Assembly: GCA_017625695.1 (NCBI GenBank) | Contig: JAGAKI010000076.1 | Span: 1-64,000, forward strand | DNA length: 64,000 nucleotides | Source: Clostridia bacterium | GTDB taxonomy: Bacteria; Bacillota; Clostridia; UMGS1840 | Direction of reading: 5' to 3' | In this document: piece by piece, positions 1-64,000 of the stretch | Layout of the letters: every line of letters begins with the position of its first letter | How positions within the stretch are numbered: the first letter of the stretch is position 1 | Made by a program: the position numbers and the translations under genes | Notes under the pieces: generated by a model | The model's input: the letters and a program-made list of their open reading frames with translations, nothing else | What the model was told of the DNA's origin: nothing | The model's database searches: none

Positions 1-1
1 G

Positions 2-127
2 ATTATGGAGGCATTTCAGGGCGTTACCCCATCATTCTACCTATCGAATTATCAGTTCTATGAAATCTTTTGGCAGCTCCTTTCAATCTGCACATATTTT
101 GACTTCACGTCTAACCTTTTCAGTTAG
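2..127 (+). other. Open frame running in from the left edge, unrecognised
   Basis: The frame is open from the first bases to a TAG at 125-127, with an internal ATG at 5. The peptide (about 41 residues, aromatic-rich, ending FTSNLFS) matches no family I recognise. The stop lies inside a hairpin (CACGT-CTAAC at 106-115 against GTTAG-AA-ACGTG at 123-134). It could be the tail of a gene whose body lies outside the window, or noncoding DNA joined to the cupin remnant that follows in the same frame. Confidence 0.25.
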
Positions 128-285
128 AAACGTGTCGCACCCGGTCAGGGGATCTACAATGATAACGGAACTAATGTGGAGGTAACTCCCGGAATGGTCA
201 CTTTTACTCCATCCGGTCAGGGACATTCCATTAAAAATACCGGGAATGATTTACTTTCTTTGATCGCTTTGATTTTAGTTGATTA
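128..285 (+). pseudogene. C-terminal remnant of a small cupin-domain protein
   Basis: Reading from 128 gives about 52 residues that look like the second half of a single-domain cupin: PGQGIYNDNG, then VEVTPGMVTFTPSGQGHSIKNTG, whose GHSIKNTG part is the usual second cupin motif with its metal-binding His. It ends in LIALILVD. The first half, with the HxH metal motif, is missing, an in-frame stop lies at 125, and no start codon or ribosome site is visible. I read it as a decayed or truncated cupin gene. A rearranged N-terminus outside the window is the alternative. Confidence 0.55.
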
Positions 286-316
286 ATTAAAAAATGCTAT
301 ACGGTAGGGTTACATC

Positions 317-1153
317 GTGATGAAAAAAGTTTTAAAATCGATAGCAATTTTACTTTTGGCTGTTATCATTCTTTTGTTGCTTGCGTTTGATACCCGTCTC
401 AAATGTGTGAGTTATCATCTTGATTCAAAGAAGCTTTCCGGTGAAGTGAAGTTGGCACTGATTACAGATTTACACAGCTGTTTATATGGAGAAAATCAAT
501 CGGATTTAATTGCAGCGATTGATTCTTTCGGTCCCGATGCTGTGTTATTTGGCGGAGATATCTTTGATGATGTTTATGTGAATGAAAACAGTCAGATTCT
601 GATTGATAATCTGGCTCAGAAGTATCAACTGTACTATGTCAGCGGAAATCACGAATGGTGGAGCAAAAGAGCCTATGAATATTTTGCGTATTTGAATCAC
701 GCAGGCGTTACCGTATTAAGAGGAGACAGCTCATCCCTGAATTTGAACGGCGATCATATTGTTATCAGCGGAATTGATGATTTAGATTGCAGAAAGTATG
801 ATAGCTCTTATCCCGATTCAGAACAGCAACTAAAGCAAATTGCAGATGCTCATGAATCGTCCGATTATCACATTTTGCTTGCACACCGCCCGGAAAACAT
901 CAGGCAATATTTAACTTATGATTTTGATTTGGTTCTGTCCGGTCATGCCCACGGCGGTCAGGGCAGAATCCCGTTTATATTGAATGGATTATACGCTCCC
1001 AACCAGGGATTCTTTCCGGAATTTGCAGGGGGATTATATGACTTTGGAGATCAGAAATTCATTGTCAGCAGGGGATTGTCAAAGGAAAATACCAAGCTTC
1101 CCCGAATCTTTAACAGACCTGAACTGGTTTTTCTTACATTAGGCAGTGAGTAG
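317..1153 (+). CDS. Membrane-anchored calcineurin-like metallophosphoesterase
   Basis: 278 residues starting GTG-ATG; AGGG at 306-309 fits the GTG at 317 best, and the ATG at 320 is an alternative. One hydrophobic segment near residues 7-24 anchors the protein, with the enzyme outside the membrane. The binuclear metal-site motifs appear in order: DLHS, GGDIFDD, GNHEWW, a lone His in LLAHRPEN, and GHAHGGQ. This is the YkuE/YaeI-like class, some members of which act on lipid A precursors or other phosphoesters; the substrate here is unknown. It is the first gene of a collinear host run ahead of ung. Confidence 0.85.
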   Translation: MMKKVLKSIAILLLAVIILLLLAFDTRLKCVSYHLDSKKLSGEVKLALITDLHSCLYGENQSDLIAAIDSFGPDAVLFGGDIFDDVYVNENSQILIDNLAQKYQLYYVSGNHEWWSKRAYEYFAYLNHAGVTVLRGDSSSLNLNGDHIVISGIDDLDCRKYDSSYPDSEQQLKQIADAHESSDYHILLAHRPENIRQYLTYDFDLVLSGHAHGGQGRIPFILNGLYAPNQGFFPEFAGGLYDFGDQKFIVSRGLSKENTKLPRIFNRPELVFLTLGSE

Positions 1154-1196
1154 CCATGCAGGTATCAAAATATACAGGAAACTAAGAGGTAAAACT

Positions 1197-1640
1197 ATGA
1201 AGCAAGATTCATTAAAAAAATCGTTATTATTTGGAATTATGTCAGGAGCCATTTCCTTTTTGGTATATGTGCTTTTGGTGGTTGGTGCAGGATTGTTAAC
1301 CGGATGGCAGCCTTTCTTCGGTGCAGATTTTACGCTTCAGAAAATTGGAGGCTACTCCTGGGAAATTTGCGCGGCAGTTGGTGTGATTTTGTTTTCTTTC
1401 GTTCCGGTATGCACCCTTCGTTATGAAAAAGTAACCAATCTATTGGTATATCTTTTGATCAGCCTTCTTTCTGTCTTATGGTTGTATGGTTCTATGCTTG
1501 GTGTATGGATGTTGGTGAATCCGTCCTGGTGTCCTTTCACTACACTGGATGCTATCTGTTACCTTGCTTTTGCGGTTCCTGTAGGTTCGGTTGTAGGAAC
1601 TGTGGTTGCTGTTGTCATTCATATTATGAGTAAAGATTAA
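1197..1640 (+). CDS. Small integral membrane protein, unknown
   Basis: 147 residues from the ATG at 1197, preceded by AAGAGGT. An upstream in-frame GTG at 1146 overlaps the previous gene and lacks a ribosome site, so it was not used. The protein is mostly hydrophobic, with four predicted membrane helices and a short charged N-terminus (MKQDSLKK). I recognise no family motif. It lies between the phosphoesterase and ung on the same strand, 43 bases after one and 19 before the other, so co-transcription is likely. Confidence 0.7.
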   Translation: MKQDSLKKSLLFGIMSGAISFLVYVLLVVGAGLLTGWQPFFGADFTLQKIGGYSWEICAAVGVILFSFVPVCTLRYEKVTNLLVYLLISLLSVLWLYGSMLGVWMLVNPSWCPFTTLDAICYLAFAVPVGSVVGTVVAVVIHIMSKD

Positions 1641-1659
1641 TTGTTTTGGGGGAAATGAT

Positions 1660-2361
1660 ATGGTTAAATTTGAAAATGATTGGGACATTGTGTTAAAAGG
1701 GGAGTTTGATAAACCCTATTATCTGAAACTTCGTTCTTTTTTGGTGAACGAGTATTCACATCACACTGTATATCCTGATATGTATGATATTTTTAACAGT
1801 CTGAAACTGACGCCCTATTCCAAGGTGAAAGCGGTTATCATCGGACAAGACCCCTATCACGGAAGAGGACAGGCACACGGACTTTCTTTTTCTGTGAAAA
1901 AAGGAGTGGATATTCCACCGTCTCTGATGAATATCTATAAAGAATTACATAATGATTTAGGCTGTAAAATTCCGAGAAACGGTTTCTTGGAAAAATGGGC
2001 AAAACAGGGGGTGCTGTTGCTTAACAATGTACTCACTGTCCGTGAAAACGAAGCCAATTCCCACAAAGGTTGCGGGTGGGAAGAATTTACAGACCAGGTA
2101 ATCCGCATGCTGAACGGAAGAGAAAAACCAATTGTTTTTATTTTATGGGGTGCCAATGCTAAGACAAAGGAACGGCTGATTACTGCACCGCAGCATTTGA
2201 TTTTGAAAGCGGCACATCCCAGCCCGCTGTCTGCTTATAATGGCTTTTGGGACTGTAAACATTTTTCTAAAACCAATCAGTTTTTGCAGATGACAGGACA
2301 GACACCAATTGACTGGCAGATTGAGGACGATGCAGACAATCTGCCTGAATATTTACGATAA
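1660..2361 (+). CDS. ung: Uracil-DNA glycosylase, family 1
   Basis: 233 residues, normal length for Ung. It removes uracil from DNA to start base excision repair. Visible motifs are the catalytic water-activating loop GQDPYHGRGQAHGLSFSV (Asp of DPYH), the uracil-binding LLLNNVLTV, and the DNA-minor-groove loop HPSPLSAYNGF with its catalytic His. The start is ATG at 1660 behind TTGGGGGAAATGAT. The next gene begins 14 bases downstream. Confidence 0.97.
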   Translation: MVKFENDWDIVLKGEFDKPYYLKLRSFLVNEYSHHTVYPDMYDIFNSLKLTPYSKVKAVIIGQDPYHGRGQAHGLSFSVKKGVDIPPSLMNIYKELHNDLGCKIPRNGFLEKWAKQGVLLLNNVLTVRENEANSHKGCGWEEFTDQVIRMLNGREKPIVFILWGANAKTKERLITAPQHLILKAAHPSPLSAYNGFWDCKHFSKTNQFLQMTGQTPIDWQIEDDADNLPEYLR

Positions 2362-2374
2362 TCGGACTGAAAAA

Positions 2375-2836
2375 ATGAATAACGAAAAATTAATCAATCA
2401 ATATCGGGAACAGCTTCTGATGGTACATCGGGTAACCATCAGCATTGTTTCTGTGGTAGAAATTGTAGCGTACTTTATTTTTGTATCTTTGGGACTTCAT
2501 ACGCTTTCGTTTGGATGTACCTATTTATGGGAAAGTGTTGTGACGCCCATTGGTATGAATCTGATAGTGCATTTTCTTGCAATGTGGATTTGCAGGAAAG
2601 AAGGGGTCAGCTACCGGACAAAGAATCATTCTGTGATTTATGCAGCCATTGTGACAAGCCTGGTTGTCTCGCTGTTTCATAGAGATTATCTGGTAACCTC
2701 TTGCGCTTTTGTGTTTCCGATTATTCTTTCTGCTATGTATATCGACAGAAGGATAAGCTTTCGTAAAATTGCTGTAAAAAACAAAAAATCGGGTTCTTAT
2801 TCTTTTCAAATCGGGACCCGATTTTGCAAATTATGA
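2375..2836 (+). CDS. Small membrane protein, unknown
   Basis: 153 residues from ATG 2375. An earlier in-frame ATG at 2309 lies inside ung and is not used. About four hydrophobic segments follow an amphipathic N-terminus (NEKLINQYREQLL). The last 17 or so codons, ending KIGTRFCKL-like, are encoded by the stem of the hairpin at 2785-2825, so the stop sits inside the terminator; the reading frame may have drifted at its 3' end. It is the last host gene before the prophage. Confidence 0.6.
   Translation: MNNEKLINQYREQLLMVHRVTISIVSVVEIVAYFIFVSLGLHTLSFGCTYLWESVVTPIGMNLIVHFLAMWICRKEGVSYRTKNHSVIYAAIVTSLVVSLFHRDYLVTSCAFVFPIILSAMYIDRRISFRKIAVKNKKSGSYSFQIGTRFCKL
2785..2825 (+). terminator. Rho-independent terminator inside the 3' end of a gene
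   Basis: AAAATCGGGT at 2785-2794 pairs with ACCCGATTTT at 2816-2825, a perfect 10-bp stem with a 21-base loop and A/T-rich flanks. It closes the ung operon about 25-40 bases before the prophage boundary. Confidence 0.6.
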
Positions 2837-2845
2837 CAAAATGAA

Positions 2846-2863
2846 AAAAAATGAAAAAAATTT
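2846..2863 (+). repeat. 18-bp direct repeat, left copy, at the prophage boundary
   Basis: AAAAAATGAAAAAAATTT occurs here and again at 34745-34762, exactly flanking the phage genes. It is A-rich, so chance similarity is not negligible. If the element is cut out at AATTT (2859-2863 and 34740-34744), the empty site would read as two tandem copies of this 18-mer. It is therefore either an att/target duplication or a pre-existing tandem repeat split by the insertion. Confidence 0.5.
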
Positions 2864-2877
2864 GTAAATGTCAAGAG

Positions 2878-2889
2878 TAAATGCGAAAA
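2878..2889 (+). repeat. Left terminal inverted repeat of the prophage
   Basis: TAAATGCGAAAA here is the exact reverse complement of 34721-34732 at the other end. A related TAAATG lies 12 bases before it (2865-2870). The site is 31 bases from the stop codon of the transposase gene, the usual place for an IS30-type terminal repeat. The exact match is short (12 bp), so its role as a transposase-binding site is inference. Confidence 0.55.
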
Positions 2890-2920
2890 TAATTGAAAAT
2901 ATTTTAATTTTATTCATTTT

Positions 2921-3952
2921 CTACAAAAGCGCCGCTATTTCATTGTTGAATAATTCAGCCGAACAGCGATAACCAAATATCCCGCGCGGGTAATTGTTTA
3001 TCCATTCATTAAGCTTTAATAATTCTTCGTCCGGGTACTTTTCGAAATTAGTTCCCTTCGGATAATGGCGGCGCGCCATTTTGTTTATATTCTCATTTGT
3101 TCCACGTTCCCAACTGCTGTAAGCGTGGCAATAATAAAATTGTGTGCGCTTTCCTCCAAAAATAGATTTTTCCATACCTTCAACGTCGGAAAACTCCGAA
3201 CCGTTATCAACTGTAATTGATTTGAATACAAGTGGGAAAAGATTTCGCCAATTCTTTTCTAATGCGTCAAGCGCTGCAACGACGTTTTCGGCCGTCTTTG
3301 CTTTTATAGGTATAACAATTTCGTCGCGCGTCTTCCGCTCCGATAACATAAGAAGGGTTTTGCGGCTTCTCTTTGCACCTTCGACGCAATCCATTTCCCA
3401 ATGGCCGAATTCTTCACGCGTTAATATTTCCGCGGGTCTGTTTTCGATACTTTCGCCCGCGCTGCGGCGCTTCTGCTTAACTCTGTTATAGTGGCGCTTT
3501 TTCTTTTTGCCTTTCACGGGCAAATTTTTATTTGTTAAGTGAAGGAATATCCCTTTTTCAATATAGCTGTATAAAGTGCTTACGGAAATAGTTGTATCAA
3601 AAACAAGCCCTTCCGCTTTGATTTCACCCAAAACAGCAGCGGGGGAATATTTGTCGTTTATTATTCTATCTTCTATATACTGCGAGAATTCCAAATCTGC
3701 GCCGATTTTAAGGTCTGCGCCTTTGGCTGCGAGGTTCGCGCGGTATTTTTCTTCGGCGATGTCCGGGCTGTATCTTTCTTCAAACGTCCAATCGCTGTTT
3801 TTATGCTCATAGCGGCCGCGGCCGATTTCCCTATATATAGAAGAAATATGCTTATGAAGAAGCCCCGCAATTTCGCGCGGTGTTTTTCCTGCTCTTATAT
3901 ACGCTTCAAGCTTTAATCTGTCGTCGCGTGTAAAATGTTTGAAATTACGCAT
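2921..3952 (-). CDS. IS30-family DDE transposase, probable phage integrase
   Basis: 343 residues, full length for the family. The N-terminal HTH_38 domain (about 5-45, FTRDDRLKLEAYI) should bind the element ends. The rve-type catalytic core carries D188 (HWEMDCVEG), D249 (TVDNGSEF) and E282 (WERGTNEN), with the 33-residue D-E spacing of IS30, followed by the signature RRHYPKGTNF. Start ATG 3952 with AAAGGAGG upstream. The gene is intact. It lies at the extreme left end of the prophage with no private inverted repeats around it, so it probably moves the whole phage. A free-living IS inserted at the edge is the alternative. Confidence 0.9.
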   Translation of the reverse strand: MRNFKHFTRDDRLKLEAYIRAGKTPREIAGLLHKHISSIYREIGRGRYEHKNSDWTFEERYSPDIAEEKYRANLAAKGADLKIGADLEFSQYIEDRIINDKYSPAAVLGEIKAEGLVFDTTISVSTLYSYIEKGIFLHLTNKNLPVKGKKKKRHYNRVKQKRRSAGESIENRPAEILTREEFGHWEMDCVEGAKRSRKTLLMLSERKTRDEIVIPIKAKTAENVVAALDALEKNWRNLFPLVFKSITVDNGSEFSDVEGMEKSIFGGKRTQFYYCHAYSSWERGTNENINKMARRHYPKGTNFEKYPDEELLKLNEWINNYPRGIFGYRCSAELFNNEIAALL

Positions 3953-3976
3953 TGAATATTCCTCCTTTGTAAAAAA

Positions 3977-4002
3977 ATAACCCCGCTTCGCTGCGGGGTT
4001 AT
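3977..4002 (-). terminator. Terminator between the small left-end operon and the transposase
   Basis: A perfect 10-bp stem, ATAACCCCGC and GCGGGGTTAT, with a 6-base loop. On the minus strand the stem runs into a stretch of seven Ts, so it ends leftward transcription after the gene at 4011. The transposase starts 25 bases further on, so it would be expressed only by read-through, a plausible way to keep transposition rare in the lysogen. Confidence 0.75.
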
Positions 4003-4010
4003 AAAAACGC

Positions 4011-4187
4011 TTATTTGTTATTTGCTGCTATGTCGGCCCGTATAAGTTGCTTAATATACCCGGCCTTGTTCGGTACGCTTTCAAGCTTCTTTATGATGTC
4101 GGCTTCGGTGGTAACAATGCAATCAATTTTAAATTGCTTTTTATTCTTTTTTGCGTATCGCTCCTGCGGCGTTATTTTACGTTCCAT
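4011..4187 (-). CDS. Small phage protein with a conserved DNA-binding-like fold, unknown
   Basis: 58 residues from ATG 4187, with GGGGGTG 6 bases upstream; a GTG three codons earlier is less likely. The pattern ERYAKKNKKQFKID, then ADIIKKLESVPNKAGYIKQLIRADI, resembles short proteins found beside repressors in Clostridia mobile elements, some thought to be ribbon-helix-helix-like. I cannot assign a function. It is the last gene of a leftward three-gene unit ending at the terminator 3977-4002. Confidence 0.65.
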   Translation of the reverse strand: MERKITPQERYAKKNKKQFKIDCIVTTEADIIKKLESVPNKAGYIKQLIRADIAANNK

Positions 4188-4202
4188 AATAAGCACCCCC
4201 GT

Positions 4203-4370
4203 TTAAAATAATTCGTTTTCTGCTATATATTTTTTAAGGTCGTCGAAAGTTCCGCATACTTCCTTCGGGATATTATAAGAAACACCCATTTTTGAAACGT
4301 CGGTTTTTACATTCCATTGCTTCGCGGTTTCTGTAACGATATAGGCGCGGCCGTCCTTTTCAATTCTCAT
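4203..4370 (-). CDS. Small phage protein, unknown
   Basis: 55 residues from ATG 4370, with GGAGGAATTAAGCGT upstream. The sequence reads as a soluble alpha-beta peptide (KDGRAYIVTETAKQWNV, then a C-terminal helix DDLKKYIAENELF). I recognise no family. It lies 15 bases upstream of the gene at 4011-4187 on the same strand. Codon use is like that of the rest of the prophage. Confidence 0.55.
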   Translation of the reverse strand: MRIEKDGRAYIVTETAKQWNVKTDVSKMGVSYNIPKEVCGTFDDLKKYIAENELF

Positions 4371-4391
4371 ACGCTTAATTCCTCCGTATCA

Positions 4392-4420
4392 TTGACAATT
4401 TTATATAAAAGTGCTATAAT
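4392..4420 (+). promoter_or_regulatory. Consensus promoter on the plus strand, antisense to a small gene
   Basis: TTGACA at 4392-4397 and TATAAT at 4415-4420 with a 17-base spacer, both perfect. Transcription would start near 4427 and run rightward, against the gene at 4466-4597. A GC-rich hairpin (GAGGGGCGAC 4430-4439 and GTCGCCCTC 4443-4451) lies directly at the predicted RNA start. No plus-strand reading frame follows, so the product would be a noncoding or antisense RNA. Confidence 0.6.
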
Positions 4421-4465
4421 AGGACTTACGAGGGGCGACCCCGTCGCCCTCTCTGCCTTTTAGCA

Positions 4466-4597
4466 TTACTTGCTATTTGGTTTAGCCTTGTTCGGTTTCG
4501 GCTTTTTCAATGTGATTGTAACTTTGACATTTTGGACGGTGTCGTTACTTTCAACAGCTTTTGCCAAATCCTGCAAGGCTTTTGTTATGTTCTGCAT
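4466..4597 (-). CDS. Very small phage protein, unknown
   Basis: 43 residues from ATG 4597, with a strong AAAGGAGG 10 bases upstream. The N-terminal part is a likely amphipathic helix (TKALQDLAKAVESND), followed by a strand (NVKVTITL) and a Lys/Pro-rich tail (KKPKPNKAKPNSK). No family is recognised. It is the first gene behind the regulated promoter at 4631-4659. The plus-strand promoter at 4392 points against it. Confidence 0.6.
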   Translation of the reverse strand: MQNITKALQDLAKAVESNDTVQNVKVTITLKKPKPNKAKPNSK

Positions 4598-4630
4598 TGC
4601 TGTTTCCTCCTTTCCTTAACTTCTATATAT

Positions 4631-4659
4631 ATTATAACATAGTCGTACGCCTATGTCAA
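4631..4659 (-). promoter_or_regulatory. Leftward promoter with palindromic operator
   Basis: On the minus strand, TTGACA (4654-4659) and TATAAT (4631-4636) are separated by 17 bases. The spacer and its edges form a near-perfect 20-bp palindrome (4637-4656, ACATAG-TCGTACGC-CTATGT, 18 of 20 positions symmetric). A repressor bound there would block both hexamers. It drives the small genes at 4597-4011 and, by read-through, the transposase. Confidence 0.75.
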
Positions 4660-4698
4660 TAGTTTTTATAAAAATAATTGAAAAAAATTTAAAAAAAT

Positions 4699-4725
4699 TC
4701 GGGCTTTGGTTTTATCCAAGCCCGA
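4699..4725 (-). terminator. Terminator of the repressor gene
   Basis: TCGGGCTTTGG (4699-4709) pairs with CCAAGCCCGA (4716-4725) with one bulge. On the minus strand the stem is followed by seven Ts. It begins two bases beyond the stop of the XRE gene. Confidence 0.75.
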
Positions 4726-4726
4726 T

Positions 4727-4981
4727 TTATTCGTTTTCGGCTTCCTCCGCAAGAAGCCACGCCGTTTCAACCTTTAATACTTTTGAAAATACCTTCAATT
4801 CGTAGTCGGTAACGAAGCGCGTTCCGATTTCTATTCTTGAAATGCTGTCCCGCTCTATAATTACGCCGTTAATCTGCATTTGCGCCGCAAGGTCGGATTG
4901 TGTTAATTGCCGCTTGAAGCGCGCTTCCCGTATGCGACGGCCGCAAATATTCTTTTTCCCGTTATAATCGTATATTTTCAT
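4727..4981 (-). CDS. XRE-family phage repressor
   Basis: 84 residues, ATG 4981 with GAAGGGA upstream. A single helix-turn-helix domain (CGRRIREARFKRQLTQSDLAAQM, then DSISRIEIGTRFVTDYELKVFSKVL) fills the protein. There is no C-terminal peptidase or dimerisation domain of the LexA/CI type, so it is a small Cro/CI-like regulator. It is divergent from the channel gene and faces dyad sequences at 5011-5070, the likely operators. It is the best candidate for the lysogeny repressor. Confidence 0.85.
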   Translation of the reverse strand: MKIYDYNGKKNICGRRIREARFKRQLTQSDLAAQMQINGVIIERDSISRIEIGTRFVTDYELKVFSKVLKVETAWLLAEEAENE

Positions 4982-5010
4982 AAAATCCCTTCTTTGCTGC
5001 TTTGTGCGAT

Positions 5011-5070
5011 GTGCTAATGTTCAGCACTATTCTTGACTTTAACACATTTTTTCGTTATAATTGTGTTAAA
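5011..5070. promoter_or_regulatory. Divergent control region with channel promoter and operator dyads
   Basis: A plus-strand promoter, TTGACT 5033-5038 and TATAAT 5056-5061 with a 17-base spacer, drives the channel gene. TTTAACACA (5038-5046) and TGTGTTAAA (5062-5070) form a 9-bp inverted repeat that brackets the spacer and -10. GTGCT-AATGTTC-AGCAC (5011-5027) is a second, shorter dyad nearer the repressor gene. Binding by the adjacent XRE protein is inferred. Confidence 0.7.
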
Positions 5071-5161
5071 GATAAGAATTTAACGTTTTTAGTTGAAAAC
5101 GCCGACTTCTTTTCATATAATATTTTATAACGTATTAAATAATTGCGAAAGAAGGTACATT

Positions 5162-5968
5162 ATGAAGAATTTGAAACAATGGGTTTTTTGTATGCTGCAA
5201 CCCGACGAAAAAGAAACAAAAGCAGAAAAAATATTCGATGTTTTTATAATATCGCTTATTATAATAAATGTTGTAATGGTTATTGCCGATACATTTTCAC
5301 TTCCTGCCGCTGTAAAAACGGCCTTTGAATATTTGGAATTTGTATCGGTAATTGTATTTACGATTGAATATTTATTGCGTCTATGGACGGCGCGGCTTTT
5401 ATATCCGGGCTTATCCGCTCCGCGCGCATACATAAAATACATATTTTCATTTATGGCAATTATCGACTTGTTGGCAATCCTGCCTTTTTACCTCCCTTAC
5501 ATATTCCCGATTGATTTAAGGGTGTTAAGAACGCTTCGTATTGTGCGGCTGTTCCGCTTATTCAAGGTAAACCGCTATACGAATTCGCTTTCGCTTATAG
5601 CAAAGGTATTTAAAAGCAAAGCAAGCCAACTTGTTTCGTCGGTTTTCGTTGTGGGGCTTCTTATGGTTATTTCTTCCGTATTGATGTATAGTATTGAAAA
5701 CCCCGTACAACCCGACGTATTCAAAAATGCTTTTTCGGGTCTTTGGTGGGCGGTTGCAACATTTACAACGGTTGGTTATGGCGATATATACCCAATAACG
5801 GGAGCGGGTAAAATATTAAGCGCTATTATTGCAATGTTGGGAATTGGCCTTGTTGCAGTTCCGACGGGTATTATTTCAGCGGGCTTCATTGAAAACATTT
5901 CGGAAGAAGAAGCAGCGGAAGAAGAAAAGAAACATTATTGTCCTTACTGTGGAAAAAAGATTGACTAA
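5162..5968 (+). CDS. Voltage-gated potassium channel (six-helix, Kv type) with zinc-ribbon tail
   Basis: 268 residues from ATG 5162 (GAAAGAAGG upstream); a longer frame from 5093 lacks a ribosome site. Helices S1-S3 lie at about 28-115. S4 has Arg at every third position (R120, R123, R126, R129, R132). S5 is followed by a pore loop with the K+ selectivity filter TVGYGD (203-208), then S6. The C-terminus is acidic and ends in CPYCGKK, half of a zinc ribbon. It is the only clear plus-strand gene in the prophage, with its own promoter, so it is probably a lysogenic-conversion gene acting in the host membrane. Confidence 0.92.
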   Translation: MKNLKQWVFCMLQPDEKETKAEKIFDVFIISLIIINVVMVIADTFSLPAAVKTAFEYLEFVSVIVFTIEYLLRLWTARLLYPGLSAPRAYIKYIFSFMAIIDLLAILPFYLPYIFPIDLRVLRTLRIVRLFRLFKVNRYTNSLSLIAKVFKSKASQLVSSVFVVGLLMVISSVLMYSIENPVQPDVFKNAFSGLWWAVATFTTVGYGDIYPITGAGKILSAIIAMLGIGLVAVPTGIISAGFIENISEEEAAEEEKKHYCPYCGKKID

Positions 5969-5974
5969 CAAAAA

Positions 5975-6012
5975 AACGGCGACGGGGTTTTCCCGCTGCC
6001 GTTCTTTTTTTA
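5975..6012. terminator. Bidirectional terminator between channel and endolysin genes
   Basis: The stem AACGGC..CGGG (5975-5986) pairs with CCCG..GCCGTT (5992-6003), with T-runs on both outer sides. It serves the rightward channel gene and the leftward late operon ending at 6010. Confidence 0.8.
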
Positions 6013-6747
6013 TTTTCCCGTAATATATCTTATGGCATTACGAACCATTATTGCAACGTCGCCGCGCTTGATGTTATCGTCCGGGCGAAAATTTCCGTTT
6101 CCGTCGCCGTTCACAATACCCATTTTAAAAAGGTCATTTATTGCCGCTTCTGCATAATGTCCCTTTGCGTCTTTGAACCCTGCCGCCGCCGTTTCTGTTT
6201 TGGCAAGTCCGAAGCCCGACGCAATACCGTTTACAATAGCGTCTATAACTTCGGCTTTTTTCTGCTGATACAAATTCACGTCGTCGCGGTCGTCGATGAA
6301 GCAAACTTCAATCAGCGCATAAGATACGCCGTAATTTTTCTTGCAAACATTCATATTTCGCAAATCGGAACGACGTTTAACGCCCCTATTTTTGAAGCCA
6401 AGCGCTGCAATATTGCTTAAAATAGCTTCTTCGACGCTTGCGCCGCTCTCTGTGGTATGTATAAGAATTTCCGCGCCCGTTGTTTTGCCGTTTCCTGCTG
6501 TATCGGCTGCCGCTGCGTTGAAATGAATTTCGAATACATAATCATAATTTGCAAAATTGCATACGCCGCCATTTTTCAAATATGAATACATATTCTTTGA
6601 TGTGTCGAACAAATCGACATCGGCGTACGCTTTAAGCTTCGGAAGAAGGGCGGCCGCAACCTCTCTTGTTAAGTCGGCTTCTTTAAGGCCGCAAGCGCAC
6701 GCGCCGGGGTCGCCGTTTCCGTGTCCTGCAATCAATAATATTTTCAT
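6010..6747 (-). CDS. Endolysin: N-acetylmuramoyl-L-alanine amidase (Amidase_3) with SLH domain
   Basis: 245 residues. The N-terminal amidase has the zinc-site pattern: His in IAGHGNGD, Glu in LKEADLT, His in FEIHFNA, and catalytic Glu in ALIEVCFID. It cleaves the amide between MurNAc and the stem peptide. After about residue 185 comes an SLH module (FKDAKGHYAEAAINDLFKMG, then NFRPDDNIKRGDVA) that should bind secondary wall polymer. No signal peptide, so it needs the holin encoded just upstream (4-base overlap). It is the last gene of the late operon. Confidence 0.93.
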   Translation of the reverse strand: MKILLIAGHGNGDPGACACGLKEADLTREVAAALLPKLKAYADVDLFDTSKNMYSYLKNGGVCNFANYDYVFEIHFNAAAADTAGNGKTTGAEILIHTTESGASVEEAILSNIAALGFKNRGVKRRSDLRNMNVCKKNYGVSYALIEVCFIDDRDDVNLYQQKKAEVIDAIVNGIASGFGLAKTETAAAGFKDAKGHYAEAAINDLFKMGIVNGDGNGNFRPDDNIKRGDVAIMVRNAIRYITGK

Positions 6748-7211
6748 TCTTTTTTGTCCTCCGTTATATTTTCTGTTTTAGATTGTACCGCTGCCGCTGC
6801 AACCTCTAAACCCTTTGTAAGAAAAACAGGAACGTCCACGCCCAAAATAACAAGGTTTTCAAGGATTGAACGAATTTCGTTAATAATAAAGGTTGCAAGA
6901 GTAAACCAACCGAGCATTTCGACGAACGCAAGGTTTATTCCGATATTTGTTCCCATTTCTTCAAAGGATAAGGCGATAAAGAAGGCAATATCAATTACAA
7001 CCCAATATCCAACCTTTTTTATAATGCCTTTTAAGCCTTTGTTTGAATTTTCCTTCTTTGAAAAGCGGGCTTTTGCAACTCCCGTTATGTAGTCAACTAC
7101 ATTAAGGACGAAGAAGGCCACAAACAAGAACCAAAATTCCCCGAATGTGGAAGCGAACAGCGCAACGGCTGCGCCCCATAATGTATTCATTTTATTTGCG
7201 ATTTTTTCCAT
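6744..7211 (-). CDS. Phage holin (toxin secretion/phage lysis holin family)
   Basis: 155 residues with about three membrane helices (20-45, 70-90, 100-125) and a charged C-terminal tail (SKTENITEDKKE). The pattern FFVLNVVDYITGVAKARFSKKENSN is typical of the holin_4_1/TcdE-like family. It forms membrane lesions that release the amidase encoded next. Start ATG 7211. Confidence 0.92.
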   Translation of the reverse strand: MEKIANKMNTLWGAAVALFASTFGEFWFLFVAFFVLNVVDYITGVAKARFSKKENSNKGLKGIIKKVGYWVVIDIAFFIALSFEEMGTNIGINLAFVEMLGWFTLATFIINEIRSILENLVILGVDVPVFLTKGLEVAAAAVQSKTENITEDKKE

Positions 7212-7217
7212 AAGCTT

Positions 7218-7349
7218 TTATACCTCCGTAATTAGATTTGAATATCCTTCCTTCGTGAGAATATCCGCGACGGCTTCTTTGAGCGTCGGCGGCACTTTCG
7301 CGAAGGTTGTTTGTCCTTTAATAATTCTTTTTGCTAAAAACATAGCCAT
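7218..7349 (-). CDS. Small late phage protein of the CD1375 type
   Basis: 43 residues from ATG 7349, behind GGGGGTGA. The sequence (AKRIIKGQTTFAKVPPTLKEAVADIL) resembles the short conserved proteins encoded before holins in Clostridia prophages. Function unknown. Six bases separate its stop from the holin start, and the tacggaggt at its end is the ribosome site of the holin. Confidence 0.8.
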   Translation of the reverse strand: MAMFLAKRIIKGQTTFAKVPPTLKEAVADILTKEGYSNLITEV

Positions 7350-7354
7350 AATTA

Positions 7355-7711
7355 TTATTCACCCCCTGCAATAACTGCGATAACTTCTTCAAGGGCTGCG
7401 CCCATAATTTCATTATCAGCTTTAAGCGACGCGATTTCTTCTTCAAGCGTCTTTTTTTCTGCTGCGGCATTTTCTGCAGCGATAGCAGCCGCTAACCACG
7501 CCGCGCGGTTGTCCTTTACTTCCTGCGATAAGTTTTCGCGGAAAGGAACGTTTATTCTGTGTTCGTCGTATGTGTAATATGTCGAAGTTTCTTCCGTTTC
7601 GGGGTCTTTGCGGGTATGCTTCTTTATATTTTCATACAAAACGACTTCGGCCGTACCTCCGCAATTTTCAACATAATACGATTTCGGCTTGATTGTGCTT
7701 TCTGCTTGCAT
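7355..7711 (-). CDS. Phage tail-associated protein, unknown, with C-terminal coiled coil
   Basis: 118 residues, ATG 7711 behind a perfect AAAGGAGG. The N-terminal part is beta-rich (SYYVENCGGTAEVVLYENIKKH). From about residue 68 it is an Ala/Glu-rich coiled coil (AAEKKTLEEEIASLKADNEI). It overlaps the 3' end of the reverse transcriptase gene by 44 bases. Position between fibre/DGR and holin suggests a minor tail or fibre-assembly role; that is inference. Confidence 0.75.
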   Translation of the reverse strand: MQAESTIKPKSYYVENCGGTAEVVLYENIKKHTRKDPETEETSTYYTYDEHRINVPFRENLSQEVKDNRAAWLAAAIAAENAAAEKKTLEEEIASLKADNEIMGAALEEVIAVIAGGE

Positions 7712-8735
7712 AGCTTACAACCTCCTTTAATTGCTTTATATTTACATATGGTTTTATGTATTTGCAATAAAAGTAATATGAATTACTGTGTTTTATCCAA
7801 CCCATATAACTTAATATTGCGCGTGCGTCCGACAACGACGGCTTCGGCTTTTTGGAAGCCCGCTTCACCCGGCGGCGTATTCTTAAAGAATTTTTGCGCC
7901 GTAATGTTGTTTTGTTTCGATAGAAGCGGAAGCCCAAGAAATCAACCGGGCGTTCATCGACGCGGAACACTTGCCAATTTTCTTTTAAGGTTAAGCCCAA
8001 AGGCTTTATATATTCCGCGATAAGTTTTCGCGCTTTGTGTAACTGCTTCTTATTGTTAGAAAATAACGCCATATCGTCCATATAACGAAGATAATGTTTT
8101 ATACGCAATTCTTCCTTGATATAGTGGTCTAAACCCTGCAAATAGAAATTCGCCCACCATTGCGAAGTATAATTGCCGATTGGTAAGCCTTCGGCGTGGC
8201 TGTCGATTATGCAATCAATAAGCCATAATGCCGACGGGTCTTTGATTTTCCTTCGGAATTGTTCTTTTAATACTTCGTTGTCAATGTGTGGATAATATTT
8301 CTTTATATCCAACTTTAAGCAATATTTTGTATGCTTTCTGTCTTTGCGCAACCACTTTTCAAGATACCGTTTCCCGTAATGTACGCCGCGGCCCGGTATG
8401 CTTCCGCAACAAAATTCATACATACCCTTCATTATAACGGGCTGCAGCACTTGCATTAAAGCCCAATGTATAATTTGGTCGGGGTAGTAGGCGGGACAAA
8501 ATATTGTACGTTCCTTTTGACGTGGCCCGTCTTTTATTACGAAGGTTCGGTACGGCTTCGGTTTATACGTTTTATTTATAAGCATATCCCGTATAAGTCC
8601 TGCGGCCTTGTCTTGATTTTCTAAAACATAAGCAACCGTCCTTCGGCTTTTCTTCCCGCGGGCTGCGTTTATGATAGCTTCGTGTATATTATCAATATCG
8701 CATATTTTTTCAAATAGGTTTCCCGCTCTTTTCAT
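7668..8735 (-). CDS. DGR reverse transcriptase
   Basis: 355 residues from ATG 8735 (AAGAAAG upstream). The frame stays open to 8921, but that part overlaps the template repeat, so the shorter start is preferred. RT motifs: first catalytic Asp in KLDIKKYYPHID (D143), IGNYTSQWWANFYL (186-199, the SQ-type motif 4 diagnostic for DGR enzymes), catalytic YMDD (218-221), and FLGFRFY. It copies the template RNA with errors at adenines and the cDNA replaces the variable region. No Avd accessory gene is adjacent. Confidence 0.95.
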   Translation of the reverse strand: MKRAGNLFEKICDIDNIHEAIINAARGKKSRRTVAYVLENQDKAAGLIRDMLINKTYKPKPYRTFVIKDGPRQKERTIFCPAYYPDQIIHWALMQVLQPVIMKGMYEFCCGSIPGRGVHYGKRYLEKWLRKDRKHTKYCLKLDIKKYYPHIDNEVLKEQFRRKIKDPSALWLIDCIIDSHAEGLPIGNYTSQWWANFYLQGLDHYIKEELRIKHYLRYMDDMALFSNNKKQLHKARKLIAEYIKPLGLTLKENWQVFRVDERPVDFLGFRFYRNKTTLRRKNSLRIRRRVKRASKKPKPSLSDARAILSYMGWIKHSNSYYFYCKYIKPYVNIKQLKEVVSYASRKHNQAEIVLC

Positions 8736-8846
8736 CGGTTCAGCTTCTTTCTTAATTATCTGCAAGGCTTTCAATTTCTTACTAACCCCGCCCGTAGCGA
8801 TGTATTTTTGCCAAGCGGCAAGGGAAATAACACGCGATGAATGTAT

Positions 8847-8963
8847 TAAGATAGACGCGCGCGGCGATTGACATTCGTATTCGAAGGCGCATTGTTGCAA
8901 TTCCAATAACACGGCCCGCAATTAGCCCCATTGTTCCAATTGCCGCCGACATTCGCCGCGTTT
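8847..8963 (-). repeat. DGR template repeat (TR)
   Basis: 117 bp aligned without gaps to 9021-9137 (offset 174). It contains 29 sense-strand adenines. The copy at 9021-9137 differs at 19 positions and all 19 are among these adenines (plus-strand T at 8852, 8868, 8869, 8875, 8880, 8881, 8892, 8893, 8896, 8902, 8907, 8922, 8923, 8931, 8932, 8934, 8952, 8961, 8963). In the target frame the template is full of AAC/AAT codons. It lies between target gene and RT on the same strand. Confidence 0.96.
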
Positions 8964-8981
8964 GCGTGTTAAATCCCTATA

Positions 8982-9000
8982 TGGGGGCTGCCCGCCCCCA
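8982..9000 (-). other. Hairpin just downstream of the DGR variable region
   Basis: TGGGGGC (8982-8988) and GCCCCCA (8994-9000) form a 7-bp GC stem with a 5-base loop, 10 bases after the stop codon of the target gene. In the Bordetella phage DGR a hairpin/cruciform downstream of the variable region stimulates retrohoming; this one has the right position and size. A transcription terminator is the alternative, but there is no T-run. Confidence 0.6.
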
Positions 9001-9010
9001 AACCCCCGTT

Positions 9011-11311
9011 TTAACGGCGGTAAGAAAGACGCGCGCGGCGAAGGACATCCGTACGCGAAGGCGCAACGTAGCAATACCAAAAACACGGCCCGCAAGAAGC
9101 CCCACCGGTCCAATTGCCGCCGACACTCGCCGCGGTAAGCGCGGCACGCGGGTAATAATAGTAATCGGCATAATATGTCGTTGTCGAAGCGCCGATTTCG
9201 CAAGGAATACGAAGGAACGGGAAACGTTCATCATAACCAAGCTTTTTAGCGTACCCGTCGGCCGTCGGTAACTGATAATTTACTTTCACATAATCGTCCG
9301 TTATGCTGCCGCTGCTGTATTTGGTAGCGTCGGGCAAGAAGTAAATATCATATTTGTACGGGTCTTCGGTCGTGCCGCTGCCCTCTCTCTTGAAAAGTAC
9401 GTCGGAAATCCACTCAAAAGCATTTCCGAACGGCGTTTCTTCGCCGCGGTATATACAAGTATATTTACCGTTTGTATTGGAAACGGGCGAACCCGAAGAA
9501 GATAAAACGTTATCGCAAGAACCCGTCTTCCACGCAATCGCAAAGACGATATTTCCGACCGCTATATTTACGGGGTCGCCGTCGAATGTAATTGCGCTGT
9601 TGCTATCGTCATAAACATCTATCGCGGTAACTGTTCTATTGTTTGCGACGTTTGTACTTCCGAGCGATGTTCCTATTGCGATACCTTGACCGATAACGTA
9701 CGCCGCCGCATAGCTGCTTGAAATTATAATGCGGTTGGCCGCTTCTTCCGCAACTGTTGCTTTGTGGCTTTCGCTGTATGAAAGTGAGGAACAACCCTTC
9801 ATTTTTGTTTGAATGTCGCGTGTCGCGAATTCAACCCACATAAGAAGGCATTTTACATACTGTTCGGCCGCTGTGGTCGTTGTGTATTTGTCGCCAAGCT
9901 TGCGGGCGTTTGACATACCCGAATTTAACGACATAATCGGCGTATATACACCGCTTCGGGAAGTTGGCTTGTCGTCAACTAACGCCATAGGATAAGCGGC
10001 GGTGTATGCTTTCTGTCGCAAGCTTCCGTCTGCGTTAATGTGTATCGGTGAAGGCTTGTAACCGCCTATCGGGTGCGCCGAAATTACGATTTCTTCGCTG
10101 CCGTCGTCATTGTATGTATGCAGATAATAGAATAAAGGTGTTTCAACCCACACTTCGCCGTTGCTGCCGTCGGTAGTGTAGCCGGGTTCGCCTTCATAAG
10201 CATTTACAACAAAGTTTCCGTTGTCGTCGAAATATCCGCAAGCACGTTTCCTTCCGCTCCACGGGTAAATATTGTCGAAATCGTTTGTTGCTGTTGCTGT
10301 GTCTGTGCCGACATTTGCAACAAGGCCGAAGGCGTTGTATAATCTTTGAACGGTTGCGCCGCTGTTTGCGCTGCCGCCGAATTTAACGCCGTAACGGGTA
10401 ACGGTTGAACCTTCAATTTCTGCAAGCGCATTTTCGGCCGCTGCCGCTGCTTCATTGGCTGCGGTTGTTGCCGCTTCCGCTTCGGCCGTCGCGGTCTGCG
10501 CGGCTTCGGTTGCTGTGTTAGCGGCTTCGGTTGCTGCTGCGGCTTCTTCTGTTGCCTTTTCGGTTGCTTCCTTTGCAGAATTTGCATTGTCGGCGGCCGT
10601 GTTCGCTGCATTGGCTGCGCCGCTTGCTGCTCCTGCGGCTGTATTTGCTGCCGAAGTTGCTTTTTCAGCGTTTGAAGTGGCCGTGTCTGCATTTTCTTTC
10701 GCAAGGTTTGCCGCTTCTGCTGCGTCGTTGGCTTCAATGGTAACGGCTGCCGCTGCTTCTTTTACGACATTTACGTCGGAAGCTGCTTCAATGGCTGCCG
10801 CTGCCGCTTCATCGGCCGCAAGTGTTGACGCTTCAACCCTTGCTTCAACCTCCGAAACATTTTCCAAAGCTTCGGAAGCTATTTCGCGGGCTGATTGTGC
10901 GAGCGCTTCCGCTTCGGCGATTACGTTAAATTCATTAGTGCTTTTTACTTCTGTATCGTTGGCGCTTTTGGCTGTTACCTTTACAACGAAAGGAACGCTT
11001 GTTAATTCGCCGCCTTCGGAAGAATAAAGCGTAATTTGACAACGAACATTGCCGCATACGGCAAGGGTCTGTTTTGTAAGTTCTGCAATAATTGCCCCGT
11101 TTTCGTCTATGGTGCAATTATTAAGAATTGCTTTGCCGTCGGGCTTCTTGCCGCGAAGAACAGCCGTTGCCCCTGCGGGGATTTCGTAAGGCTGATTATT
11201 CGCAAGCAAAATTACTTTTATTTTTCGGCCGACATCGCTTTGAACCGCTGTTATGTATTCAAAAAGCATTTCGCCCGATAATTCGACGGTAATTTCCTTT
11301 ATGAATTCCAT
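9011..11311 (-). CDS. DGR-diversified baseplate/receptor-binding protein with BppU-like N-terminus
   Basis: 766 residues. Residues 1-115 resemble the BppU N-terminal baseplate domain (IKEITVELSG, then KIKVILLANNQPYEIP). About 130-300 is an Ala/Glu-rich coiled coil that probably trimerises. The remainder is Gly/Asn/Thr-rich and ends in a C-type-lectin-like fold typical of DGR targets (NAFEWISDVL, then GGNWTGGASCGPCFWYC). The last 42 or so codons are the variable region. It probably contacts the host surface. Start ATG 11311, three bases after the upstream gene. Confidence 0.9.
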   Translation of the reverse strand: MEFIKEITVELSGEMLFEYITAVQSDVGRKIKVILLANNQPYEIPAGATAVLRGKKPDGKAILNNCTIDENGAIIAELTKQTLAVCGNVRCQITLYSSEGGELTSVPFVVKVTAKSANDTEVKSTNEFNVIAEAEALAQSAREIASEALENVSEVEARVEASTLAADEAAAAAIEAASDVNVVKEAAAAVTIEANDAAEAANLAKENADTATSNAEKATSAANTAAGAASGAANAANTAADNANSAKEATEKATEEAAAATEAANTATEAAQTATAEAEAATTAANEAAAAAENALAEIEGSTVTRYGVKFGGSANSGATVQRLYNAFGLVANVGTDTATATNDFDNIYPWSGRKRACGYFDDNGNFVVNAYEGEPGYTTDGSNGEVWVETPLFYYLHTYNDDGSEEIVISAHPIGGYKPSPIHINADGSLRQKAYTAAYPMALVDDKPTSRSGVYTPIMSLNSGMSNARKLGDKYTTTTAAEQYVKCLLMWVEFATRDIQTKMKGCSSLSYSESHKATVAEEAANRIIISSSYAAAYVIGQGIAIGTSLGSTNVANNRTVTAIDVYDDSNSAITFDGDPVNIAVGNIVFAIAWKTGSCDNVLSSSGSPVSNTNGKYTCIYRGEETPFGNAFEWISDVLFKREGSGTTEDPYKYDIYFLPDATKYSSGSITDDYVKVNYQLPTADGYAKKLGYDERFPFLRIPCEIGASTTTYYADYYYYPRAALTAASVGGNWTGGASCGPCFWYCYVAPSRTDVLRRARLSYRR
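9021..9137 (-). repeat. DGR variable region (VR) at the 3' end of the target gene
   Basis: Gapless match to the template 8847-8963. In protein terms 12 residues differ, 11 Asn and one Tyr in the template: Asn to T, S, T, G, S, Y, Y, V, R, D, L and Tyr to F; the framework GGNW, CGPC, APS and RRARL is kept. The GC-rich block at the sense 3' end (9030-9040, identical in both copies) is where an IMH-type initiation site would lie. Confidence 0.95.
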
Positions 11312-11314
11312 TTC

Positions 11315-11605
11315 TTAAACTCCTTTCGTTAGCTGAATTTCTGCAATAAAGCTTGCTTCGGTGTATTTTAATACACAAGACGTTGTTTTGTCGTAACCCG
11401 TTAAAATTACTTCTTCCGTTTCGGAAGTTATTGTAATTTTGCTGATGTTTTCTTCCGTCAATAAAGCGTCAATCGTTTCCGAATTGGCGTTACCCGTTAA
11501 TGATAACGAAAGAACCCAACCCACGGGCGCGCCGTCGCGGTAAATTTTTTGTTCTACCGATGTTTTAGCCGCGAAAGTTTGGCCGTTATTAAATGTAACA
11601 TTCAT
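11315..11605 (-). CDS. Small phage tail/baseplate protein, unknown
   Basis: 96 residues, ATG 11605 behind AGGAGG. Beta-rich sequence (VTFNNGQTFAAKTSVEQKIY, then ISKITITSETEEVILTGY) with no transmembrane part. No family recognised with confidence. It sits between two fibre-like genes, so a baseplate or fibre-connecting role is likely. Confidence 0.7.
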   Translation of the reverse strand: MNVTFNNGQTFAAKTSVEQKIYRDGAPVGWVLSLSLTGNANSETIDALLTEENISKITITSETEEVILTGYDKTTSCVLKYTEASFIAEIQLTKGV

Positions 11606-11627
11606 TTTTTGTTCCTCCTTTCCGATT

Positions 11628-13055
11628 TTATAAACTGTCTATCCAACCGTTAATACATTCCGCAAGTGTAGTTATATACCACCCGTACACATAATCGCCG
11701 GGGGTTTTTTCGGTTATTCCCGTCGAGTAGTGCGAACCTATGTTATAACGTAATGAATTGAATTTCGCTGCTGTTAAGGTTTTGTCGCTTGATGTCATTT
11801 TTGCAGCGGCGAAGGTGGTATAAGAAGCGTCCCAACTGTCGCCCGTTGCGTCCAAAATTTCTTTTACCTTGTCAACTAAATCATTCCAAACAATATAGGA
11901 AAAGTCCGTTACATATCCTTTGTTCGTAATTGCGGTATATGCTTTTTGTGTTTGGGAAGCTGTCGCATTGTTATTCGATTTCGTCCAACTCCATTTTTCA
12001 ACGTCAACCGCTTTTGCGGGGGGTTGTATATATAAGTCAATAGCGCCCGTTGCCGCTCCTCCTGCTTCGCAAATCCATATATAATAGGTTGTACCCGCTG
12101 TTACGTTATATGATATTGCGAAATTGTCGCCCGGGCCGGAATATCCGTCTTCGACAAGCCAATTTGTCGGTTCGCCCGTTTCGCTGTCAAAGGTGCTTGA
12201 AGTGCTTAAATAGCCCCAAGTGTCGTAATCTCCCATAGTGAAGAAGTTTGCTGTTCCGCTATTTTCGAAGCTAACCGAATAACGTTGCATTTGTTTTTCG
12301 CCAAGAATAAAACTAACGTGGTTTTCTTCCGTTCCGAGAGTTCCCAAAAATCCCGTTGTTAGCGTCCAAGGGGAAGGCGGGGGGTCTATATATAGCGTTG
12401 TGCTTCCCGAATTATCGCCAAAATAACATCTTACCCATATATAATATTGCGTACCCGCTGTTACGTTATATGATATAAAAAAGTTTGGTGCGCCGTTGCT
12501 GTCGTCGTCTTTTTTTAGCCAATTTGTCGGTTCGCCCGTTTCGCTGTCAAAGGTGCTTGAAGTGCTTAAATAGCCGAGTGTGTCAATTATTGTCCCTTGT
12601 GTGTAAAAATTAGCTTTGCCGCTTCTTTCAAAACTTACTTTGTACCGATATATCGTATAGTTAGATACGCTTATTTTTTTTGTGTAGTTCGTTGAAATTT
12701 GGCCGATTGTTGAAGATGTAACGCCCCAAGTTGGTTCGGGGTCGGGTTCTTCGCCGCCGCTGTAAGTTCCTTCGGCGCGTATATAGATGTCAGCGCCGCC
12801 CGAATATGTAAAGGGATTGTCGTAACTGTATTGTACCGCTGCCGACGTGCTTCCTATTCTGTAAACCCAACGGACGAATTCGCACCCTTCCGCGGGGTTT
12901 GCGGTGAAGCGCGTTGACCAATTATCACCAAGCCCGCTAATTGATTTGTAGTCGTCGCCGTACGACCCGATGTATGTTTGCCCGATGTAGGAAACATACA
13001 TCGTTGTAGTGGCGATTGTTTCGTCTTGAAAATAGCAAGTAAATTTATAACTCAT
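11628..13055 (-). CDS. Tail fibre-like protein with duplicated PPC-like beta domains
   Basis: 475 residues from ATG 13055 (AGGTGG upstream); a TTG six codons earlier was rejected. After an N-terminal domain (about 1-105), two domains of about 120 residues follow, each with GYLSTSSTFDSETGEPTNW, a D-rich loop and SYNVTAG.YYIWV, resembling bacterial pre-peptidase C-terminal sandwiches. The C-terminal 120 residues are unrelated. The two domains share identical DNA stretches 360 bp apart (12157-12215 and 12517-12575), indicating a recent duplication. Confidence 0.8.
   Translation of the reverse strand: MSYKFTCYFQDETIATTTMYVSYIGQTYIGSYGDDYKSISGLGDNWSTRFTANPAEGCEFVRWVYRIGSTSAAVQYSYDNPFTYSGGADIYIRAEGTYSGGEEPDPEPTWGVTSSTIGQISTNYTKKISVSNYTIYRYKVSFERSGKANFYTQGTIIDTLGYLSTSSTFDSETGEPTNWLKKDDDSNGAPNFFISYNVTAGTQYYIWVRCYFGDNSGSTTLYIDPPPSPWTLTTGFLGTLGTEENHVSFILGEKQMQRYSVSFENSGTANFFTMGDYDTWGYLSTSSTFDSETGEPTNWLVEDGYSGPGDNFAISYNVTAGTTYYIWICEAGGAATGAIDLYIQPPAKAVDVEKWSWTKSNNNATASQTQKAYTAITNKGYVTDFSYIVWNDLVDKVKEILDATGDSWDASYTTFAAAKMTSSDKTLTAAKFNSLRYNIGSHYSTGITEKTPGDYVYGWYITTLAECINGWIDSL
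12091..12575 (-). repeat. Internal 360-bp duplication in the fibre-like gene
   Basis: Identical blocks: 12091-12116 with 12451-12476 (26 bp), and 12157-12215 with 12517-12575 (59 bp). Both pairs have the same 360-bp offset, so the period is exactly 120 codons. The DNA between the blocks has diverged. Confidence 0.85.
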
Positions 13056-13065
13056 ATCGCGCCAC

Positions 13066-15699
13066 CTATCCAAAAATCGCCGTTGCGTTTGATGTGCTTA
13101 ACCCTGTTACAGTTGCATTAGAAAAATTCCAACTTCCTTTCGCCCAAATAGTATCGTCGCTTACATTGCACCCCATAAAATTGTGTCCGTACACATAAAA
13201 ATTTACATTTGGTACTGAATTATATACGCCGAATAAGCAACGTGTGCTGTCTGCACTTTCGCTGTCGGAAGCAAGCGAATTGTATATACCAAAGTCGCCG
13301 ACATATCCGTTAAGCCTTACGCTATAACCGTCAAAATTATCCTTTGCGTAAAGTCGGGTGCAAGAAAGGTTTTCTGTGTCTATTCTGTCGGCGCTGATTG
13401 TTCCCGAAACAATTAAATCGCCGTTGATTTCTACAAGGTTACTAAACTCAAAGCCGTACGCGGTTTGTATGAAAGCGCTGTAAATACATTCGTCCGCAAC
13501 TTCAACCCATTTTGAAGAAATTTCGTTGTAGTAATAGTATTTTTCGGTAGAAGTGCAAAAATAAAGCTTCTTTTTTTGCGCTGCCGTCGTGTTGGAATAA
13601 GTCGGAACAGCCGAAGCGCGGGTTGCTGTTTCATATGTAACAGACTTTGCAACACGCATTTTTATATTATCGGCGTTTACTTCGATGTCGGCTTGATTTG
13701 CTGTTATTTGCTCCTGCAAGCCGTTTTCAACCTCTACTAATTCACCGCGAATATTATTTGCCGTAAGGGTTATTGCTTCGGCGTTTTGCTGTATTTTGGT
13801 GTTAGCGTCCAAAATAGCGCCCGCGTTTTCTTCGATTTTCGCTTCTGCTTCATCTATCGCGGCCGAATTTTCGTCAACCTTCGCTTCCGCTGCTGCGAGG
13901 TTTTCACGAAGCGTGGTTGTTTCTTCGTACATCGTCGTACTTAATGCCGAAATTTGACTTGCTGTCATTGTGATATTTTCCGCATTTTGGCTTATTTCGG
14001 TTTCAAGGCCTTCTTTAATGGAATTTACTTCGTCCCGAATTTCGGTCGCCGTTAAAGTAATTTTTTGCGCGTTTTGGTCGATTGACGTTTGAAGCGTCTG
14101 TGTCGTTTCGGTTATATGCGCTTCAATTTCACTTTTCAATCTTCCGTCGGCCGCTTCGAAAAGCTGTGTAATTGTCGCCGTTACCTCTGTTATGTTGTCC
14201 GAAATTTCTTTCGTGATTTCATTTTTGAAGGTTTGCGAAATAGCGGAGGAAGAAACGGTGTCGGCCTTTATTAAAGCGCCGTTGATTTCGCCCGCCGTTA
14301 TGAAGTCGGCGACGATTGCGCCGTCCTGCGTTATAGCTGTTGCAAAAGGGCCGTTATATCCATTGGAGGAATAGCCCAACCCGCCCGAATTCCAACGCCA
14401 TATTTTAACGGCTTCATTTATTGAAGGCGCGTCCATTATAAGGATTTCTTGCGGATTGTTTGAAGGATTTAAAACAACATACCCGCCATTTTGCCCGGTA
14501 ATAAGTGCCGTTGCATTTGCCACGGCTGCAGCAATTTTCTTCGCGGTTGCTGTTTCGTTTTTCTTTACTTCGGTTTTTATATTTTCTATTTCCTGCGTCG
14601 TTTGGTTTATACTGTCCGCAAAATTACTTTTTGCGTCGCCTAACTCAATAGAAACATATTTTTCCTTCAAGGTATCGTAAACGGTTTTTATAACCTTCGC
14701 TTTTGCTGATACTCCCAACTTTTCAAAATTCACCGTTAGCGTATCACAAAGGCTTACGCGCTCCAAAATTGCATATTGCTTATATTCGGGGCTTTGCCAA
14801 AGGTGAGTAAAAGCGACTTTTATACTTACGGAAGGTTTATTATATCCGCTATCAGCCGCCCACGCTTTGGCCTTTTGACGTAAGGCCGCTTCGGTGATTT
14901 CTTCATCGTCCGAAAATTTGTCCGTAAAATCCATTGTAAGAACCTTCGGGCGTGTAGCGTTTGAAGAATATATAATCTTTTCCGAAAGCGTTACAACAAC
15001 TTCTTCCGGGTCTTCTTCGTCGCCTTCTTCTTTTTCGGGTGTATATTTCGCATAAGGAAAAAGCGCCGTATAAGTTTCGGAAATGTTTTTTTCCTGCTGT
15101 AAGTCGGTAAGGTTTTTTCCGTAGCCTATTATAATACCCGTGTCGCTGCCGCGGCTTTCGTGAAGCTTGATTGTAAAATTGTCGAATTCATATTCGCCGC
15201 CGTAAACATCAAGCAAAGAACCTTCAACACCGCCAAGCGCTGCGCGTACACTTAAAAGCGAAAGCGCCGTTGATTTTCGGGAAGCGATGTCGCTTAACCC
15301 GCTGTAAGAGTGGGGAACAAGCGCCGCTTCAAGAACCTTGTTTAAACCCTGCGCGCCCGTAGCGTTGGTAATAACGACTTTTTCGACCGGGTTTCCCGTG
15401 AGTTCATACGAAATATGTTCGCCGTAATAAGTAACAATGCCATTTATTGGCTTTGAAGATTTGTATATATGGAATATCTGCGCTTCGCTTGTTTCGTTGG
15501 CCTTCGCCTTAACGAAGCAACCTTCTTGTATATGTTCAAAAAGCGCGCCTTCAATCGGATATGAAAAAGTAATTTCATAAATTCCGTTGCGTTCTTCTGT
15601 AACATTGCAAAAAGTGGTATCGCTTAAAATACCTATACCGTTACTTGTGAACGCCGTTTCGTCTTTATCGTATAGAATAGGTATCAAATGCAACACCAC
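13066..15699 (-). CDS. Tail-tip / tail endopeptidase-like protein (Tal, Prophage_tail)
   Basis: 877 residues. The first 350 or so match the phage minor structural protein N-terminal domain (LIPILYDKDETAFTSNGIGIL, then GIYEITFSYPIEG), which forms the hub below Dit. The middle (about 480-720) is a long coiled coil (QNAEKITLTATEIR-like heptads repeated about four times). The last part (VNGDLIVSGTISADRI) is typical of the fibre-attachment end. The start is GTG 15699 or one of the next codons (GTG, TTG). It overlaps the dit gene by 16 bases. Confidence 0.88.
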   Translation of the reverse strand: MVLHLIPILYDKDETAFTSNGIGILSDTTFCNVTEERNGIYEITFSYPIEGALFEHIQEGCFVKAKANETSEAQIFHIYKSSKPINGIVTYYGEHISYELTGNPVEKVVITNATGAQGLNKVLEAALVPHSYSGLSDIASRKSTALSLLSVRAALGGVEGSLLDVYGGEYEFDNFTIKLHESRGSDTGIIIGYGKNLTDLQQEKNISETYTALFPYAKYTPEKEEGDEEDPEEVVVTLSEKIIYSSNATRPKVLTMDFTDKFSDDEEITEAALRQKAKAWAADSGYNKPSVSIKVAFTHLWQSPEYKQYAILERVSLCDTLTVNFEKLGVSAKAKVIKTVYDTLKEKYVSIELGDAKSNFADSINQTTQEIENIKTEVKKNETATAKKIAAAVANATALITGQNGGYVVLNPSNNPQEILIMDAPSINEAVKIWRWNSGGLGYSSNGYNGPFATAITQDGAIVADFITAGEINGALIKADTVSSSAISQTFKNEITKEISDNITEVTATITQLFEAADGRLKSEIEAHITETTQTLQTSIDQNAQKITLTATEIRDEVNSIKEGLETEISQNAENITMTASQISALSTTMYEETTTLRENLAAAEAKVDENSAAIDEAEAKIEENAGAILDANTKIQQNAEAITLTANNIRGELVEVENGLQEQITANQADIEVNADNIKMRVAKSVTYETATRASAVPTYSNTTAAQKKKLYFCTSTEKYYYYNEISSKWVEVADECIYSAFIQTAYGFEFSNLVEINGDLIVSGTISADRIDTENLSCTRLYAKDNFDGYSVRLNGYVGDFGIYNSLASDSESADSTRCLFGVYNSVPNVNFYVYGHNFMGCNVSDDTIWAKGSWNFSNATVTGLSTSNATAIFG

Positions 15700-16409
15700 C
15701 TTGTTTTAATTATTATTTTCGATACATCGCCAACCCACGAAACAGAATTTGCACCCGCTCCGAAGGAAGGGAAGGTGCTAAAACTTATTTTATTATTTTG
15801 CAGCGTTGCCGCCTTAAATGCCGATTGCAATTCGCTGTCAATTTCGATATATTCGTCTATATCCGAAATGAAAAACGAATTGTTGTTAATTTGAAGCGTT
15901 ACCGCTCCCGTTCCGTATATTCTTATATACGGTTGAGATTTCCACGCTTCGGGGTTGTATAACGTTGTCGGCTGTGTTATTACTGTTTCGCGGTCGCCGT
16001 CCTTACGGTATTTAAACGGTTTGCAATTAAATGTTATTGACGAAATACCGATTTTTTTTACTTTGTCTTCAATATCCAAAGTGGCGACGTATGCCGCTTT
16101 GCGATAATATAACGGGTCGTATGTGTCCGTAAGTGTGAAGTAACCGACTTCGGATTGTAACCACGCTTTTATTTTTCTTGCCATAAGGTCAAGCGGCCTT
16201 TCGTCCGAAATCAAATTCACGGGGTAGGTAACGGAAACATTTTTGAATTTCCCGTTGTCATTTATCACGTCGCCGTCTTTGCCCGGTACGGATATAAATT
16301 CAACATCACGTTCCGGGCTTGTGATGTGCGGCGTTTCTGTGATAATTAAGCCCATATCTGCGGAAGATACGTTGCGAAAAATAAAACGATTTGTATTTTC
16401 TCTAATCAC
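15684..16409 (-). CDS. Distal tail protein (Dit family)
   Basis: 241 residues, GTG 16409 behind GGGGGTG. Dit-like N-terminal beta-barrel features: ADMGLIITETPHITSPERDVEFISVPGKDGDV, with the PGRDG-like loop. The C-terminal half is a galectin-like region (ISSITFNCKPFKY). It forms the ring that joins tail tube to Tal. Four-base overlap with the tape measure gene. Confidence 0.9.
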   Translation of the reverse strand: MIRENTNRFIFRNVSSADMGLIITETPHITSPERDVEFISVPGKDGDVINDNGKFKNVSVTYPVNLISDERPLDLMARKIKAWLQSEVGYFTLTDTYDPLYYRKAAYVATLDIEDKVKKIGISSITFNCKPFKYRKDGDRETVITQPTTLYNPEAWKSQPYIRIYGTGAVTLQINNNSFFISDIDEYIEIDSELQSAFKAATLQNNKISFSTFPSFGAGANSVSWVGDVSKIIIKTRWCCI

Positions 16410-19357
16410 CCAAAAGCACCCCCGCGACGTTTGATATATTCTTCGGCAATTTCCATAAATTCGCCCATAATTTGGTGTAAGTCCTTATCGGTACTATTTA
16501 CGAATTTTTCTATATTGACATTAAGGCCGCCGAGATTGTTATTGATTTCTTGCATTGCATAACGTGAACCGCCGCCCGTGTTATTCATTGCAGCATTTAT
16601 CTTCTTTGCAAGAACATCTATCCAACCCGTATGTTTTTCAAGCGGCATAATTGCTTCCGCGCCGTCTTCGCCCGCTATAACGGGGGTTGCCTTCGTCAAA
16701 ACCGTACCTTCCGCAAGACGTGGTAAAGATAATGTTTTAATCTTTCCGACGGAAACGCCCGGTATTTTGTTAATAAGGCCGATTGCGCCATTTATAAGGC
16801 CGATTGCGCCGTTAATTGTATTTTGTATCATAGAAATAACGCCGTTAATGCCCGATTTTATCGCGCCGCCGATTGCGTTTGAAATAGATGTACCCAAGCT
16901 TGAAAAGGTGTTCTTTATAGTGTCCCAAAGGCCGCTAAAAAACGAACCCCAAGTTGAAAATACATTCTTTACAGCCGTCCAAGCTGCGGAAAATGTATCA
17001 CTAAACCACGAACCAACAGAAGCAAAAACAGCTTTTATGCTGTCCCATACTCCCGAAAAGAAGCCCGCCCAAGTGTTCACAATGCCTTTTATGGCTTCCC
17101 AAGCTTCCGACCAATTACCACTTAAAACATTCTTTACAACAGCAAATATGCCTTTGATTGTTTCCCATATCGCGGTAAAATACCCCGTTACGGTGTCCCA
17201 AATGGCTTTTATGGCCGTCCAAGCGGTTTCAAACATACCGCCTAAATATGTAGCAACAACCGAAAATACGGCTTTTATAGTGTCCCAAATAGCCGCAAAA
17301 TAGGAAGAAACAACGTCCCAAATTGCTTGAATGGCTATCCAAGCCGCTTCAAAAAATCCGCTTAAAACATCTTTGACAACCGAAAAAATTGTCTGTATGT
17401 TCTGCCAAATTGCTTCGAAATACGGTTTTACTAAATCCCAAACAACTTTTATAAGCTCCCAAGCTGCTTGAAATGCTCCCGAAATTGCGTCTTTTACGGG
17501 CTGTAAACTTTCGACTATGTACGCCCAAATTTCTTGAAGCTTCGTCCAAAGGCCTTGAAAATATCCTTTTATAACCTCTATCGCGGGGCTTATCCAATCA
17601 AGGAACGCTTGAAAAGCCGTCTTTATCGCTTCCCATAAGCCGATAAAGAAGTTTCGGAAGCCTTCGCACTTATTCCACAAAAGAACAAACGCGGCTACAA
17701 GTCCCGCTATCGCGACGACAATTAAGCCTATCGGATTTGCGTTCATTGCAGCATTAAGCAACCATTGCGCCGCGGCGACTACTTTTGTCATTGCGGCTTG
17801 CGCTGCTTGAACGATGTTGAAGGACGATAAGGCGGTTTTAACCGTCGAAATTACCGAACCTATTTTCTGCATAGCACTTATTGCTGATGTAACGCCCGTT
17901 GCCATTTTGCCGAAGGCTATTAAAGCCGGGCCGAGCGCTGCAACAATTCCACCTATTGCAACGATTGCGGTTTTTGAACCGTCCGAAAGGCCCGTAAACC
18001 ATTGTGCAAAACTTTTGATTTTTTCAACAAACTTTTCAAGCATTGGTGCGAGGGAAGAAAGAATTGTATTCCCTAAATCCGCGCCCGCAAGCTTTAAATT
18101 ATTAAGTGCAAGCGCTGCTTTGTCGGGCGGGTCAAGTGTTGCATTGAAGGTGTCTGCAACGGTTGTTCCGTATTCGTCCATAGACGCGCACAAATCTTCA
18201 ATACTTAATCGACCTTCACGAATGGCGTTCGACATTTCGGCCGCGCCTTTCGTTCCGAAAATCTCTTGCGCTATTGTCAAAGCTTCGGTTTCCGTTTTAG
18301 CGTTTTTAATGCTGTCAATGGTCTTTTGTAAGCCTTCTTCCATTGAAAGCCCTTCTTTTGCATAATTTACAACCGCTTTTTTAAGTCCTGCAAGGGCCGT
18401 TGTTGAATTTACGCCGTTCTTTTCGAATTCGGCCATAAGTCCGATTGATTGTTCGAAGGTTAAGCCCATTTCCTTGAAGACGGAATTGTTTTCAAGTGCG
18501 CTGTTCATAAGAACATCGACGGAAATTCCCGTTTCCTGCGCTTTCGAAGTAATAAGGCCAAGAACATTCGGCGTTTTTTCCGCTTCGATGTTCCAAGCTT
18601 CCATAATCTTTTTTGTTGTACCAATCGAATTATTTAAGTCTGTTTCGTTAATCTCCGCAAACTGTATAAATTCTTTTGAAAGGTCTTCAAGAACCTTCCC
18701 CGTAGCGCCGAACCTTGTATTTACTTCGCCGATTGCAATTCCTGCATTTTCGGCCGTGGTCGGTATTTCGGAAAAAACGTTGTTCATACTGTTTTGTAAA
18801 CCGTCTAACGCTTCGCCCGTTGCGCCCGTTTTCGTTATGATTGTGTCATAGCCCGCGTCTATTTCGTTAAACGAAGCAACGCTTGCCGCTCCGATTGCAG
18901 CAATTCCCGCCGTAACGGGTAACATTTTCTTTCCCGCTGCTTCGGATTTTTCGCCGATTTTGGTTGATACTTCCGAAATTTTATCAAGTGCCGACGTTGA
19001 ATTGTTGGCTGCTTCTTCAAGCGTTTTTAATTCTTGTTCGGTTTTAATGATTTCACGCTGCAAGGCGCGGTATTGTTCTTCCGATACTTCGCCGCGCTCA
19101 AATTGTGCTTGCACTTGCTTTTCGGCTTCTTTGAGGGTGTCAAGCTTTCCTTTCGTACTTTCGATTTGCTCCGAAAGAAGCTTCTGTTTTTGGGCTAATA
19201 GTTCGGTATTTTTCGGGTCTAATTTTAAGAGTTTATCAACTTGTTTAAGTTCGTTTTGAAGATTTCGGCTTGTCTTGTTGACTTCCGACAAAGCCTTATT
19301 TAAAGGCGCGGTATTACCGCCGATGTCGATTGTAATTCCTTTAATGCCCGCTCCCAC
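16406..19357 (-). CDS. Tail tape measure protein
   Basis: 983 residues, GTG 19357 with AGGAGGG 7 bases upstream. The N-terminus is a coiled coil (TAPLNKALSEVNKTSRNLQNEL); about 150-400 matches the phage tail tape measure core (TPNVLGLITSKAQETG). Two hydrophobic segments lie near 460-560. Then comes an array of helical units of about 41 residues with AIWDTIKAVFSVV-like consensus. By the usual 0.15 nm per residue it would set a tail near 150 nm, consistent with a siphovirus. Confidence 0.95.
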   Translation of the reverse strand: MGAGIKGITIDIGGNTAPLNKALSEVNKTSRNLQNELKQVDKLLKLDPKNTELLAQKQKLLSEQIESTKGKLDTLKEAEKQVQAQFERGEVSEEQYRALQREIIKTEQELKTLEEAANNSTSALDKISEVSTKIGEKSEAAGKKMLPVTAGIAAIGAASVASFNEIDAGYDTIITKTGATGEALDGLQNSMNNVFSEIPTTAENAGIAIGEVNTRFGATGKVLEDLSKEFIQFAEINETDLNNSIGTTKKIMEAWNIEAEKTPNVLGLITSKAQETGISVDVLMNSALENNSVFKEMGLTFEQSIGLMAEFEKNGVNSTTALAGLKKAVVNYAKEGLSMEEGLQKTIDSIKNAKTETEALTIAQEIFGTKGAAEMSNAIREGRLSIEDLCASMDEYGTTVADTFNATLDPPDKAALALNNLKLAGADLGNTILSSLAPMLEKFVEKIKSFAQWFTGLSDGSKTAIVAIGGIVAALGPALIAFGKMATGVTSAISAMQKIGSVISTVKTALSSFNIVQAAQAAMTKVVAAAQWLLNAAMNANPIGLIVVAIAGLVAAFVLLWNKCEGFRNFFIGLWEAIKTAFQAFLDWISPAIEVIKGYFQGLWTKLQEIWAYIVESLQPVKDAISGAFQAAWELIKVVWDLVKPYFEAIWQNIQTIFSVVKDVLSGFFEAAWIAIQAIWDVVSSYFAAIWDTIKAVFSVVATYLGGMFETAWTAIKAIWDTVTGYFTAIWETIKGIFAVVKNVLSGNWSEAWEAIKGIVNTWAGFFSGVWDSIKAVFASVGSWFSDTFSAAWTAVKNVFSTWGSFFSGLWDTIKNTFSSLGTSISNAIGGAIKSGINGVISMIQNTINGAIGLINGAIGLINKIPGVSVGKIKTLSLPRLAEGTVLTKATPVIAGEDGAEAIMPLEKHTGWIDVLAKKINAAMNNTGGGSRYAMQEINNNLGGLNVNIEKFVNSTDKDLHQIMGEFMEIAEEYIKRRGGAFG
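16900..17600 (-). repeat. Tandem 123-bp repeats in the tape measure gene
   Basis: Imperfect units encode aW.aIkaIWd.v..yf.aIw.tik.if.vv, about 41 residues each. Neighbouring units such as AAWIAIQAIWDVVSSYF and TAWTAIKAIWDTVTGYF are clearly related. Unit gain or loss would change tail length in steps of about 6 nm. Confidence 0.7.
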
Positions 19358-19360
19358 GTT

Positions 19361-19645
19361 TTAGCCCTCCTTTTTTGAAAAATGTTCCCGAAGGGCTTTG
19401 CGGTCGGGTTTTGTCTGTTCCAAAATCCAACAAGTTTCAAGATATTCGCGCCCTTCTTCCGTTTGGCTTTTTTTGAATATAAAAGCGTCGCGGAGTAACG
19501 ACAAATATATGTCGTATTGTACTTCTTCGATTTCGGCGAAGGAAAGGCCCGTATATTCTGCAACAAGCCTTTCCGAAATCGTCCGAATGTTATATTTTAC
19601 CGCGTCTTCGTCGTCGCCCGGTAGAAGCGGTATTTTTAGTTTGGG
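19361..19645 (-). CDS. Tail assembly chaperone gpT part, made by -1 frameshift from gpG
   Basis: At the end of the gpG gene the minus strand reads GAC-CCA-AAC-TAA, containing the slippery heptamer C-CCA-AAC at 19645-19639. Slipping back one base reads on without a stop for about 92 codons (LKIPLLPGDDEDAVKYNIRT.. to ..REHFSKKEG) and ends at 19361, just before the tape measure start. The frame has no start codon of its own with a ribosome site. The fusion gpGT (about 196 residues) would help load the tail tube protein onto the tape measure. Confidence 0.85.
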   Translation of the reverse strand, partial: PKLKIPLLPGDDEDAVKYNIRTISERLVAEYTGLSFAEIEEVQYDIYLSLLRDAFIFKKSQTEEGREYLETCWILEQTKPDRKALREHFSKKEG

Positions 19646-19950
19646 TCGTCCGTTGCGTACCCCGTGAATTCTGTATATTCATTGAACAGCATTATTACGT
19701 CGTCGATGTCGAACATTTCGCCGACTTCATCGGCTGTATATTTCTTCTTCTGCATATTGCAAGAAAGAATTTCGGCCGTTACTTCGTAAAGGTCGTTTAT
19801 GCTTTTTTCGTCCAATGTGTCGGCGTTTATATCCTTCATAAGCGCCATTTTTTCAAAAGTCCTTTTTTTCGGCATTGTGCAAATAAGCGTTGTGCCGTCG
19901 TAAAGTTTTACGGTAAAGGTCTTTTTTTGAATTTTGGTGTAATCAAGCAT
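19636..19950 (-). CDS. Tail assembly chaperone gpG
   Basis: 104 residues. Small acidic helical protein (KTFTVKLYDGTTLICTMPKKRTFEKMALM, then ADEVGEMFDIDDVIMLFNEY) located between the major tail protein and the tape measure gene, the conserved site of gpG. It ends on a slippery heptamer that allows the gpGT extension. Chaperone absent from the mature virion, by analogy with lambda. Confidence 0.88.
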   Translation of the reverse strand: MLDYTKIQKKTFTVKLYDGTTLICTMPKKRTFEKMALMKDINADTLDEKSINDLYEVTAEILSCNMQKKKYTADEVGEMFDIDDVIMLFNEYTEFTGYATDDPN

Positions 19951-19963
19951 TATTTAAGCCCCC

Positions 19964-20557
19964 TTATGCTTCTTCGCCGTCATCCGGGGTTTTATCGTCT
20001 TCGGTTGAAGCTGCAGCCGCGCCGTCGTCCTTAATTTCTTCGATAAGCTGAATTAAAGTGCCTTCGTCGTCCTGCGGTTCTGCTTTGAATTCGGGGTTTA
20101 CAACTGTTTCCGCGTCTTTCGCAAAAGTGATTGTAAGCGCGGCGCTGTTTTTACCAACAATAAGAACGTACATATTGCCGTCCTTTTTGTCTTTGTGTGC
20201 AAAAAGAATAACGTATGATTTGCCGTTGTCATTATCAAGGCCACCAATTTTGACAATTCTTTTATTGCCTTCTGTGGTAACTCTTGCAGTAGATACAAGC
20301 TTGTCAACGTTTCTGCACCAAGTACAAAGGCCGAGTTTCAACAAGGCTTCTTCCTTTGTTAAAACTGTTTTTGTTACAGTTCCGAAATCGTCCGAAGCTG
20401 TATAACTTTCGGGCGTATATTCAAGAGAAGCGCCGCCCGATGTACGGCCGAGGCGGTTTTCTTCCTTTTCGATTTCTTCAATGGCGGGAATTTCCCCCGT
20501 GTATTCCATAAAATAAGTATGGCCGCTGCCGAGTACAATTCTTTCTTTTTTAGCCAT
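19964..20557 (-). CDS. Major tail tube protein
   Basis: 197 residues from ATG 20557 (GGAGG 8 bases upstream); an in-frame TTG at 20572 overlaps that ribosome site. Beta-rich protein (ERIVLGSGHTYFMEYTGEIP, then SYTASDDFGTVTKTVLTKEEA), with an acidic flexible C-terminus (EEIKDDGAAAASTEDDKTPDD). Its order between tail terminator and gpG identifies it as the tube subunit. Confidence 0.85.
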   Translation of the reverse strand: MAKKERIVLGSGHTYFMEYTGEIPAIEEIEKEENRLGRTSGGASLEYTPESYTASDDFGTVTKTVLTKEEALLKLGLCTWCRNVDKLVSTARVTTEGNKRIVKIGGLDNDNGKSYVILFAHKDKKDGNMYVLIVGKNSAALTITFAKDAETVVNPEFKAEPQDDEGTLIQLIEEIKDDGAAAASTEDDKTPDDGEEA

Positions 20558-20891
20558 TTTGATTTCCTCCAATCTTTATAATTGTTTCAAATTCATACGA
20601 AGCCAAGTGCAATTTTTGGTCTTCGAGATGTTCGCGCCATATATCAAATTCAACAGAAGACAAAGCCGCTTCGATTTTCCCTTCGATTTCTTTGTTTCTG
20701 CTTTTTGTGTATAACTCAATCGTAACTTTACAGCGATTTAAGAAGTTTTTGTCGTCGCTGCCGTAATGATGTTCGTTATCTATAAACCATTTAATATAAG
20801 GCGGGTCGGGAAGTGGTTTGTTTTTGTACGGCTTGAATTTTTCAAAAGCAACGGGAAGCCCCAACCCTGCAAGTAATTTTTCAACGTCCAC
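20550..20891 (-). CDS. Tail terminator / minor tail protein
   Basis: 113 residues. Compact alpha-beta protein (LPDPPYIKWFIDNEHHYGSDDKNF, then RCKVTIELYTKSRNKEIEGKIE) of the size and position of the tail terminator that caps the tube. Its 3' end overlaps the start of the major tail protein gene by 8 bases, and its start overlaps the gp10-like gene. The family is inferred from gene order more than motif. Confidence 0.75.
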   Translation of the reverse strand: MDVEKLLAGLGLPVAFEKFKPYKNKPLPDPPYIKWFIDNEHHYGSDDKNFLNRCKVTIELYTKSRNKEIEGKIEAALSSVEFDIWREHLEDQKLHLASYEFETIIKIGGNQNG

Positions 20892-21270
20892 CGCTTTTTA
20901 TCACTCCTTCCACTTTGCTTTCAAAGTCCTTGACGGCTTTTTCTTCATTTTCCTTTATGTGAGGAAAAGCGCGGGACGTGCCGCCGTTCCGCGTTTTGTG
21001 CGGCTTTTCCAAAAGGTGCGGAAGCGTATGTCGCGGCGCTTTTACAAACCAACGTTTGCGGCGCTCTGTCGGGCTTTCGTAAACAGTTTTAATGCTTATG
21101 GCCCTTTTATATTTTCCGCTTTCTTCGGGTGCGTCCGCGCGGGTATTCTGCAATAAATCTTCGGAAACATCGTCAACAACTTGTTTTATACCTTCTGTTA
21201 TAGCTTCCGAATACAAGGTTAATTCCTTCGAAATTGCGTCGGCTAATTGCCCGATTTGAATTCCCGCCAT
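20881..21270 (-). CDS. HK97 gp10-like neck/tail-completion protein
   Basis: 129 residues from ATG 21270; a longer frame to 21399 runs over the head-closure gene and was rejected. Pattern: IQIGQLADAISKELTLYSEAI, then RADAPEESGKYKRAISIKTVYE, and the basic HTLPHLLEKPHKTRNGG motif, all typical of the HK97-gp10 family. It acts at the head-tail joint or tail completion. Confidence 0.88.
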   Translation of the reverse strand: MAGIQIGQLADAISKELTLYSEAITEGIKQVVDDVSEDLLQNTRADAPEESGKYKRAISIKTVYESPTERRKRWFVKAPRHTLPHLLEKPHKTRNGGTSRAFPHIKENEEKAVKDFESKVEGVIKSGGR

Positions 21271-21272
21271 AA

Positions 21273-21548
21273 TTAAACACCTATTTTTTTGCCGCAATAA
21301 AGTTCGATTTTGCCGTCCCTTCGCATATAGGTTCGGTAAATATCGTAATTGCGGCCATTGATTTTGACATAAACTTCGTTGTCGTAATCGTCTATCCATA
21401 AGGAAATTTTAAATTCTGCTTTTAACCCTGCTTGCGCTGCGGAAAAAAATTCATTTTGTCCGACGCTTTCGACGGTCGCGAACACTTCTTTTTCTTCGGT
21501 CGTTTCGTCGTCTATTTCGTGAACAAGTATCACAATATCGTCATACAT
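21273..21548 (-). CDS. Head closure / head-tail joining protein
   Basis: 91 residues. Beta-barrel adaptor pattern (DIVILVHEIDD, VFATVESVGQNEFFSAAQAGLKAEFKISLW, then YDIYRTYMRRDGKIELYC) of the Phage_H_T_join family. It seals the portal after packaging and offers the tail docking site. Eight-base overlap with the preceding connector gene. Confidence 0.9.
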   Translation of the reverse strand: MYDDIVILVHEIDDETTEEKEVFATVESVGQNEFFSAAQAGLKAEFKISLWIDDYDNEVYVKINGRNYDIYRTYMRRDGKIELYCGKKIGV

Positions 21549-21828
21549 TGAAATATTTTCCCCCTTTGATTTTGGTTAAAAGCATATCATACGAAGCCAT
21601 AAGCTTTTCGCTGTCGGGATTGCTGCCGTAATTTGCGTTTACATATGTCAAAACCGCTTCGCGTATTATAGGGTCGGCGCAATCCGACAAGAATTTGTCG
21701 GATACGCCTATACGCTTTAAATCAGCGATTGCAACTTCTGCAAGCTGTTTTATATCGTCGTCAAGAACATTGCTGCGCGTTTTTCTTACGCGCGTTTTTG
21801 CCGCGTTTAAAAGGTCTTCTTTAACCAT
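21541..21828 (-). CDS. Head-tail connector (gp6-like adaptor)
   Basis: 95 residues, all helical. KEDLLNAAKTRVRKTRSNVLDDDIKQLAEVAIADLKRIG and DPIIREAVLTYVNANYG match the gp6/gp15-type adaptor that binds below the portal. ATG 21828, 12 bases after the stop of the capsid extension frame. Confidence 0.9.
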   Translation of the reverse strand: MVKEDLLNAAKTRVRKTRSNVLDDDIKQLAEVAIADLKRIGVSDKFLSDCADPIIREAVLTYVNANYGSNPDSEKLMASYDMLLTKIKGGKYFNV

Positions 21829-21839
21829 ATAAAGCCCCC

Positions 21840-22154
21840 TTATTCAGCGGAAACAACTTTTGCAGAACCAACAGCAACAGCCACATTATCGCCGTCAACC
21901 TCTACAACAACGATTGTTTTTCCGCTCTCTGCGGTTATTTCGTCGCTGCCGTTCCAATTAGTGTAACCCGAAGAACAAGTATCACCAACAGAAGGAATTG
22001 TCGGATTTGCTGCGATTTTATATTTGTAGCCGTTGCCGTCGGCCAAAGCTTCGGAAACGGTTATACGGGTATTACCCGAAGTTGTACCCGCTTCGGAAGT
22101 GATTGTCAATGTTGCCCCGCTCCCGTTGCGGCCATATGCCGCCGCGTCATTTAC
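21840..22154 (-). CDS. Ig-like/decoration extension of the capsid protein via -1 frameshift
   Basis: The frame opens at the capsid stop codon and runs 104 codons to 21840. It encodes a Thr/Val/Gly-rich beta domain (LTITSEAGTTSGNTRITVSEAL, then GKTIVVVEVDGDNVAVAVG). It has no ATG and no good ribosome site; a TTG at 22109 is the only candidate start. The capsid gene ends in nine As and a G (A-AAA-AAG, 22160-22154), a strong -1 slippery heptamer, so a fraction of capsid subunits would carry this domain. Confidence 0.7.
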   Translation of the reverse strand, partial: VNDAAAYGRNGSGATLTITSEAGTTSGNTRITVSEALADGNGYKYKIAANPTIPSVGDTCSSGYTNWNGSDEITAESGKTIVVVEVDGDNVAVAVGSAKVVSAE

Positions 22155-23335
22155 TTTTTTTTTACACGCAAGAAGCCGTTATGCGCTGCAACGTTACCGC
22201 CGACAAATACGTCGCCACGGTGTGCAATCTGTCCTTGCTTGAATTTGTATTCTGTTGAACGCTGTATGTCGATGTCCGAGAAAATCGGCATTTCATAATT
22301 TGATAACGGGCCGTATGCCATTGCATAATCACCCGCCGCGGTTGCTTCTGCTGAAACAGCCTTACAAGCGGAATTGATAATATAAGGAACGCCGTCAATG
22401 CTTCCTGTGTTACCGTGGTTAATAACTGTATATGCCTTTTTGCCGTCTGCATTTCTTACGGTTGCAAACGCCTTCAAGTCTGCTTTGTTAAGGATAAGCA
22501 CGGCCACGTCTTCGACATCTTCGTCGCCGCCGAATGAATAAATAATAGTGTCAAGGGTTGTTTTGTCGATTGCGGAAATCGCAATATCTGTTTTGCGGTC
22601 GATAATATCGTCCGCGCTGTCAGTAGGATTATAGAAAATTCCGTACAGTTTGCCCGTACCACCTTCGCCGACAAGAATTTGTCTTGAAAGCTTTTTACGG
22701 ATTGCAATTTCTGTTGAACCTTCGATTGTATCGCTGTACGCGGAGGGCGCAAGCTTTGCAATTTCTTCGGGTTCTTCGCAATATGCTGTAATTTTGGTTT
22801 TAACCATTTCAGCATAACCGAATGTCGGTTCTGCGTCCTTGTAGTTCTTGCCTTCTTCGGTGTAATCACCTTCGCCGTAGCTTTTCACAAATCCGCGCTT
22901 GTAGCTTTCGCCGCCCGGAAGGGGAATTGCCTTTACGCGGTCAACAAGCGAAGAAACTTCGTTGAAGCCGGGTTTTACGTCTGTCGCTGTGTGATTTGCA
23001 AGAACAGCGGAAGAAGAAGTAATCGCATTTTTTACACTGAAAGCGCGTGTTACTTTACCGCCCGCCATAAGGGTTTTTCCGTTCTTTGTGGCTTTATTTT
23101 CGGGGTCTGTTCCGCTTTCGCCGCCGCTGCCTTCACCGCCCGCGGGGTTGCCTTCGGGTTCTTCGCCCGCGCCGTCCGCAAGGTGCTGTAATCTTGCGCG
23201 GTTGGCCGCTTCTTCGATTTTTGCGTTTAAGTCCTCCGCTTCCTGCAAAAGCTTGTTGAGGGCTTCTGTGTCTGTGGTTTTTGCCGCTTCTGCGTTAATC
23301 GCACGCAAGCGGGCTTTCATTTCCTTTACTGTCAT
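22151..23335 (-). CDS. Major capsid protein, HK97 fold
   Basis: 394 residues. The first 100 or so are a coiled-coil scaffold-like delta domain (VKEMKARLRAINAEAAK, then EALNKLLQEAEDLNAKIEEAANRARL) followed by a Gly/Glu-rich linker, expected to be removed by the ClpP-like protease. The rest is HK97 capsid (NEVSSLVDRVKAIPLPGG, GGDEDVEDVAVLILNKADLKAF, PIFSDIDIQRSTEYKFKQGQI). It ends in VKKK on a run of nine As. ATG 23335, 8 bases after the protease gene. Confidence 0.96.
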   Translation of the reverse strand: MTVKEMKARLRAINAEAAKTTDTEALNKLLQEAEDLNAKIEEAANRARLQHLADGAGEEPEGNPAGGEGSGGESGTDPENKATKNGKTLMAGGKVTRAFSVKNAITSSSAVLANHTATDVKPGFNEVSSLVDRVKAIPLPGGESYKRGFVKSYGEGDYTEEGKNYKDAEPTFGYAEMVKTKITAYCEEPEEIAKLAPSAYSDTIEGSTEIAIRKKLSRQILVGEGGTGKLYGIFYNPTDSADDIIDRKTDIAISAIDKTTLDTIIYSFGGDEDVEDVAVLILNKADLKAFATVRNADGKKAYTVINHGNTGSIDGVPYIINSACKAVSAEATAAGDYAMAYGPLSNYEMPIFSDIDIQRSTEYKFKQGQIAHRGDVFVGGNVAAHNGFLRVKKK

Positions 23336-23342
23336 AGTTTTT

Positions 23343-24101
23343 TCAAACTCCTTTCGATATACCTTTTGTTACAAGGCTTAAAATTTTATTTGCCGTTGCT
23401 TTTGCTTCGGCTGTATTATCGGCCGCTTGCGCGGACTTGATAATCTGTTCGGGGATATTTCGGTACGCCGCTTTTACGTCGTCGGTAATTTGCGCCGCGT
23501 ATTCTTTCGCGTCGGCGACGGTAATTTTGAAATATTTTGAAGCTTCTTCGCCGTTCAACCACGTTTCAGCATTTACAAGCTGTTGTACGTCGTCAAGGCT
23601 TACGCCTTCGGCAAGGTGTGCTTTGTAAGCGTTCATTATTCCCGTTTCGATTGTGTCGAGGTCGTCGGCCATTTTGCGGAAGTCGTCGGCATTGCCGCAA
23701 CAAGCGTTCCACGGCTTATGAACCATTAAGAACGCATTTGAAGGTACGATAATTTCATCGCCCGCAAGCGCAATTACAGAAGCAATCGAAGCCGCCATAC
23801 CGTCAACGTGTACCGTCTTTTTGCCTTTATGTCTTAAAAGCATATTGTAAATAGCAAGGCCCGCAAAAACTGAACCGCCGCCGCTGTTTATGTAAATATT
23901 AAGGTCTTTTCCTTCCTGCTCTTTCAAAAAGTCGCGTATCGCTTCGGGGTATTGGTCGGTATCGTCCCACGCGCCCCACCAAGAAGAAACAATATCACCA
24001 TAAAAATATAAATCAGCCGTTGCAAGCGTCGAATTTTTCACGGTTAAAAACTGTTTTAAATTGTCTTTTGGCTGCTGCCCGGTGTTCAATCCTTTAATCA
24101 T
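23343..24101 (-). CDS. Head maturation protease, ClpP-like (S14)
   Basis: 252 residues. ClpP fold: DLNIYINSGGGSVFAGLAIYNML, nucleophile Ser105 in GMAASIASVIAL, His128 in FLMVHKP, and an Asp near 150. It should cleave the capsid delta domain during prohead maturation. Located between portal and capsid, with an 8-base overlap with the portal gene. Confidence 0.95.
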   Translation of the reverse strand: MIKGLNTGQQPKDNLKQFLTVKNSTLATADLYFYGDIVSSWWGAWDDTDQYPEAIRDFLKEQEGKDLNIYINSGGGSVFAGLAIYNMLLRHKGKKTVHVDGMAASIASVIALAGDEIIVPSNAFLMVHKPWNACCGNADDFRKMADDLDTIETGIMNAYKAHLAEGVSLDDVQQLVNAETWLNGEEASKYFKITVADAKEYAAQITDDVKAAYRNIPEQIIKSAQAADNTAEAKATANKILSLVTKGISKGV

Positions 24102-25350
24102 TCATTTCACCTTCTTTCAATTTGCATTTTATATACTTAACTACTGCCACACCGTCGGGGGGCGGGTCGGTTTCCGCTCCGTCTTTTTTGCCGATTTGGT
24201 ATTCCGATTGTTCATCGGCTTTTACATAGTTAAGCGATACCATACGAACGTCGCCGCCGTCTATCTGCGGCAAATACATAAATTCACGATATTCGTTAAT
24301 CGTGATAATACCGCGGTCAAAAAGATTTCCCGCAATGGTATTTCGCGTTTGCAAGGTTGCGTATTGAAGGCGGTTTGTCGTAAAAATGACTTTATTTCCG
24401 TAGCTGCGTTCGCCTTCCGTAAATAGCTTGAAAGTAAATTCAAGCGAAAGTTGTATTGCGATAGGCTCAATAACGCCTTCGTAAAACGAATTCCATTCCG
24501 CTTCGGTGTAAGTTGAATTTAATATTTTTTCATTTACTCCGTAATAACGGTATATGTTTTCACGGAAGAAGCTTACTTGTGTTATAGGAATAGCCGGGGG
24601 CTTCTGCGTGATTTCGTGGAATTCCATTGTATTGTCAAGGCCCGCAATGCCGCCTTCGTTATCAGCCGACATATAGGCCGATTGAAATTCGCCGACTTTT
24701 TTTCGCAATTCTTCTTCATCGGCGAAGTTGTTATATTTTAAATATCCGCGAAGGGAAGCGGAATTCTTGATAACGTTTTTAATTCCGTTGTAGGTAACGC
24801 CCAAAAGTTCGGTTGAATTTTGCAATTCTGCGTCCGGGGGTGTTCCTAAAAATCTTTTTCGGTTGTATCTGCCTTTTATGTGAATAACAAATTGATAAGG
24901 GACGGTATAACTTTTTTTGTCATATTCCCATACGAATTTGAAATATAAAACGCCGTCAACTTCGAAAATTCTGTGGCTTGTTGCCGTTATCGGCTGTATT
25001 GACGTGATTTCGGAAAAATCATCGTTAAAGAATACAACCGCGAAGGCGTTTGAAGTGTAAACCAAATCCGAAGCCATTTTGTATAAAAAATCATACGTTG
25101 AGTTTTCGGCGTTCGGTCGAATTTCAAGCAGCCGCGAAAGTTTATCATTTTTGATTGTTACCCCTGCGGCCGTCTTTCGTATTACCTGCGGCGTAAGCTT
25201 CGCAACGTTGGAAGCAACAGCGTTCGCAATCGCTCCGACAATTTCGTTTTCCCGAAGGCTGCCGAAATAAACGCTTTCGCTTCGCCCGGAAAGGAAAATG
25301 CGCCTTTTTAGCCCGGTGAAAAATGCCGCCATATTTGAAAGCAATTTCAT
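24094..25350 (-). CDS. Portal protein, HK97 family
   Basis: 418 residues, ATG 25350 behind GGGGGTGA. Portal features: IVGAIANAVASNVAKLTPQVI, FLYKMASDLVYTSNAFAVVF, LGVTYNGIKNVIKNSASLRG, and the clip/stem region FRENIYRYYGVNEKIL. It forms the dodecameric DNA channel at one capsid vertex and the docking site for terminase. Confidence 0.95.
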   Translation of the reverse strand: MKLLSNMAAFFTGLKRRIFLSGRSESVYFGSLRENEIVGAIANAVASNVAKLTPQVIRKTAAGVTIKNDKLSRLLEIRPNAENSTYDFLYKMASDLVYTSNAFAVVFFNDDFSEITSIQPITATSHRIFEVDGVLYFKFVWEYDKKSYTVPYQFVIHIKGRYNRKRFLGTPPDAELQNSTELLGVTYNGIKNVIKNSASLRGYLKYNNFADEEELRKKVGEFQSAYMSADNEGGIAGLDNTMEFHEITQKPPAIPITQVSFFRENIYRYYGVNEKILNSTYTEAEWNSFYEGVIEPIAIQLSLEFTFKLFTEGERSYGNKVIFTTNRLQYATLQTRNTIAGNLFDRGIITINEYREFMYLPQIDGGDVRMVSLNYVKADEQSEYQIGKKDGAETDPPPDGVAVVKYIKCKLKEGEMND

Positions 25351-25369
25351 AATTTCTTTTCACCCCCTT

Positions 25370-27031
25370 TTACGCTGCGTTATTTTCAAGCTGTTTTCCG
25401 ATTTCGGAAAAATACTTGCTTCGTACCGTCATAGCGTCTATAACAGAAACAAAACCGTCTATACGCATACGCGGTTCAATTTTAACGGGCTTCATTCTGC
25501 CGTCGCTGCTGTTGATTTGAACAGCGACATTCAGCAAATGCGACTTTAACAAATTATTTTCGCCGATATTGATTTTTCGGTCTTTGATAATTCCTTCAAA
25601 TTCTTTCAAAAGCGGCGAAAGGTTTGTGCCTTGAAAAACGTCGTCCATATGGAAGCCCGATTGCGCCATTTCTTGTATTAAGTATTGCGCCGAATATCTG
25701 TCATAACCGACCTTCAAAGGCCGTATTTTGTAGTGTTTTATAAGCGTAACGAACCAATTAAACACGTCTTTGTAATCAACGTAATGTTCGCCCGATAAAG
25801 TCAACAAGCCTTGCTTTTGGTAAATGCTGTAAGGTACGTTGTCTTCTTCGCAAGCTTTGTCGAACCGCTCTTGCGGCATAAAGAATTGTGTAAATACATA
25901 CAGTTTTTTTGATTTTTCAATAACGATTGAAGCGGCCGTAAGGTCGGTTGTTTGTGAAAGGTCAATACCTCCGACGCAATAACAGCCCTTGAAATCTTCA
26001 AGGGAATATTTTTCGCCCGAAACGTCGTCCACGTCTTGAAAATCAAGCCAAGCAACCGAAGAATTTTGCTTGATGTTACAATATTTCGTCATAAATTCCG
26101 CTTTTTTAGAAAGGGAATTGCGGGCCACTTTTATTTCCTCAATGTAAAAATCTTCGGAAACGGAAACGCCCATATTCGGATTTGATTTTTTTAATTCTTC
26201 GATGTCGTCCCATTTCTGCACATCGTCAATGATATACAAGAAGGGAAGCAAGCGCATTTCGTCGCCGCCTTTTAGAAAAGCGGTCGAACGTTTCATAAGT
26301 TCGTCATAAATTCCGTCGTTGACGTAACCCGCTGTTGCTATTGATAATATAAGCGGCTGTTTTCTTGCGCCAAACGCGGATTTCATAACTTCGTATTGCT
26401 TCAAGCCTTGTTCACCCGGCCAAGCTTCTATTTCGTCGCATACTGTTAAATGCGGGTTGAAGCCGTCCGACTTTTTGGAATTGAAGGCAAGGCGTTTTAT
26501 TGATGTATTAAGTTGCTGTATGTAGATGTCGGAACGACGCTTCTTTGTGAAGTCGGGGTCGCCGAGTTCTTCATCAGCTTGCACAATTTGGTAAAATGCG
26601 TCATATACAAGGTCGGCTTGTTCAAGCTTCGGCGCAAGGCAATATATTTTCGCGCCGTATTCGCCGTCAAGATATGCCATATATGCAATAATTGCAGCCG
26701 CAAAAAGGGTTTTTCCGTTCTTACGGGCGACAATTATAAACACTTCGCGGAATTGTCGGAAGCCGTCGCAATCTACTATTCCGAATATTGCCGAAACAAT
26801 GGATTTTTGCCATAATTCAAGCTTTAATAAATCGTTGCGGCCTTCGCTGTGGTGGCAAAAATTTTCGATGAATTTTATTGCTTTTTTTGCCTTTTTATCG
26901 TCGTAAAACCAAGTCTTATTTTCAATTCCGCGTATTAAAATATCAAAAATAAGCTTTATCCACACGCCGACGGTAACGCGCCCCGTCTCGATTGCGTCGC
27001 GGTATTCGTAAATATAATTTTTAGTCGTCAA
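25370..27031 (-). CDS. Terminase large subunit
   Basis: 553 residues. ATPase: Walker A-like VARKNGKT (about 101-108) and Walker B LTVCDEIEAW. The nuclease half contains Asp-based sites in CVGGIDLSQTTDLTA and VGYDRYSAQYLI, of the RNase H-like fold. It pumps DNA into the prohead and cuts it. The start overlaps the small-subunit stop by 11 bases. Confidence 0.96.
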   Translation of the reverse strand: MTTKNYIYEYRDAIETGRVTVGVWIKLIFDILIRGIENKTWFYDDKKAKKAIKFIENFCHHSEGRNDLLKLELWQKSIVSAIFGIVDCDGFRQFREVFIIVARKNGKTLFAAAIIAYMAYLDGEYGAKIYCLAPKLEQADLVYDAFYQIVQADEELGDPDFTKKRRSDIYIQQLNTSIKRLAFNSKKSDGFNPHLTVCDEIEAWPGEQGLKQYEVMKSAFGARKQPLILSIATAGYVNDGIYDELMKRSTAFLKGGDEMRLLPFLYIIDDVQKWDDIEELKKSNPNMGVSVSEDFYIEEIKVARNSLSKKAEFMTKYCNIKQNSSVAWLDFQDVDDVSGEKYSLEDFKGCYCVGGIDLSQTTDLTAASIVIEKSKKLYVFTQFFMPQERFDKACEEDNVPYSIYQKQGLLTLSGEHYVDYKDVFNWFVTLIKHYKIRPLKVGYDRYSAQYLIQEMAQSGFHMDDVFQGTNLSPLLKEFEGIIKDRKINIGENNLLKSHLLNVAVQINSSDGRMKPVKIEPRMRIDGFVSVIDAMTVRSKYFSEIGKQLENNAA

Positions 27032-27419
27032 TCAGCAGCGCCGCAAGCCTTGCTTGCTTCTTTTCTTTCTTTTCGGGGATATGTTCAAGAAGTGAATTTA
27101 CAAGCGGCGTATAAGTTCGCAAATATTCCGCATAAATCTTTGTTGCGGGTGTTGCGTTTTTGTATTTTTGGCTGCCGTTTATGGTGGTTGTTTCTATTCC
27201 GTCGGTCTTTATAAGGCGCTTTGCTTCAAGCAGAACGGAACGGACGAAAGCCGCTTCGTCGATAAGCCCTTCAAGCATAATTCCTTTGTCGGTAAAGCGC
27301 TTTTTGCCGTCGTCGCCGACCTCTTTTACAGCCTTTTCAAAAATCTTCATAAGTTTGCGTTTTTCTTTCTTAATCACGCTATCATTTACCAAAATTTCGG
27401 TATTCTTCGAAGTTGCCAA
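27021..27419 (-). CDS. Terminase small subunit, P27 family
   Basis: 132 residues. VKEVGDDGKKRFTDKGIMLEGLIDEAAFVRSVLLEAKRLIKTDG and the QKYKNATPATKIYAEYLRTYTPLV core are typical of P27-type small terminases. It recognises the packaging site. ATG 27419; the 90 bases upstream (27420-27508) contain no gene and are a likely place for a pac/cos site. Confidence 0.9.
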   Translation of the reverse strand: MATSKNTEILVNDSVIKKEKRKLMKIFEKAVKEVGDDGKKRFTDKGIMLEGLIDEAAFVRSVLLEAKRLIKTDGIETTTINGSQKYKNATPATKIYAEYLRTYTPLVNSLLEHIPEKKEKKQARLAALLIDD

Positions 27420-27508
27420 ATAAATTCACCGCCTTTCGTTGACCCCCCCTCACGCGTGCGCGCCCGCGGAGTTTTTTTTAACTCCCCTTCATCGGTTCCC
27501 GTGGGCGT

Positions 27509-27805
27509 TTATTTTTTTCGCACCCCGGGGGGAAGTATGTTTCCGTTTTCGTCAAACACATAACGCGAATTCTGCTTCTTCATATGCTCTTTGTTGTGGC
27601 AATCTTGACAAAGCAATTCAAGGTTCGACCAATCAAGAGTAATAAGCGGGTCGCTTATGTTCTTTGGCGTTATGTATTGTTTATGATGTACTATGTCGCC
27701 CGCTTGCTTGCAGCGTTCGCATAAACCGTTTTGACTTGTAGCGTATGCGTCGCGCGTCTTGCGCCAAGCTTTCGACAAGTAAAAACTTTTTGCATATTCT
27801 TTCAT
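27509..27805 (-). CDS. HNH endonuclease
   Basis: 98 residues. FYLSKAWRKTRDAY, then CERCKQAGDIVHHKQYITP, NLELLCQDCHNKEH: two CxxC zinc knuckles around the HH of the HNH motif. In HK97-type phages this nuclease works with the terminase in DNA packaging and is encoded directly before the small subunit, as here. Confidence 0.93.
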   Translation of the reverse strand: MKEYAKSFYLSKAWRKTRDAYATSQNGLCERCKQAGDIVHHKQYITPKNISDPLITLDWSNLELLCQDCHNKEHMKKQNSRYVFDENGNILPPGVRKK

Positions 27806-27878
27806 AGCACTAACCCTTTGTTATTCGTTGCCGCTCCCGCCCCTTGCAATATGCAACGTGTTACCCCACAAAATACAA

Positions 27879-27906
27879 AAGCCCTGCACCCGAAGGCGCA
27901 AGGCTT
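27879..27906 (-). terminator. Terminator between early and late operons
   Basis: AAGCC-c-TGC (27879-27887) pairs with GCA-a-GGCTT (27898-27906). On the minus strand it is followed by TTTTGTATTTTG. It separates the early block from HNH/terminase. Confidence 0.65.
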
Positions 27907-27919
27907 ATATACTTTCATC

Positions 27920-27935
27920 GTGTTTATTATAACAC
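27920..27935 (-). promoter_or_regulatory. Palindrome overlapping a -10 box at the early/late junction
   Basis: GTGTT-TATTAT-AACAC is a dyad. Its minus-strand reading contains TATAAT (27926-27931). Its half-site AACAC matches the TTTAACACA dyad upstream of the channel gene (5038-5070), so the same repressor may bind both. No good -35 box is visible upstream, so activity may need an activator. Confidence 0.4.
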
Positions 27936-27936
27936 A

Positions 27937-28413
27937 TTACAATACGCTACTACTGCAAACTTTATATTTGTTTGCGTCGGCTTCCGCTATGCGTAGGCCA
28001 CGGACGGCCGCGAATAATAAGCGGGCTTCTTTAAGCCATAAATAAACATTGCGTTCGCTTGCAAAAGCCGTAAGGGAATAGCGGCGCACGCGCGCGGTAA
28101 TGTCGCCACGACGCAATGGCTGTTCGGGCTGCACGAAGTAAACGTCGGATATAGCGCGGGCAATATGTGTTTTGTTGCCCCGCTCCAAAATGTCAATAGT
28201 TTTTTCGACCGCGAGAATATCAAGCAAAAGCGGCGTTGCATTGCTTACCGCTGCTTCGGCTGATAAGTTGGCGATTTCGGGGTCTTTGAATTCGCAATCA
28301 TTCAAGGCCGCTTCGTATATCTGTTTTGTGGCTTCTTCATATGACGGCTTACCCATAGCAGCATAAAGCCGGAAAGCTTCTGTTGCATAATCTCTTGTAA
28401 AATCTTTCTTCAC
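27937..28413 (-). CDS. Putative phage late-transcription regulator, unknown
   Basis: 158 residues. Helical throughout: TRDYATEAFRLYAAMGKPSYEEATKQIYEAAL, then LLLDILAVEKTIDILERGNKTHIARAISDVYF, with a C-terminal helix-turn-helix-like part (RVRRYSLTAFASERNVYLWLKEAR). The position, last early gene before HNH/terminase, is where ArpU/RinA-type late activators are encoded. The assignment rests on position and helical character only. Confidence 0.5.
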   Translation of the reverse strand: MKKDFTRDYATEAFRLYAAMGKPSYEEATKQIYEAALNDCEFKDPEIANLSAEAAVSNATPLLLDILAVEKTIDILERGNKTHIARAISDVYFVQPEQPLRRGDITARVRRYSLTAFASERNVYLWLKEARLLFAAVRGLRIAEADANKYKVCSSSVL

Positions 28414-29324
28414 TTCCTGCCGCCGCCTTTCTTGATATATTTTTTATATTCACGATGTAGGCGCGCAAGGTTCTTTTTGCGCGTTCTGTATCGCTTCGCG
28501 TTATATGCTCTATGTAACAAGCGCGGGTCTGCGTTGTCATATTGCCATTTTAAGAATTCATAATCGCCGTTGCAATAAGTTTTTGCAAACTTGAAAAATA
28601 CGTCGGTAAGCGCTTCGAACGTTGGACGTACCGCATCTATAAGCGCCGTTGATAAGTCGGCCAATGCTTTTGACATTCTTGTATATGGGTCTTCGATTTC
28701 CTCCGAAGGTTTTTCGGCTTCTTTTGGTTCGTCTATTATTGCAATGTCAGCGCGTAGGCCGTCGTCTGTATGTGGTTTTATTTCGTGTGCTTTTAAATGG
28801 CAATTTTGGCATAATAAAACTTCTTCGCCGTCTGCGTTATGATGTTTTATAATAGCATCTATACGCATAGAAGCGTGGCCGAAGACTTCACCGTAATATA
28901 CGCCCGTTTTTCCGCAATGCGCACATCGGCGCAAAGGTGGCAAAACTAATTCTTTTGTATTGTCGCCGTAAAACGTGGGCTTGCTGTTTTTTGTATCGGT
29001 TGCCGCTCCGTCGTCATATTTGCACGACAAAACATCTATGCCGTTTTTTGTTTTTCGATATTCCACAATACAGCCTTTATCGTGTCCGTTTGAAAGGTCG
29101 GCCGCTATTTGAACGGGCCTTCGCCATTTGTAAAGGCCTATAATACACGTTGCCAAATTAAAGACATAAAGCAAGGCTTGCGCATACTGCGCGTTAATGG
29201 TGTTATATATACACCAAAAAGAATTAGTGCAAAGCCATATATAAAAGCACCACTTTTTTTGAAAACTGTTTGCAAGCGTTCCCACGATTGAAGCGGCCGT
29301 AAATAAAAATGCAATATAGTTCAT
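28410..29324 (-). CDS. Fusion of a PnuC-like membrane domain and an HNH-like zinc domain
   Basis: 304 residues. About 1-68 form two or three membrane helices with the Trp/Asn pattern of small PnuC/SWEET-like half transporters (FYIWLCTNSFWCIYN, then FNLATCIIGLYKWRR). About 130-190 has CAHCGKTG, HASMRIDAIIKHHNADG and LLCQNCHLKAHE, an HNH-like zinc site. The last 100 residues are helical and Arg/Lys-rich (RYRTRKKNLARLHREYKKYIKKG). No stop or frameshift breaks it. A membrane domain joined to a nuclease-like domain is unusual. Function unknown. Confidence 0.6.
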   Translation of the reverse strand: MNYIAFLFTAASIVGTLANSFQKKWCFYIWLCTNSFWCIYNTINAQYAQALLYVFNLATCIIGLYKWRRPVQIAADLSNGHDKGCIVEYRKTKNGIDVLSCKYDDGAATDTKNSKPTFYGDNTKELVLPPLRRCAHCGKTGVYYGEVFGHASMRIDAIIKHHNADGEEVLLCQNCHLKAHEIKPHTDDGLRADIAIIDEPKEAEKPSEEIEDPYTRMSKALADLSTALIDAVRPTFEALTDVFFKFAKTYCNGDYEFLKWQYDNADPRLLHRAYNAKRYRTRKKNLARLHREYKKYIKKGGGRK

Positions 29325-29701
29325 TCGTCAATCCTCCCTTCAAGGTATTGTATTAAGACTTCCGAAGCCTTTTCCCAACCATAGCAGACAACAGCAAGGA
29401 AGCCTTGTTCGTTAAGTGCCTTCAACCAATCTTTTTGAAGGTCGGAAGGCGTGTTTTTTCCTGCTTTCATTTCGATATACAAACCGTGGTATTTTCCGCG
29501 CGGGACGGGTAAACACAAATCGGGTACGCCCGCTTTTACGCCCTGCCGCTTCAAGTTGGCCGCTTCGTATTTGTTGCGGCTGCCGCCGTTCGGGATATGA
29601 TAAAGCAAATTCAATTCGGGGTATTTGCCTTGTTCATAAGCCGCCCACCTAAAAAGGCAAGTTTGTTCGACGTTTTCGTGAACGTATGGTTTATAACTCA
29701 T
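29321..29701 (-). CDS. VRR-NUC domain nuclease
   Basis: 126 residues from ATG 29701; the frame is open further to 29770 but overlaps the neighbour. PNGGSRNKYEAANLKRQGVKAGVPDL, then GLYIEMKAG: the PD..ExK catalytic residues of the VRR-NUC (PD-(D/E)XK) family. These phage enzymes are thought to resolve branched DNA in replication or recombination. Four-base overlap with both neighbours. Confidence 0.92.
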   Translation of the reverse strand: MSYKPYVHENVEQTCLFRWAAYEQGKYPELNLLYHIPNGGSRNKYEAANLKRQGVKAGVPDLCLPVPRGKYHGLYIEMKAGKNTPSDLQKDWLKALNEQGFLAVVCYGWEKASEVLIQYLEGRIDE

Positions 29702-30393
29702 AATACACCGCCTTTCACGTCTTCGACATAACACCAACTTTGCGGCGGCCTTTTTAATTTCGCCAAACACGGGTAACGCTCCACGACGAATTCGTTTAAT
29801 TCCTTCGGCTTATTGTAAATTACAAGGTCGGATATATGCCACCCGTAAAATGTGTAAAAGTTGAATTCTTTGTCGCCGATTATATATTCGGCTATTTCTT
29901 CGAAAGTAAGACAACTTTGTTTTAATAAACCTTCTTCTGGGATTTCGTCTTGTTCCATATCGTTTGAATACTCTGTAAATGACAAGGCGTGTTCGAATTC
30001 TTCGTCGTATATGTGCCTTCTAATGCTTTGATATAGTGTATTATTTTTGTCAAATCCTTCAATTTCGTATGTTCCGATTTCATCGCATACAAATTCGCCT
30101 ATTACTTTGCCGTTTAAAAAATTATCTTCGCAATACGGTTCGTCGCTGCACATCAATTCGCCCGAATATCCGTATTTAATTTTCCCGTTTGGCATACGGA
30201 AAAGGTCGTCAAGAGTTTCTACAATTCCCCCGTGTGTAAAACGTTGCTTTGCTTTTGTGCAATAAATATAACACTTGAAGGGCGGTTGAAGCTGCGGTTT
30301 GTTTTTTCGAATTTCGCGCGTTTTTATGTGATTTGCTACAAGTCCACACCATTTCGGCTGAACGCTAATAAGCACCGATTTTTCAATGTTCAT
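29698..30393 (-). CDS. ASCH/PUA-like phage protein
   Basis: 231 residues from ATG 30393 (GGAGGTAATGAGAAA upstream). MNIEKSVLISVQPKWCGLVANHIKTREIRKNKP and GKVIGEFVCDEI resemble the ASCH fold, an RNA/nucleotide-binding beta barrel; FYGWHISDLVIYNKPKEL closes the barrel. The middle is an acidic insert. Some ASCH proteins read or process modified bases, but no catalytic assignment is possible here. Confidence 0.7.
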   Translation of the reverse strand: MNIEKSVLISVQPKWCGLVANHIKTREIRKNKPQLQPPFKCYIYCTKAKQRFTHGGIVETLDDLFRMPNGKIKYGYSGELMCSDEPYCEDNFLNGKVIGEFVCDEIGTYEIEGFDKNNTLYQSIRRHIYDEEFEHALSFTEYSNDMEQDEIPEEGLLKQSCLTFEEIAEYIIGDKEFNFYTFYGWHISDLVIYNKPKELNEFVVERYPCLAKLKRPPQSWCYVEDVKGGVL

Positions 30394-31163
30394 TTTCTCA
30401 TTACCTCCGTTTCGTTTTTCTTGAACATCACGACGGACAAATACCAATGTCCGTTAAATTCATTGTATCGCGCGGCCGCTTCAATAAAGCGATAACCCTT
30501 GTAACGCTTTTCCCAATATGGCGCGTCGTCTATGTGTTCAGTTGCAAGGCGCTGTAAATGGCGCTTTGAGATTTTACCGTCTTTTGGTTTTGGTTCTTTC
30601 GGCTTGTCTAAATTTCGGGATTGCGCCCAACGTTTGCCGCCTTCGGGCTTCTTAACAAGATATTTCGCCAAAGCTTCGCACCCTTTTTCGTTGGGTTGTA
30701 ATCTGTCGGCGTTCGTCCAATCGCCAAAAGGCCACATTTCTTCGGCTGTATCTCTATCCATTGCGTTAGTAATCATATGAAAATGATACCGAACAAGGCC
30801 CGTTTTTTTACTTACCTTCGCTTCAATGACGTATATGTATTTCATTTCGGGCAAGCCCTGCTTTTCTCTATATCGCTTTATCCTGCGTATGTAATTTTGA
30901 ATATCCTTGCGGCATTGTTCTTCGGAAGAAGGCATTTCGCTGTCGCAATATGTGCCGTGTATAACAATATCGCCTTTTCCAAAATTCGCATTTACCAAAC
31001 GGACGATTTTTTTTCGGGCGTTCTTGTCGTTAAGGTTTGCTTGTTCCTTTGATGTTGGGCGGGTTTTCGGTTTTCTCTGCGGCATACGTCGGCCGTTGGG
31101 AAATACCGGGTAAAATTCCGCTTCATACATCGCGCCCGATATTATATTTTTTTCGCGTATCAT
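30390..31163 (-). CDS. HUH rolling-circle replication initiator
   Basis: 257 residues, ATG 31163. YVIEAKVSKKTGLVRYHFHMI gives the HUH metal motif (H127-F-H129), and EALAKYLVKKP the catalytic Tyr168 with Lys171, the layout of single-Tyr phage/plasmid Rep proteins. It should nick one strand at an origin and attach to the 5' end. No helicase, primase or polymerase is encoded in the phage, so it probably starts rolling-circle replication using host enzymes. A 426-base gene-free leader with hairpins lies upstream. Confidence 0.85.
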   Translation of the reverse strand: MIREKNIISGAMYEAEFYPVFPNGRRMPQRKPKTRPTSKEQANLNDKNARKKIVRLVNANFGKGDIVIHGTYCDSEMPSSEEQCRKDIQNYIRRIKRYREKQGLPEMKYIYVIEAKVSKKTGLVRYHFHMITNAMDRDTAEEMWPFGDWTNADRLQPNEKGCEALAKYLVKKPEGGKRWAQSRNLDKPKEPKPKDGKISKRHLQRLATEHIDDAPYWEKRYKGYRFIEAAARYNEFNGHWYLSVVMFKKNETEVMRK

Positions 31164-31203
31164 TGTTTCACCTAACTTTCAAAAAGTCAATAACCCAAGA
31201 GAA

Positions 31204-31252
31204 GGGGGAAGGAAAGCAAAAAGTAAAGGAAAATGACACCTTTCCTTCCCCC
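31204..31252. repeat. 13-bp perfect inverted repeat upstream of rep
   Basis: GGGGGAAGGAAAG (31204-31216) and CTTTCCTTCCCCC (31240-31252) flank a 23-base A-rich loop. The stem is strictly purine on one side and pyrimidine on the other. No T-run follows on either strand, so it is not a standard terminator. It lies 41-89 bases upstream of the rep start codon. Confidence 0.8.
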
Positions 31253-31491
31253 TGCTTGTTGGGATATGGAAAGCGTGGAAAACTCTTTGAGTTTACACAC
31301 CCTTACCACACCCCAACGGCGCACCCCCTTTCTATCCGTCATTTTCCCATATATAAAAAATAATATTTTTTCTTTTTTCTTTTTCGGGTAGGGCTTCGGG
31401 GGTCTTTATTCTCTTTTGGTATTCCTTTGTGGTTGATAAGATAATATCAAATACAAGGCCGAAAACAGCCCGCGGCCGTGTGTATTTGTTA

Positions 31492-31520
31492 TTGACTTTT
31501 CGCCGCTGCCGTGATATAAT
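31492..31520 (+). promoter_or_regulatory. Plus-strand promoter antisense to the rep leader
   Basis: TTGACT (31492-31497) and TATAAT (31515-31520), 17-base spacer. A 10-bp dyad (31496-31505 and 31539-31548) brackets the -10 and start point and could bind a regulator. Confidence 0.7.
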
Positions 31521-31526
31521 AAATAT

Positions 31527-31599
31527 GTTGATAAGCGACGGCGAAAAGCCGTTGTATTGTTTAACTGTTTTCGTTTCCTGCGGAAGCAGTTATTTTTTT
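31527..31599 (+). ncRNA. Candidate countertranscript RNA against the rep mRNA leader
   Basis: Starts about 7 bases after the -10 box at 31515-31520. It folds a small hairpin CGGC-GAAAA-GCCG, then a terminator stem (AACTG 31563-31567 with CAGTT 31587-31591, inner TTCC/GGAA) followed by T7 at 31593-31599. About 73 nt, fully complementary to the leftward early transcript that carries rep. Rolling-circle plasmids use such antisense RNAs to limit Rep synthesis. Confidence 0.55.
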
Positions 31600-31934
31600 G
31601 TCCTTTTATTTTCTGCGCTATGTAACAAGGCGCAAAAGAAGGGAATAAGGGGTATAACGATTTCGCCGCCCGGAACATTGCTTCCGCGGGCTATGTGTGC
31701 TATATGGAAGAAATAAGGCGTTAAGCCCCAACAAAGGCCCGCAAGGAAAGTCCAACCCGCACGCGCGCGTAATTTCGCTTCGCGTCGTATTTGGCGTTCG
31801 TGGTCTTTGTTTTCTTCCTTTATATATAAGGAAACATTTGTAATGCTTTTTGCTCCTGCGGCTGTATTTGCTGCCGCTCTCTGTGCCGCTCCGTCTGTAA
31901 AACCTTTAAAATATGAATGTACGTTCTTATCCAT
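31590..31934 (-). CDS. Small phage membrane protein, unknown
   Basis: 114 residues, ATG 31934. Ala-rich N-terminus (GAAQRAAANTAAGAKS), a basic helix (ERQIRREAKLRARAGW) and one or two membrane segments (TFLAGLCWGLTPYFF, then IVIPLIPFFCALLHS) with a basic tail. No family recognised. Its stop lies in the terminator of the antisense RNA. Confidence 0.6.
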   Translation of the reverse strand: MDKNVHSYFKGFTDGAAQRAAANTAAGAKSITNVSLYIKEENKDHERQIRREAKLRARAGWTFLAGLCWGLTPYFFHIAHIARGSNVPGGEIVIPLIPFFCALLHSAENKRTKK

Positions 31935-31950
31935 TGTTCAAAATCCTTTC

Positions 31951-32628
31951 TTATTTATTAGCTTTATAAAAAGCTTCCGCAAAGTGTGCGCTTGTCATTG
32001 AACGCCGCGCGGCTTTCGCGTTCCACCCTTCGGGCATTATGTAGTCGTCGGGAAGCTGCGGTAAGTCGCGGTTGTTTATGGCGCACTTTAATTTTTCTTC
32101 TTCTGTTAATTCTCTGCGTCGCATTGTTGGGATATTGTAAAATCCCCATAGGTCGGTTTTTTTGGTGTAGTTGTCGCCGTAATCGTTCGGGCTGAATACA
32201 AGTGGCGGTCTTCCGAGGAATTGACGCAAATATCCCATAGGATTTTCCAACGCCCAAAATTTCAGCTTTGAAGCTTGCTGCTGTCTGCAATACCAAATAA
32301 CCGATAAGCACTTTTGAACGAGTTTTAATCCGCCTTCGAAATCTCTTTCAGTTTTTGCGGTTGTTCTTGCTAAACTGAACATTGTGCAAGTGGGCGCGGC
32401 CAATATTCCGTAAACTTCGGAAGCGCGTATTTCGATTTCCTTTTTGTCGATGTTGTCCCAAAGTTTAACAAAGCCGCCTTCAAGTCTTATATCAAACATA
32501 TTGTATCGGGGAAGGGTAACAACCGTTACCGAATACCCCCCCCGCGTTGTGTATGGCTTACTCCAAGCACCCGTACCGCCGCAAAGGTCAAGTATTATTT
32601 TCGGGGCTTCTGCGCTTTCGCTTTTCAC
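31951..32628 (-). CDS. Cytosine-C5 methyltransferase-like protein
   Basis: 225 residues. SAM-binding motif I ILDLCGGTGAWSKPY, motif IV region LAAPTCTMFSLART (PTC.MFS in place of the usual PC..FS, keeping a Cys), and FWALENPMGYL in the place of the ENV motif. Shorter than typical Dcm enzymes and without a clear target-recognition domain. It may methylate phage DNA against restriction. The altered motif IV makes activity uncertain. Confidence 0.75.
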   Translation of the reverse strand: MKSESAEAPKIILDLCGGTGAWSKPYTTRGGYSVTVVTLPRYNMFDIRLEGGFVKLWDNIDKKEIEIRASEVYGILAAPTCTMFSLARTTAKTERDFEGGLKLVQKCLSVIWYCRQQQASKLKFWALENPMGYLRQFLGRPPLVFSPNDYGDNYTKKTDLWGFYNIPTMRRRELTEEEKLKCAINNRDLPQLPDDYIMPEGWNAKAARRSMTSAHFAEAFYKANK

Positions 32629-32631
32629 TTT

Positions 32632-32844
32632 TCAATCCTCCTTTAATTTAACCATTGAAGGGTTTGTAATTGTTACGCTGTGTTTGCATTTGTCTAACAG
32701 CTCAAGCGTAAGTTGCATTTTGCCTTCGTCGTTAAGCCGATATATAAGCGCCGATATTTTTAAATACTCAATATCAAATCCGACATTTCGGGAAACGACC
32801 GGGACTTGCGCTTTAAAAGCTGCGATTGCTTCTTCTGTTGTCAT
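32632..32844 (-). CDS. Small phage protein, unknown
   Basis: 70 residues. Begins TTEEAIAAFKAQVPVVSRN and continues with a helical stretch (ISALIYRLNDEGKMQLTLELLDKC). The ATG at 32844 overlaps the stop of the upstream gene (ATGA), so the two are translationally coupled. Family not recognised. Confidence 0.65.
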   Translation of the reverse strand: MTTEEAIAAFKAQVPVVSRNVGFDIEYLKISALIYRLNDEGKMQLTLELLDKCKHSVTITNPSMVKLKED

Positions 32845-33263
32845 TCACATTCACCCGCTTTGCATACGCTTGTAACAATGCAGCCGCGTTCTTTGGCTAA
32901 CGTGCGCGCGTAGTTTTCGGCCGCTTCCTGCGAAGGTTGCCACGTTTCGAAGCAATATTCGCGGCCGCCTTTATCGCTGCCCGCGATTTCAATTTCGTAT
33001 TTACACATATTTGCAAAGTTATATTCATTTATTAAGCCGTCGCAAAAGCGCACTTCGTACGGGTAACACTCCGTTACGTTTCCGTCTTCGTATTCAATTA
33101 TTGCAAGTGTTCCTTTTATCACTCCCGAAGAAGTCCCGCGCAAGGTTGCGTTGTGAATTTCGGATTTATCTTCCCAACGATGAAATAAAGCCTTTCGACC
33201 TTTAACAATGCAAGGTCTATATTCCGAATGTGTAAGCGTTATTGTGCTGTCAAAATTCCCCAT
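32841..33263 (-). CDS. Phage protein, unknown
   Basis: 140 residues. Starts GNFDSTITLTHSEYRPCIVKGRKALFHRWED: a beta-rich N-terminal half (SGVIKGTLAIIEYEDGNVTECYPYEVRFCD) and a C-terminal helix (PSQEAAENYARTLAKERGC). The N-terminal pattern recurs in phage proteins of unknown role. ATG 33263 with GGAGG upstream, which overlaps the stop of the preceding gene. Confidence 0.65.
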   Translation of the reverse strand: MGNFDSTITLTHSEYRPCIVKGRKALFHRWEDKSEIHNATLRGTSSGVIKGTLAIIEYEDGNVTECYPYEVRFCDGLINEYNFANMCKYEIEIAGSDKGGREYCFETWQPSQEAAENYARTLAKERGCIVTSVCKAGECE

Positions 33264-33275
33264 TTTGTTTTCCTC

Positions 33276-33428
33276 CTATTTCAAAAAGGCATTTGCCGCT
33301 ATTATAAGAAAAATTACACCGACAAAAGCTATTGTTATAGAACGCTGCTTCTGCGTGTCCCTCTCACCAATAACGCCAATAAGCAAAACCGCCGCCACAA
33401 TTCCAAGAATTATATTTAATGTAATCAT
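33276..33428 (-). CDS. Small two-helix membrane protein, unknown
   Basis: 50 residues from ATG 33428, AAAGGAG upstream. Two hydrophobic segments (TLNIILGIVAAVLLIGVIG and SITIAFVGVIFLIIAANAF) joined by a short charged loop (ERDTQKQRS). Its TAG lies inside the ribosome site of the next gene. No family recognised. Confidence 0.6.
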   Translation of the reverse strand: MITLNIILGIVAAVLLIGVIGERDTQKQRSITIAFVGVIFLIIAANAFLK

Positions 33429-33631
33429 ATTTCGCCGTCGCTCCTTTCTTTAGTGCGCTTCCTCCTGCAATCGGGGCATTTTAATTCATTTTTTCCAACG
33501 CTCCAATTCTTTTTACGCAATAAGCTTGTCAAACACGATACGCCACAACCACCCACGGCGATAATTTCTTTTTTGTCGCACACGCTGCATATTGCAACCG
33601 TTACCGTGTTTTCAACGAGTGATTTTAACAT
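33425..33631 (-). CDS. Small zinc-ribbon phage protein
   Basis: 68 residues from ATG 33631. Two Cys pairs, CSVCDKKE and CPDCRRK, with intervening cysteines in GGCGVSCL, suggest zinc binding. Basic tail (RRKRTKERSDGE). A longer frame to 33745 overlaps the upstream gene and was rejected. Function unknown. Confidence 0.65.
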   Translation of the reverse strand: MLKSLVENTVTVAICSVCDKKEIIAVGGCGVSCLTSLLRKKNWSVGKNELKCPDCRRKRTKERSDGEI

Positions 33632-34080
33632 TATTCGTCGCCGTCCTCTCTGTCGATGTCGCGGGGCATAATTGCCGCGAGTAAGTCGCCGTAATCGTCT
33701 AATACACAAACGGGCTTTTTGTGGCCTTCGCCAATAAATAAGCAAGTTTTGTAATCTTTGACGAATTTGTCTTCAATCCATATAGAACATACGCCGTCGG
33801 GGGAAAGTAAGCGTCTATAAGATTTGCTTTTGCGTTCGTCCGCTCTTATTTCTTCGGTCGGTCTTAATTCGCGGCCGTTCAAAGCGTCCCTTAAAACATT
33901 CTTTAATTTATCCGACGGGGCGCATTTGGTAATATCAAATTTGATTTGTTCTTCCGAGAAAATAAACAGCCTTACGCCGTCGGTAAATACGAAACGTTTA
34001 TCGTCTAACTTTTCATAAGAAACGGCGTTGCCCTTCAACAACCTTTCGAATATGTACTTTTGGTTTTTAATTGATAACAT
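33631..34080 (-). CDS. Phage protein, unknown
   Basis: 149 residues. LSIKNQKYIFERLLKGNAVSYEKLDDKRFVFTDGVRLFIF at the start; later YRRLLSPDGVCSIWIEDKFV and an acidic C-terminus (PRDIDREDGDE). Soluble alpha-beta protein with no recognised domain. Its stop overlaps the next start by one base. Confidence 0.65.
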   Translation of the reverse strand: MLSIKNQKYIFERLLKGNAVSYEKLDDKRFVFTDGVRLFIFSEEQIKFDITKCAPSDKLKNVLRDALNGRELRPTEEIRADERKSKSYRRLLSPDGVCSIWIEDKFVKDYKTCLFIGEGHKKPVCVLDDYGDLLAAIMPRDIDREDGDE

Positions 34081-34092
34081 TTTTTATTCCTC

Positions 34093-34383
34093 CTAAATAA
34101 TTCTTTCGATAACATCTATCGCCATAACGCCCAAACTGTCGCCCGTTACATTTACATCGTAATAGCTGCCGCCGCTATAATGTACGCGGACGTATTCAGC
34201 CGAACCACGTTGCAAGCGTTCCGCAACTTCGATTGTTGGGTCAATCTTTGAAAGAAGGGCGCTTAATTCGCCTTCTATAAAATGCAGCCGCAAAAGTTTA
34301 TCGGCTTCGGCTTTGGCTTCCTTTTTTTCTTCGCGGGCTTCTGCCGCTTCGCGAAAGTAAGAAGCGATTTTCCTAAATAACAC
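34093..34383 (-). CDS. Small phage protein, unknown
   Basis: 96 residues. A charged coiled coil (REAAEAREEKKEAKAEADKLLRLHF), then a short beta part (EYVRVHYSGGSYYDVNVTGDS). Second gene of the early operon, 11 bases after the HTH gene. No family recognised. Confidence 0.6.
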   Translation of the reverse strand: MLFRKIASYFREAAEAREEKKEAKAEADKLLRLHFIEGELSALLSKIDPTIEVAERLQRGSAEYVRVHYSGGSYYDVNVTGDSLGVMAIDVIERII

Positions 34384-34394
34384 ATTATCACCCC

Positions 34395-34664
34395 TTACGC
34401 ATTTGCGACGGCTGCTTCTTCAAGATTGCGGCCGCGGTTCTTTAAACTTTCGGTTGTTTTACGCTGTGCAAGTTCGGCGCTATATTCGGAACGCAAGTTC
34501 TTGTCAAGCGCTCCCGTGTCGCCCCGCTGCAATTCTTTGTAAATTGTAGCCGTGTGAACGCCCAAGCTGTCGGCGATGTCCGAAGGGCGTTCGTTGTTCA
34601 AGTACATTTCTTCAAGCTTCTTTCTGTCCTCATAGGTCAAAAGCTTGTATTTTTTTCTTGCCAT
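34395..34664 (-). CDS. Stand-alone HTH_38 DNA-binding protein, paralogue of the transposase N-terminus
   Basis: 89 residues, ATG 34664, GGAGGTGTGAAGCACT upstream. YKLLTYEDRKKLEEMYLNNE.PSDIADSLGVHTATIYKELQRG aligns over its length with FKHFTRDDRLKLEAYIRAGK.PREIAGLLHKHISSIYREIGRG of the transposase at 2921, and the following YSAELAQRK with YSPDIAEEK. No catalytic domain follows. It is the first gene at the right end, directly beside the 12-bp inverted sites 34697-34730. Likely roles: early-operon autorepressor, or helper/inhibitor at the element ends. Confidence 0.8.
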   Translation of the reverse strand: MARKKYKLLTYEDRKKLEEMYLNNERPSDIADSLGVHTATIYKELQRGDTGALDKNLRSEYSAELAQRKTTESLKNRGRNLEEAAVANA

Positions 34665-34696
34665 AGTGCTTCACACCTCCAAAAAATATAAAAAAT

Positions 34697-34732
34697 AATG
34701 CGAAAAGACGTTGTAAAATCTTTTCGCATTTA
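34697..34732. repeat. Right-end paired inverted sites, including the right terminal repeat
   Basis: AATGCGAAAAGA (34697-34708) and TCTTTTCGCATT (34719-34730) are perfect inverted copies 10 bases apart. The outer one extends to TTTTCGCATTTA (34721-34732), the exact reverse complement of the left-end site 2878-2889. A minus-strand -10 box (TATAAT, 34733-34738) precedes them, so they cover the start region of the early transcript. Confidence 0.65.
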
Positions 34733-34744
34733 ATTATACAATTT

Positions 34745-34762
34745 AAAAAATGAAAAAAATTT
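34745..34762 (+). repeat. 18-bp direct repeat, right copy
   Basis: AAAAAATGAAAAAAATTT, identical to 2846-2863. It lies 10 bases upstream of the -35 box of the tRNA promoter. Confidence 0.5.
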
Positions 34763-34772
34763 AAAAAAACTA

Positions 34773-34801
34773 TTGACAAATAGGAAGTTGTTTGCTATAA
34801 T
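34773..34801 (+). promoter_or_regulatory. tRNA-Thr promoter
   Basis: Perfect TTGACA (34773-34778), 17-base spacer, perfect TATAAT (34796-34801). The prophage ends 10-35 bases upstream of the -35 box, so the promoter is intact but its upstream DNA is now phage sequence. Confidence 0.9.
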
Positions 34802-34816
34802 ATCATTCGTTGGTTG

Positions 34817-34892
<76 letters not shown>

Positions 34893-34893
34893 A

Positions 34894-34924
34894 GAAAAAA
34901 GACATCCTTTGGGTGTCTTTTTTC
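34894..34924 (+). terminator. Terminator after tRNA-Thr
   Basis: GAAAAAAGACA (34894-34904) pairs with TGTCTTTTTTC (34914-34924), giving an 11-bp stem ending in a T-run. Confidence 0.8.
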
Positions 34925-34966
34925 TATTATTTCATGTGAAAGAGTGAAGAATAAAAAGGGGCATTT

Positions 34967-36169
34967 ATGATGTTAGGAAGACGTAGAAGAAGAACCTTTC
35001 CCGGACGGTTGTTGGTAATTGTGATTCTGGCAATTTGTCTGGTAGTGGTGTGGGTTCGTTTTACAAATGCGAAAAAAACGAAAGAAGCGGCTGTTGCAAC
35101 TGCGATCACAAGTGCGAATCAGCTCAGACAGGGCTATTTTTACGAAGAGGCTTTGCAGGCTTTAGCGGACAGCGGTTATCCATCGGAAGAGGAAATAGTC
35201 GCTTTACAGCAGGAAATAGAAGCACAGCAGTCTTCTTTGGTTGAATATGACGGAGACTTTTATCACGTGTTCTTTCATAGTTTAGTAGTATATCCCGAAC
35301 TTGCATTTGACGGAGATTACAAAGCAGAAGGTTACAATATGTGGATGACTACTGTATCTGAATTTCGTGCAATGCTTCCTCAGCTTTATGAAAGAGATTT
35401 TATTTTGTATCCGCTGGATCTGATTCGTGAAAATCAGCCGGTGATGCTTCCACCCGGAAAGAAACCACTGATTATTTCCATCGATGACGTGAATTATTAT
35501 GATTATATGGAAGGCGACGGCTTTGCTGAGCGTCTTTTGGTGGATGAAAACGGTGAAATTGTATGTGAGGTTGTTACGCCGGAAGGGGAAACAGAACTTT
35601 CCTATCACGGAGATGTCATGCCTATTTTAGATGGCTTTGTGAAAGAACATCCTGATTTTTCTTTTCGTGGAGCCAAAGGGGTTGTGGCCGTAACCGGATA
35701 TGAAGGTGCCTTTGGTTACAACTTTATCGATGTAGAAGGGGAAGCAAAACAGAAGTTGATGGAAGAAGCGACCCGGGTAGCAACCGCCTTGAAGAATACG
35801 GGGTGGCTGATTGCTTGTCATAGTTATACCCATAATGACTACTTTAAGGATGGTATGGTTTCCAACGAAGATTTGCACTATGATACCAACCGTTTTAAAG
35901 AACGGATTTATGATGTGGTGCTACAGCCGGATATTTACATCAGTCCCTTTGGGTATCATCTGCACGAAGGCGACGAGCGCCTTATGTATTTGAAAAATAT
36001 GGGGTATACTTATTTCTGCCCTGTCAGCACTGCGATGAGAACCCTTTTTACTGAGGAAGGAGTTGTGATTTCTGAACGGTTCAATCTGGATCGATATAAC
36101 ATGCGAAATCAAACCGAATTTATTAACGAAACCTTTTTCGATGTAGACAGCGTTTATTATAAAAATTAA
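34967..36169 (+). CDS. Membrane-anchored polysaccharide deacetylase-like protein
   Basis: 400 residues, ATG 34967 behind AAAAGGGG. Arg-rich N-terminus and one membrane helix (about 13-33), then a coiled coil (to about 80). The NodB-like domain has IISIDDVNYY (Asp pair in place of the TFDDG motif), ACHSYTHND (the HSxxH metal motif) and ISPFGYH. It would act on a cell-surface glycan. The domain is longer than average with an insert after the first motif. Single gene with terminator at 36177. Confidence 0.82.
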   Translation: MMLGRRRRRTFPGRLLVIVILAICLVVVWVRFTNAKKTKEAAVATAITSANQLRQGYFYEEALQALADSGYPSEEEIVALQQEIEAQQSSLVEYDGDFYHVFFHSLVVYPELAFDGDYKAEGYNMWMTTVSEFRAMLPQLYERDFILYPLDLIRENQPVMLPPGKKPLIISIDDVNYYDYMEGDGFAERLLVDENGEIVCEVVTPEGETELSYHGDVMPILDGFVKEHPDFSFRGAKGVVAVTGYEGAFGYNFIDVEGEAKQKLMEEATRVATALKNTGWLIACHSYTHNDYFKDGMVSNEDLHYDTNRFKERIYDVVLQPDIYISPFGYHLHEGDERLMYLKNMGYTYFCPVSTAMRTLFTEEGVVISERFNLDRYNMRNQTEFINETFFDVDSVYYKN

Positions 36170-36176
36170 AGGAACC

Positions 36177-36211
36177 ACCGGATGTCAGGGATTGATTCTT
36201 TGACATCCGGT
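36177..36211 (+). terminator. Terminator after the deacetylase-like gene
   Basis: ACCGGATGTCA (36177-36187) and TGACATCCGGT (36201-36211), an 11-bp perfect stem followed by TTTGTTG. Confidence 0.85.
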
Positions 36212-36238
36212 TTTGTTGTTTCTTTGAGGTTTTTGTCG

Positions 36239-36267
36239 TTGACAATTTTTTGGAAGAATGCTATACT
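36239..36267 (+). promoter_or_regulatory. Promoter of the large membrane protein gene
   Basis: TTGACA (36239-36244), 17-base spacer, TATACT (36262-36267). Confidence 0.8.
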
Positions 36268-36297
36268 GTAGAAAATAAAACAATAGGAGGTCTGTTT

Positions 36298-38415
36298 ATG
36301 TGGGAGCATCTGAATCAGATACTATTGATTCTGGAAGTGTTGATCCTTTTCATTGCTTTTGGATATAGCGTATATAAAAAGAAAACTACTATGCCGTTGA
36401 CGTTGGGAGCTATCATTGCTGTTTTGGCGTTTTTGGTCTATTTGATTCCATCCTGTTATACGATTGTGAACACCGGTAGCGGACATTGGCTTTTTGATAC
36501 TATGTCTAATTTTTACATTACGGGAAAAATGTTTGTAGGGGAATTCTATACCCATAAGGTAGATGCTTATACAACGTTGTATCCCTGGTATGCTCTTAAC
36601 TTTTTCTTCGCCGCTTTTTTGGCAGTATGGGCATCTTTTTCTGTTGCAATCCATGTGTTTGGTAACAAGATTCGCAACTGGTACCGCCGTAAAAAATATT
36701 TTAAAGCTGAAGTTTGTGATTTGGTAATTGGAAACAATTCCGATGCGTTGCAATATGCAAAGAATAATTCCAATGTAGTTCTGATGCCTCCGGAAACCAC
36801 AACCAAAGATACCATTGTTTCGCTGATGGAAGACGGATATACCGTTTTTAAACGTAATATATCTGCTGAGTTTTTAAAAAGCAGAATGTTTGATAAAAAA
36901 ACACAGTATCATATTATTTATTTGGATGAATCATTAGATATATTTTATGAAATCCATCAGATTTGTGAATATCTGCAAACTGCAGAAGCTAACAGCAATT
37001 TGCATTTTTATCTGGAAGCCAAAGAAAATACCTTGGAACTTGTTCAGCAACAGATCGATTTGAAAGATAATCAGGACCAGCGTTCCAATCTGAAAGAAAA
37101 CCCGACTCCCTATCGGGAATTTATCACAATTTTTAACCGCAATGAACTGATTGCCCGCACTTTTACCGAACAATATCCCGTTACCCGATCGATGCCGAGT
37201 GATTTTTTTGAACAAGATTGTTCTGTAAAAGAAACGGTTTCGGTACGGATGTTTTTCTTAGGTTATACCCCTTTGAGTCAGGAAATCTATCGGAATTCGG
37301 TCATCAATAATCAGTTGGCTGTCTATCGTGATGGGGAATACCGTGTCTTTCCTGTTGAGTATCATATCTATGATAACATGATTCCCGAAGAGTCCTGGGA
37401 GATTTCCGGAATTCAGGACGCTTTGAAGATTTTATCAGAAAATGAATCGTTATATTTTAAACTGCCTGAACTTCCTTATCATACAGTTTGTCATAAGCAA
37501 ATGCCTTGTGAGATGGAAACTTTGCGTGGTATCTTAGATTTGGGAACCGATTCTGATAGTTTGAATTATTTTATTATTGATACCGGAGATTTATATCGGA
37601 ATCTTGATATCAGTAATAAATTACAGCTTTTGTTGAACAACGATAGTCATTATCACATTTTTGTATATCATAATTTTTTGTCTGAAACTTCAGGGGAACG
37701 GGTATCGTTTTACGGTAACCTGAAACATATTTTTACTCATGGTGTTTTGGTAGACGAAAGCCTGCTTTCTCTGGCAAAGACCATTGATCGGGAATATCTG
37801 AAACAGTATAAAGATTCGATAAAGGAAACCTATACCCCTGATTCTCTACTGCAAGAAAGCATTGAGAACTGGAAAAAAGCAAGCTATTTTAACCGTTACA
37901 GCAATATTTTTCTTGCCAATAATCTTAGACTCAAGCTCAATCTTTTGGGATTGGATTATCAGGAAGATTCCTGTGGAGAAGGTTTGGACCTCTTGACAGA
38001 ACACTATCCGATTAGAGAAGAAAAAAATAAAAAAATGGGATCCTATTTTGAAAGAAATGTGAAAAATGCACTGTTGGCACAGGAACATTTTCGTTGGAAT
38101 GCTTACCATCTGCTGTCGGGGTATTTGCCAATGAAAAAGGAACGGATGATTGTGAAGTGTGAAGGTGTCACAGATGATGGTCTTCCTGAATTAAAAATCC
38201 AGAATAAGAATAATCCGGCAAAAAAACACGCTTGTCTGACCACTTATCATGGGGTCAGTGAGGTTTCTTCTTATCTTGCAGAAAAAGCGAATCAGAGTAC
38301 GGGTAGTAAAACGTATCGTCCCGAAGATTTTGACTACTATAAGTATGATGAAATGTTGTTGAAAGTAGCGCCGGCATTTTTGAAAAAGGAAAAACATTCT
38401 ATAAAACTTCGCTAA
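36298..38415 (+). CDS. Large membrane protein with RyR-like C-terminal motif, unknown
   Basis: 705 residues from ATG 36298 (AGGAGG 9 bases upstream); an in-frame ATG at 36250 lies at the transcription start and is rejected. Three membrane helices (about 5-30, 38-60, 95-125), then a long cytoplasmic part with Rossmann-like stretches (AEVCDLVIGNNSDALQYA; VSVRMFFLGYTPLS). Near 590-660, LAQEHFRWNAYHLLSGYLP and KKHACLTTYHGV resemble the RyR-type EH.RWNA..G....HpcL pattern. A sensor or channel-associated protein is possible; function not assigned. Confidence 0.6.
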   Translation: MWEHLNQILLILEVLILFIAFGYSVYKKKTTMPLTLGAIIAVLAFLVYLIPSCYTIVNTGSGHWLFDTMSNFYITGKMFVGEFYTHKVDAYTTLYPWYALNFFFAAFLAVWASFSVAIHVFGNKIRNWYRRKKYFKAEVCDLVIGNNSDALQYAKNNSNVVLMPPETTTKDTIVSLMEDGYTVFKRNISAEFLKSRMFDKKTQYHIIYLDESLDIFYEIHQICEYLQTAEANSNLHFYLEAKENTLELVQQQIDLKDNQDQRSNLKENPTPYREFITIFNRNELIARTFTEQYPVTRSMPSDFFEQDCSVKETVSVRMFFLGYTPLSQEIYRNSVINNQLAVYRDGEYRVFPVEYHIYDNMIPEESWEISGIQDALKILSENESLYFKLPELPYHTVCHKQMPCEMETLRGILDLGTDSDSLNYFIIDTGDLYRNLDISNKLQLLLNNDSHYHIFVYHNFLSETSGERVSFYGNLKHIFTHGVLVDESLLSLAKTIDREYLKQYKDSIKETYTPDSLLQESIENWKKASYFNRYSNIFLANNLRLKLNLLGLDYQEDSCGEGLDLLTEHYPIREEKNKKMGSYFERNVKNALLAQEHFRWNAYHLLSGYLPMKKERMIVKCEGVTDDGLPELKIQNKNNPAKKHACLTTYHGVSEVSSYLAEKANQSTGSKTYRPEDFDYYKYDEMLLKVAPAFLKKEKHSIKLR

Positions 38416-38419
38416 AAGA

Positions 38420-38451
38420 AAAACCTGTTAGCTAAAAAGTTAACAGGTTTT
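38420..38451. terminator. Bidirectional terminator
   Basis: AAAACCTGTTA (38420-38430) pairs with TAACAGGTTTT (38441-38451). It is shared by the convergent genes ending at 38415 and 38464. Confidence 0.85.
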
Positions 38452-38463
38452 TTGCATTTTGAA

Positions 38464-39318
38464 TTATTTAATGTCTTCGGTGACGGATTCCGGAGGAGTC
38501 AATAAGGAAACGGGGTCTTCCAACAATCGCTTTAATTTTTTGAATCCCCGGGCGTAATAATGACCGTCACAAATTCTTTCGTCGCATACGACGGTAAAAT
38601 CGATCACACGGTTGGTAACCGTTTTTCCTTCCGGGCTTATGCTGTATTCGGTTCGTTTTTTACCCATTGCGATAAATACGGGTAAGTTGCCGAAATCATA
38701 TAAATGATGATGAATGGGTGGCATTCCTAAAGAACCCATATTGGTAATAAATAAGGTGCCATGAAACGGACTTAATTTGGTCAAAAAACGGGGAAGCAGA
38801 CCAAAATAGTCCAATAGTTTTAAGAACCAAACTGTGAATTTTAAAAGAATTCCGGGGAGGCTGACCAATACTTTGACTGCAGCATCCATTGCGTTGTGAT
38901 CGCCTTCTTGTTTGTTTTCCGTCAGTTCCTTGGTAAGTTTTTCATAAATATCAATTACTGTATCCGTAGGGTCGGCGTAGACCTTGATGACGGTTTCCGG
39001 TGCATTTAACGACAATTCTTTTTTGATTGCCATGCAGATTTCAATTCCGTTTCGGGCGTATAAACGCTGTCCTCGGATAAAACGGTTAATGCCGGGAAGT
39101 TCGGAAAGCATCCGTGTGTATGCTGCCATAAAAATATGAATCATGCCGAAGGATTTCAGACCTTCTGCACGCTTTTTTTGAATTAGTTCTTCACATTTCT
39201 TAATGTTGACAGTGGCGGAAAACTGATTGGAAGAACCGTTACGGTTTGGCATAATGAATGCAGCAACGGCATCCATAGGGGGTCCGCTTTTAATTCTTCT
39301 GCCTTCTTTTCGTTGCAT
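38464..39318 (-). CDS. 2-oxoacid dehydrogenase acyltransferase (E2/CAT)-like protein
   Basis: 284 residues with only the catalytic-domain fold: no lipoyl or peripheral-binding domain. ITNMGSLGMPPIHHHLYDFGN and VVCDERICDGHYYARGFKKL match the E2 core, but the usual HRxxDG carries Glu (DERICDG) where the catalytic His should be. It may transfer acyl groups from CoA by another route or be a binding protein. Single minus-strand gene, ATG 39318. Confidence 0.75.
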   Translation of the reverse strand: MQRKEGRRIKSGPPMDAVAAFIMPNRNGSSNQFSATVNIKKCEELIQKKRAEGLKSFGMIHIFMAAYTRMLSELPGINRFIRGQRLYARNGIEICMAIKKELSLNAPETVIKVYADPTDTVIDIYEKLTKELTENKQEGDHNAMDAAVKVLVSLPGILLKFTVWFLKLLDYFGLLPRFLTKLSPFHGTLFITNMGSLGMPPIHHHLYDFGNLPVFIAMGKKRTEYSISPEGKTVTNRVIDFTVVCDERICDGHYYARGFKKLKRLLEDPVSLLTPPESVTEDIK

Positions 39319-39511
39319 TGGGAGAATACCTCTCTTTATGTATTTTTATAGACCACGACAAATTCCGTTCATCAGTGGGAATTGTGACGGATTTGTGAAA
39401 ATACTGTGAACAGTATATCATAGAATTCCACAAAAAACAAGTATAAATACAAGAAAAAACCAAAAAAATTCATTTTTTACCTGATTTCAAGGGAAATTCT
39501 TTTAACTTCCC

Positions 39512-39540
39512 TTGACAAAACTTTTCAAAAGGTGTATGAT
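39512..39540 (+). promoter_or_regulatory. Promoter of the folT-folC operon
   Basis: TTGACA (39512-39517), 17-base spacer, TATGAT (39535-39540). It lies 28 bases before the riboswitch. The remaining gene-free stretch 39319-39511 shows nothing else I can support. Confidence 0.85.
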
Positions 39541-39568
39541 GGTTACAGAAAAAATGAGCTTGAGCTTA

Positions 39569-39679
39569 TAGCAGAGTAGGAAACAATGCGTCAAGTGAAA
39601 AGAGGACGGGAAGTTGTCTCTTTTACGAAAGGTTTTTCTAGAGAAAAATCTGCGATGTTGTTTCCGCATTCCGTTGCTA
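39569..39679 (+). promoter_or_regulatory. Tetrahydrofolate (THF) riboswitch
   Basis: P1 TAGCA (39569-39573) with TGCTA (39675-39679), P2 GAAACAA (39580-39586) with TTGTTTC (39658-39664). Conserved core elements of the folT RNA are visible: GAGTAG, GCGTCAAGTG, GGGAAGTTG, ACGAAAGG and CCGC. It precedes a folate transporter and folC, the standard targets. Regulation is probably by the 39680-39740 segment, which holds a small hairpin followed by T-rich sequence. Confidence 0.88.
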
Positions 39680-39753
39680 CAAAAGAATACATCTGCCATA
39701 TTTTTGGCGTTTTGCTTTCCTTTTTGTAGTGTGGTACAAGAAAGGATTTTTTT

Positions 39754-40269
39754 ATGTCTCAAAACAAACAGACCAGACGGTTAATTTATCTTTCCTTACT
39801 CATTGCGATGAACATTGTGTTTGTGCGCCTTTTGTCGTTTCAGACTCCTGTTACCAGGTTGGATTTCGGATTTGTTCCGATCTCTCTTGCTGGAGCTTTG
39901 TTTGGTCCCTTTTGGGGAGCGTTGGCCGGTGGAGCTTCCGATATTCTTGGGATGCTGGTCAATTCAAAAGGAATGGCTTACTTTTTCCCCTGGACGTTAA
40001 ACGCTGTGTTGCACGGATTTTTCTATGGGTTGTTTTTATATCGAAAGCAAAAAACTTGGTTGCGGATTATTTCTTGCGTGATGATTCAGGGGATTTTTGT
40101 GAATTTACTTTTGGGAAGTATCTGGGCGACTATTTATCGTGGGAACTGGCAACTGTTTCCGGTTGTTATGGGAGAACGGCTTCTGATGGTAGTGATTACC
40201 GTTCCTGTACAGATACTTGTGATTCAGCTATTGTGTCGGGTGTTAAAACCCCATATCAAAGAGCTATAG
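39754..40269 (+). CDS. folT: Folate ECF transporter substrate-binding subunit FolT
   Basis: 171 residues, ATG 39754 behind AGAAAGGA. Six membrane helices; RLDFGFVPISLAGALFGPFWGALAGGASDILG is the typical S-component core. It binds folate outside the cell and works with a shared ECF energising module encoded elsewhere. The THF riboswitch upstream supports the substrate. Confidence 0.93.
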   Translation: MSQNKQTRRLIYLSLLIAMNIVFVRLLSFQTPVTRLDFGFVPISLAGALFGPFWGALAGGASDILGMLVNSKGMAYFFPWTLNAVLHGFFYGLFLYRKQKTWLRIISCVMIQGIFVNLLLGSIWATIYRGNWQLFPVVMGERLLMVVITVPVQILVIQLLCRVLKPHIKEL

Positions 40270-40286
40270 ATTTATTTGGAGGACCT

Positions 40287-41528
40287 ATGAAACAGAATCA
40301 AGAATTTGTGCAGTATGCCAATAGCTTTCAAACGGTTATTAATTTAGGATTACAACGGATTTCTAAACTTTTAGATTGTGTAGGAAATCCACAGAATCAA
40401 CTTTCAGTCATTCATGTTGCAGGAACAAACGGAAAAGGCTCTGTTTGTTCCTTTTTGCAATCTGTTATGACAGCCTCCGGCAAGAAAACCGGGAAATTTA
40501 TTTCACCCAATATGCTTCGTGTGAATGAGCGAATCAGCGTAGACGGAATGGATATTTCGGATGAGGACTTGCATCGGTTGCTTGGTAACATAGAATCATT
40601 GGTTCCCAAAGTAAAAGAAGCAACAGGGGAAATTCCATCTCAATTTGAAATCTGGACGGCAGTTGCATTTTGTTATTTTTTAGAACAAAAATGTGATGTT
40701 GTGATTTTGGAAACCGGACTTGGTGGTCGGTTTGATGCCACTAATGTGGTGAAAAAACCGCTGGCAACAGTGATTTGCCGGATTGCCATTGACCACGTTT
40801 CTTATCTTGGAGATACCATTGCCAAAATTGCTTATGAAAAAGCCGGAATTATCAAAGAAAACACGCCTTTGATTACTTTGCCGCAAGAGAAAGATGCTTT
40901 GGAAGTATTAATGACTTGTGCCAAAGAAAAATCAGCACCGCTGACAGTTACATCCACTCCGATCGTTTGGAAACCAATCGGGCATTGCGAAGTGTTTTCC
41001 TATAAACATCTTTTGGATATTTGTTGTGGTATCAGTGGATATCATCAGATTGAAAATGCCTGTCTTGCAGCAGAAACAGCTTTACAGCTCGGAATTCCGG
41101 AGGAATTTATCACAGAAGGAATTAAAAACGCCCGACATATCGGAAGGTTAGAGAAAATCAGAGAGAATATTTTGTTTGACGGCGCACATAATTTCAACGG
41201 GATGGCTGCTTTAAAAGTCAGCCTGGAACGATATTATCCCAATACCGAAAAAGTGTTTGTCTCTGCATTTATGAAAGATAAGGATATTAAAGAAAGCCTA
41301 TCGTTGTTTTCCGGTGAGACTTTTTATTTTACCACAGTCAAGAATAATGAGCGAGCGGAAACACCGGAGCATCTTTGCGAAATCGGAAAAAAAGCCGGGG
41401 TTTTCGGAAAAGCATATGCCAATTTGAAAGATGCACTTTCGGAGGCTTTCAAGACGAAAAAACTGATTGTGATATGTGGTTCTTTGTACTTATATATGGA
41501 TTTATGGGAAATTTTAGAAATTAAGTGA
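40287..41528 (+). CDS. folC: Folylpolyglutamate synthase / dihydrofolate synthase
   Basis: 413 residues from ATG 40287 (TTGGAGGACCT upstream). P-loop VAGTNGKGSVCSFL, FISPNMLRVNERISVDG, and LETGLGGRFDATN with the usual omega-loop; C-terminal Mur ligase domain with RLEKIRENILFDGAHN. It adds glutamates to reduced folates, trapping them in the cell after FolT uptake. 17 bases after folT. Confidence 0.95.
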   Translation: MKQNQEFVQYANSFQTVINLGLQRISKLLDCVGNPQNQLSVIHVAGTNGKGSVCSFLQSVMTASGKKTGKFISPNMLRVNERISVDGMDISDEDLHRLLGNIESLVPKVKEATGEIPSQFEIWTAVAFCYFLEQKCDVVILETGLGGRFDATNVVKKPLATVICRIAIDHVSYLGDTIAKIAYEKAGIIKENTPLITLPQEKDALEVLMTCAKEKSAPLTVTSTPIVWKPIGHCEVFSYKHLLDICCGISGYHQIENACLAAETALQLGIPEEFITEGIKNARHIGRLEKIRENILFDGAHNFNGMAALKVSLERYYPNTEKVFVSAFMKDKDIKESLSLFSGETFYFTTVKNNERAETPEHLCEIGKKAGVFGKAYANLKDALSEAFKTKKLIVICGSLYLYMDLWEILEIK

Positions 41529-41557
41529 AAAGAATTCTAAAAATACTTGAAAAAAGC

Positions 41558-41586
41558 TTGCAATATTAACATTTTTTTGTTATAAT
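41558..41586 (+). promoter_or_regulatory. Promoter of smc
   Basis: TTGCAA (41558-41563), 17-base spacer, TATAAT (41581-41586). Confidence 0.7.
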
Positions 41587-41647
41587 GAAACGATAATGAA
41601 TCGCAAATTTCTTTCGATTCGATTTTACGAAAGGGAACCCTGCATTT

Positions 41648-44600
41648 ATGTATTTGAAAACCATTGAACTAAACGGCTTCAAATCCTTTCCTGATAAGAC
41701 TGTGTTAGACTTTACCAGTGGAGTAACCACCATCGTTGGACCCAACGGAAGCGGAAAAAGTAATATTTCCGATGCAATTCGTTGGGTGTTGGGGGAATCC
41801 CGGGCAAAGTCTCTTCGTGGTGGAAATATGCAGGATGTTATTTTTTCAGGAACTGCCAGAAGAAAACCACTGAATTTTGCAGAAGTTTCTGTTACTATTG
41901 ACAATTCCGACCATGCCTTGCAGATTGATTTTGACGAGGTTATGGTTACCCGACGGGTTTACCGTTCGGGAGAAGGGGAGTATTTTATCAATAAATCTCC
42001 CTGTCGTATGAAAGACATTAATGAACTATTTATGGATACCGGTCTTGGACGAGATGGGTATTCCATTGTTGGACAAGGGAAAATTGATGAAATTATTTCC
42101 GGGAAACCTCAGGATCGCCGCAACTTTTTTGAAGAAGCAGCCGGAATTTCCAAATATCGTCATAAAAAAGATGAAGCAGAACGAAAGCTTAGTCAAACTA
42201 ACGATAATCTGATTCGTTTGAATGATATTTTATCTGAATTGGGGCAGAGACTCCCCGGATTGGAGAAATCTTCCAAAAAAGCTATGCAGTTTTTGGAATT
42301 AAAAGAAGAACTCAAACAGTTGGAAATTCGCTATTGGTGCCGCTATTTGAAAGAATATCGTGGCATGCTTCTCCAGTTGGAAGAAAAACTGTCTCAATTG
42401 GGTGAGGCAATTGCAGCATCCAAGCAAAAAATTGAAGAATTGGACCAGGAAGCGTTTGCCTTGACTCAAAAACGTCGGGAAGCAGATTTGCTGACCGACG
42501 AGTTTCGCAAAAAAGAAAAGAATTTTGAATATAACATTGCTGCATTTGAAAATCAGATTACGCTATACGAATTGGAAATTCAAAGAAATCAACAGGATAT
42601 CGAACGTCTGAAAAATGAAAGAGAACTAGATCAGTCCAAACTGAATCGATATGATGCATTACTTTTGGACCGGGAAGAAAAAATCAATCAGTTACGCCAG
42701 AACCAACAGAATCTTCTGGGAGAAATGAAAAACTTTGCATCTTTACAGGAGGAAATTGCACGGATACATCAGGAAACCGAAGATTTAAAGCACGAACTGG
42801 AATTCAATCGTCAGAACCGTTCAGAATTGACAGTTCAGCGCAACACCAAACAGGGAAAAGCAATGTATCTTTCCGAAATGGAAAAAAACTACGAAGGCTA
42901 TCAGAAAAGTGTAAAAGAGTTGTTTTCGGCATCCGGCAACGGTTTCCTTTCTGGTGCTACTTTATACGGTACTTTGGCTGATATTATCAAAGCTGACAAA
43001 AAGACTGCCCTTGCCTTTGATGCTGTACTTGGGACTTCTTTGCAAAATGTTGTGGTAAATAACGAAAAGGATGCAAAAAAAGCAATTGATTATTTAAAAC
43101 AGCACGAGCTTGGTCGTGTAACCTTTTTGCCGGTAGAAAAAATAAAAGAGCGGGAGTATGATTTCGGTTCTGCACTCACAGAACCCGGTGTCATTGGAAA
43201 AGCAGTAGATTTATTGACCTATCAGCCAGAATTTCATGGCATTATTTCAAGCTTGCTGGGAAAAACTCTCATTGTGGATACATATCAGACTGCAGGAGAA
43301 TTGTCCCGTAAATATCATGCAAGCTTCCGTATTGTTACTCTAGGAGGCGAAGTGTTCAATGCCGGTGGCTCCATTGTGGGTGGGCATATTTTAAAGGCGA
43401 CAGGATTTCTGTCCAAAAGTGCTACCATCCGTGAGATGAATGAGGAGATTAAGCAAATTGATAAAACATTGATTTCCATGCTGGAAAAAGAACAACAGCT
43501 TGCTCTCATGATTGAAGAAAAGATTTTGCAGGAGGAAAAACTATCCGAAGGTCTGTCTGAATTGAATCAGAAAAAGGCATATCTTTCTTTCCTGGAGGAA
43601 GGAATTCACGAAGAAATTGAACATCAGAAAACAGTACGGAGCGAAAAGGAAGAATATGAAGAAAGTCTTCGTAAAAAGGAACGGATTATCAAAGAATTGT
43701 TCCAGAAAAACGAAGCATTAACCGAAGACATTGAATTTAAAAACGAACAAATCAATCAGGAAAAACTGCATCTTAAGTCTACCATTTCTGAACTTGCGGA
43801 AATTCATACTCAAAAAGAAAGTATGGAAGAGGATTTTTCCAAACAGCAGGAAGAACAAAAACAAGCAAGAGAAGCTCTGCTTTCTTTGGAGCAGGAATTA
43901 TCCCGTTTTACGGTGAAAAGCGAAAAAATTCAGTCTGATATTGAATTATATACCCAAAATTTGTGGGACAATTATGAAATTACTTATTCTCAGGGATTGG
44001 AAATGGTTTCCACTGAAGAAGGAGATGAAACCTCCGACAAGAAACAGATTTACGATTTGAAAGCTAAAATCCGTTCATTGGGAGACGTTAATTTATCTTC
44101 TGTAGAAGAATATCAGCAAGTGAATGAACGCTATACCTTTATGAAACAGCAGGAAGAAGACCTGCTGAAAGGGAAGAAAGAACTGGAAGATTTAATTTCT
44201 GAGATGCTCACTGTTATGAAAAACGATTTTGAAACACAGTTTCTTAAAATCGGGGAAAATTTCAAAGAAACTTTCCGCTCGCTTTTTAACGGTGGGAACG
44301 CTTCCATAAAATTAACGGAACCCGAACACGTGCTGGAAAGCGGAATTGACATTATCGTTCAGCCACCGGGCAAAAAGCTGGAAAGTATTTCTTTGCTTTC
44401 CGGCGGAGAAAAGGCGTTTACAGCCATTGCACTCTTATTTTCGGTACTTAGTCTGAAACCGTTGCCTTTTTGTGTTTTTGATGAAATTGAGGCGGCTCTG
44501 GATGAGGTGAATGTGTATCGCTTTGCCGACTATATCAAAAGTTACAAACACAATACACAGTTTATTTTGGTATCACACCGTCGGGGTACGATGGAAAATG

Positions 44601-44689
44601 CCGATACCTTATATGGTGTCACGATGCAGGAAAAAGGGGTATCTAAACTGGTATCTTTGAAAATGAAGGATGTTATATCAGAAGAATAA
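41648..44689 (+). CDS. smc: Chromosome segregation ATPase SMC (short-armed)
   Basis: 1013 residues against about 1180 in most bacteria. Walker A VGPNGSGKSN (about 31-40), hinge about 425-600 (LADIIKADKKTALAFDAVLG to GGSIVGGHILK), signature LLSGGEKAFTAIALLF, Walker B PFCVFDEIEAALDE. Both coiled-coil arms are short by a similar amount (about 255-270 residues each), so the two sides still match. It forms condensin with ScpAB for chromosome folding. No internal stop or frameshift. FtsY follows 12 bases downstream. Confidence 0.96.
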   Translation: MYLKTIELNGFKSFPDKTVLDFTSGVTTIVGPNGSGKSNISDAIRWVLGESRAKSLRGGNMQDVIFSGTARRKPLNFAEVSVTIDNSDHALQIDFDEVMVTRRVYRSGEGEYFINKSPCRMKDINELFMDTGLGRDGYSIVGQGKIDEIISGKPQDRRNFFEEAAGISKYRHKKDEAERKLSQTNDNLIRLNDILSELGQRLPGLEKSSKKAMQFLELKEELKQLEIRYWCRYLKEYRGMLLQLEEKLSQLGEAIAASKQKIEELDQEAFALTQKRREADLLTDEFRKKEKNFEYNIAAFENQITLYELEIQRNQQDIERLKNERELDQSKLNRYDALLLDREEKINQLRQNQQNLLGEMKNFASLQEEIARIHQETEDLKHELEFNRQNRSELTVQRNTKQGKAMYLSEMEKNYEGYQKSVKELFSASGNGFLSGATLYGTLADIIKADKKTALAFDAVLGTSLQNVVVNNEKDAKKAIDYLKQHELGRVTFLPVEKIKEREYDFGSALTEPGVIGKAVDLLTYQPEFHGIISSLLGKTLIVDTYQTAGELSRKYHASFRIVTLGGEVFNAGGSIVGGHILKATGFLSKSATIREMNEEIKQIDKTLISMLEKEQQLALMIEEKILQEEKLSEGLSELNQKKAYLSFLEEGIHEEIEHQKTVRSEKEEYEESLRKKERIIKELFQKNEALTEDIEFKNEQINQEKLHLKSTISELAEIHTQKESMEEDFSKQQEEQKQAREALLSLEQELSRFTVKSEKIQSDIELYTQNLWDNYEITYSQGLEMVSTEEGDETSDKKQIYDLKAKIRSLGDVNLSSVEEYQQVNERYTFMKQQEEDLLKGKKELEDLISEMLTVMKNDFETQFLKIGENFKETFRSLFNGGNASIKLTEPEHVLESGIDIIVQPPGKKLESISLLSGGEKAFTAIALLFSVLSLKPLPFCVFDEIEAALDEVNVYRFADYIKSYKHNTQFILVSHRRGTMENADTLYGVTMQEKGVSKLVSLKMKDVISEE

Positions 44690-44701
44690 AGGAGAAAAAC
44701 G

Positions 44702-45607
44702 ATGTTTTTTATTGATAAGTTTAAACGTGGAATTGAAAAAACAAAAAAGGCGATGACAGAAGGAATCAACAATGCTTTTAAGATTTTTAAAAAAATTGAT
44801 GAAGAATTGTATGAAGAACTGGAAGAAGTTCTGATTTTGTCTGATATCAGCGCAGAAAGCTCTGCTTACATTATTGAAGAACTCAGAAAACACGTCAAAG
44901 AAAAACGTCTGACCGAAGCAGATGAAGTGAAACGGGAAATCAAATCCATTATTGCAGAAATTCTTTCCCCTGACCATACCTTGAAAAAAGAAAACAAACC
45001 GTATATTATGATATTGGTCGGAGTTAACGGTGCCGGAAAAACCACTACTGCCGGAAAACTGGCACATCAGTTCTCCAAAGAAGGTAAGTCTGTAATTCTT
45101 GCCGCTGCGGATACCTTCCGTGCTGCTGCTACTGAACAGCTTCAGGTATGGGCAGAACGAAGCGGTGCCGATTTCTTCTGTGGGGAAGCAGAGCAGGACC
45201 CTGCTTCTGTGATATATCAGGCAGCCGAGCATTTAAAACGTACCGGAAAAGATGTCTTGATTTGTGATACAGCAGGACGTTTGCAGACCAAAAAAGGTCT
45301 GATGGATGAACTTTCCAAAATGCACCGTATTTTAAAACAACAGACTGGTGCAGAATTTATTGAATCTTTATTGGTTGTGGAAGCTGCAACCGGTCAGAAT
45401 GCATTGCAACAGGCACAAAGCTTTTCTGAAGCTGCAGGTCTTACCGGTCTTATCTTAACCAAATTAGACGGAACCGCCAAAGGCGGTGTGATTATTCCTC
45501 TGGTACAAAAAACCGGACTTCCCGTCAAACTGGTCGGAGTTGGAGAACAACTGGATGATTTAATGGATTTTGACCCGGTAAGCTATGCAGAGGAACTGTT
45601 TGATTAA
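44702..45607 (+). CDS. ftsY: Signal recognition particle receptor FtsY
   Basis: 301 residues, the short form without the acidic A domain. N domain (DKFKRGIEKTKKAMTEGI), then G domain: GVNGAGKTTTAGKLA, AADTFRAAATEQL, DTAGRLQTKKGLMDEL, LTKLDGTAKGG. It docks SRP-ribosome complexes at the membrane. RBS AAAGGAGAAAAACG. Same operon as smc, a conserved pairing in Firmicutes. Confidence 0.97.
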   Translation: MFFIDKFKRGIEKTKKAMTEGINNAFKIFKKIDEELYEELEEVLILSDISAESSAYIIEELRKHVKEKRLTEADEVKREIKSIIAEILSPDHTLKKENKPYIMILVGVNGAGKTTTAGKLAHQFSKEGKSVILAAADTFRAAATEQLQVWAERSGADFFCGEAEQDPASVIYQAAEHLKRTGKDVLICDTAGRLQTKKGLMDELSKMHRILKQQTGAEFIESLLVVEAATGQNALQQAQSFSEAAGLTGLILTKLDGTAKGGVIIPLVQKTGLPVKLVGVGEQLDDLMDFDPVSYAEELFD

Positions 45608-45640
45608 TGGTGCGATTTCTAAAAGAAGGAGCGAAACAAA

Positions 45641-48394
45641 ATGAATGACGGAATCAAAAAAGTGCTGCCAAAACTGATGGTTGGTATTGTCGCTGTATTG
45701 TTGGCAGTATCTGCCATTGTTGGTTATCAGTTTTATATGGAATACATCCAGGTTAAAGAAATCGGAGCGAATTTTGTCAGCGTTTTTTCTAAAAATCTTA
45801 TCACAAAACTGTCGGTGCAAACCATCAGCTTTTTTGTGGTGTTTTTACTGATTTTCGGAACTTTTTTAAAAATTCGCAATACGATGTTGAAAATTGATGT
45901 CAGTTTTGATTTTTTAAGAAAGAAATTCCCGCTATGTGTATTATCCGTTGTTTTTGCTTTTTTTGCAAGTAATTTTATCAAAGATGCGGTGTATACCCGG
46001 TTTCTGATGTTTTCCAATGCACACGGATGGGGAATCTCTGACCCGGTGTTCGGGCAGGATTTGTCTTATTATGTTCTGATTCGTCCTTTTGTGATGTCTT
46101 TGTTTGACAGCTTGATTGGCGTGTTTATTTTCATATCTGTTTTAACTGCTGTCATTTATTTTCTTTTGTATTCCAGACTGGGATTAACCAATCTGAAAGA
46201 ACTGGTTTCCAATAAACGAATTATGGGACACGTAATTTTTAATGTGCTGGTGATTTTTCTCATTCGGATTCTTTGTTACAAATTCCGTGCGGAAGATGTA
46301 CTGTACGCTGATTTTAGCGGACTATTCGGTGCAGGATTTACCGATATCAATATCTGGCTTAAATATTTTCGCTTTGCCCCTTATTTGTTATCAGGTATTA
46401 TTCTGTTTGTTCTGATTTTTTTATGGAAAGGGAAACTGAAATTTTCCATCTGTACTGCATTGATTTTCCCGGTAGTTTTAGTTGCGGTCGGTGTCAGTGC
46501 AATGGTGACTCAGTATTTCCATGTTCAGCCTGCAGAGGTTCAGGTGGAAGCACCCTATATCGGTTATCATATTGATGCCACACGTTATGCCTATGGTTTG
46601 GATAAAATTTCTGACCGTGAGTTTCCTGTAGATAATACCTTGACGCAGCAAGACCTGGAAGCAGAAAAAGCAACTCTTCAAAACATCCGTATTATTGATT
46701 ATAATTCCACCAAAACCATTTTGGGACAGTTACAGGGCTTGCGGAATTATTATGAATTTATGGATATGGATATCGCAGCATATAAAATCAACGGGGAAAA
46801 GAGACCTATTATTTTATCTGCCAGAGAATTGAAAAAGGATGAAGATTCTCCTACCACCCAAAACTACAGTAACGATAAAATGCGTTTTACCCATGGGTAT
46901 GGAGTGGTTGTATCCCCGGTCAATGAAGTAACTCCCGAAGGACATCCGGTTCTATATGTAAAGGATATTCCTTTGATTTCTGATATCAAAGATCTGAACA
47001 TTACCGAACCGAGAATCTATTATGGAGAATACACCGATGATTACTCCATTGTCAACACTACAATCAAAGAGTTTGACTATTTAGAAGATGATACCAATGT
47101 GGAAACTGTGTATCAGGGACAGGCGGGGATTCCGTTAAACTTTATGAATCGTGCGCTGTTTTCGTTACATTACAAGGACTATCAGCTTTTGGTTTCTAAA
47201 TTTATTACCTCTGACAGCAAAATTCTGATGAATAAAAATGTGATTGAACGTGTGAAAATTGCTGCACCGTTCTTATCTTTTGACGAAAAGCCCTATCTGC
47301 TTATTAATCAGGAAGGGCGTTTGAAATGGATTGTGGATGCTTATACCACAACCAACGAATTGCCCTACGCTCAACCTTACAACAATGATTATAACTATAT
47401 TCGGAATTCTGCAAAGGCGGTTGTGGATGCTTATGACGGCACGGTAGAATTGTATATTACAGATTCTTCTGATCCGCTGATTGGCGTATATGAGAGAATC
47501 TATCCCGATGCATTCATGGATACTCCCATTCCTGAAGATTTGCAGTATAGTATCCGCTATCCGGAATCCTATTTCAAAATTCAGGCAGATATGTTAAAAC
47601 GTTATCATACCACTGATACCACAACCTTCTACAACCGTTCTGATATCTGGGAAGTTGCATACGAAATGTATTCTGATACCCCGGGTCAGAATGGAACAGT
47701 CAACGAAATTTCCGATAAGAAAAAAGTGGAACCATATTACAATATGATGAAAATCAATGATGGTGTGGATTTGGTGTTGATGCTTCCGTTCACCATTACG
47801 GATAAGGATAATATGGTTTCCTGGCTTGCAGCCGGGTCTGACGGAGATTCGTACGGAGAACTGACGCTTTATAAATTTCCCAAAGGGAAAAATGTATACG
47901 GACCGTTGCAAATTGAAAAACGAATTAACTCCAATACGGAAATTTCTCAGATGATGACTCTGTGGGGTTCCGGTGGCTCTTCGGTTATCCGTGGAAATAT
48001 GATAACGATTCCTGTGAAGAACTCGTTGATTTATGTGGAACCCATTTATATCACTTCAGGCAAAAACACCTTCCCGGAACTGAAAATGGTCATTGCAGCC
48101 TACGATAATAAAATTTCCATTGAGCCGACTCTGGCACAAGCACTGGATACCTTGTTTAAAGGGACTCCTTCTCTGATGCCGTCCGAAGAGGAACCGGAAA
48201 TGACACCGGAACCAACTGATACTCAGCAAGCTGCTCCAACACCTACACCGTTATTGCCAACCGATGACATTGCAAGAGTGACTGAGGCATTCCAGAAGGT
48301 GCAAGATGCCTCCAAAGCCAATGACTGGGAAGCCTTTGGGCAAGCAATGTCAGAAATGGAAATCCTCATTCATGATCTGAATTCTGAGCATTGA
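45641..48394 (+). CDS. UPF0182 family membrane protein
   Basis: 917 residues, near family length. Seven membrane helices in the first 300 (IVAVLLAVSAIVGYQF first), then a large outside domain (HVQPAEVQVEAPYIGYHIDATRYAYGLDKI; TPEGHPVLYVKDIPLIS). The C-terminal linker is Pro/Thr/Glu-rich (PTDTQQAAPTPTP) with a final helix. Function unknown in the whole family. Confidence 0.92.
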   Translation: MNDGIKKVLPKLMVGIVAVLLAVSAIVGYQFYMEYIQVKEIGANFVSVFSKNLITKLSVQTISFFVVFLLIFGTFLKIRNTMLKIDVSFDFLRKKFPLCVLSVVFAFFASNFIKDAVYTRFLMFSNAHGWGISDPVFGQDLSYYVLIRPFVMSLFDSLIGVFIFISVLTAVIYFLLYSRLGLTNLKELVSNKRIMGHVIFNVLVIFLIRILCYKFRAEDVLYADFSGLFGAGFTDINIWLKYFRFAPYLLSGIILFVLIFLWKGKLKFSICTALIFPVVLVAVGVSAMVTQYFHVQPAEVQVEAPYIGYHIDATRYAYGLDKISDREFPVDNTLTQQDLEAEKATLQNIRIIDYNSTKTILGQLQGLRNYYEFMDMDIAAYKINGEKRPIILSARELKKDEDSPTTQNYSNDKMRFTHGYGVVVSPVNEVTPEGHPVLYVKDIPLISDIKDLNITEPRIYYGEYTDDYSIVNTTIKEFDYLEDDTNVETVYQGQAGIPLNFMNRALFSLHYKDYQLLVSKFITSDSKILMNKNVIERVKIAAPFLSFDEKPYLLINQEGRLKWIVDAYTTTNELPYAQPYNNDYNYIRNSAKAVVDAYDGTVELYITDSSDPLIGVYERIYPDAFMDTPIPEDLQYSIRYPESYFKIQADMLKRYHTTDTTTFYNRSDIWEVAYEMYSDTPGQNGTVNEISDKKKVEPYYNMMKINDGVDLVLMLPFTITDKDNMVSWLAAGSDGDSYGELTLYKFPKGKNVYGPLQIEKRINSNTEISQMMTLWGSGGSSVIRGNMITIPVKNSLIYVEPIYITSGKNTFPELKMVIAAYDNKISIEPTLAQALDTLFKGTPSLMPSEEEPEMTPEPTDTQQAAPTPTPLLPTDDIARVTEAFQKVQDASKANDWEAFGQAMSEMEILIHDLNSEH

Positions 48395-48395
48395 T

Positions 48396-49403
48396 ATGAA
48401 AAAGAATATTCCTGTTTTTGTGACACATTACGGTTGTCCCAATCAATGTGTGTTCTGTAATCAGAAAAAAATCAGCGGTGTGACGCAGGCAATGACGATA
48501 GAATCCTGTGAAAAGCTTCTCGAAGAAGCATCAAAACTTGGATATTCACCACAAGATACCGAAATTGCCTTTTTTGGCGGAAGTTTTACAGGAATTCCCG
48601 TAGAAGATCAAATCAGGTATTTGGAAATTGCCCGTCGTTACCGGTCTTATTTTGGCGGAATCCGTTTATCCACACGTCCCGATTATATTACTTCCTCTAC
48701 ATTGGAATTATTAAAAGAATACGGTGTTACCACGATTGAACTTGGTGTTCAGTCTATGGTGGATCACGTTCTTACAAAGAATCAACGGGGGATGAGTGCC
48801 GATGATACGAAAAATGCAGTCCGCTTGATCAAAAAGTATGATTTTTCGCTGGGACTTCAGATGATGACCTCAATGTACGGGTCCACTCAGACTGATGATA
48901 TTTATACTGCAGAAGAAATGATTCGTCTCCAACCGGATTTTGTACGGATATATCCTACTGTAGTATTGGAAGATACACAACTGTATCAGCTCTACCGACA
49001 GGGAAACTATCAGGTTTTACCTTTGGAGGACAGTGTTTCCCATGTAGCACAAATTTATGAGCTGTTTGTCAAAAGCAAAATACCTGTGATTCGGGTAGGA
49101 TTGATGGCAAGTGAAGAAATCTCTCCCGGGAAGGTGATCGGAAGCTATCACGAAGCGTTCGGTGAACTGGTACAAGGAGAAGTGTTTTTTCAACAGCTGA
49201 CCGACTATCTAAAAGAGAAAGAAACCAAAGGAAAACGATTAAGAATCAGTTGCCATCCACGACGGGTTTCCACGGTGGTTGGTCATCAGAAACGAAATGT
49301 AAACCGCTTGCGGGAGATTTTTTTGCTCAAGGCTGTTAAAGTGTGTGGCACTTTAACGGAGGGAAACGATGAGTTTTTCTTCCGGGCAGAATTTATGGAA
49401 TAA
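48396..49403 (+). CDS. Radical SAM protein, Elp3-like
   Basis: 335 residues, ATG 48396 directly after the stop upstream. GCPNQCVFCNQ gives the Cx3Cx2C iron-sulfur site; FFGGSFTGIP, LSTRPDYI and TIELGVQSMVDHVL are typical of the Elp3/YhcC group. The acetyltransferase half of Elp3 is absent. In Clostridia such genes sit near smc-ftsY. Substrate unknown. Confidence 0.9.
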   Translation: MKKNIPVFVTHYGCPNQCVFCNQKKISGVTQAMTIESCEKLLEEASKLGYSPQDTEIAFFGGSFTGIPVEDQIRYLEIARRYRSYFGGIRLSTRPDYITSSTLELLKEYGVTTIELGVQSMVDHVLTKNQRGMSADDTKNAVRLIKKYDFSLGLQMMTSMYGSTQTDDIYTAEEMIRLQPDFVRIYPTVVLEDTQLYQLYRQGNYQVLPLEDSVSHVAQIYELFVKSKIPVIRVGLMASEEISPGKVIGSYHEAFGELVQGEVFFQQLTDYLKEKETKGKRLRISCHPRRVSTVVGHQKRNVNRLREIFLLKAVKVCGTLTEGNDEFFFRAEFME

Positions 49404-49429
49404 AAATTGAGATTTTGAGGAAATGACTT

Positions 49430-50224
49430 ATGAGAAAATTAAAATCAGATACCGTTGTTGTAAAAATCGGGACCAGTTCCCTGACATATCCCAACGGGAA
49501 AATGAATTACCGAAGAATTGAAAAACTGGTTATGGTGCTTTCTGATTTAAAAAATCAGGGGAAGCACGTGGTGTTGGTATCATCAGGGGCAATTGGTGTT
49601 GGTGTTGCCAAATTGAATTTGCAAAAAAAACCAACCGAAGTGAAAGAAAAACAGGCAACTGCTGCTGTGGGACAGTGTCAGCTGATGGCGATTTATGATA
49701 AGTTTTTTGCTCAGTACGGTCAGGATGTTGCACAAATTTTAATTACTAAATATATCATAGATAATGAACATTCCCGTCACAATGCAGTCAATACTTTTTC
49801 CACCTTGCTGGATATGGGGGTTATACCCATTGTAAATGAAAATGACGTTATTTCGACGGAAGAAATTGAGTTTGGTGATAATGATACGTTATCTGCTTAT
49901 GTAGCTCGGCTGGTCGGTGCGGATTTGCTGATTATCTTAACAGATATTGATGGATATTACAGTGAGAATCCCAAAGAGAATCCGGATGCTAAACTGATTC
50001 GTGATATTTATACAATCACCGATGAAATTAAAGAAAAAGCGGGTGGTGCCGGTTCCAAAATGGGCACGGGTGGAATGTATACCAAAATTCTTGCGGCAGA
50101 AATAGCAAAACAGGACGAAATCACAACAGTGATTGCCCGGGGAGATGATCCCGAAATTATTTATCAGATTATTGACGGTGAAGCGGTTGGAACTGCTTTT
50201 CATAGTGGAAAGGAGACTGTGTAA
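49430..50224 (+). CDS. proB: Glutamate 5-kinase (no PUA domain)
   Basis: 264 residues, only the amino-acid kinase domain; the common 367-residue form also has a C-terminal PUA domain. [28 protein letters not shown], and [13 protein letters not shown] are visible. It phosphorylates glutamate, the first step to proline. It overlaps proA by one base (TAATG). Confidence 0.95.
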
Positions 50225-51468
50225 TGTCTGTGATCCGAGAACAAGCTTTGCATGCAAAAGAAGCGAGTTATGTATTATCCCAAATAGGAATCTCTGAAAA
50301 GAATCATGCTCTTTTAAATATTGCAGAAAAATTAATCGAGAATTCTGATTACATTTTAGCAGAAAATGAAAAAGATATTGCAAAAGCGGAAGAAAATGGT
50401 GTACGTACTGCAATGATCGACCGTCTTTGTTTAACAAAAGAACGCATCATCGGAATGGCAGAAGGGGTTCGTCAGGTTGTTGCACTGCAAGACCCTGTGG
50501 GGGAAGTCATCAGTATGACCGAACGCCCCAACGGTCTTATCATCGGAAAGAAGAGAGTACCGTTAGGATTGATAGGAATTATCTATGAAGCACGCCCCAA
50601 TGTAACAGTGGATGCTGTTTGTCTGACGTTAAAAACAGGAAATGCAACTTTGCTGCGTGGCGGAAAAGAAGCATTGTTTTCCAATCTGGCACTTACTAAG
50701 GTGATGAAAGAAGCTATTGTCGAAGCCGGTCTTCCTGAAAGCAGTGTAGAACTGATTGAAGATACCGATCGGGAAACAGCGAAAGAAATGATGAAATTAA
50801 ATGGCATTGTGGATGTCTTAATCCCAAGAGGGGGTGCAGGACTGATTAAAACTGTAGTGGAAAATGCTACCGTTCCCGTCATTGAAACCGGAACCGGAAA
50901 CTGTCATACCTATGTGGATGATTTTGCAGATTTCAATATGGCGTTAGCTATTTTAGTCAATGCAAAAACGCAACGTCCCTCTGTATGTAATGCTTGCGAA
51001 AGCTTATTGGTTTCCCAAAAAATTGCAGAAGAGTTTCTTCCTATGGCAAAAAAAGCTCTGGAAGAAAAAGGGGTTGAAATTCGCGGGTGTGAAAAAACCA
51101 GAGAGATTATTTCTGTCAAGGCTGCAACAAAAGAGGATTTTTACACCGAATATAATGATTACATTATTTCTGTGAAGGTTGTTTCGGGGATTGAGGAAGC
51201 AATTTCTCACATAAACACTCACAATACCAAACATTCTGAATGTATTGTGACCTCGAATTATGAAAACTCTCAGAAATTTTTAAAGTCGGTGGATGCGGCA
51301 GCCGTTTACGTAAATGCTTCCACCCGTTTTACCGATGGCTTTGAGTTTGGATTCGGCGCTGAAATCGGTATTTCCACACAGAAATTACATGCTAGAGGAC
51401 CGATGGGGTTAGAAGCATTAACCACTGTAAAATATATCATTTACGGAAACGGTCAGATTCGTAACTAA
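50224..51468 (+). CDS. proA: Gamma-glutamyl phosphate reductase
   Basis: 414 residues. [34 protein letters not shown], and the catalytic Cys in [12 protein letters not shown]. It reduces glutamyl phosphate to the semialdehyde with NADPH. Coupled to proB by the shared TAATG. Confidence 0.97.
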
Positions 51469-52770
<1,302 letters not shown>

Positions 52771-52797
52771 ACCTTTTTGAAATATCGTCAAAAAATA

Positions 52798-52826
52798 TTG
52801 ACAAGAATTGAGAAATGTTGTAGAAT
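52798..52826 (+). promoter_or_regulatory. Promoter of the IMP dehydrogenase gene
   Basis: TTGACA (52798-52803), 17-base spacer, TAGAAT (52821-52826). Confidence 0.8.
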
Positions 52827-52877
52827 AGTCTTAATAACTACTTTTATCATATCGTGGAGAGAAAAGGAGAAGAAACA

Positions 52878-54383
52878 GTGGCGTATTTTTTTGAAAATCA
52901 ATCCCATACTTTCAGTGAATATTTATTGGTTCCGGGATATTCCTCTTGTGAATGTATTCCGGACAAGGTTAGTCTGAAGACCCCTCTGGTCAAATATAAA
53001 AAAGGCCAGGAAGAGTGTCCCATCAGCCTGAACATTCCGATGGTTTCTGCAATTATGCAGTCTGTATCCGGGGAAAAGCTTGCAGTTGCACTTGCGATGG
53101 AGGGCGGCGTTTCCTTTATTTACGGTTCTCAGACCATTGAAGAAGAGGCAGAAATGGTGCGTCGTGTAAAAGCGCATAAAGCAGGCTTTGTGTACAGTGA
53201 TTCCAATATCAAACCGGATCAGACTTTGGCAGATATTTTAGAACTTCTGGAAAAGACCGGTCATTCTACTATGGCTGTAACCGATAACGGGAAAGCCAAC
53301 GGCAAATTACTCGGTGTTGTTACTTCCAGAGACTACCGTGTTTCCAGACTTTCTTTGGATGTAAAAGTTTCTGAACTGATGACTCCGCTGGAAAAACTGA
53401 TCACAGGGAATGCCAATACCACTCTGAAAGAAGCAAACGATATCATTTGGGATAATAAACTCAATTCTCTTCCCATTGTAGACGATAACGGCAATCTGAT
53501 GTATTTTGTGTTCCGTAAAGATTATTCTTCTCATAAAGAAAATCCTCTTGAACTTTTGGATTCCAATAAACGTTATATTGTAGGTGCTGGTATCAATACC
53601 CGTGACTATGAAGAAAGAATCCCTGCGTTGGTCGAAGCTGGTGCAGATGTTTTATGTATTGACTCTTCAGAAGGCTACACCGAATGGCAGAAACGTACCC
53701 TGGAATTTGCAAGAGCAAAGTACGGCGATAAAATTAAAATCGGTGCCGGTAACGTTGTGGATGCAGAAGGATTCCGTTTCTTGGCGGAAGCTGGTGCTGA
53801 CTTTATCAAAGTTGGTATCGGTGGCGGTTCTATCTGTATTACCCGTGAAACCAAGGGGATTGGTCGCGGACAGGCAACCAGCGTTATCGATGTTGCAAAA
53901 GCAAGAGATGAATATTATAAAGAAACCGGTATTTATGTGCCGATTTGTTCCGATGGTGGCATTGTGCATGATTACCACATTACCTTAGCACTGGCAATGG
54001 GTTCCGATTTCGTAATGCTGGGCAGATATTTCTCTCGCTTTGACGAAAGCCCGACTCAGAAAGTTAACATTAACGGTAATTATTTCAAAGAATATTGGGG
54101 CGAAGGGTCTAATCGTGCAAGAAACTGGCAAAGATATGATAGCGGCGGACAGGCAAAATTATCCTTTGAAGAAGGCGTGGATTCCTACGTTCCCTATGCA
54201 GGTTCTTTGCATGACAACGTAAATGTTACTTTGAAGAAAGTAAAATCCACTATGTGTAACTGTGGAGCATTGACCATTGAAGAATTGCAGGAAAAAGCAA
54301 AACTTACTCTGGTTTCATCCACCAGTATTGTGGAAGGTGGCGCTCACGACGTTATCTTAAAAGACAAAGCAATCGGAAAATAA
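52878..54383 (+). CDS. guaB: IMP dehydrogenase
   Basis: 501 residues from GTG 52878, with AAGGAG 8 bases upstream; an ATG at 52854 would put the ribosome site inside the gene. Starts [21 protein letters not shown]. Two CBS domains (about 100-215) and the catalytic loop [16 protein letters not shown] with its Cys, then VPICSDGGI and [13 protein letters not shown]. It converts IMP to XMP for GMP synthesis. This longer SxxTY variant is common in Clostridia. Confidence 0.94.
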
Positions 54384-54444
54384 TGTCACATTCTTGTTGA
54401 TTTTAACGAAATTTTATTTTTTTCCAAATTTTGCAAGAAAAAGC

Positions 54445-54473
54445 TTGATATTTTTTTGACAATGTAGTATAAT
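54445..54473 (+). promoter_or_regulatory. Promoter of gap
   Basis: TTGATA (54445-54450), 17-base spacer, TATAAT (54468-54473). A TTGACA at 54456 is too close to the -10 to pair with it. Confidence 0.7.
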
Positions 54474-54561
54474 GTTTTAGGTTTGCGGAAGTTTCTGCGA
54501 AATCCGCATTTAATTCTGATAAAAAAATTTTATATATGGCAAAATTGCCAAGTTTGTATGA

Positions 54562-55605
<1,044 letters not shown>

Positions 55606-55620
55606 TTAGTTTTTTGTCTG

Positions 55621-55658
55621 AAAAAGGTGTTTCCGTATTAATGCAGAAACACCTTTTT
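55621..55658 (+). terminator. Terminator of gap
   Basis: AAAAAGGTGTTTC (55621-55633) pairs with GAAACACCTTTTT (55646-55658). Confidence 0.9.
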
Positions 55659-55673
55659 TATATGCAAATCCTC

Positions 55674-55702
55674 TTGCCAATTTAAGTTTTGTATGATATA
55701 AT
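55674..55702 (+). promoter_or_regulatory. Promoter of the OFA transporter gene
   Basis: TTGCCA (55674-55679), 17-base spacer, TATAAT (55697-55702). Confidence 0.65.
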
Positions 55703-55795
55703 TGAAATATACAGAATTTTATTTCGTAAAATTCATATTGATTATCAAAACAGGCTACTGAGACTTATAATAATTTTACATAAGGAGATGTTATC

Positions 55796-57133
55796 ATGAG
55801 CAAAGGTTCAAAAGGATGGCGTGAGAATAAGTGGTTAAGAGCCGCAATTCCTGCTTTGTTACTGCATTGCAGTATCGGTACTGTATATTGCTGGTCTATT
55901 TTCGGCCAGGAAATTGCTGATTATATCGGATTTTCCAAAGGTGCAACTGAATGGGCATTTAGTTTGGCAATTTTCTTCCTTGGGATGTCTGCAGCATTTT
56001 TAGGTAATGTAGTAGAAAAAGATATTCACAAATCTTCTTTGATTGCTACGATCTGTTTTTCATTGGGGATGGTTGGTACCGGCGGATTTATTTTCTACGG
56101 TGGTATGAATCCCGGAAATCCTATTGCACTCATCGGTATTTATCTGTGCTACGGCGTAATTATGGGAATTGGTCTTGGTACAGGCTATCTTTCCCCTGTT
56201 AAAACTCTGATGCTTTGGTTTGCAGACAGAAAAGGTCTGGCAACCGGTCTGGCAGTAGCAGGTTTTGGTGCTGCAAAAGCAATTGCCAGCCCCATTATGC
56301 AGGGAATGCTTGGTTCCATGGGGGAAAGCGGTATTTATAAAATGTTCTGGATTTTAGGTGCAGTATATTTTGTAATGATGTTTGTAGGACATCTGTTACT
56401 GAAAAAACCTGAAGGTTGGCATGAACCTCAGGGCAAAGATGCAAAACAGAGCATTATGTCGGTTATCAAATCCAGAAAAATCACCAATTACATTGGCATC
56501 TGGCTGATGTTCTACATCAATATTACTTGTGGTCTTGCCTTATTATCCCAGGAAAAAATGATTGTAAAATGTATTGGACTGGCAGGTTCTGTTGGTGTGA
56601 TTTCTACCATTTCTGCAATTTTCAACGCAGGCGGACGTCTTGGTTTCTCTGCATGGGGTGATAAAATGAAAGACAGAAATACCATTTATAAAATTATTTT
56701 CGTTCTTTCTATTGTGTTCACCGCTCTTACAATCTTCACCGGCGGTATCGTGAACGGTGCCGGCAACGTTGTTTTGATTGCTTTGGTGCTGATTCTGATT
56801 ATGGTAGTCAACGCAGGTTACGGCGGAGGATTCTCCAACGTTCCCACTCTGCTTTCTGACCACTATGGTATGGGAAGTATCAGTGCACTGCATGGTATTA
56901 CTCTGTCCGCGTGGGCATTTGCAGGTCTTTCCGGTAACCAGCTGGCATCCTGGATTGTAAATCATTTTGGAGAAACTGTTGAGGTTGCTGGTAATATGGT
57001 AAATCCTGTTGGCTATCAGACCGTGCTTTACGTAACCATCGTTTTATATATTGTAGCAATGGCTTTGAGTATGCTGTTTGTAAAAAAACCATCTGAAGAA
57101 GAACAGGTTGCTTTGGATGCTACAAAAGCATAA
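55796..57133 (+). CDS. MFS transporter, oxalate/formate antiporter-like (OFA)
   Basis: 445 residues with 12 membrane helices. LLLHCSIGTVYCWSIFGQEI, GIGLGTGYLSPVKTLMLWFADRKGLATGLAVAGFGAAKAI are characteristic of OFA family. Substrate unknown, probably a small mono- or dicarboxylate. RBS AAGGAG before ATG 55796. Monocistronic, with a terminator at 57170. Confidence 0.9.
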   Translation: MSKGSKGWRENKWLRAAIPALLLHCSIGTVYCWSIFGQEIADYIGFSKGATEWAFSLAIFFLGMSAAFLGNVVEKDIHKSSLIATICFSLGMVGTGGFIFYGGMNPGNPIALIGIYLCYGVIMGIGLGTGYLSPVKTLMLWFADRKGLATGLAVAGFGAAKAIASPIMQGMLGSMGESGIYKMFWILGAVYFVMMFVGHLLLKKPEGWHEPQGKDAKQSIMSVIKSRKITNYIGIWLMFYINITCGLALLSQEKMIVKCIGLAGSVGVISTISAIFNAGGRLGFSAWGDKMKDRNTIYKIIFVLSIVFTALTIFTGGIVNGAGNVVLIALVLILIMVVNAGYGGGFSNVPTLLSDHYGMGSISALHGITLSAWAFAGLSGNQLASWIVNHFGETVEVAGNMVNPVGYQTVLYVTIVLYIVAMALSMLFVKKPSEEEQVALDATKA

Positions 57134-57169
57134 CAAATAAGAAAATAATATTTGCAGATAATTGATAAG

Positions 57170-57208
57170 AAGCTTTCCCGGAGATTTCTAAAATAACCGG
57201 GAAAGCTT
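57170..57208 (+). terminator. Hairpin after the OFA transporter gene
   Basis: AAGCTTTCCCGG (57170-57181) and CCGGGAAAGCTT (57197-57208), a 12-bp perfect stem; the following T-run is weak. Confidence 0.7.
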
Positions 57209-57270
57209 TCGATAAACTTAAGGATATTTTAGTTCACTTCTGAATCATTGAATATGAAAGGAGAATCAGT

Positions 57271-58416
57271 ATGAAAAAAATGATTATTGTTCTTATGGCA
57301 GTTATTATGACTTTTGTTGGAACCACCGCATATGCTGAAAATGGTGTAGTCGGATATGTTTATTCTACCGATATCCTAACTTTTGTGAACAGAAAACCTA
57401 TCCAAGGCTTTAATATTGGTGGAAGAACCGTTGTGATTGCAGAAGATCTCATTGGATATGGATTTAACGTGGAATATAATGATGAAACAAGAAGCTTAAA
57501 AATTGATTCCTATTTCCATCAGGGCAGTAACAATCCTGCTTCGATTACAAGAGGGGAAGTGGGGCAAGTTCTTGGCAATGTGTATCAGACAGATATCAAA
57601 ACCTATTATAACGGTATCTGGATTCAAGGGTATAATATTGGCGGAAGAACTGCAATTTGTCTGGAAGATTTAGGGAATACCGAGGATAGTTCCAATGCAC
57701 CTTACGGATATTCCGATTATCTTGGAAAAAGCGTTTGGGATGCAGATAACAGAACCATCAGCTTTGAGTCCTATCTGAATAATGAAGCCAGTATTTTGGG
57801 ATTATCCAAAGTTTATCATAGGTTTAAAGATAATGTGATTTATACTTTCTTTGATGAATTTTGTGACCGCAGTGAATTTTCCTCTGAGCACAGCGAAGAG
57901 TATACGGGGAGATACACATACAGTCCGGGAATGGGTATGTCCAGATATACTCTGAAACCTTTATATTTTGATCATCATGGTGAACAGTTAGTCATTGGCA
58001 CCGTTGTGCAAAATCCCAACAATTCTCAGAACGAAGCTTTGATGCATATTGAAAATCCTGCTGCAGTAATTGAATTGATAAAAACGTATAAAACTCCTAC
58101 CAAAACTCATGACGAAGCAAAAGTATATTTTACGGAAAATTATCGGATTCTTAAAGAAATTGAAAACGATAACTATACCGTTTTGATGGTAGAAAACGAT
58201 GCTGACGGGTTGCTCCTTGTGTATATCAACAAGCAAGGTGGATATGTTTTGGATACATTTTTGAATGGCTATAAAGATCGTGAATTGGATATTTCATTTG
58301 AACCGGTTCCGGAGAATTCCAATACTGTGAATCTGAGCGTTTATCCTTTTGGAGGTCCCCACGGAACCACCACAGCGAATTTCGTTGTCGATTTAGATTT
58401 ATATGATTATGAATAG
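57271..58416 (+). CDS. Secreted protein with two copper amine oxidase N-like repeats
   Basis: 381 residues, RBS AAAGGAG. Signal peptide about 1-22 (IVLMAVIMTFVGTTAYA). Two repeats, VYSTDILTFVNRKPIQGFNIGGRTVV and VYQTDIKTYYNGIWIQGYNIGGRTAI, match the Cu_amine_oxidN1 type found in extracellular Clostridia proteins. The C-terminal 200 residues are unrecognised. No catalytic domain is visible. Confidence 0.8.
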   Translation: MKKMIIVLMAVIMTFVGTTAYAENGVVGYVYSTDILTFVNRKPIQGFNIGGRTVVIAEDLIGYGFNVEYNDETRSLKIDSYFHQGSNNPASITRGEVGQVLGNVYQTDIKTYYNGIWIQGYNIGGRTAICLEDLGNTEDSSNAPYGYSDYLGKSVWDADNRTISFESYLNNEASILGLSKVYHRFKDNVIYTFFDEFCDRSEFSSEHSEEYTGRYTYSPGMGMSRYTLKPLYFDHHGEQLVIGTVVQNPNNSQNEALMHIENPAAVIELIKTYKTPTKTHDEAKVYFTENYRILKEIENDNYTVLMVENDADGLLLVYINKQGGYVLDTFLNGYKDRELDISFEPVPENSNTVNLSVYPFGGPHGTTTANFVVDLDLYDYE

Positions 58417-58480
58417 GTTCGTCTTTTAGAATCGGGCATATATTGGTAGAAGAATCTTAATAAAAAAGTGAGGAATTAAA

Positions 58481-59038
58481 ATGTCAAAACAATATTTTGT
58501 TTGTGTATATGGCGGTGCATCCGACAATATTGCAGATGTTCATAAGGATGCTGTAAAAGAATTGTGCGGCAATCTGGCGAAACAGGGATTTTCTTTGGTG
58601 TACGGCGCAGGAGCTACCGGTTGTATGGGGGCTGCTGCTGAAGGCTTTCGGGAAAACAATGGTTATATTATGGGGGTAACTCCTCGTTTTATGGGGGATT
58701 TTGAAGATATTTTTGACTGTGATAACACCATTAAAGTGGATACCATGGCAGAACGCAAAACCTTAATGGAAAAACATGCTGATATTTATCTGATTGCGCC
58801 GGGTGGAATCGGTACTATGGACGAATTCTTTCAGATTCTTACATTAAAATATCTGGAGCAGATGGAAACACCCATTGTGATTTTAAACTTAGACGGTTTT
58901 TATGACAGCCTTCTTGCATTTTTAGATAACCTGATTGCTCAGAAAGCAGCAGGAGAGAAAATCCGAACGTTTTATCATGTTATTACCAATATTGAGGACG
59001 AAAGCCTCAAATCCATTTTAGCAACAATCAAACCGTAA
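58481..59038 (+). CDS. LOG-family protein (TIGR00730 Rossmann fold)
   Basis: 185 residues. VYGGASDNIADVHKDAV, LVYGAGATGCMGAAAEGF and PGGIGTMDEFFQI, the PGGxGTxxE motif of the lysine decarboxylase-like/LOG family. Such proteins cleave ribose 5-phosphate from nucleotide monophosphates. First of a tight run of small genes to 61746. Confidence 0.9.
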   Translation: MSKQYFVCVYGGASDNIADVHKDAVKELCGNLAKQGFSLVYGAGATGCMGAAAEGFRENNGYIMGVTPRFMGDFEDIFDCDNTIKVDTMAERKTLMEKHADIYLIAPGGIGTMDEFFQILTLKYLEQMETPIVILNLDGFYDSLLAFLDNLIAQKAAGEKIRTFYHVITNIEDESLKSILATIKP

Positions 59039-59057
59039 ACAAGGATATATCAAAAAA

Positions 59058-59582
59058 ATGATACACTTCAGAAAAGCACAAGAAACAGATATTGAAAGAA
59101 TCTGGGAAATATATTTAGAAAATCATATCGAGGAAGAAGAGGGCAGAGCTGTTATCGGTTGGAACCGAAAGATTTATCCTACCAAAAAAACAGCAAAGGA
59201 AGCACTTATGCGTCACGATTTATTTGTTTTGGAAGATGAATCGGGAGTCATGGGAACTGCTGTTATTAATCAGATTCAGATGGATGTATATCAAAATGGC
59301 AACTGGCAGTACGCTGCTTGTGAGAGTGAAATTATGGTGCTGCATACCTTGGTAATTTCAACGCAAGCAGCAAGAAAAGGATATGCAAAAAAATTTGTAG
59401 CATTTTATGAGCAATATGCTAAAAATCAAGGCTGTTCTTATCTTCGGATGGATACTAATGAACGAAATATCCGTGCCAGAACAATGTATGAAAAGTTGGG
59501 ATACAAAGAAATCGGAATTGTACCCTGTACGTTTCATTCGATGACAGGGATCAATATGGTTCTTTTAGAAAAGAAATTATAA
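59058..59582 (+). CDS. GNAT-family N-acetyltransferase
   Basis: 174 residues. Full GNAT fold: HFRKAQETDIERIWEIYLEN at the start, LHTLVISTQAARKGYAKKFVAFYEQYAKNQG (acetyl-CoA loop), LRMDTNERNIRARTMYEKLGYKEIG. Substrate unknown. 19 bases after the LOG gene. Confidence 0.9.
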   Translation: MIHFRKAQETDIERIWEIYLENHIEEEEGRAVIGWNRKIYPTKKTAKEALMRHDLFVLEDESGVMGTAVINQIQMDVYQNGNWQYAACESEIMVLHTLVISTQAARKGYAKKFVAFYEQYAKNQGCSYLRMDTNERNIRARTMYEKLGYKEIGIVPCTFHSMTGINMVLLEKKL

Positions 59583-59598
59583 AAAGGAAACGAAGTAA

Positions 59599-60048
59599 AT
59601 GAAAATAGTCATTCAAAGAGTGTTGGAAGCGAGTGTAACCGTTGAGGGAAATCTTCACGGGCAAATCGGAAAAGGATATTTACTGCTCATCGGTATTGCC
59701 AATGAAGATACCAAACTAATCGCAGATAAAATGCTGGAAAAAATTGCAAAGCTCCGGATTTTTGAAGATGAAAACGGAAAAACAAATTTGGGTATCGCAG
59801 ATGTAGGCGGTGAGGTGCTTGCGATTTCCCAGTTCACCTTATATGCCGATTGTAAAAAAGGGAACCGCCCCAGCTTCATTAACGCAGGTAAGCCTGATAT
59901 GGCTGAAGAGCTGTATCTTTATATGCTGGACAAATGCAAAGAGCTTTTCGGCAAAGTACAATGCGGACAGTTTGGTGCCGATATGAAAGTGTCTTTAATC
60001 AACGATGGTCCTTTCACGATCGTGTTAGACAGTGAGGAAATTTTGTAA
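59599..60048 (+). CDS. dtd: D-aminoacyl-tRNA deacylase
   Basis: 149 residues, full length. [17 protein letters not shown], the [17 protein letters not shown] motif (SQxTL) and [11 protein letters not shown] (the Gly-x-Pro motif, here GPF). It removes D-amino acids from mischarged tRNA. RBS GGAAACG. Confidence 0.96.
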
Positions 60049-60052
60049 TCAT

Positions 60053-60757
60053 ATGAAAAAAACATTTTTGCTATTTGATGTAGACAGAACGTTACTGGAT
60101 TTTGACCGCTCCGAAGCAGCAGCAATAAAAAATGCATTGAGGTATTTTGGCTTACCTGTCAGTAATGCAATTTGTAACCGTTATCCGGAAATTAACGAAA
60201 AACTGTGGGAAGAATTTGAAAAGGGAACGATTGAAAAGGCAACCATTTTATACCGCCGTTTTGATTTGTTGTTTTCGGAATTTGGTATCACCTTTGATTC
60301 CAAAGAATTTGACACTTATTATCGTGCAGATTTATCCAAACATGCTTTTTTGATACCCGGTGCCAAAGAACTGCTTCTTTCCTTACGGAATAAGGGACAT
60401 CAAATTTACTATGTCACCAACGGTACCCGTGGGGTACAGTATCCCAGGCTCAAAGCTTCCGGTTTAGATCAACTGGCAGACGGCATCTTTTTATCTGAGG
60501 AAATTGGGTACCAAAAGCCGGAAAAGGCGTTTTTTGATTTGGTATTTCCCAAGATTCCCCATTTTACTTTAGCGGAAGCCATTATCATCGGGGATTCTTT
60601 ATCTTCCGATATGAAAGGCGGAATCAATGTGGGACTGGATACCATGTGGTATAACCCCAAAAAAGTTCCGAACCGCCTGAACATTCCCGTTACATACGAA
60701 GTATCTGATTTTTCACAAATAGAAGCTATTTTAGAAAAGTTAGGAGGTAAAATATGA
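60053..60757 (+). CDS. HAD-superfamily nucleotidase, YjjG-like
   Basis: 234 residues from ATG 60053; an upstream ATG at 60032 overlaps dtd. Motif I LFDVDRTLLDF (DxDxT, here DVDRT), motif II VTNGT, motif III KPEKAFFD, motif IV IIIGDSLSSDMKGG. YjjG enzymes clean non-canonical pyrimidine nucleotides. It overlaps the next gene by ATGA. Confidence 0.9.
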   Translation: MKKTFLLFDVDRTLLDFDRSEAAAIKNALRYFGLPVSNAICNRYPEINEKLWEEFEKGTIEKATILYRRFDLLFSEFGITFDSKEFDTYYRADLSKHAFLIPGAKELLLSLRNKGHQIYYVTNGTRGVQYPRLKASGLDQLADGIFLSEEIGYQKPEKAFFDLVFPKIPHFTLAEAIIIGDSLSSDMKGGINVGLDTMWYNPKKVPNRLNIPVTYEVSDFSQIEAILEKLGGKI

Positions 60758-61746
60758 AACAAACAACCAAAAAAATCACAGCAATCTTTTTTGTTATCTG
60801 TCTTTTGGCGTCAGCTTGTATGCCCGTGTTGGCAGGAGATATCCCTGAAGCCTTAAGCTATGAGGATGATGCCAAAATATTTATTGGAACTTTGGTGAGT
60901 TTTTCAGATTACGATGAAGCGAACCGTTCTGATGTGAAAGAAATTACCGCACTTCCCATTTTAAAAATCAAAGGTGAGGTGGAAGTCGGAGTGGAACAAA
61001 CTTACGCTGAATGTTATTTTCCCAAAGCAACACCCAAACAGGGAGTAGAATACTTTTTCGGCTATCTTCCCGGAAATGCAGTTTATGCCTATGAAGTAGA
61101 AAGCCGTATCTATGATAAAATCACCTTACATATTACCGATGAATTTTCCGAACGGATTCAAGACTATCTGGACGAAGGTTTATACGAAAGAGAAGAAATC
61201 GCCCGGGTGAATGTGGGGAGAAAAATTACCTTAAGCGAATATATGGGAACCAGTCGGGAACTTGCCAAAAAAGTTACTTTTTCTCTAAATGGCGTAACAT
61301 ATGACATTGATATCGACAAGTTTTATGAGTTTTCCGATAACGTAATGATTACAAACGTAAAAAATACCATTCTAAAAAGAATGGGTGCTGATGATTGGGC
61401 AGATGATATTTTATATATTACCGTAGACCACCGTCAGGATACACTCAGTGACGGTTTTGAAAAAGTGACCTTTGCCTGTGTTACCCGTTTTTGCGAAGTA
61501 GACCGCTATAGCCAAATGATGGGCAGACTTCCTCAATGCGATTTCACTATGACTTGGGAGGATTTAGCCAAATTATACACCTTTCTGCCGGAAGATGTGC
61601 AACGGGAACTCTATGCCAAAAACGGTGCAGCAGTTGCAGAGCCTGATGCTACTCCAATCGTGATTGGCGTTTTGGTTGGTGCTGTAGTCGGTGGAGGAAT
61701 TGGCGGTGCTGTGGGAGTAATCATAGCACGCAAAAAGAAAAAATAA
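60754..61746 (+). CDS. Secreted or cell-surface protein, unknown
   Basis: 330 residues. Signal peptide about 1-27 (AIFFVICLLASACMPVLA; a Cys in LASAC could be a lipobox). One C-terminal membrane helix (IVIGVLVGAVVGGGIGGAVGVIIA) followed by RKKKK. The body has no recognised domain. Translationally coupled to the HAD gene. Confidence 0.75.
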   Translation: MKQTTKKITAIFFVICLLASACMPVLAGDIPEALSYEDDAKIFIGTLVSFSDYDEANRSDVKEITALPILKIKGEVEVGVEQTYAECYFPKATPKQGVEYFFGYLPGNAVYAYEVESRIYDKITLHITDEFSERIQDYLDEGLYEREEIARVNVGRKITLSEYMGTSRELAKKVTFSLNGVTYDIDIDKFYEFSDNVMITNVKNTILKRMGADDWADDILYITVDHRQDTLSDGFEKVTFACVTRFCEVDRYSQMMGRLPQCDFTMTWEDLAKLYTFLPEDVQRELYAKNGAAVAEPDATPIVIGVLVGAVVGGGIGGAVGVIIARKKKK

Positions 61747-61756
61747 TCAGGAACGA

Positions 61757-61787
61757 AAGTCCCGAAAGAAAATGTCTTTCGGGACTT
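61757..61787 (+). terminator. Terminator before the pheST leader
   Basis: AAGTCCCGAAAGA (61757-61769) and TCTTTCGGGACTT (61775-61787), a 13-bp stem with T6 at 61791-61796. The T-run overlaps the -35 region of the pheS promoter. Confidence 0.88.
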
Positions 61788-61814
61788 GACTTTTTTAAAA
61801 ATAACTGTTATAAT
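61786..61814 (+). promoter_or_regulatory. Promoter of pheST
   Basis: TTGACT (61786-61791), 17-base spacer, TATAAT (61809-61814). Confidence 0.85.
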
Positions 61815-61819
61815 GTTAC

Positions 61820-62118
61820 AGTATGCGAGGAAAATGTGTCAGTAGTCTGTATCTGATTCTTAAAAAGAGAAGGAAGTCATCGGCTGGAAGCTTCCGAGAT
61901 AGGATACTGGATGAATTTCAGCATTGGAGTATTCTGCGAAATTCTTTGATGTTTTTGCTATTTTTTGCTATTTTTTGCTATCATTGATATAAGCAGGGTG
62001 TTATATCTCACGCCAAAAGATATTAAAAGTGCAAAGTTTTCTTTTGTTAAAAAACTTTGAATTTGGGTGGTACCGCGGGTTAGCAGCTCGTCCCTTCATG
62101 GTGACGGAGCTGTTTTTT
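61820..62118 (+). promoter_or_regulatory. T-box leader (phenylalanine) with terminator
   Basis: Stem I includes GGAAGTC..CGGCTGGAAGCTTCC (about 61870-61895) and a specifier loop region with TTC at 61917-61919, the Phe codon. The T-box GGGTGGTACCGCGG is at 62065-62078. The terminator is CAGCTCGTC (62084-62092) with GACGGAGCTG (62103-62112) and T6 at 62113-62118. Uncharged tRNA-Phe stabilises the antiterminator and allows pheST transcription. A threefold TTTTTGCTA repeat lies at 61951-61980 between stem I and the T-box. Confidence 0.93.
61951..61980 (+). repeat. Threefold 10-bp tandem repeat inside the T-box leader
   Basis: gTTTTTGCTA, TTTTTTGCTA, TTTTTTGCTA in direct tandem. It lies between stem I and stem III of the leader, a linker expected to vary in length. 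Confidence 0.9.
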
Positions 62119-62184
62119 ATTGCTTCTGTCTCCTAAGAAAATGTTTTAAAATTACCATAAGATAGAGAAAGGAATGAACTTGTT

Positions 62185-63234
62185 ATGGCAGATACCGTAG
62201 CATTAAAAGAAAGCTTTTCTGTGGCATTAAACAGTGTTACCAATATGGAAGAGCTGGAAAAAATCCGTGTGGAATACTTAGGCAAAAAAGGTTTCATTAC
62301 TGAACTGATGCAGGAAATGAAATCCTTAACTCCTGAAGAGAAGAAAACCTTCGGTCAGGCAGTCAACGTTTTGAAAAACGAAGTAAATGATGCCATTACT
62401 GCAAAAAGAGAAGAATTAAAACAAAAGGAAATTGAACTGGAAAACAGCCGTATGCCTTTGTTTGACCTGTCAATGCCTCCGGTATTGGATAGAGGCTCCT
62501 ATCATCCCATCACCCTGGTACAACGTCAGTGTGAAGAAGTGTTTCGTTCTATGGGCTTTGCGATTGAAGACTATAGTGAAATTGTAACTGACTATGAATG
62601 TTTTGAAGCATTAAACATTCCTAAAAATCACCCCGCAAGAGATATGCAGGATACCTATTATTTAGATAACGGTCAGTTATTGAAATCCCATACCTCTGCA
62701 GCACAGAATGCGATTTATAAAAAATATAAAGATGCCTTAATCAACGAAGGAAAACCGATTAAAGCCATTTTTCCCGGAAGATGTTTCAGAAACGAAGCAA
62801 CCGATGCTTGTCACGAAAACACATTTTTCCAGATGGAAGGGGTAATGGTGGATAAAAACATTTCCATTTCCAATCTGATTTTCTTTATGAAAACTATGCT
62901 TTCTGAAGTATTCCAGAAAGACATTAAAGTACGCTTGCGTCCCGGTTTCTTTCCCTTTGTGGAACCCGGCTTTGAGTTGGATATCAGTTGTTTAATTTGC
63001 GGTGGGGAAGGCTGTCCCTCCTGTAAACACAGCGGATGGTTGGAATTATGTCCCTGTGGAATGATTCATCCGGAAGTGTTAAAAGCAGGCGGAATCGATC
63101 CGGAAGAATATACCGGTTTTGCATTTGGTTTAGGTTTAACCCGTCTTGCAATGATGAAATATGGTGTAAAAGACATTCGTGACTTAAACAGCGGCAGTTT
63201 GAAAGTGCTGTCTCAGTTTACCGATGATAAATAA
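62185..63234 (+). CDS. pheS: Phenylalanyl-tRNA synthetase alpha subunit
   Basis: 349 residues, ATG 62185, AGAAAGGA upstream. N-terminal coiled coil, then class II core: motif 2 (FPGRCFRNEATDACHENTFFQMEG) and motif 3 (GLGLTRLAMMKYGVKDIR). Cys-rich CLICGGEGCPSCKHSGW is a usual insert in Firmicutes. Confidence 0.98.
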   Translation: MADTVALKESFSVALNSVTNMEELEKIRVEYLGKKGFITELMQEMKSLTPEEKKTFGQAVNVLKNEVNDAITAKREELKQKEIELENSRMPLFDLSMPPVLDRGSYHPITLVQRQCEEVFRSMGFAIEDYSEIVTDYECFEALNIPKNHPARDMQDTYYLDNGQLLKSHTSAAQNAIYKKYKDALINEGKPIKAIFPGRCFRNEATDACHENTFFQMEGVMVDKNISISNLIFFMKTMLSEVFQKDIKVRLRPGFFPFVEPGFELDISCLICGGEGCPSCKHSGWLELCPCGMIHPEVLKAGGIDPEEYTGFAFGLGLTRLAMMKYGVKDIRDLNSGSLKVLSQFTDDK

Positions 63235-63252
63235 GAAAGGGGAGTTTGAAGA

Positions 63253-64000
63253 ATGATTTTATCAATGAACTGGATTTCGGACTTTGTTGACTTGTCCGGA
63301 CTGGATAAATTAGACTTAATTGCAAAATTTTCTTTATCTACTGCAGAAGTAGAAAATGAAATCTATCAGAAAGGCTCCGACCTTTCCGGAATTGTAGTTG
63401 CAGAAATTAAATCTGTAGAAGACCATCCCGAATCCAAAAAATTGCATCTTTTAAAAGTGGATATCGGGGAAAAAGAACTGATTGATGTAGTTTGTGGTGC
63501 TCCTAACGTAAGAGTAGGCATGAAAACTGCTTTTGCAAAATTAGGCGCACAGATTGGCGATATCACAATTACACCCAGAAAACTGGCAGGCTACACCTCC
63601 AACGGAATGTGCTGTTCTGAAAAAGAACTTGGCTTAAGTGACGAAAATGCCGGAATTATGGATATTACCGAAGATGTTGCTTTGGGTACCGATTTGAAAG
63701 AACTCTATCAGATTGACGATATTATTTTTGAAGTTGACAATAAATCCTTAACCAACCGACCTGACCTTTGGGGTCATTATGGGATTGCCCGTGAATTCGC
63801 TGCAATTGCAGGCAGAGAATTAAAACCTTTGCCGGTTGTGGATTTAGAAGCGTATCACAATTTGCCCAAAGTGGATTTGAAAATTGAAGATCCCTTGTGT
63901 CAGAGATATTCCTGCTTGCAGTTTGGCAATATCACCAAACACGTAAGCCCTATGAATATGAGAATCCGTCTGTTCTACTGCGGAATGAGAGGCTTAAACT
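63253..64000 (+). CDS. pheT: Phenylalanyl-tRNA synthetase beta subunit, 5' part
   Basis: First 249 residues; the gene runs off the right edge. Starts ILSMNWISDFVDLSGL, then the tRNA-binding (EMAP-like) domain about 40-150 (VVAEIKSVEDHPESKKLHLLKVDIG), and the start of the B3/B4 region (NRPDLWGHYGIAREFAAIAG). It follows pheS by 18 bases. Confidence 0.97.
   Translation, partial: MILSMNWISDFVDLSGLDKLDLIAKFSLSTAEVENEIYQKGSDLSGIVVAEIKSVEDHPESKKLHLLKVDIGEKELIDVVCGAPNVRVGMKTAFAKLGAQIGDITITPRKLAGYTSNGMCCSEKELGLSDENAGIMDITEDVALGTDLKELYQIDDIIFEVDNKSLTNRPDLWGHYGIAREFAAIAGRELKPLPVVDLEAYHNLPKVDLKIEDPLCQRYSCLQFGNITKHVSPMNMRIRLFYCGMRGLN

Follow-up and report, generated by a model that had tools for sequence, protein, structure and literature searches.

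Gene content of the prophage

The window, i.e. the whole 64-kb stretch of DNA that we analysed, carries a tailed prophage of 32 kb that extends from 2863 to about 34747. Its main genes, identified by profile scans unless indicated otherwise, are the following:

2921-3952, minus strand: IS30-family DDE transposase, 343 aa, phrog_4646 (profile matches and alignment)
4727-4981, minus strand: HTH_19 repressor-like protein, 84 aa (Pfam/PHROGs scans)
5093-5968, plus strand: ion-channel protein (Ion_trans), the sole listed gene on the opposite strand
6010-7211, minus strand: amidase endolysin with SLH domain, plus holin
7668-8921, minus strand: reverse transcriptase of a diversity-generating retroelement, with TR at about 8963-8882 and VR at about 9137-9056 (profile and repeat scans)
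9011-11311, minus strand: BppU-type tail protein, target of the retroelement (profile and repeat scans)
13066-27031, minus strand: tail, Dit, tape measure, connector, HK97 capsid, protease, portal and terminase large subunit
30390-31163, minus strand: replication initiation protein, REP_ORF2-G2P, phrog_3584
34395-34664, minus strand: small HTH_38 protein, 89 aa, stand-alone relative of the N-terminal DNA-binding domain of the transposase (Pfam/PHROGs scans and comparisons)

The preliminary description of this locus had reported an intact IS30 transposase with the catalytic triad D188, D249 and E282, and the absence of any tyrosine or serine recombinase. Both observations hold. The open reading frame at 2921-3952 on the minus strand matches NF033563, the NCBIfam IS30 equivalog, with 220.7 bits for a cut-off of 80, and the triad is invariant in 17 of 17 aligned sequences. 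The spacing of this triad in IS30 is D-D-(33)-E. A sequence search of the PDB returned one weak match, restricted to the N-terminal 44 positions. We compared 38 of the 39 listed phage genes (all except a 70-aa reading frame at 32632-32844) with Pfam, PHROGs or both, and found no tyrosine or serine recombinase at E ≤ 0.001 and no MuA-type transposase. The element has an IS30 profile and phage structural genes instead of the Mutator-type transposase and conjugation genes that characterize TnGBS. Judged by its sequence, it would be a tailed phage with an IS30 transposase as its only integrase, as in the phage Lagaffe. The repeats of the retroelement gave no output with blastn and were found by an adenine-aware scan. 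The same scan returned a tandem-like repeat pair in the gene at 11628-13073, which we took for an internal repeat.

The transposase is present in a single copy in its own genome, where the next-best match is 31% identical; no identical enzyme occurs there as a separate IS. We detected 558 relatives in genome contigs and 265 in viral contigs, not all of them necessarily phages, and took the best 80 of each set further. Stand-alone IS relatives of 1.2 kb, 36-38% identical to the window transposase, occur in plasmids of Bacilli. In a phylogenetic tree, the phage transposases form one group apart from five IS sequences (support 100/100).

The small HTH gene lies at the phage end opposite to the transposase, i.e. 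across the junction once the ends are joined, as in Lagaffe. In 28 of 49 viral contigs, a relative of this gene follows the transposase within 1 kb (it was not seen there in the other 21), versus none of 79 genomic loci, a set that includes a few duplicates (e.g. L033 and L105). When both genes are on the same contig, the HTH gene comes first and on the same strand in 27 of 27 pairs, of which 24 span 30.5-49.6 kb.

Ends, flanking repeats and circle junctions

The following features delimit the prophage:

2846-2863, no strand: left copy of an 18-bp direct repeat (identical to 34745-34762) that holds the 14-15-bp target-site duplication and shares its last base with the phage end
2863-2889, plus strand: tail-end (transposase-side) terminal inverted repeat, 27 bp, with a 12-mer within; 20/27 identical to the other end, boundary from the relatives L004 and L062
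34721-34747, minus strand: head-end (HTH-side) terminal inverted repeat, 27 bp (end comparison)
34745-34762, no strand: right copy of the 18-bp flanking repeat, identical to 2846-2863

The preliminary description had placed the ends at 2864 and 34739, and had associated them with a 12-mer at 2878-2889 (plus strand) and 34721-34732 (minus strand). This 12-mer indeed occurs exactly twice in the window, and its count at two mismatches is at chance level. The two copies are subterminal: they belong to the terminal inverted repeats, of which they form the inner part, and are not themselves the ends. These repeats are imperfect (20/27 identical over 27 bp) and similar in length to those of IS30, which measure 26 bp. 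The left end is at 2863, the divergence base common to L004 and L062, so that the earlier position was accurate to 1 bp. The right end is at about 34747, some 8 bp beyond the earlier position; the overlap of flanking repeat and phage end leaves an uncertainty of up to 3 bp here.

Close relatives whose transposase-side end is 97-99% identical occupy two other, unrelated sites. Related phages are present at three sites with different flanks, and in both relatives (L004 and L062) the similarity to the window stops at one and the same base. The first is 98.7% identical over the 8.5 kb on the transposase side that it shares with the window phage, and the second (G099/L062) is 94.3% identical over 24,964 of 31,885 bases, i.e. 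78% of the phage. Across the family, inverted repeats and duplication enclose the entire phage and not a 1.1-kb IS.

Direct repeats of about 15 bp (at least 14 bp), different in sequence at each site, flank 24 of the 28 prophages for which both ends were available, the window prophage included. They reach at least 14 bp in 19 of 22 prophages versus at most 13 bp in 462 mismatched pairs. The remaining six, whose ends the seed search had failed to pair, were examined separately and outside this control; five of them have repeats of 14-17 bp. The repeat is absent in G108 and measures 8 bp in G116; in G140 the tail stretch runs for 593 bases to the contig end with no phage end found, and in G114 the contig stops at the head end. 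The duplication of about 15 bp departs from the 2 bp of IS30. Five plasmid IS relatives were checked for flanking repeats: two have 13-14 bp and three nothing clear.

We searched for empty sites. At the window site, four of four other genomes of the host genus lack the phage, and their A-tract is too diverged to be read at the level of the base. No base-level empty site was obtained in G099, which is from a different host, and the G132 insertion had no congener match in nine genomes, its own included. The latter insertion splits the frame of a permease into halves with an overlap of 8 residues. When one copy is counted, the alignment of three paralogues (23-30% identical) runs across the junction with no change of length, which weakly suggests a duplication.

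In viral contigs and complete genomes of relatives, the two phage ends are joined and host DNA is absent. For example, in the sequences deposited for Lagaffe, nd12, nd4 and Dulem virus 34, the transposase is followed by the HTH gene of the other end with no host DNA in between. Within 60 bp, six junctions from related phages vary only at a spacer, while 254 of the 1948 gap-free columns vary. The spacer measures 2 bp in all six (0-20 bp allowed), as in IS30-type circles. Two exact pattern scans of viral contigs for the right end and the circle junction of the window phage itself gave no match, and neither did a pattern scan for one related phage group.

Promoters at the junction and at the target sites

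Five features of the window bear on transcription at the ends:

2869-2874, minus strand: -35 half (TTGACA) of a split junction promoter, outward-reading (end and junction comparison)
4631-4659, minus strand: separate promoter, 12/12 consensus, toward the transposase (promoter scan)
34690-34730, minus strand: terminator-like hairpin (-16.0 kcal/mol) and T tract, with the terminal repeat as 5' arm (folding)
34733-34738, minus strand: -10 half (TATAAT) of the split junction promoter, inward-reading (end and junction comparison)
34773-34801, plus strand: promoter of the host tRNA-Thr (TTGACA-17-TATAAT), the likely target, at about 25 bp from the end of the phage (flank scan; tRNA at 34817-34892)

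Joining the ends creates a predicted sigma-70 promoter that faces the phage operon, with boxes 17-18 bp apart; the same halves are 32 kb apart in the window prophage. Junction regions score 10-12 of 12 in 26 of 30 cases (several of which are near-copies), versus 185 of 3000 shuffles. The four others are weak (8-9 of 12) and include that of Lagaffe, with 36 of 100 shuffles as good. In L008, L013 and L014 the best-scoring pair of boxes is off the expected place. Among 21 prophages, the best -35 box within the prophage matches 1-4 of 6 positions, versus 5-6 of 6 at the tail end. Inside the window phage, a single operon-direction promoter scores at least 11 of 12, the one before the transposase, and none of this strength was found ahead of the 30-kb operon. 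Seven operon-direction sites score 10 of 12, including one within the HTH gene (34507), and could serve the operon without the junction promoter. Among relatives that differ by at least 40% from the window transposase, most junctions retain both boxes at a spacing of 17-18 bp, although the first gene downstream of the junction is no longer the transposase.

The outer stem of the hairpin is predicted to be missing from the junction transcript. Because this transcript would start inside the stem, it would evade a terminator that stops read-through arriving from host DNA. The shortened transcript retains much of the folding energy in G142a and G141.

In 21 of 24 cases, the phage is inserted at about 26 bp from the -35 box of a host promoter, in either orientation. 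Promoters of at least 9 of 12 at 24-27 bp were found in 23 of 60 flanks on the tail side and 11 of 19 on the head side, when the means of other windows of distance are 0.33 and 0.13. The 60 tail flanks were drawn from 82, the others being without the TTGAC motif by our filter or without 140 bases of flank. The distance peaks at 25-27 bp, i.e. insertion occurs at a fixed distance, as in TnGBS. In G109, G132 and G142b there is no target promoter of at least 9, and the two plasmid IS relatives with 13-14-bp repeats have none at 22-28 bp.

Interpretation and comparison with known systems

At the level of sequence, these results confirm that the whole prophage can be regarded as the transposon of its own IS30-family transposase. 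The earlier proposal that an IS30-type enzyme acts as the phage integrase is supported by the ends, the family-wide boundaries and the single copy of the transposase in its own genome. We consider it probable that the prophage combines a tailed-phage genome with an IS30-type transposition module as integrase, whose circle joins the ends so that a junction promoter drives the operon. The transposase, expressed from its own promoter beside the repressor-like gene, would form the circle by an IS30-like copy-out, and the assembled promoter would switch on the phage operon; we infer that circle formation turns on the lytic genes. Rep and terminase would then replicate and package the circle. Integration separates the promoter halves and would therefore help to silence the prophage. 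The small HTH protein may bind the same terminal repeats as a regulator or accessory factor. The repressor-like gene suggests that there is classical repression as well.

More tentatively, and with slightly less than an even chance in our view, integration itself might be the lysis-lysogeny switch. Copy-out would leave the prophage in place, and the circle alone would have a strong operon promoter and escape the terminator. The circle would re-enter chromosomes at a set distance upstream of sigma-A promoters, with RNA polymerase or promoter DNA as possible guides, and would for this reason rarely break genes. The HTH protein would tune the reaction.

It is less likely, if still plausible, that an IS30-type ancestor left the junction promoter and the hairpin behind as mere remnants, and that an ordinary repressor and other promoters decide between lysis and lysogeny. 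The Pjunc promoter of IS30 reportedly drives its transposase (PMC9333248), two plasmid IS relatives of 1.22-1.26 kb share the junction layout, and the phage has both a repressor-like gene and the seven weaker operon-direction sites. However, most divergent junctions retain the boxes and their spacing though the downstream gene is not a transposase, and the window phage lacks a strong site ahead of its operon.

Three other readings were judged unlikely. A Mu-like cycle, where the transposase also replicates the phage during lysis and the packaged ends carry host DNA, would fit a transposase at one end and the many different sites. It is very improbable, given that 28 of 49 viral contigs and the four named phage records join the ends without host DNA, that a Rep protein is encoded, and that Lagaffe virions are reported to have cos ends while those of Mushu, from the same strain, carry host DNA (PMC5883640). 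There is similarly little chance that the 15-bp repeats served as att cores in a site-specific recombination, or that they pre-existed: they are direct, and the empty sites are too diverged for a base-level reading, but every site has a different sequence, junctions carry 2 bp and not 15, and the G132 paralogues give weak support to a single original copy. Finally, IS30 copies do exist inside prophages (phiPV83 record), but the chance landing of an ordinary one at the edge of a prophage without integrase is hardly credible when repeats and duplications enclose elements of mostly 30-50 kb and the phage transposases group apart from the IS sequences.

Tailed phages with an IS30 integrase are not a new kind, and the preliminary description rightly called them rarely described: Faecalibacterium phage Lagaffe was reported as an active tailed phage that uses an IS30 transposase as integrase (Cornuault 2018, PMC5883640). 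The accessible text of that report does not mention a junction promoter, promoter targeting or repeat length. For phages with IS30 transposases, we found no printed account of host-free joined ends with a variable 2-bp spacer, of a junction promoter assembled from the ends with a terminator-like hairpin in the -10 end, of a stand-alone relative of the transposase DNA-binding domain at the opposite end, of site-variable flanking repeats of about 15 bp, or of insertion at a fixed distance from the -35 box of host promoters. Our results give a full anatomy (ends, junction, duplication length, target rule and candidate switch) for a group of gut phages that is large and has attracted little notice. 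Since they lack the usual integrase, its members may be classified as lytic or as "carrying an IS". For example, the "first lytic" F. prausnitzii phage FP01 of 2026 has an IS30 transposase and, three genes further on, a COG2826 HTH protein; this order, taken from its reported gene list, fits the module of IS30 transposase and HTH protein.

Lagaffe (FP_Lagaffe, MG711461) resembles our phage in its transposase (57% identical), in the HTH gene directly after it (60-64% identical) with the junction between both, and in being a tailed phage with a reverse transcriptase and direct-repeat flanks. Free virions of Lagaffe are reported (PMC5883640). It differs in its 48 kb, its reported classification as a myovirus type (PMC5883640) and its weaker junction promoter. 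Mushu, a Mu-like phage, also has a transposase as integrase, which unlike ours is a Mu-type enzyme. Mushu transposes replicatively during lysis, and its virions carry host DNA (PMC5883640). Bajarodino virus 13 and Spiroplasma R8A2B encode IS30-type transposases (41% and 29% identical to ours), but are small filamentous phages. Such phages have single-stranded DNA.

The IS30 of E. coli is described as forming circles with joined ends, attack at 2 bp and the promoter Pjunc (PMC9333248). It shares with our phage and its relatives the transposase family, a similar length of the terminal repeats, the joined-end circle, the junction promoter and the 2-bp spacing. In contrast, it is a single-gene element with a 2-bp duplication (about 15 in ours), its Pjunc drives the transposase and not a phage operon, and it targets hot spots or its own repeats and not promoters (PMC9333248). 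TnGBS, like our phage, is a large element with a DDE transposase and a circle, and inserts at a fixed distance upstream of sigma-A promoters; it differs by its Mutator-type transposase, its spread by conjugation and not virions, and its distance of 15-17 bp from the -35 box (PMC3942029). Our results would add an IS30-type enzyme to the Mutator-type ones known for promoter-targeted integration, and would also link the junction promoters of IS biology to the control of phage lysogeny.

Phage ends and the flanking duplication

The window phage, a prophage from 2863 to about 34747, has 39 listed genes, all but one of them (38) on the minus strand, and its structural and lysis set comprises an HK97-type head, portal, protease, terminase, tape measure, Dit, tail, holin and amidase. 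The preliminary description placed an intact IS30-family transposase as the outermost gene on the left and reported no tyrosine or serine recombinase; the first point was confirmed, and no such recombinase was found among the 38 of 39 phage genes scanned. It also pointed to a 12-mer at 2878-2889 (plus strand) with its exact reverse complement at 34721-34732. Both copies lie at these positions, and they make up the inner portion of two terminal repeats of 27 bp (20/27 identities).

Relatives in other flanks agree on the left end. A viral contig (L004) is 98.7% identical to the window over 8467 bp and continues into unrelated DNA beyond 2863; a further 2.6 kb of it towards the phage interior has no match to the window. 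A prophage on a MAG contig from water buffalo colon (G099, transposase locus L062) diverges at the same base. Its phage matches the window phage at 24,964 of 31,885 bases (94.3% average identity), with no match to window 4700-5965, and on the right its similarity stops at 34747. Four genomes of the same genus lack the phage there, and their sites are 90-96% identical to the window over about 150 bases starting at 34745. The window phage and its close relatives in L004 and G099 thus occupy three unrelated sites. The host flank of the window has only partial matches in the G099 genome, which, with the unrelated flanks of related phages, suggests from sequence comparison that relatives moved between different hosts. 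Between-host transfer was also reported for the phage Lagaffe (PMC5883640).

The window phage is flanked by a perfect 18-bp repeat (2846-2863 and 34745-34762) overlapping its ends; with the ends placed as in relatives, this would be a 14-15-bp duplication. We analysed 28 prophages, the window phage and 27 others with both end regions fetched, of which a seed search paired 22. A direct repeat of at least 14 bp was present at the ends of 19 of these 22 (raw lengths 14-24, most commonly 15, n = 7) and missing in G114, whose contig ends there, G108 and G116 (8 bp). In 462 mismatched pairings, the longest repeat was 13 bp and the others at most 10. When the ends may vary by one base either way from the usual family positions, exactly 15 bp fits 18 of 19 cases, and G135a fits 14. 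Five of the six unpaired prophages have 14-17-bp repeats (raw, without control), giving repeats of at least 14 bp in 24 of 28. The repeated sequence differs from site to site. In G132, the phage interrupts a permease frame whose halves overlap by 8 residues. Two stand-alone IS relatives on plasmids also lie between repeats, of 14 bp in Macrococcoides (element of 1255 bp) and of 13 bp in E. gallinarum (1221 bp); the flanks of three other plasmid IS relatives showed nothing clear. A long duplication may hence be a trait of this IS30 branch rather than of the phages alone.

Joined ends and a predicted split promoter

We sought relatives with a 17-row alignment, in one scan each of genome contigs and viral contigs, which gave 558 and 265 relatives respectively, and kept the best 80 of each. 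A small HTH_38 protein is related to the N-terminal domain of the transposase. Among the viral contigs kept (the best 80 of 265), 49 extend at least 600 bp past the transposase, and 28 of these have the HTH gene within 1 kb on that side; none of 79 genomic loci (from the best 80 of 558) does. We applied an HTH profile to 50 of the best 80 genome-contig loci, in 47 genomes, and drew pairs from the result table. All 27 pairs with both genes on one contig are on the same strand with the HTH gene first, spanning 30.5-49.6 kb in 24 and 5.5, 9.6 and 21 kb in the remaining three. One prophage end is thus past the transposase and the other ahead of the HTH gene; the different order in viral contigs indicates that the ends are joined in the free form. 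In Lagaffe, nd12, nd4 and Dulem virus 34 (records named complete, the last marked circular) the join lies inside the genome. Bounded by the HTH and transposase ends of this family and flanked by long repeats, two elements of 5.5 and 9.6 kb (L319, L320) are either satellites or deleted phages.

At the join in six related viral contigs only two bases differ within 60 bp (AA, TT, TA, GT, TC, CA), whereas the whole stretch compared has 254 variable columns among 1948 gap-free ones. A pattern scan permitting 0-20 bp between the ends returned exactly these six, all with 2 bp. This spacer is what an IS30-like attack would leave: the transposase would attack 2 bp outside the opposite end, and the circle would form by copy-out.

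The transposase-side end carries an outward TTGACA or near form, and the HTH-side end an inward TATAAT-like box; the commonest junction places 6 + 2 + 9 = 17 bases between them. We scored the best promoter in each of 30 junction regions, some of which are near-copies of one another: it reaches 8-12 of 12, and at least 10 in 26 regions; shuffled sequences reach 10 in 185 of 3000 cases. The weak ones (8-9) are L163, L193, L008 and Lagaffe, and in L008, L013 and L014 the best-scoring pair is off the expected place. At the predicted join of the window phage both halves are perfect (-35 6/6, -10 6/6). Host DNA at the -35 position of 21 prophages supplies only 1-4 of 6 matches. The window phage has one other operon-direction promoter of score 12, before the transposase, and seven sites of score 10, one at 34507 within the HTH gene. 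The 1.2-kb stand-alone IS30 relatives from Bacilli plasmids (L324, L332), with 13-14-bp repeats, share the junction-promoter layout.

A hairpin follows the -10 box in 22 of 22 heads (raw, without shuffle control), its outer stem formed by the terminal repeat, and a T tract follows in 19 of the 20 heads scored for it (absent in G141; G114 and G101 were not among the 20). A predicted transcript starting 7 bases past the -10 loses the outer stem, and folding energy goes from -16.0 to -7.3 kcal/mol in the window; in G142a and G141 it changes little. In the circle, the joined ends would complete a promoter into the phage operon, whose transcript, lacking the outer stem, would escape the terminator. 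The junction promoter may be a switch of this operon. All evidence comes from sequence, from which we infer circularity of the window phage, promoter use, termination, copy-out and the role of the HTH protein. The IS30 junction promoter, Pjunc, is known for driving its transposase (PMC9333248); the literature searches made here listed no paper on one that drives a phage operon.

Insertion near host promoters

Host promoters peak at 25-27 bp from the phage end, on either side. A score of at least 9 occurs at 24-27 bp in 23 of 60 tail flanks (transposase side) and 11 of 19 head flanks (HTH side), against means of 0.33 and 0.13 in other 4-bp windows. Both flanks and a repeat are available for 19 prophages; in 17 of them a promoter of this score sits 23-28 bp away on one side and not on the other, and 4 of 5 further prophages (22-29 bp) bring the count to 21 of 24. 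No such promoter flanks G109, G132 or G142b. Joining the flanks without the phage restores open frames of 305 codons in G109 and 455 in G132. G117 lies inside a 603-codon frame, yet has a promoter of score 9. The promoter at the window insertion is that of tRNA-Thr. Neither of two plasmid IS relatives (n = 2 only) has one at about 26 bp.

Phage genes and known systems

5093-5968, plus strand: Ion_trans ion-channel gene, alone on this strand, in the lysogeny region
6010-6747: amidase endolysin with an S-layer homology domain
7668-11311: diversity-generating retroelement, with RT, TR (about 8963-8882) and VR (about 9137-9056)
11628-13073: gene with two near-identical 70-bp stretches in 12146-12575 (five mismatches)
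30390-31163: replication initiator of ORF2/G2P type

The ion-channel gene is a candidate lysogenic-conversion gene. A BppU-type tail gene carries the VR at its 3' end; over the 70-bp stretch compared, the VR differs from the TR by 11 mismatches, all 11 at template adenines. The 70-bp pair in gene 11628-13073 was taken for an internal repeat. Initiators of ORF2/G2P type are typical of small rolling-circle phages; this one is in a tailed phage.

In a 48-row tree, the transposases of tailed phages (40 rows) group together and apart from five IS sequences (support 100/100), with one filamentous-phage and two other sequences on the phage side of the split. The transposase of the filamentous phage bajarodino virus 13 (L330, PQ006184) is 41% identical to that of the window. 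The module is present in two phage realms, that of tailed phages and that of this filamentous phage.

The window phage appears to work as a giant IS30-like transposon with a phage as cargo. Its transposase is of the same family as that of IS30, but the element differs: IS30 itself duplicates 2 bp (PMC9333248), which the phage family does not. TnGBS elements, with a Mutator-type transposase, also insert near a promoter -35, but 15-17 bp upstream (PMC3942029) rather than at a peak of 25-27 bp. A tailed phage using an IS30 transposase as integrase was already described for Lagaffe, which is of the same kind as the window phage; its direct repeats surprised the authors of that study (PMC5883640), and a duplication as in this family would explain them. 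The 'first lytic' F. prausnitzii phage, FP01, is said to lack an integrase; its gene list has an IS30 transposase and, three genes on, a COG2826 HTH protein (PMC13432834), judging by that list the same arrangement as in the module of the window phage.

Follow-up and report, generated by a model that had tools for sequence, protein, structure and literature searches.

Mu is a transposable phage in which the repressor c and MuA share end-proximal sites. Circles of the insertion sequence (IS) IS30 carry a strong junction promoter, Pjunc, at the IR-IR junction (PMC9333248), and an N-terminal fragment of the IS30 transposase protects bp 9–35 of the ends (PMC7780238). In IS1, InsA is a repressor of the promoter PIS1 and a competitor of InsAB′ at the two ends (PMC12428005), and TnGBS, ISLre2 and ISKra4, which have Mutator-like transposases, insert 15–17 bp upstream of the −35 of sigma-A promoters (PMC3942029). 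Among phages, an IS30 gene has been treated as an acquired insertion sequence in phage FP01, where an 84-aa COG2826 helix-turn-helix (HTH) protein is encoded nearby (2026 paper), and the available part of the publication on the Faecalibacterium phage FP_Lagaffe calls its IS30-type integrase and direct repeats unusual (PMC5883640).

Here we analyse a prophage in a 64,000-nucleotide stretch of Clostridia bacterium DNA (the window) together with its relatives. As in IS30 and other copy-out–paste-in elements, there is an IS30-family DDE transposase, a circle with abutted ends, and a −35 and a −10 element in opposite ends (PMC9333248, PMC7780238); unlike in IS30, the predicted junction promoter would drive an early operon through a hairpin rather than the transposase, and the target duplication is about 15 bp instead of 2 bp. 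The first gene after the right end encodes a small stand-alone HTH protein (hereafter SM), which like InsA is a transposase DNA-binding domain alone, encoded first after an end, and which by analogy would be expected both to repress and to compete. Unlike InsA, it is not a frameshift product but has a paralogous gene of its own, which in the prophage lies far from that of the transposase, and its role is one that we infer. Insertion at a fixed distance upstream of sigma-A promoters is shared with TnGBS, ISLre2 and ISKra4, which have a different transposase family; the phage tips lie about 27 bp from the −35, with a duplication of about 15 bp and in either orientation. FP_Lagaffe has the IS30-type integrase, an SM homologue with 64% identity over 76 aa and the same junction design, as well as direct repeats and a diversity-generating retroelement according to the available part of its publication, in which the split promoter, the hairpin, a role for SM and promoter-proximal targeting are not mentioned (PMC5883640). 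The single components are already known separately, and, as far as we found in a literature search that covered few subscription papers, their combination in a phage has not been described before.

The interval 2863–34746 (about 31.9 kb) can be assigned to a tailed-phage prophage because it contains genes for terminase, portal, capsid, tape measure, holin and endolysin. The same phage occurs on an IMG/VR contig (L001; 98.7% identity over 8.5 kb) with other host DNA alongside, and has therefore moved. Its left terminal repeat (2863–2891, − strand), which includes the box AATGCGAAAATA at 2880–2891, is common to L001, and the two sequences diverge directly outside the tip; the right terminal repeat occupies 34719–34746 (− strand). 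The prophage is flanked by two exact copies of a 15-bp direct repeat, AAAATGAAAAAAATT, at 2848–2862 and 34747–34761, interpreted as a target duplication. Direct repeats of 15–17 bp were present in 15 of 16 prophages and were exact in 13 of 13 with recognised tips, whereas mismatched end pairs shared 5.1 bp on average (maximum 11). The other two of the 15 are G077a, where a direct search gave a 15-bp repeat, and G107, a complete genome added once the rule had been set, where a 15-bp repeat was read by eye; G077b, with ends 11.5 kb apart, had no direct repeat and was the sole failure of the 16. In circle junctions only about 2–4 nt separate the tips, which indicates that the repeat is made on integration and rules out that it is a recombination core carried by the phage.

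Integration appears to be directed towards host promoters. The right tip in the window lies 26 bp from the start of the −35 of the sigma-A promoter of a tRNA-Thr gene (TTGACA and TATAAT separated by 17 bp; 34773–34801, + strand). A sigma-A-like promoter with its −35 starting 25–29 nt outside the tip was found in 22 of 72 left flanks, compared with 0.4 expected, and 10 of 13 two-ended prophages had a promoter scoring at least 9.5 at 25–28 nt on one side or the other. Among ends added later, promoters lay at 26 nt in G107 and at 27 nt in L297 and L300, and several others had none; some insertions, such as that in G082, appear from their sequence to lie inside genes. Four relatives of the same genus have no insertion at the tRNA-Thr locus, and there the A/T-rich spacer aligns too poorly to tell one repeat copy from two. 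A 1.45-kb IS of Caldicoprobacter oshimai, analysed in six copies (L304–L309), has the same type of ends with the same −35 and −10 halves, 14–15 bp repeats in four of the six copies and promoters 27–28 nt from a tip in three of the six; its transposase gene lies directly behind the right end, and the element has neither SM nor the hairpin. This IS apparently belongs to an IS30 branch with unusually long duplications. The 2-bp target duplication of IS30 itself was found neither in the prophages (15–17 bp) nor in the IS relative (14–15 bp), and the transposase is therefore classed as a divergent branch of the family rather than IS30 itself. The phage layout could be derived from such an IS that was opened between promoter and transposase, with a copy of the N-terminal domain kept behind the promoter.

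The presumed integrase is a 343-aa transposase encoded at 2921–3952 (− strand), with an N-terminal HTH_38 domain and an rve (DDE) core in which the D, D and E motifs are invariant. Its Pfam scores fall below the gathering cut-offs (26.9 versus 27, and 25.4 versus 32.6), so that assignment to the IS30-family transposases rests on its match to phrog_4646 (2.6e-132). SM (34395–34664, − strand; 89 aa; phrog_11420, 8e-35) is a paralogue of the transposase N-terminus and the first gene of the early operon; downstream of it, the early genes include those for a replication initiation protein and a DNA methyltransferase in the window and for Gam, ERF and SSB in FP_Lagaffe. The original prediction, made from the window alone, held that SM aligns with the transposase N-terminus and lacks the catalytic part, and both points are borne out: residues 4–85 of SM align with residues 2–85 of the transposase (31% identity, BLASTP E = 1e-9), and the 89 residues contain a DNA-binding domain alone (Pfam HTH_38, 4e-9). 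AlphaFold models (pLDDT 87 for SM and 83 for the transposase) have an identical order of helices and strands in SM and the transposase N-terminus, and Pfam, BLASTP and AlphaFold agree on SM as a stand-alone transposase DNA-binding domain, a feature shared with InsA. A PDB fold search with SM returned generic HTH matches only, none at E ≤ 0.001, and SM also matches Sigma70_r4_2 weakly (E = 0.005). In a tree of the N-terminal region, which is based on few columns, the SM sequences fall together on one side of a branch (SH-aLRT 93), apart from the phage transposases and other IS30 relatives; SM therefore looks like an old, co-inherited paralogue. Of 391 genomes from the class, 15 had a match to phrog_11420 at E ≤ 1e-12, some through the transposase alone; the 14 control genomes had no such match.

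The genes follow the order transposase, short junction, SM in FP_Lagaffe, nd4, nd12, Dulem virus 34 and numerous IMG/VR contigs. When the retrieved loci were screened systematically, 41 had the order transposase–attP–SM, of which 30 have distinct junctions; as the presence of both genes was the criterion of choice, these loci give no measure of the frequency of phages without SM. SM had been placed at the end opposite the transposase, which is true of the prophage; in free-phage records the two genes adjoin, and they come to lie at opposite ends because integration cuts between neighbours. Phages that carry the transposase and lack SM had been named as counter-evidence, a case that these data address in part. 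The phage circle junctions had been preselected for both genes; the solitary IS relatives examined carry no SM, namely L304–L309 and L095, an Anaerotruncus locus in which the transposase lies among host-like genes and which we read, from its open reading frames (ORFs) alone, as a solitary IS.

The −35 hexamer TTGACA of a candidate promoter lies in the left end of the prophage (2869–2874, − strand), facing outwards, and is conserved among the 30 distinct circle junctions as well as among the left ends of integrated copies that were analysed. The −10 hexamer TATAAT lies in the right end (34733–34738, − strand), at a position conserved in right ends. In the 30 junctions, where the positions in L005, L173, L204, L039 and L042 were set by hand following an automatic pass, the left end contributes TTGACA (mean 5.5 of 6 matches) and the right end a TATAAT-like hexamer (4.8 of 6), with a spacing of 17 bp in 24 junctions and 18 bp in four. 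A promoter score of at least 10 of 12 was reached in 26 of the 30 junction regions, against a mean of 0.9 (maximum 4) in dinucleotide shuffles. The relatives thus have the Pjunc arrangement, with a −35 and a −10 in opposite ends that stand about 17 bp apart once the ends are abutted. For this phage, with left end TTGACATTTACA and right end TTTAAATTGTATAAT, the spacing would likewise be 17 bp, assuming the 2-bp circle spacer of its relatives. Integrated right ends (n = 21) keep the −10 and almost never acquire a host −35 (best score mostly 2, which is background-like, compared with 5–6 in circles), and integrated left ends (n = 77) keep the −35 and meet a host −10 in a minority only. With its −35 in the left end and its −10 in the right, the early promoter therefore appears to be split by integration and to be complete in the circle only; that it is active there is our prediction.

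Two exact inverted copies of AATGCGAAAAGA lie beside SM, as originally noted, at 34697–34708 (+) and 34719–34730 (−), and they are the only exact copies in the window. A matching site at the other end had also been claimed, and a copy with one mismatch is indeed present at 2880–2891. With up to two mismatches, AATGCGAAAAGA occurs 20 times in the window compared with 16.9 expected, which is not above chance; the signal therefore lies in the exact inverted pair and the left-end copy. The terminal repeats reach about 16 bp beyond the 12-mer, with tips at about 2863 and 34746, and the outer 12-mer lies, as predicted, in the right terminal repeat and overlaps the early start region, where the predicted start falls inside the 5′ arm of a hairpin. 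The two 12-mers are best read as the arms of this terminator-like hairpin (34697–34731, − strand), whose outer arm is the right terminal repeat box. It has a ΔG of −16.0 (−2.7 in shuffles) and the form of an intrinsic terminator, with a 13-bp stem and a 3′ arm 3 nt from a T-rich run that continues to about 34681 on the − strand.

Such a hairpin precedes a T-run in all folded right ends except L026, where no T-run follows the first hairpin, and the mean ΔG of the right-end hairpins is −18.3, compared with −5.2 in shuffles. Across 51 right ends, the median start of the 5′ arm is at +1 after the −10, and 1–5 nt separate the 3′ arm from the T-run; the one exception is L028, whose hairpin begins at +5 and is 16 nt away from the T-run. 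For an RNA starting 7 nt past the −10, the mean ΔG of the hairpin is −9.4, and the leftover stem is usually 6–15 nt from the T-run. This upper stem is not weak everywhere after shortening (−22 in L265). As the predicted start lies inside the 5′ arm, which would disable the terminator, transcripts from the junction should escape the hairpin and read-through transcripts should stop at it. This escape recalls the protection of IS10 and IS50 from incoming transcription.

We then asked whether SM and the transposase recognise the same box. After removal of overall similarity, the 5-residue segment that best tracks the right-end box in a set of 47 SM proteins is that of the recognition helix, VHTAT in the prophage studied here (partial Mantel r = 0.65; at most 0.31 in permutations; median over all segments 0.07). 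In the transposase, the helix window reaches 0.29 and is not the top one; the best value is 0.43, at residues 75–80. An R or K at the position following VH is associated with GCGACA, and any other residue there with GCGAAA, both in SM (14/3 versus 1/17, p = 4e-6) and in the transposase (21/4 versus 3/45, p = 2e-11), with p values that are uncorrected for kinship. The trees contain only 5–6 box switches, at which the residue moved with the box or stayed and hardly ever moved in the opposite direction; tree-paired sign tests of helix residue against box, with these small numbers, gave no significance. Both helices covary with the box, which supports a shared site, and SM and the transposase appear to read the same end box. 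Since the sites also overlap the early promoter, linked control of early transcription and transposition, as the original prediction proposed, is likely; its Mu-type version with a two-site operator is improbable.

We propose, with moderate confidence, that a circle-assembled early promoter, a terminator-like hairpin and feedback by SM act together in a phage with an IS30-family integrase. The model draws on the gene order, the split promoter, the hairpin, the helix–box covariation, the duplications of about 15 bp and the position relative to host promoters, all read from sequence. A temperate tailed phage would integrate by means of an IS30-family DDE transposase. Joining of the circle would place the left-repeat −35 16–18 bp from the right-repeat −10 and thereby form the early-operon promoter, and integration would separate the two halves and leave the early promoter silent. 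Transcripts that enter from outside the prophage would include the complete hairpin and end there, whereas those from the junction promoter would begin within the 5′ arm, lack the base of the hairpin and pass. The first gene expressed from the junction promoter would be SM, which may occupy two boxes, one at the predicted start site and the left one immediately upstream of the −35, repress its own promoter and keep the transposase off the ends, and so reduce re-integration during lytic growth. Most likely, by analogy, SM is an early autorepressor and transposase competitor that resembles IS1 InsA rather than the Mu repressor.

A wider statement, which we regard as evenly balanced, is that in a group of Clostridia phages lysogeny is maintained partly by geometry, such that integration splits the promoter, a hairpin that stops only read-through guards the operon, the circle alone switches it on, and a duplicated DNA-binding domain provides feedback, while the same enzyme makes duplications of about 15 bp upstream of host sigma-A promoters and leaves the upstream region of the target promoter intact. 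If true, phages of common gut bacteria would have an integration-dependent lysis–lysogeny switch that assembles and splits a promoter from IS-derived parts; this would explain an IS30 transposase as phage integrase and the truncated paralogue that accompanies it, define a promoter-proximal targeting branch of IS30 with an unusually long target duplication, provide a precise way to locate prophage borders and attP sites in this phage group, and make concrete, cheap tests possible.

One may postulate that the split promoter is an inherited IS trait with no regulatory role in the phage, and that the XRE regulator encoded within the prophage at 4727–4981 holds lysogeny alone. Circle-junction promoters are common in copy-out–paste-in ISs (PMC7780238), and the IS relative has the same −35 and −10 halves. 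In the phages, however, the promoter faces the early operon and no longer the transposase, and they have gained a hairpin that the IS lacks, which makes this reading unlikely; the XRE regulator probably also controls lysogeny. It is likewise doubtful that SM, instead of regulating transcription, assists the transposase as a cofactor in excision, directionality or target selection. Its gene lies beside attP, it appears to read the ends, and SM made from the circle could act on integration, but the IS relative without SM has the same kind of ends, 14–15 bp duplications and promoter-proximal insertions, so that SM is not needed for that chemistry, and the overlap of the box with the predicted start site favours repression.

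The original prediction took the inverted 12-mers as a two-site operator through which SM represses early transcription and competes with the transposase as the Mu repressor does. This is improbable, even though the pair is exact in the window and both proteins appear to read the box. The inner arm keeps its pairing and T-run in all but two right ends, but it rarely reproduces the box in full: the match is confined to about ATGCG in FP_Lagaffe, L157 and L183, and the perfect inner 12-mer of the window is unusual, the other near-complete cases, judged by eye, being L278 and L031 (the latter through a G-U pair). Comparison of the right ends thus identifies only the outer arm as a conserved binding box, and the pair is not a conserved two-site operator. 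Moreover, the transposase belongs to the IS30 family and SM to HTH_38, with no homology to MuA or the Mu repressor, and Lagaffe virions, according to the available part of their description, use cos packaging and not the host-flanked packaging of Mu (PMC5883640). Mu is an analogy of logic only and does not fit by homology; IS30 Pjunc and IS1 InsA are closer. We give very little credence to SM as a non-functional leftover of a second IS copy in a composite transposon: the transposase N-terminus of the IS relative does sit at SM's place, directly after the right terminal repeat, but SM ORFs are intact (53–94 aa) in diverse phages, group on one side of their branch and have a helix that follows the box.

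Several further features of these elements were noted. In another IS30 relative (L310), the HTH and catalytic parts of the transposase are encoded by two ORFs in different frames, which resembles OrfA/OrfB of other IS families. In the prophage, a replication initiation protein (30390–31163, − strand; phrog_3584, Pfam REP_ORF2-G2P) is encoded in the early operon of a tailed phage. Between the XRE gene and a channel gene, a palindrome at 5030–5075, CTTTAACACA...TGTGTTAAAG, surrounds a promoter with TTGACT and TATAAT separated by 17 bp and is a possible XRE operator. The channel gene (5093–5968, + strand) lies inside the prophage on the opposite strand, encodes a voltage-gated-type ion channel (Ion_trans, 2e-34) with a TVGYGD filter, and is possibly a lysogenic conversion gene. 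The prophage also contains a diversity-generating retroelement, with a reverse transcriptase at 7668–8921 (− strand) and template and variable repeats of 114 nt at 8847–8960 and 9021–9134; all 17 differences between the repeats fall at template adenines, and the target is a 766-aa protein encoded at 9011–11311.
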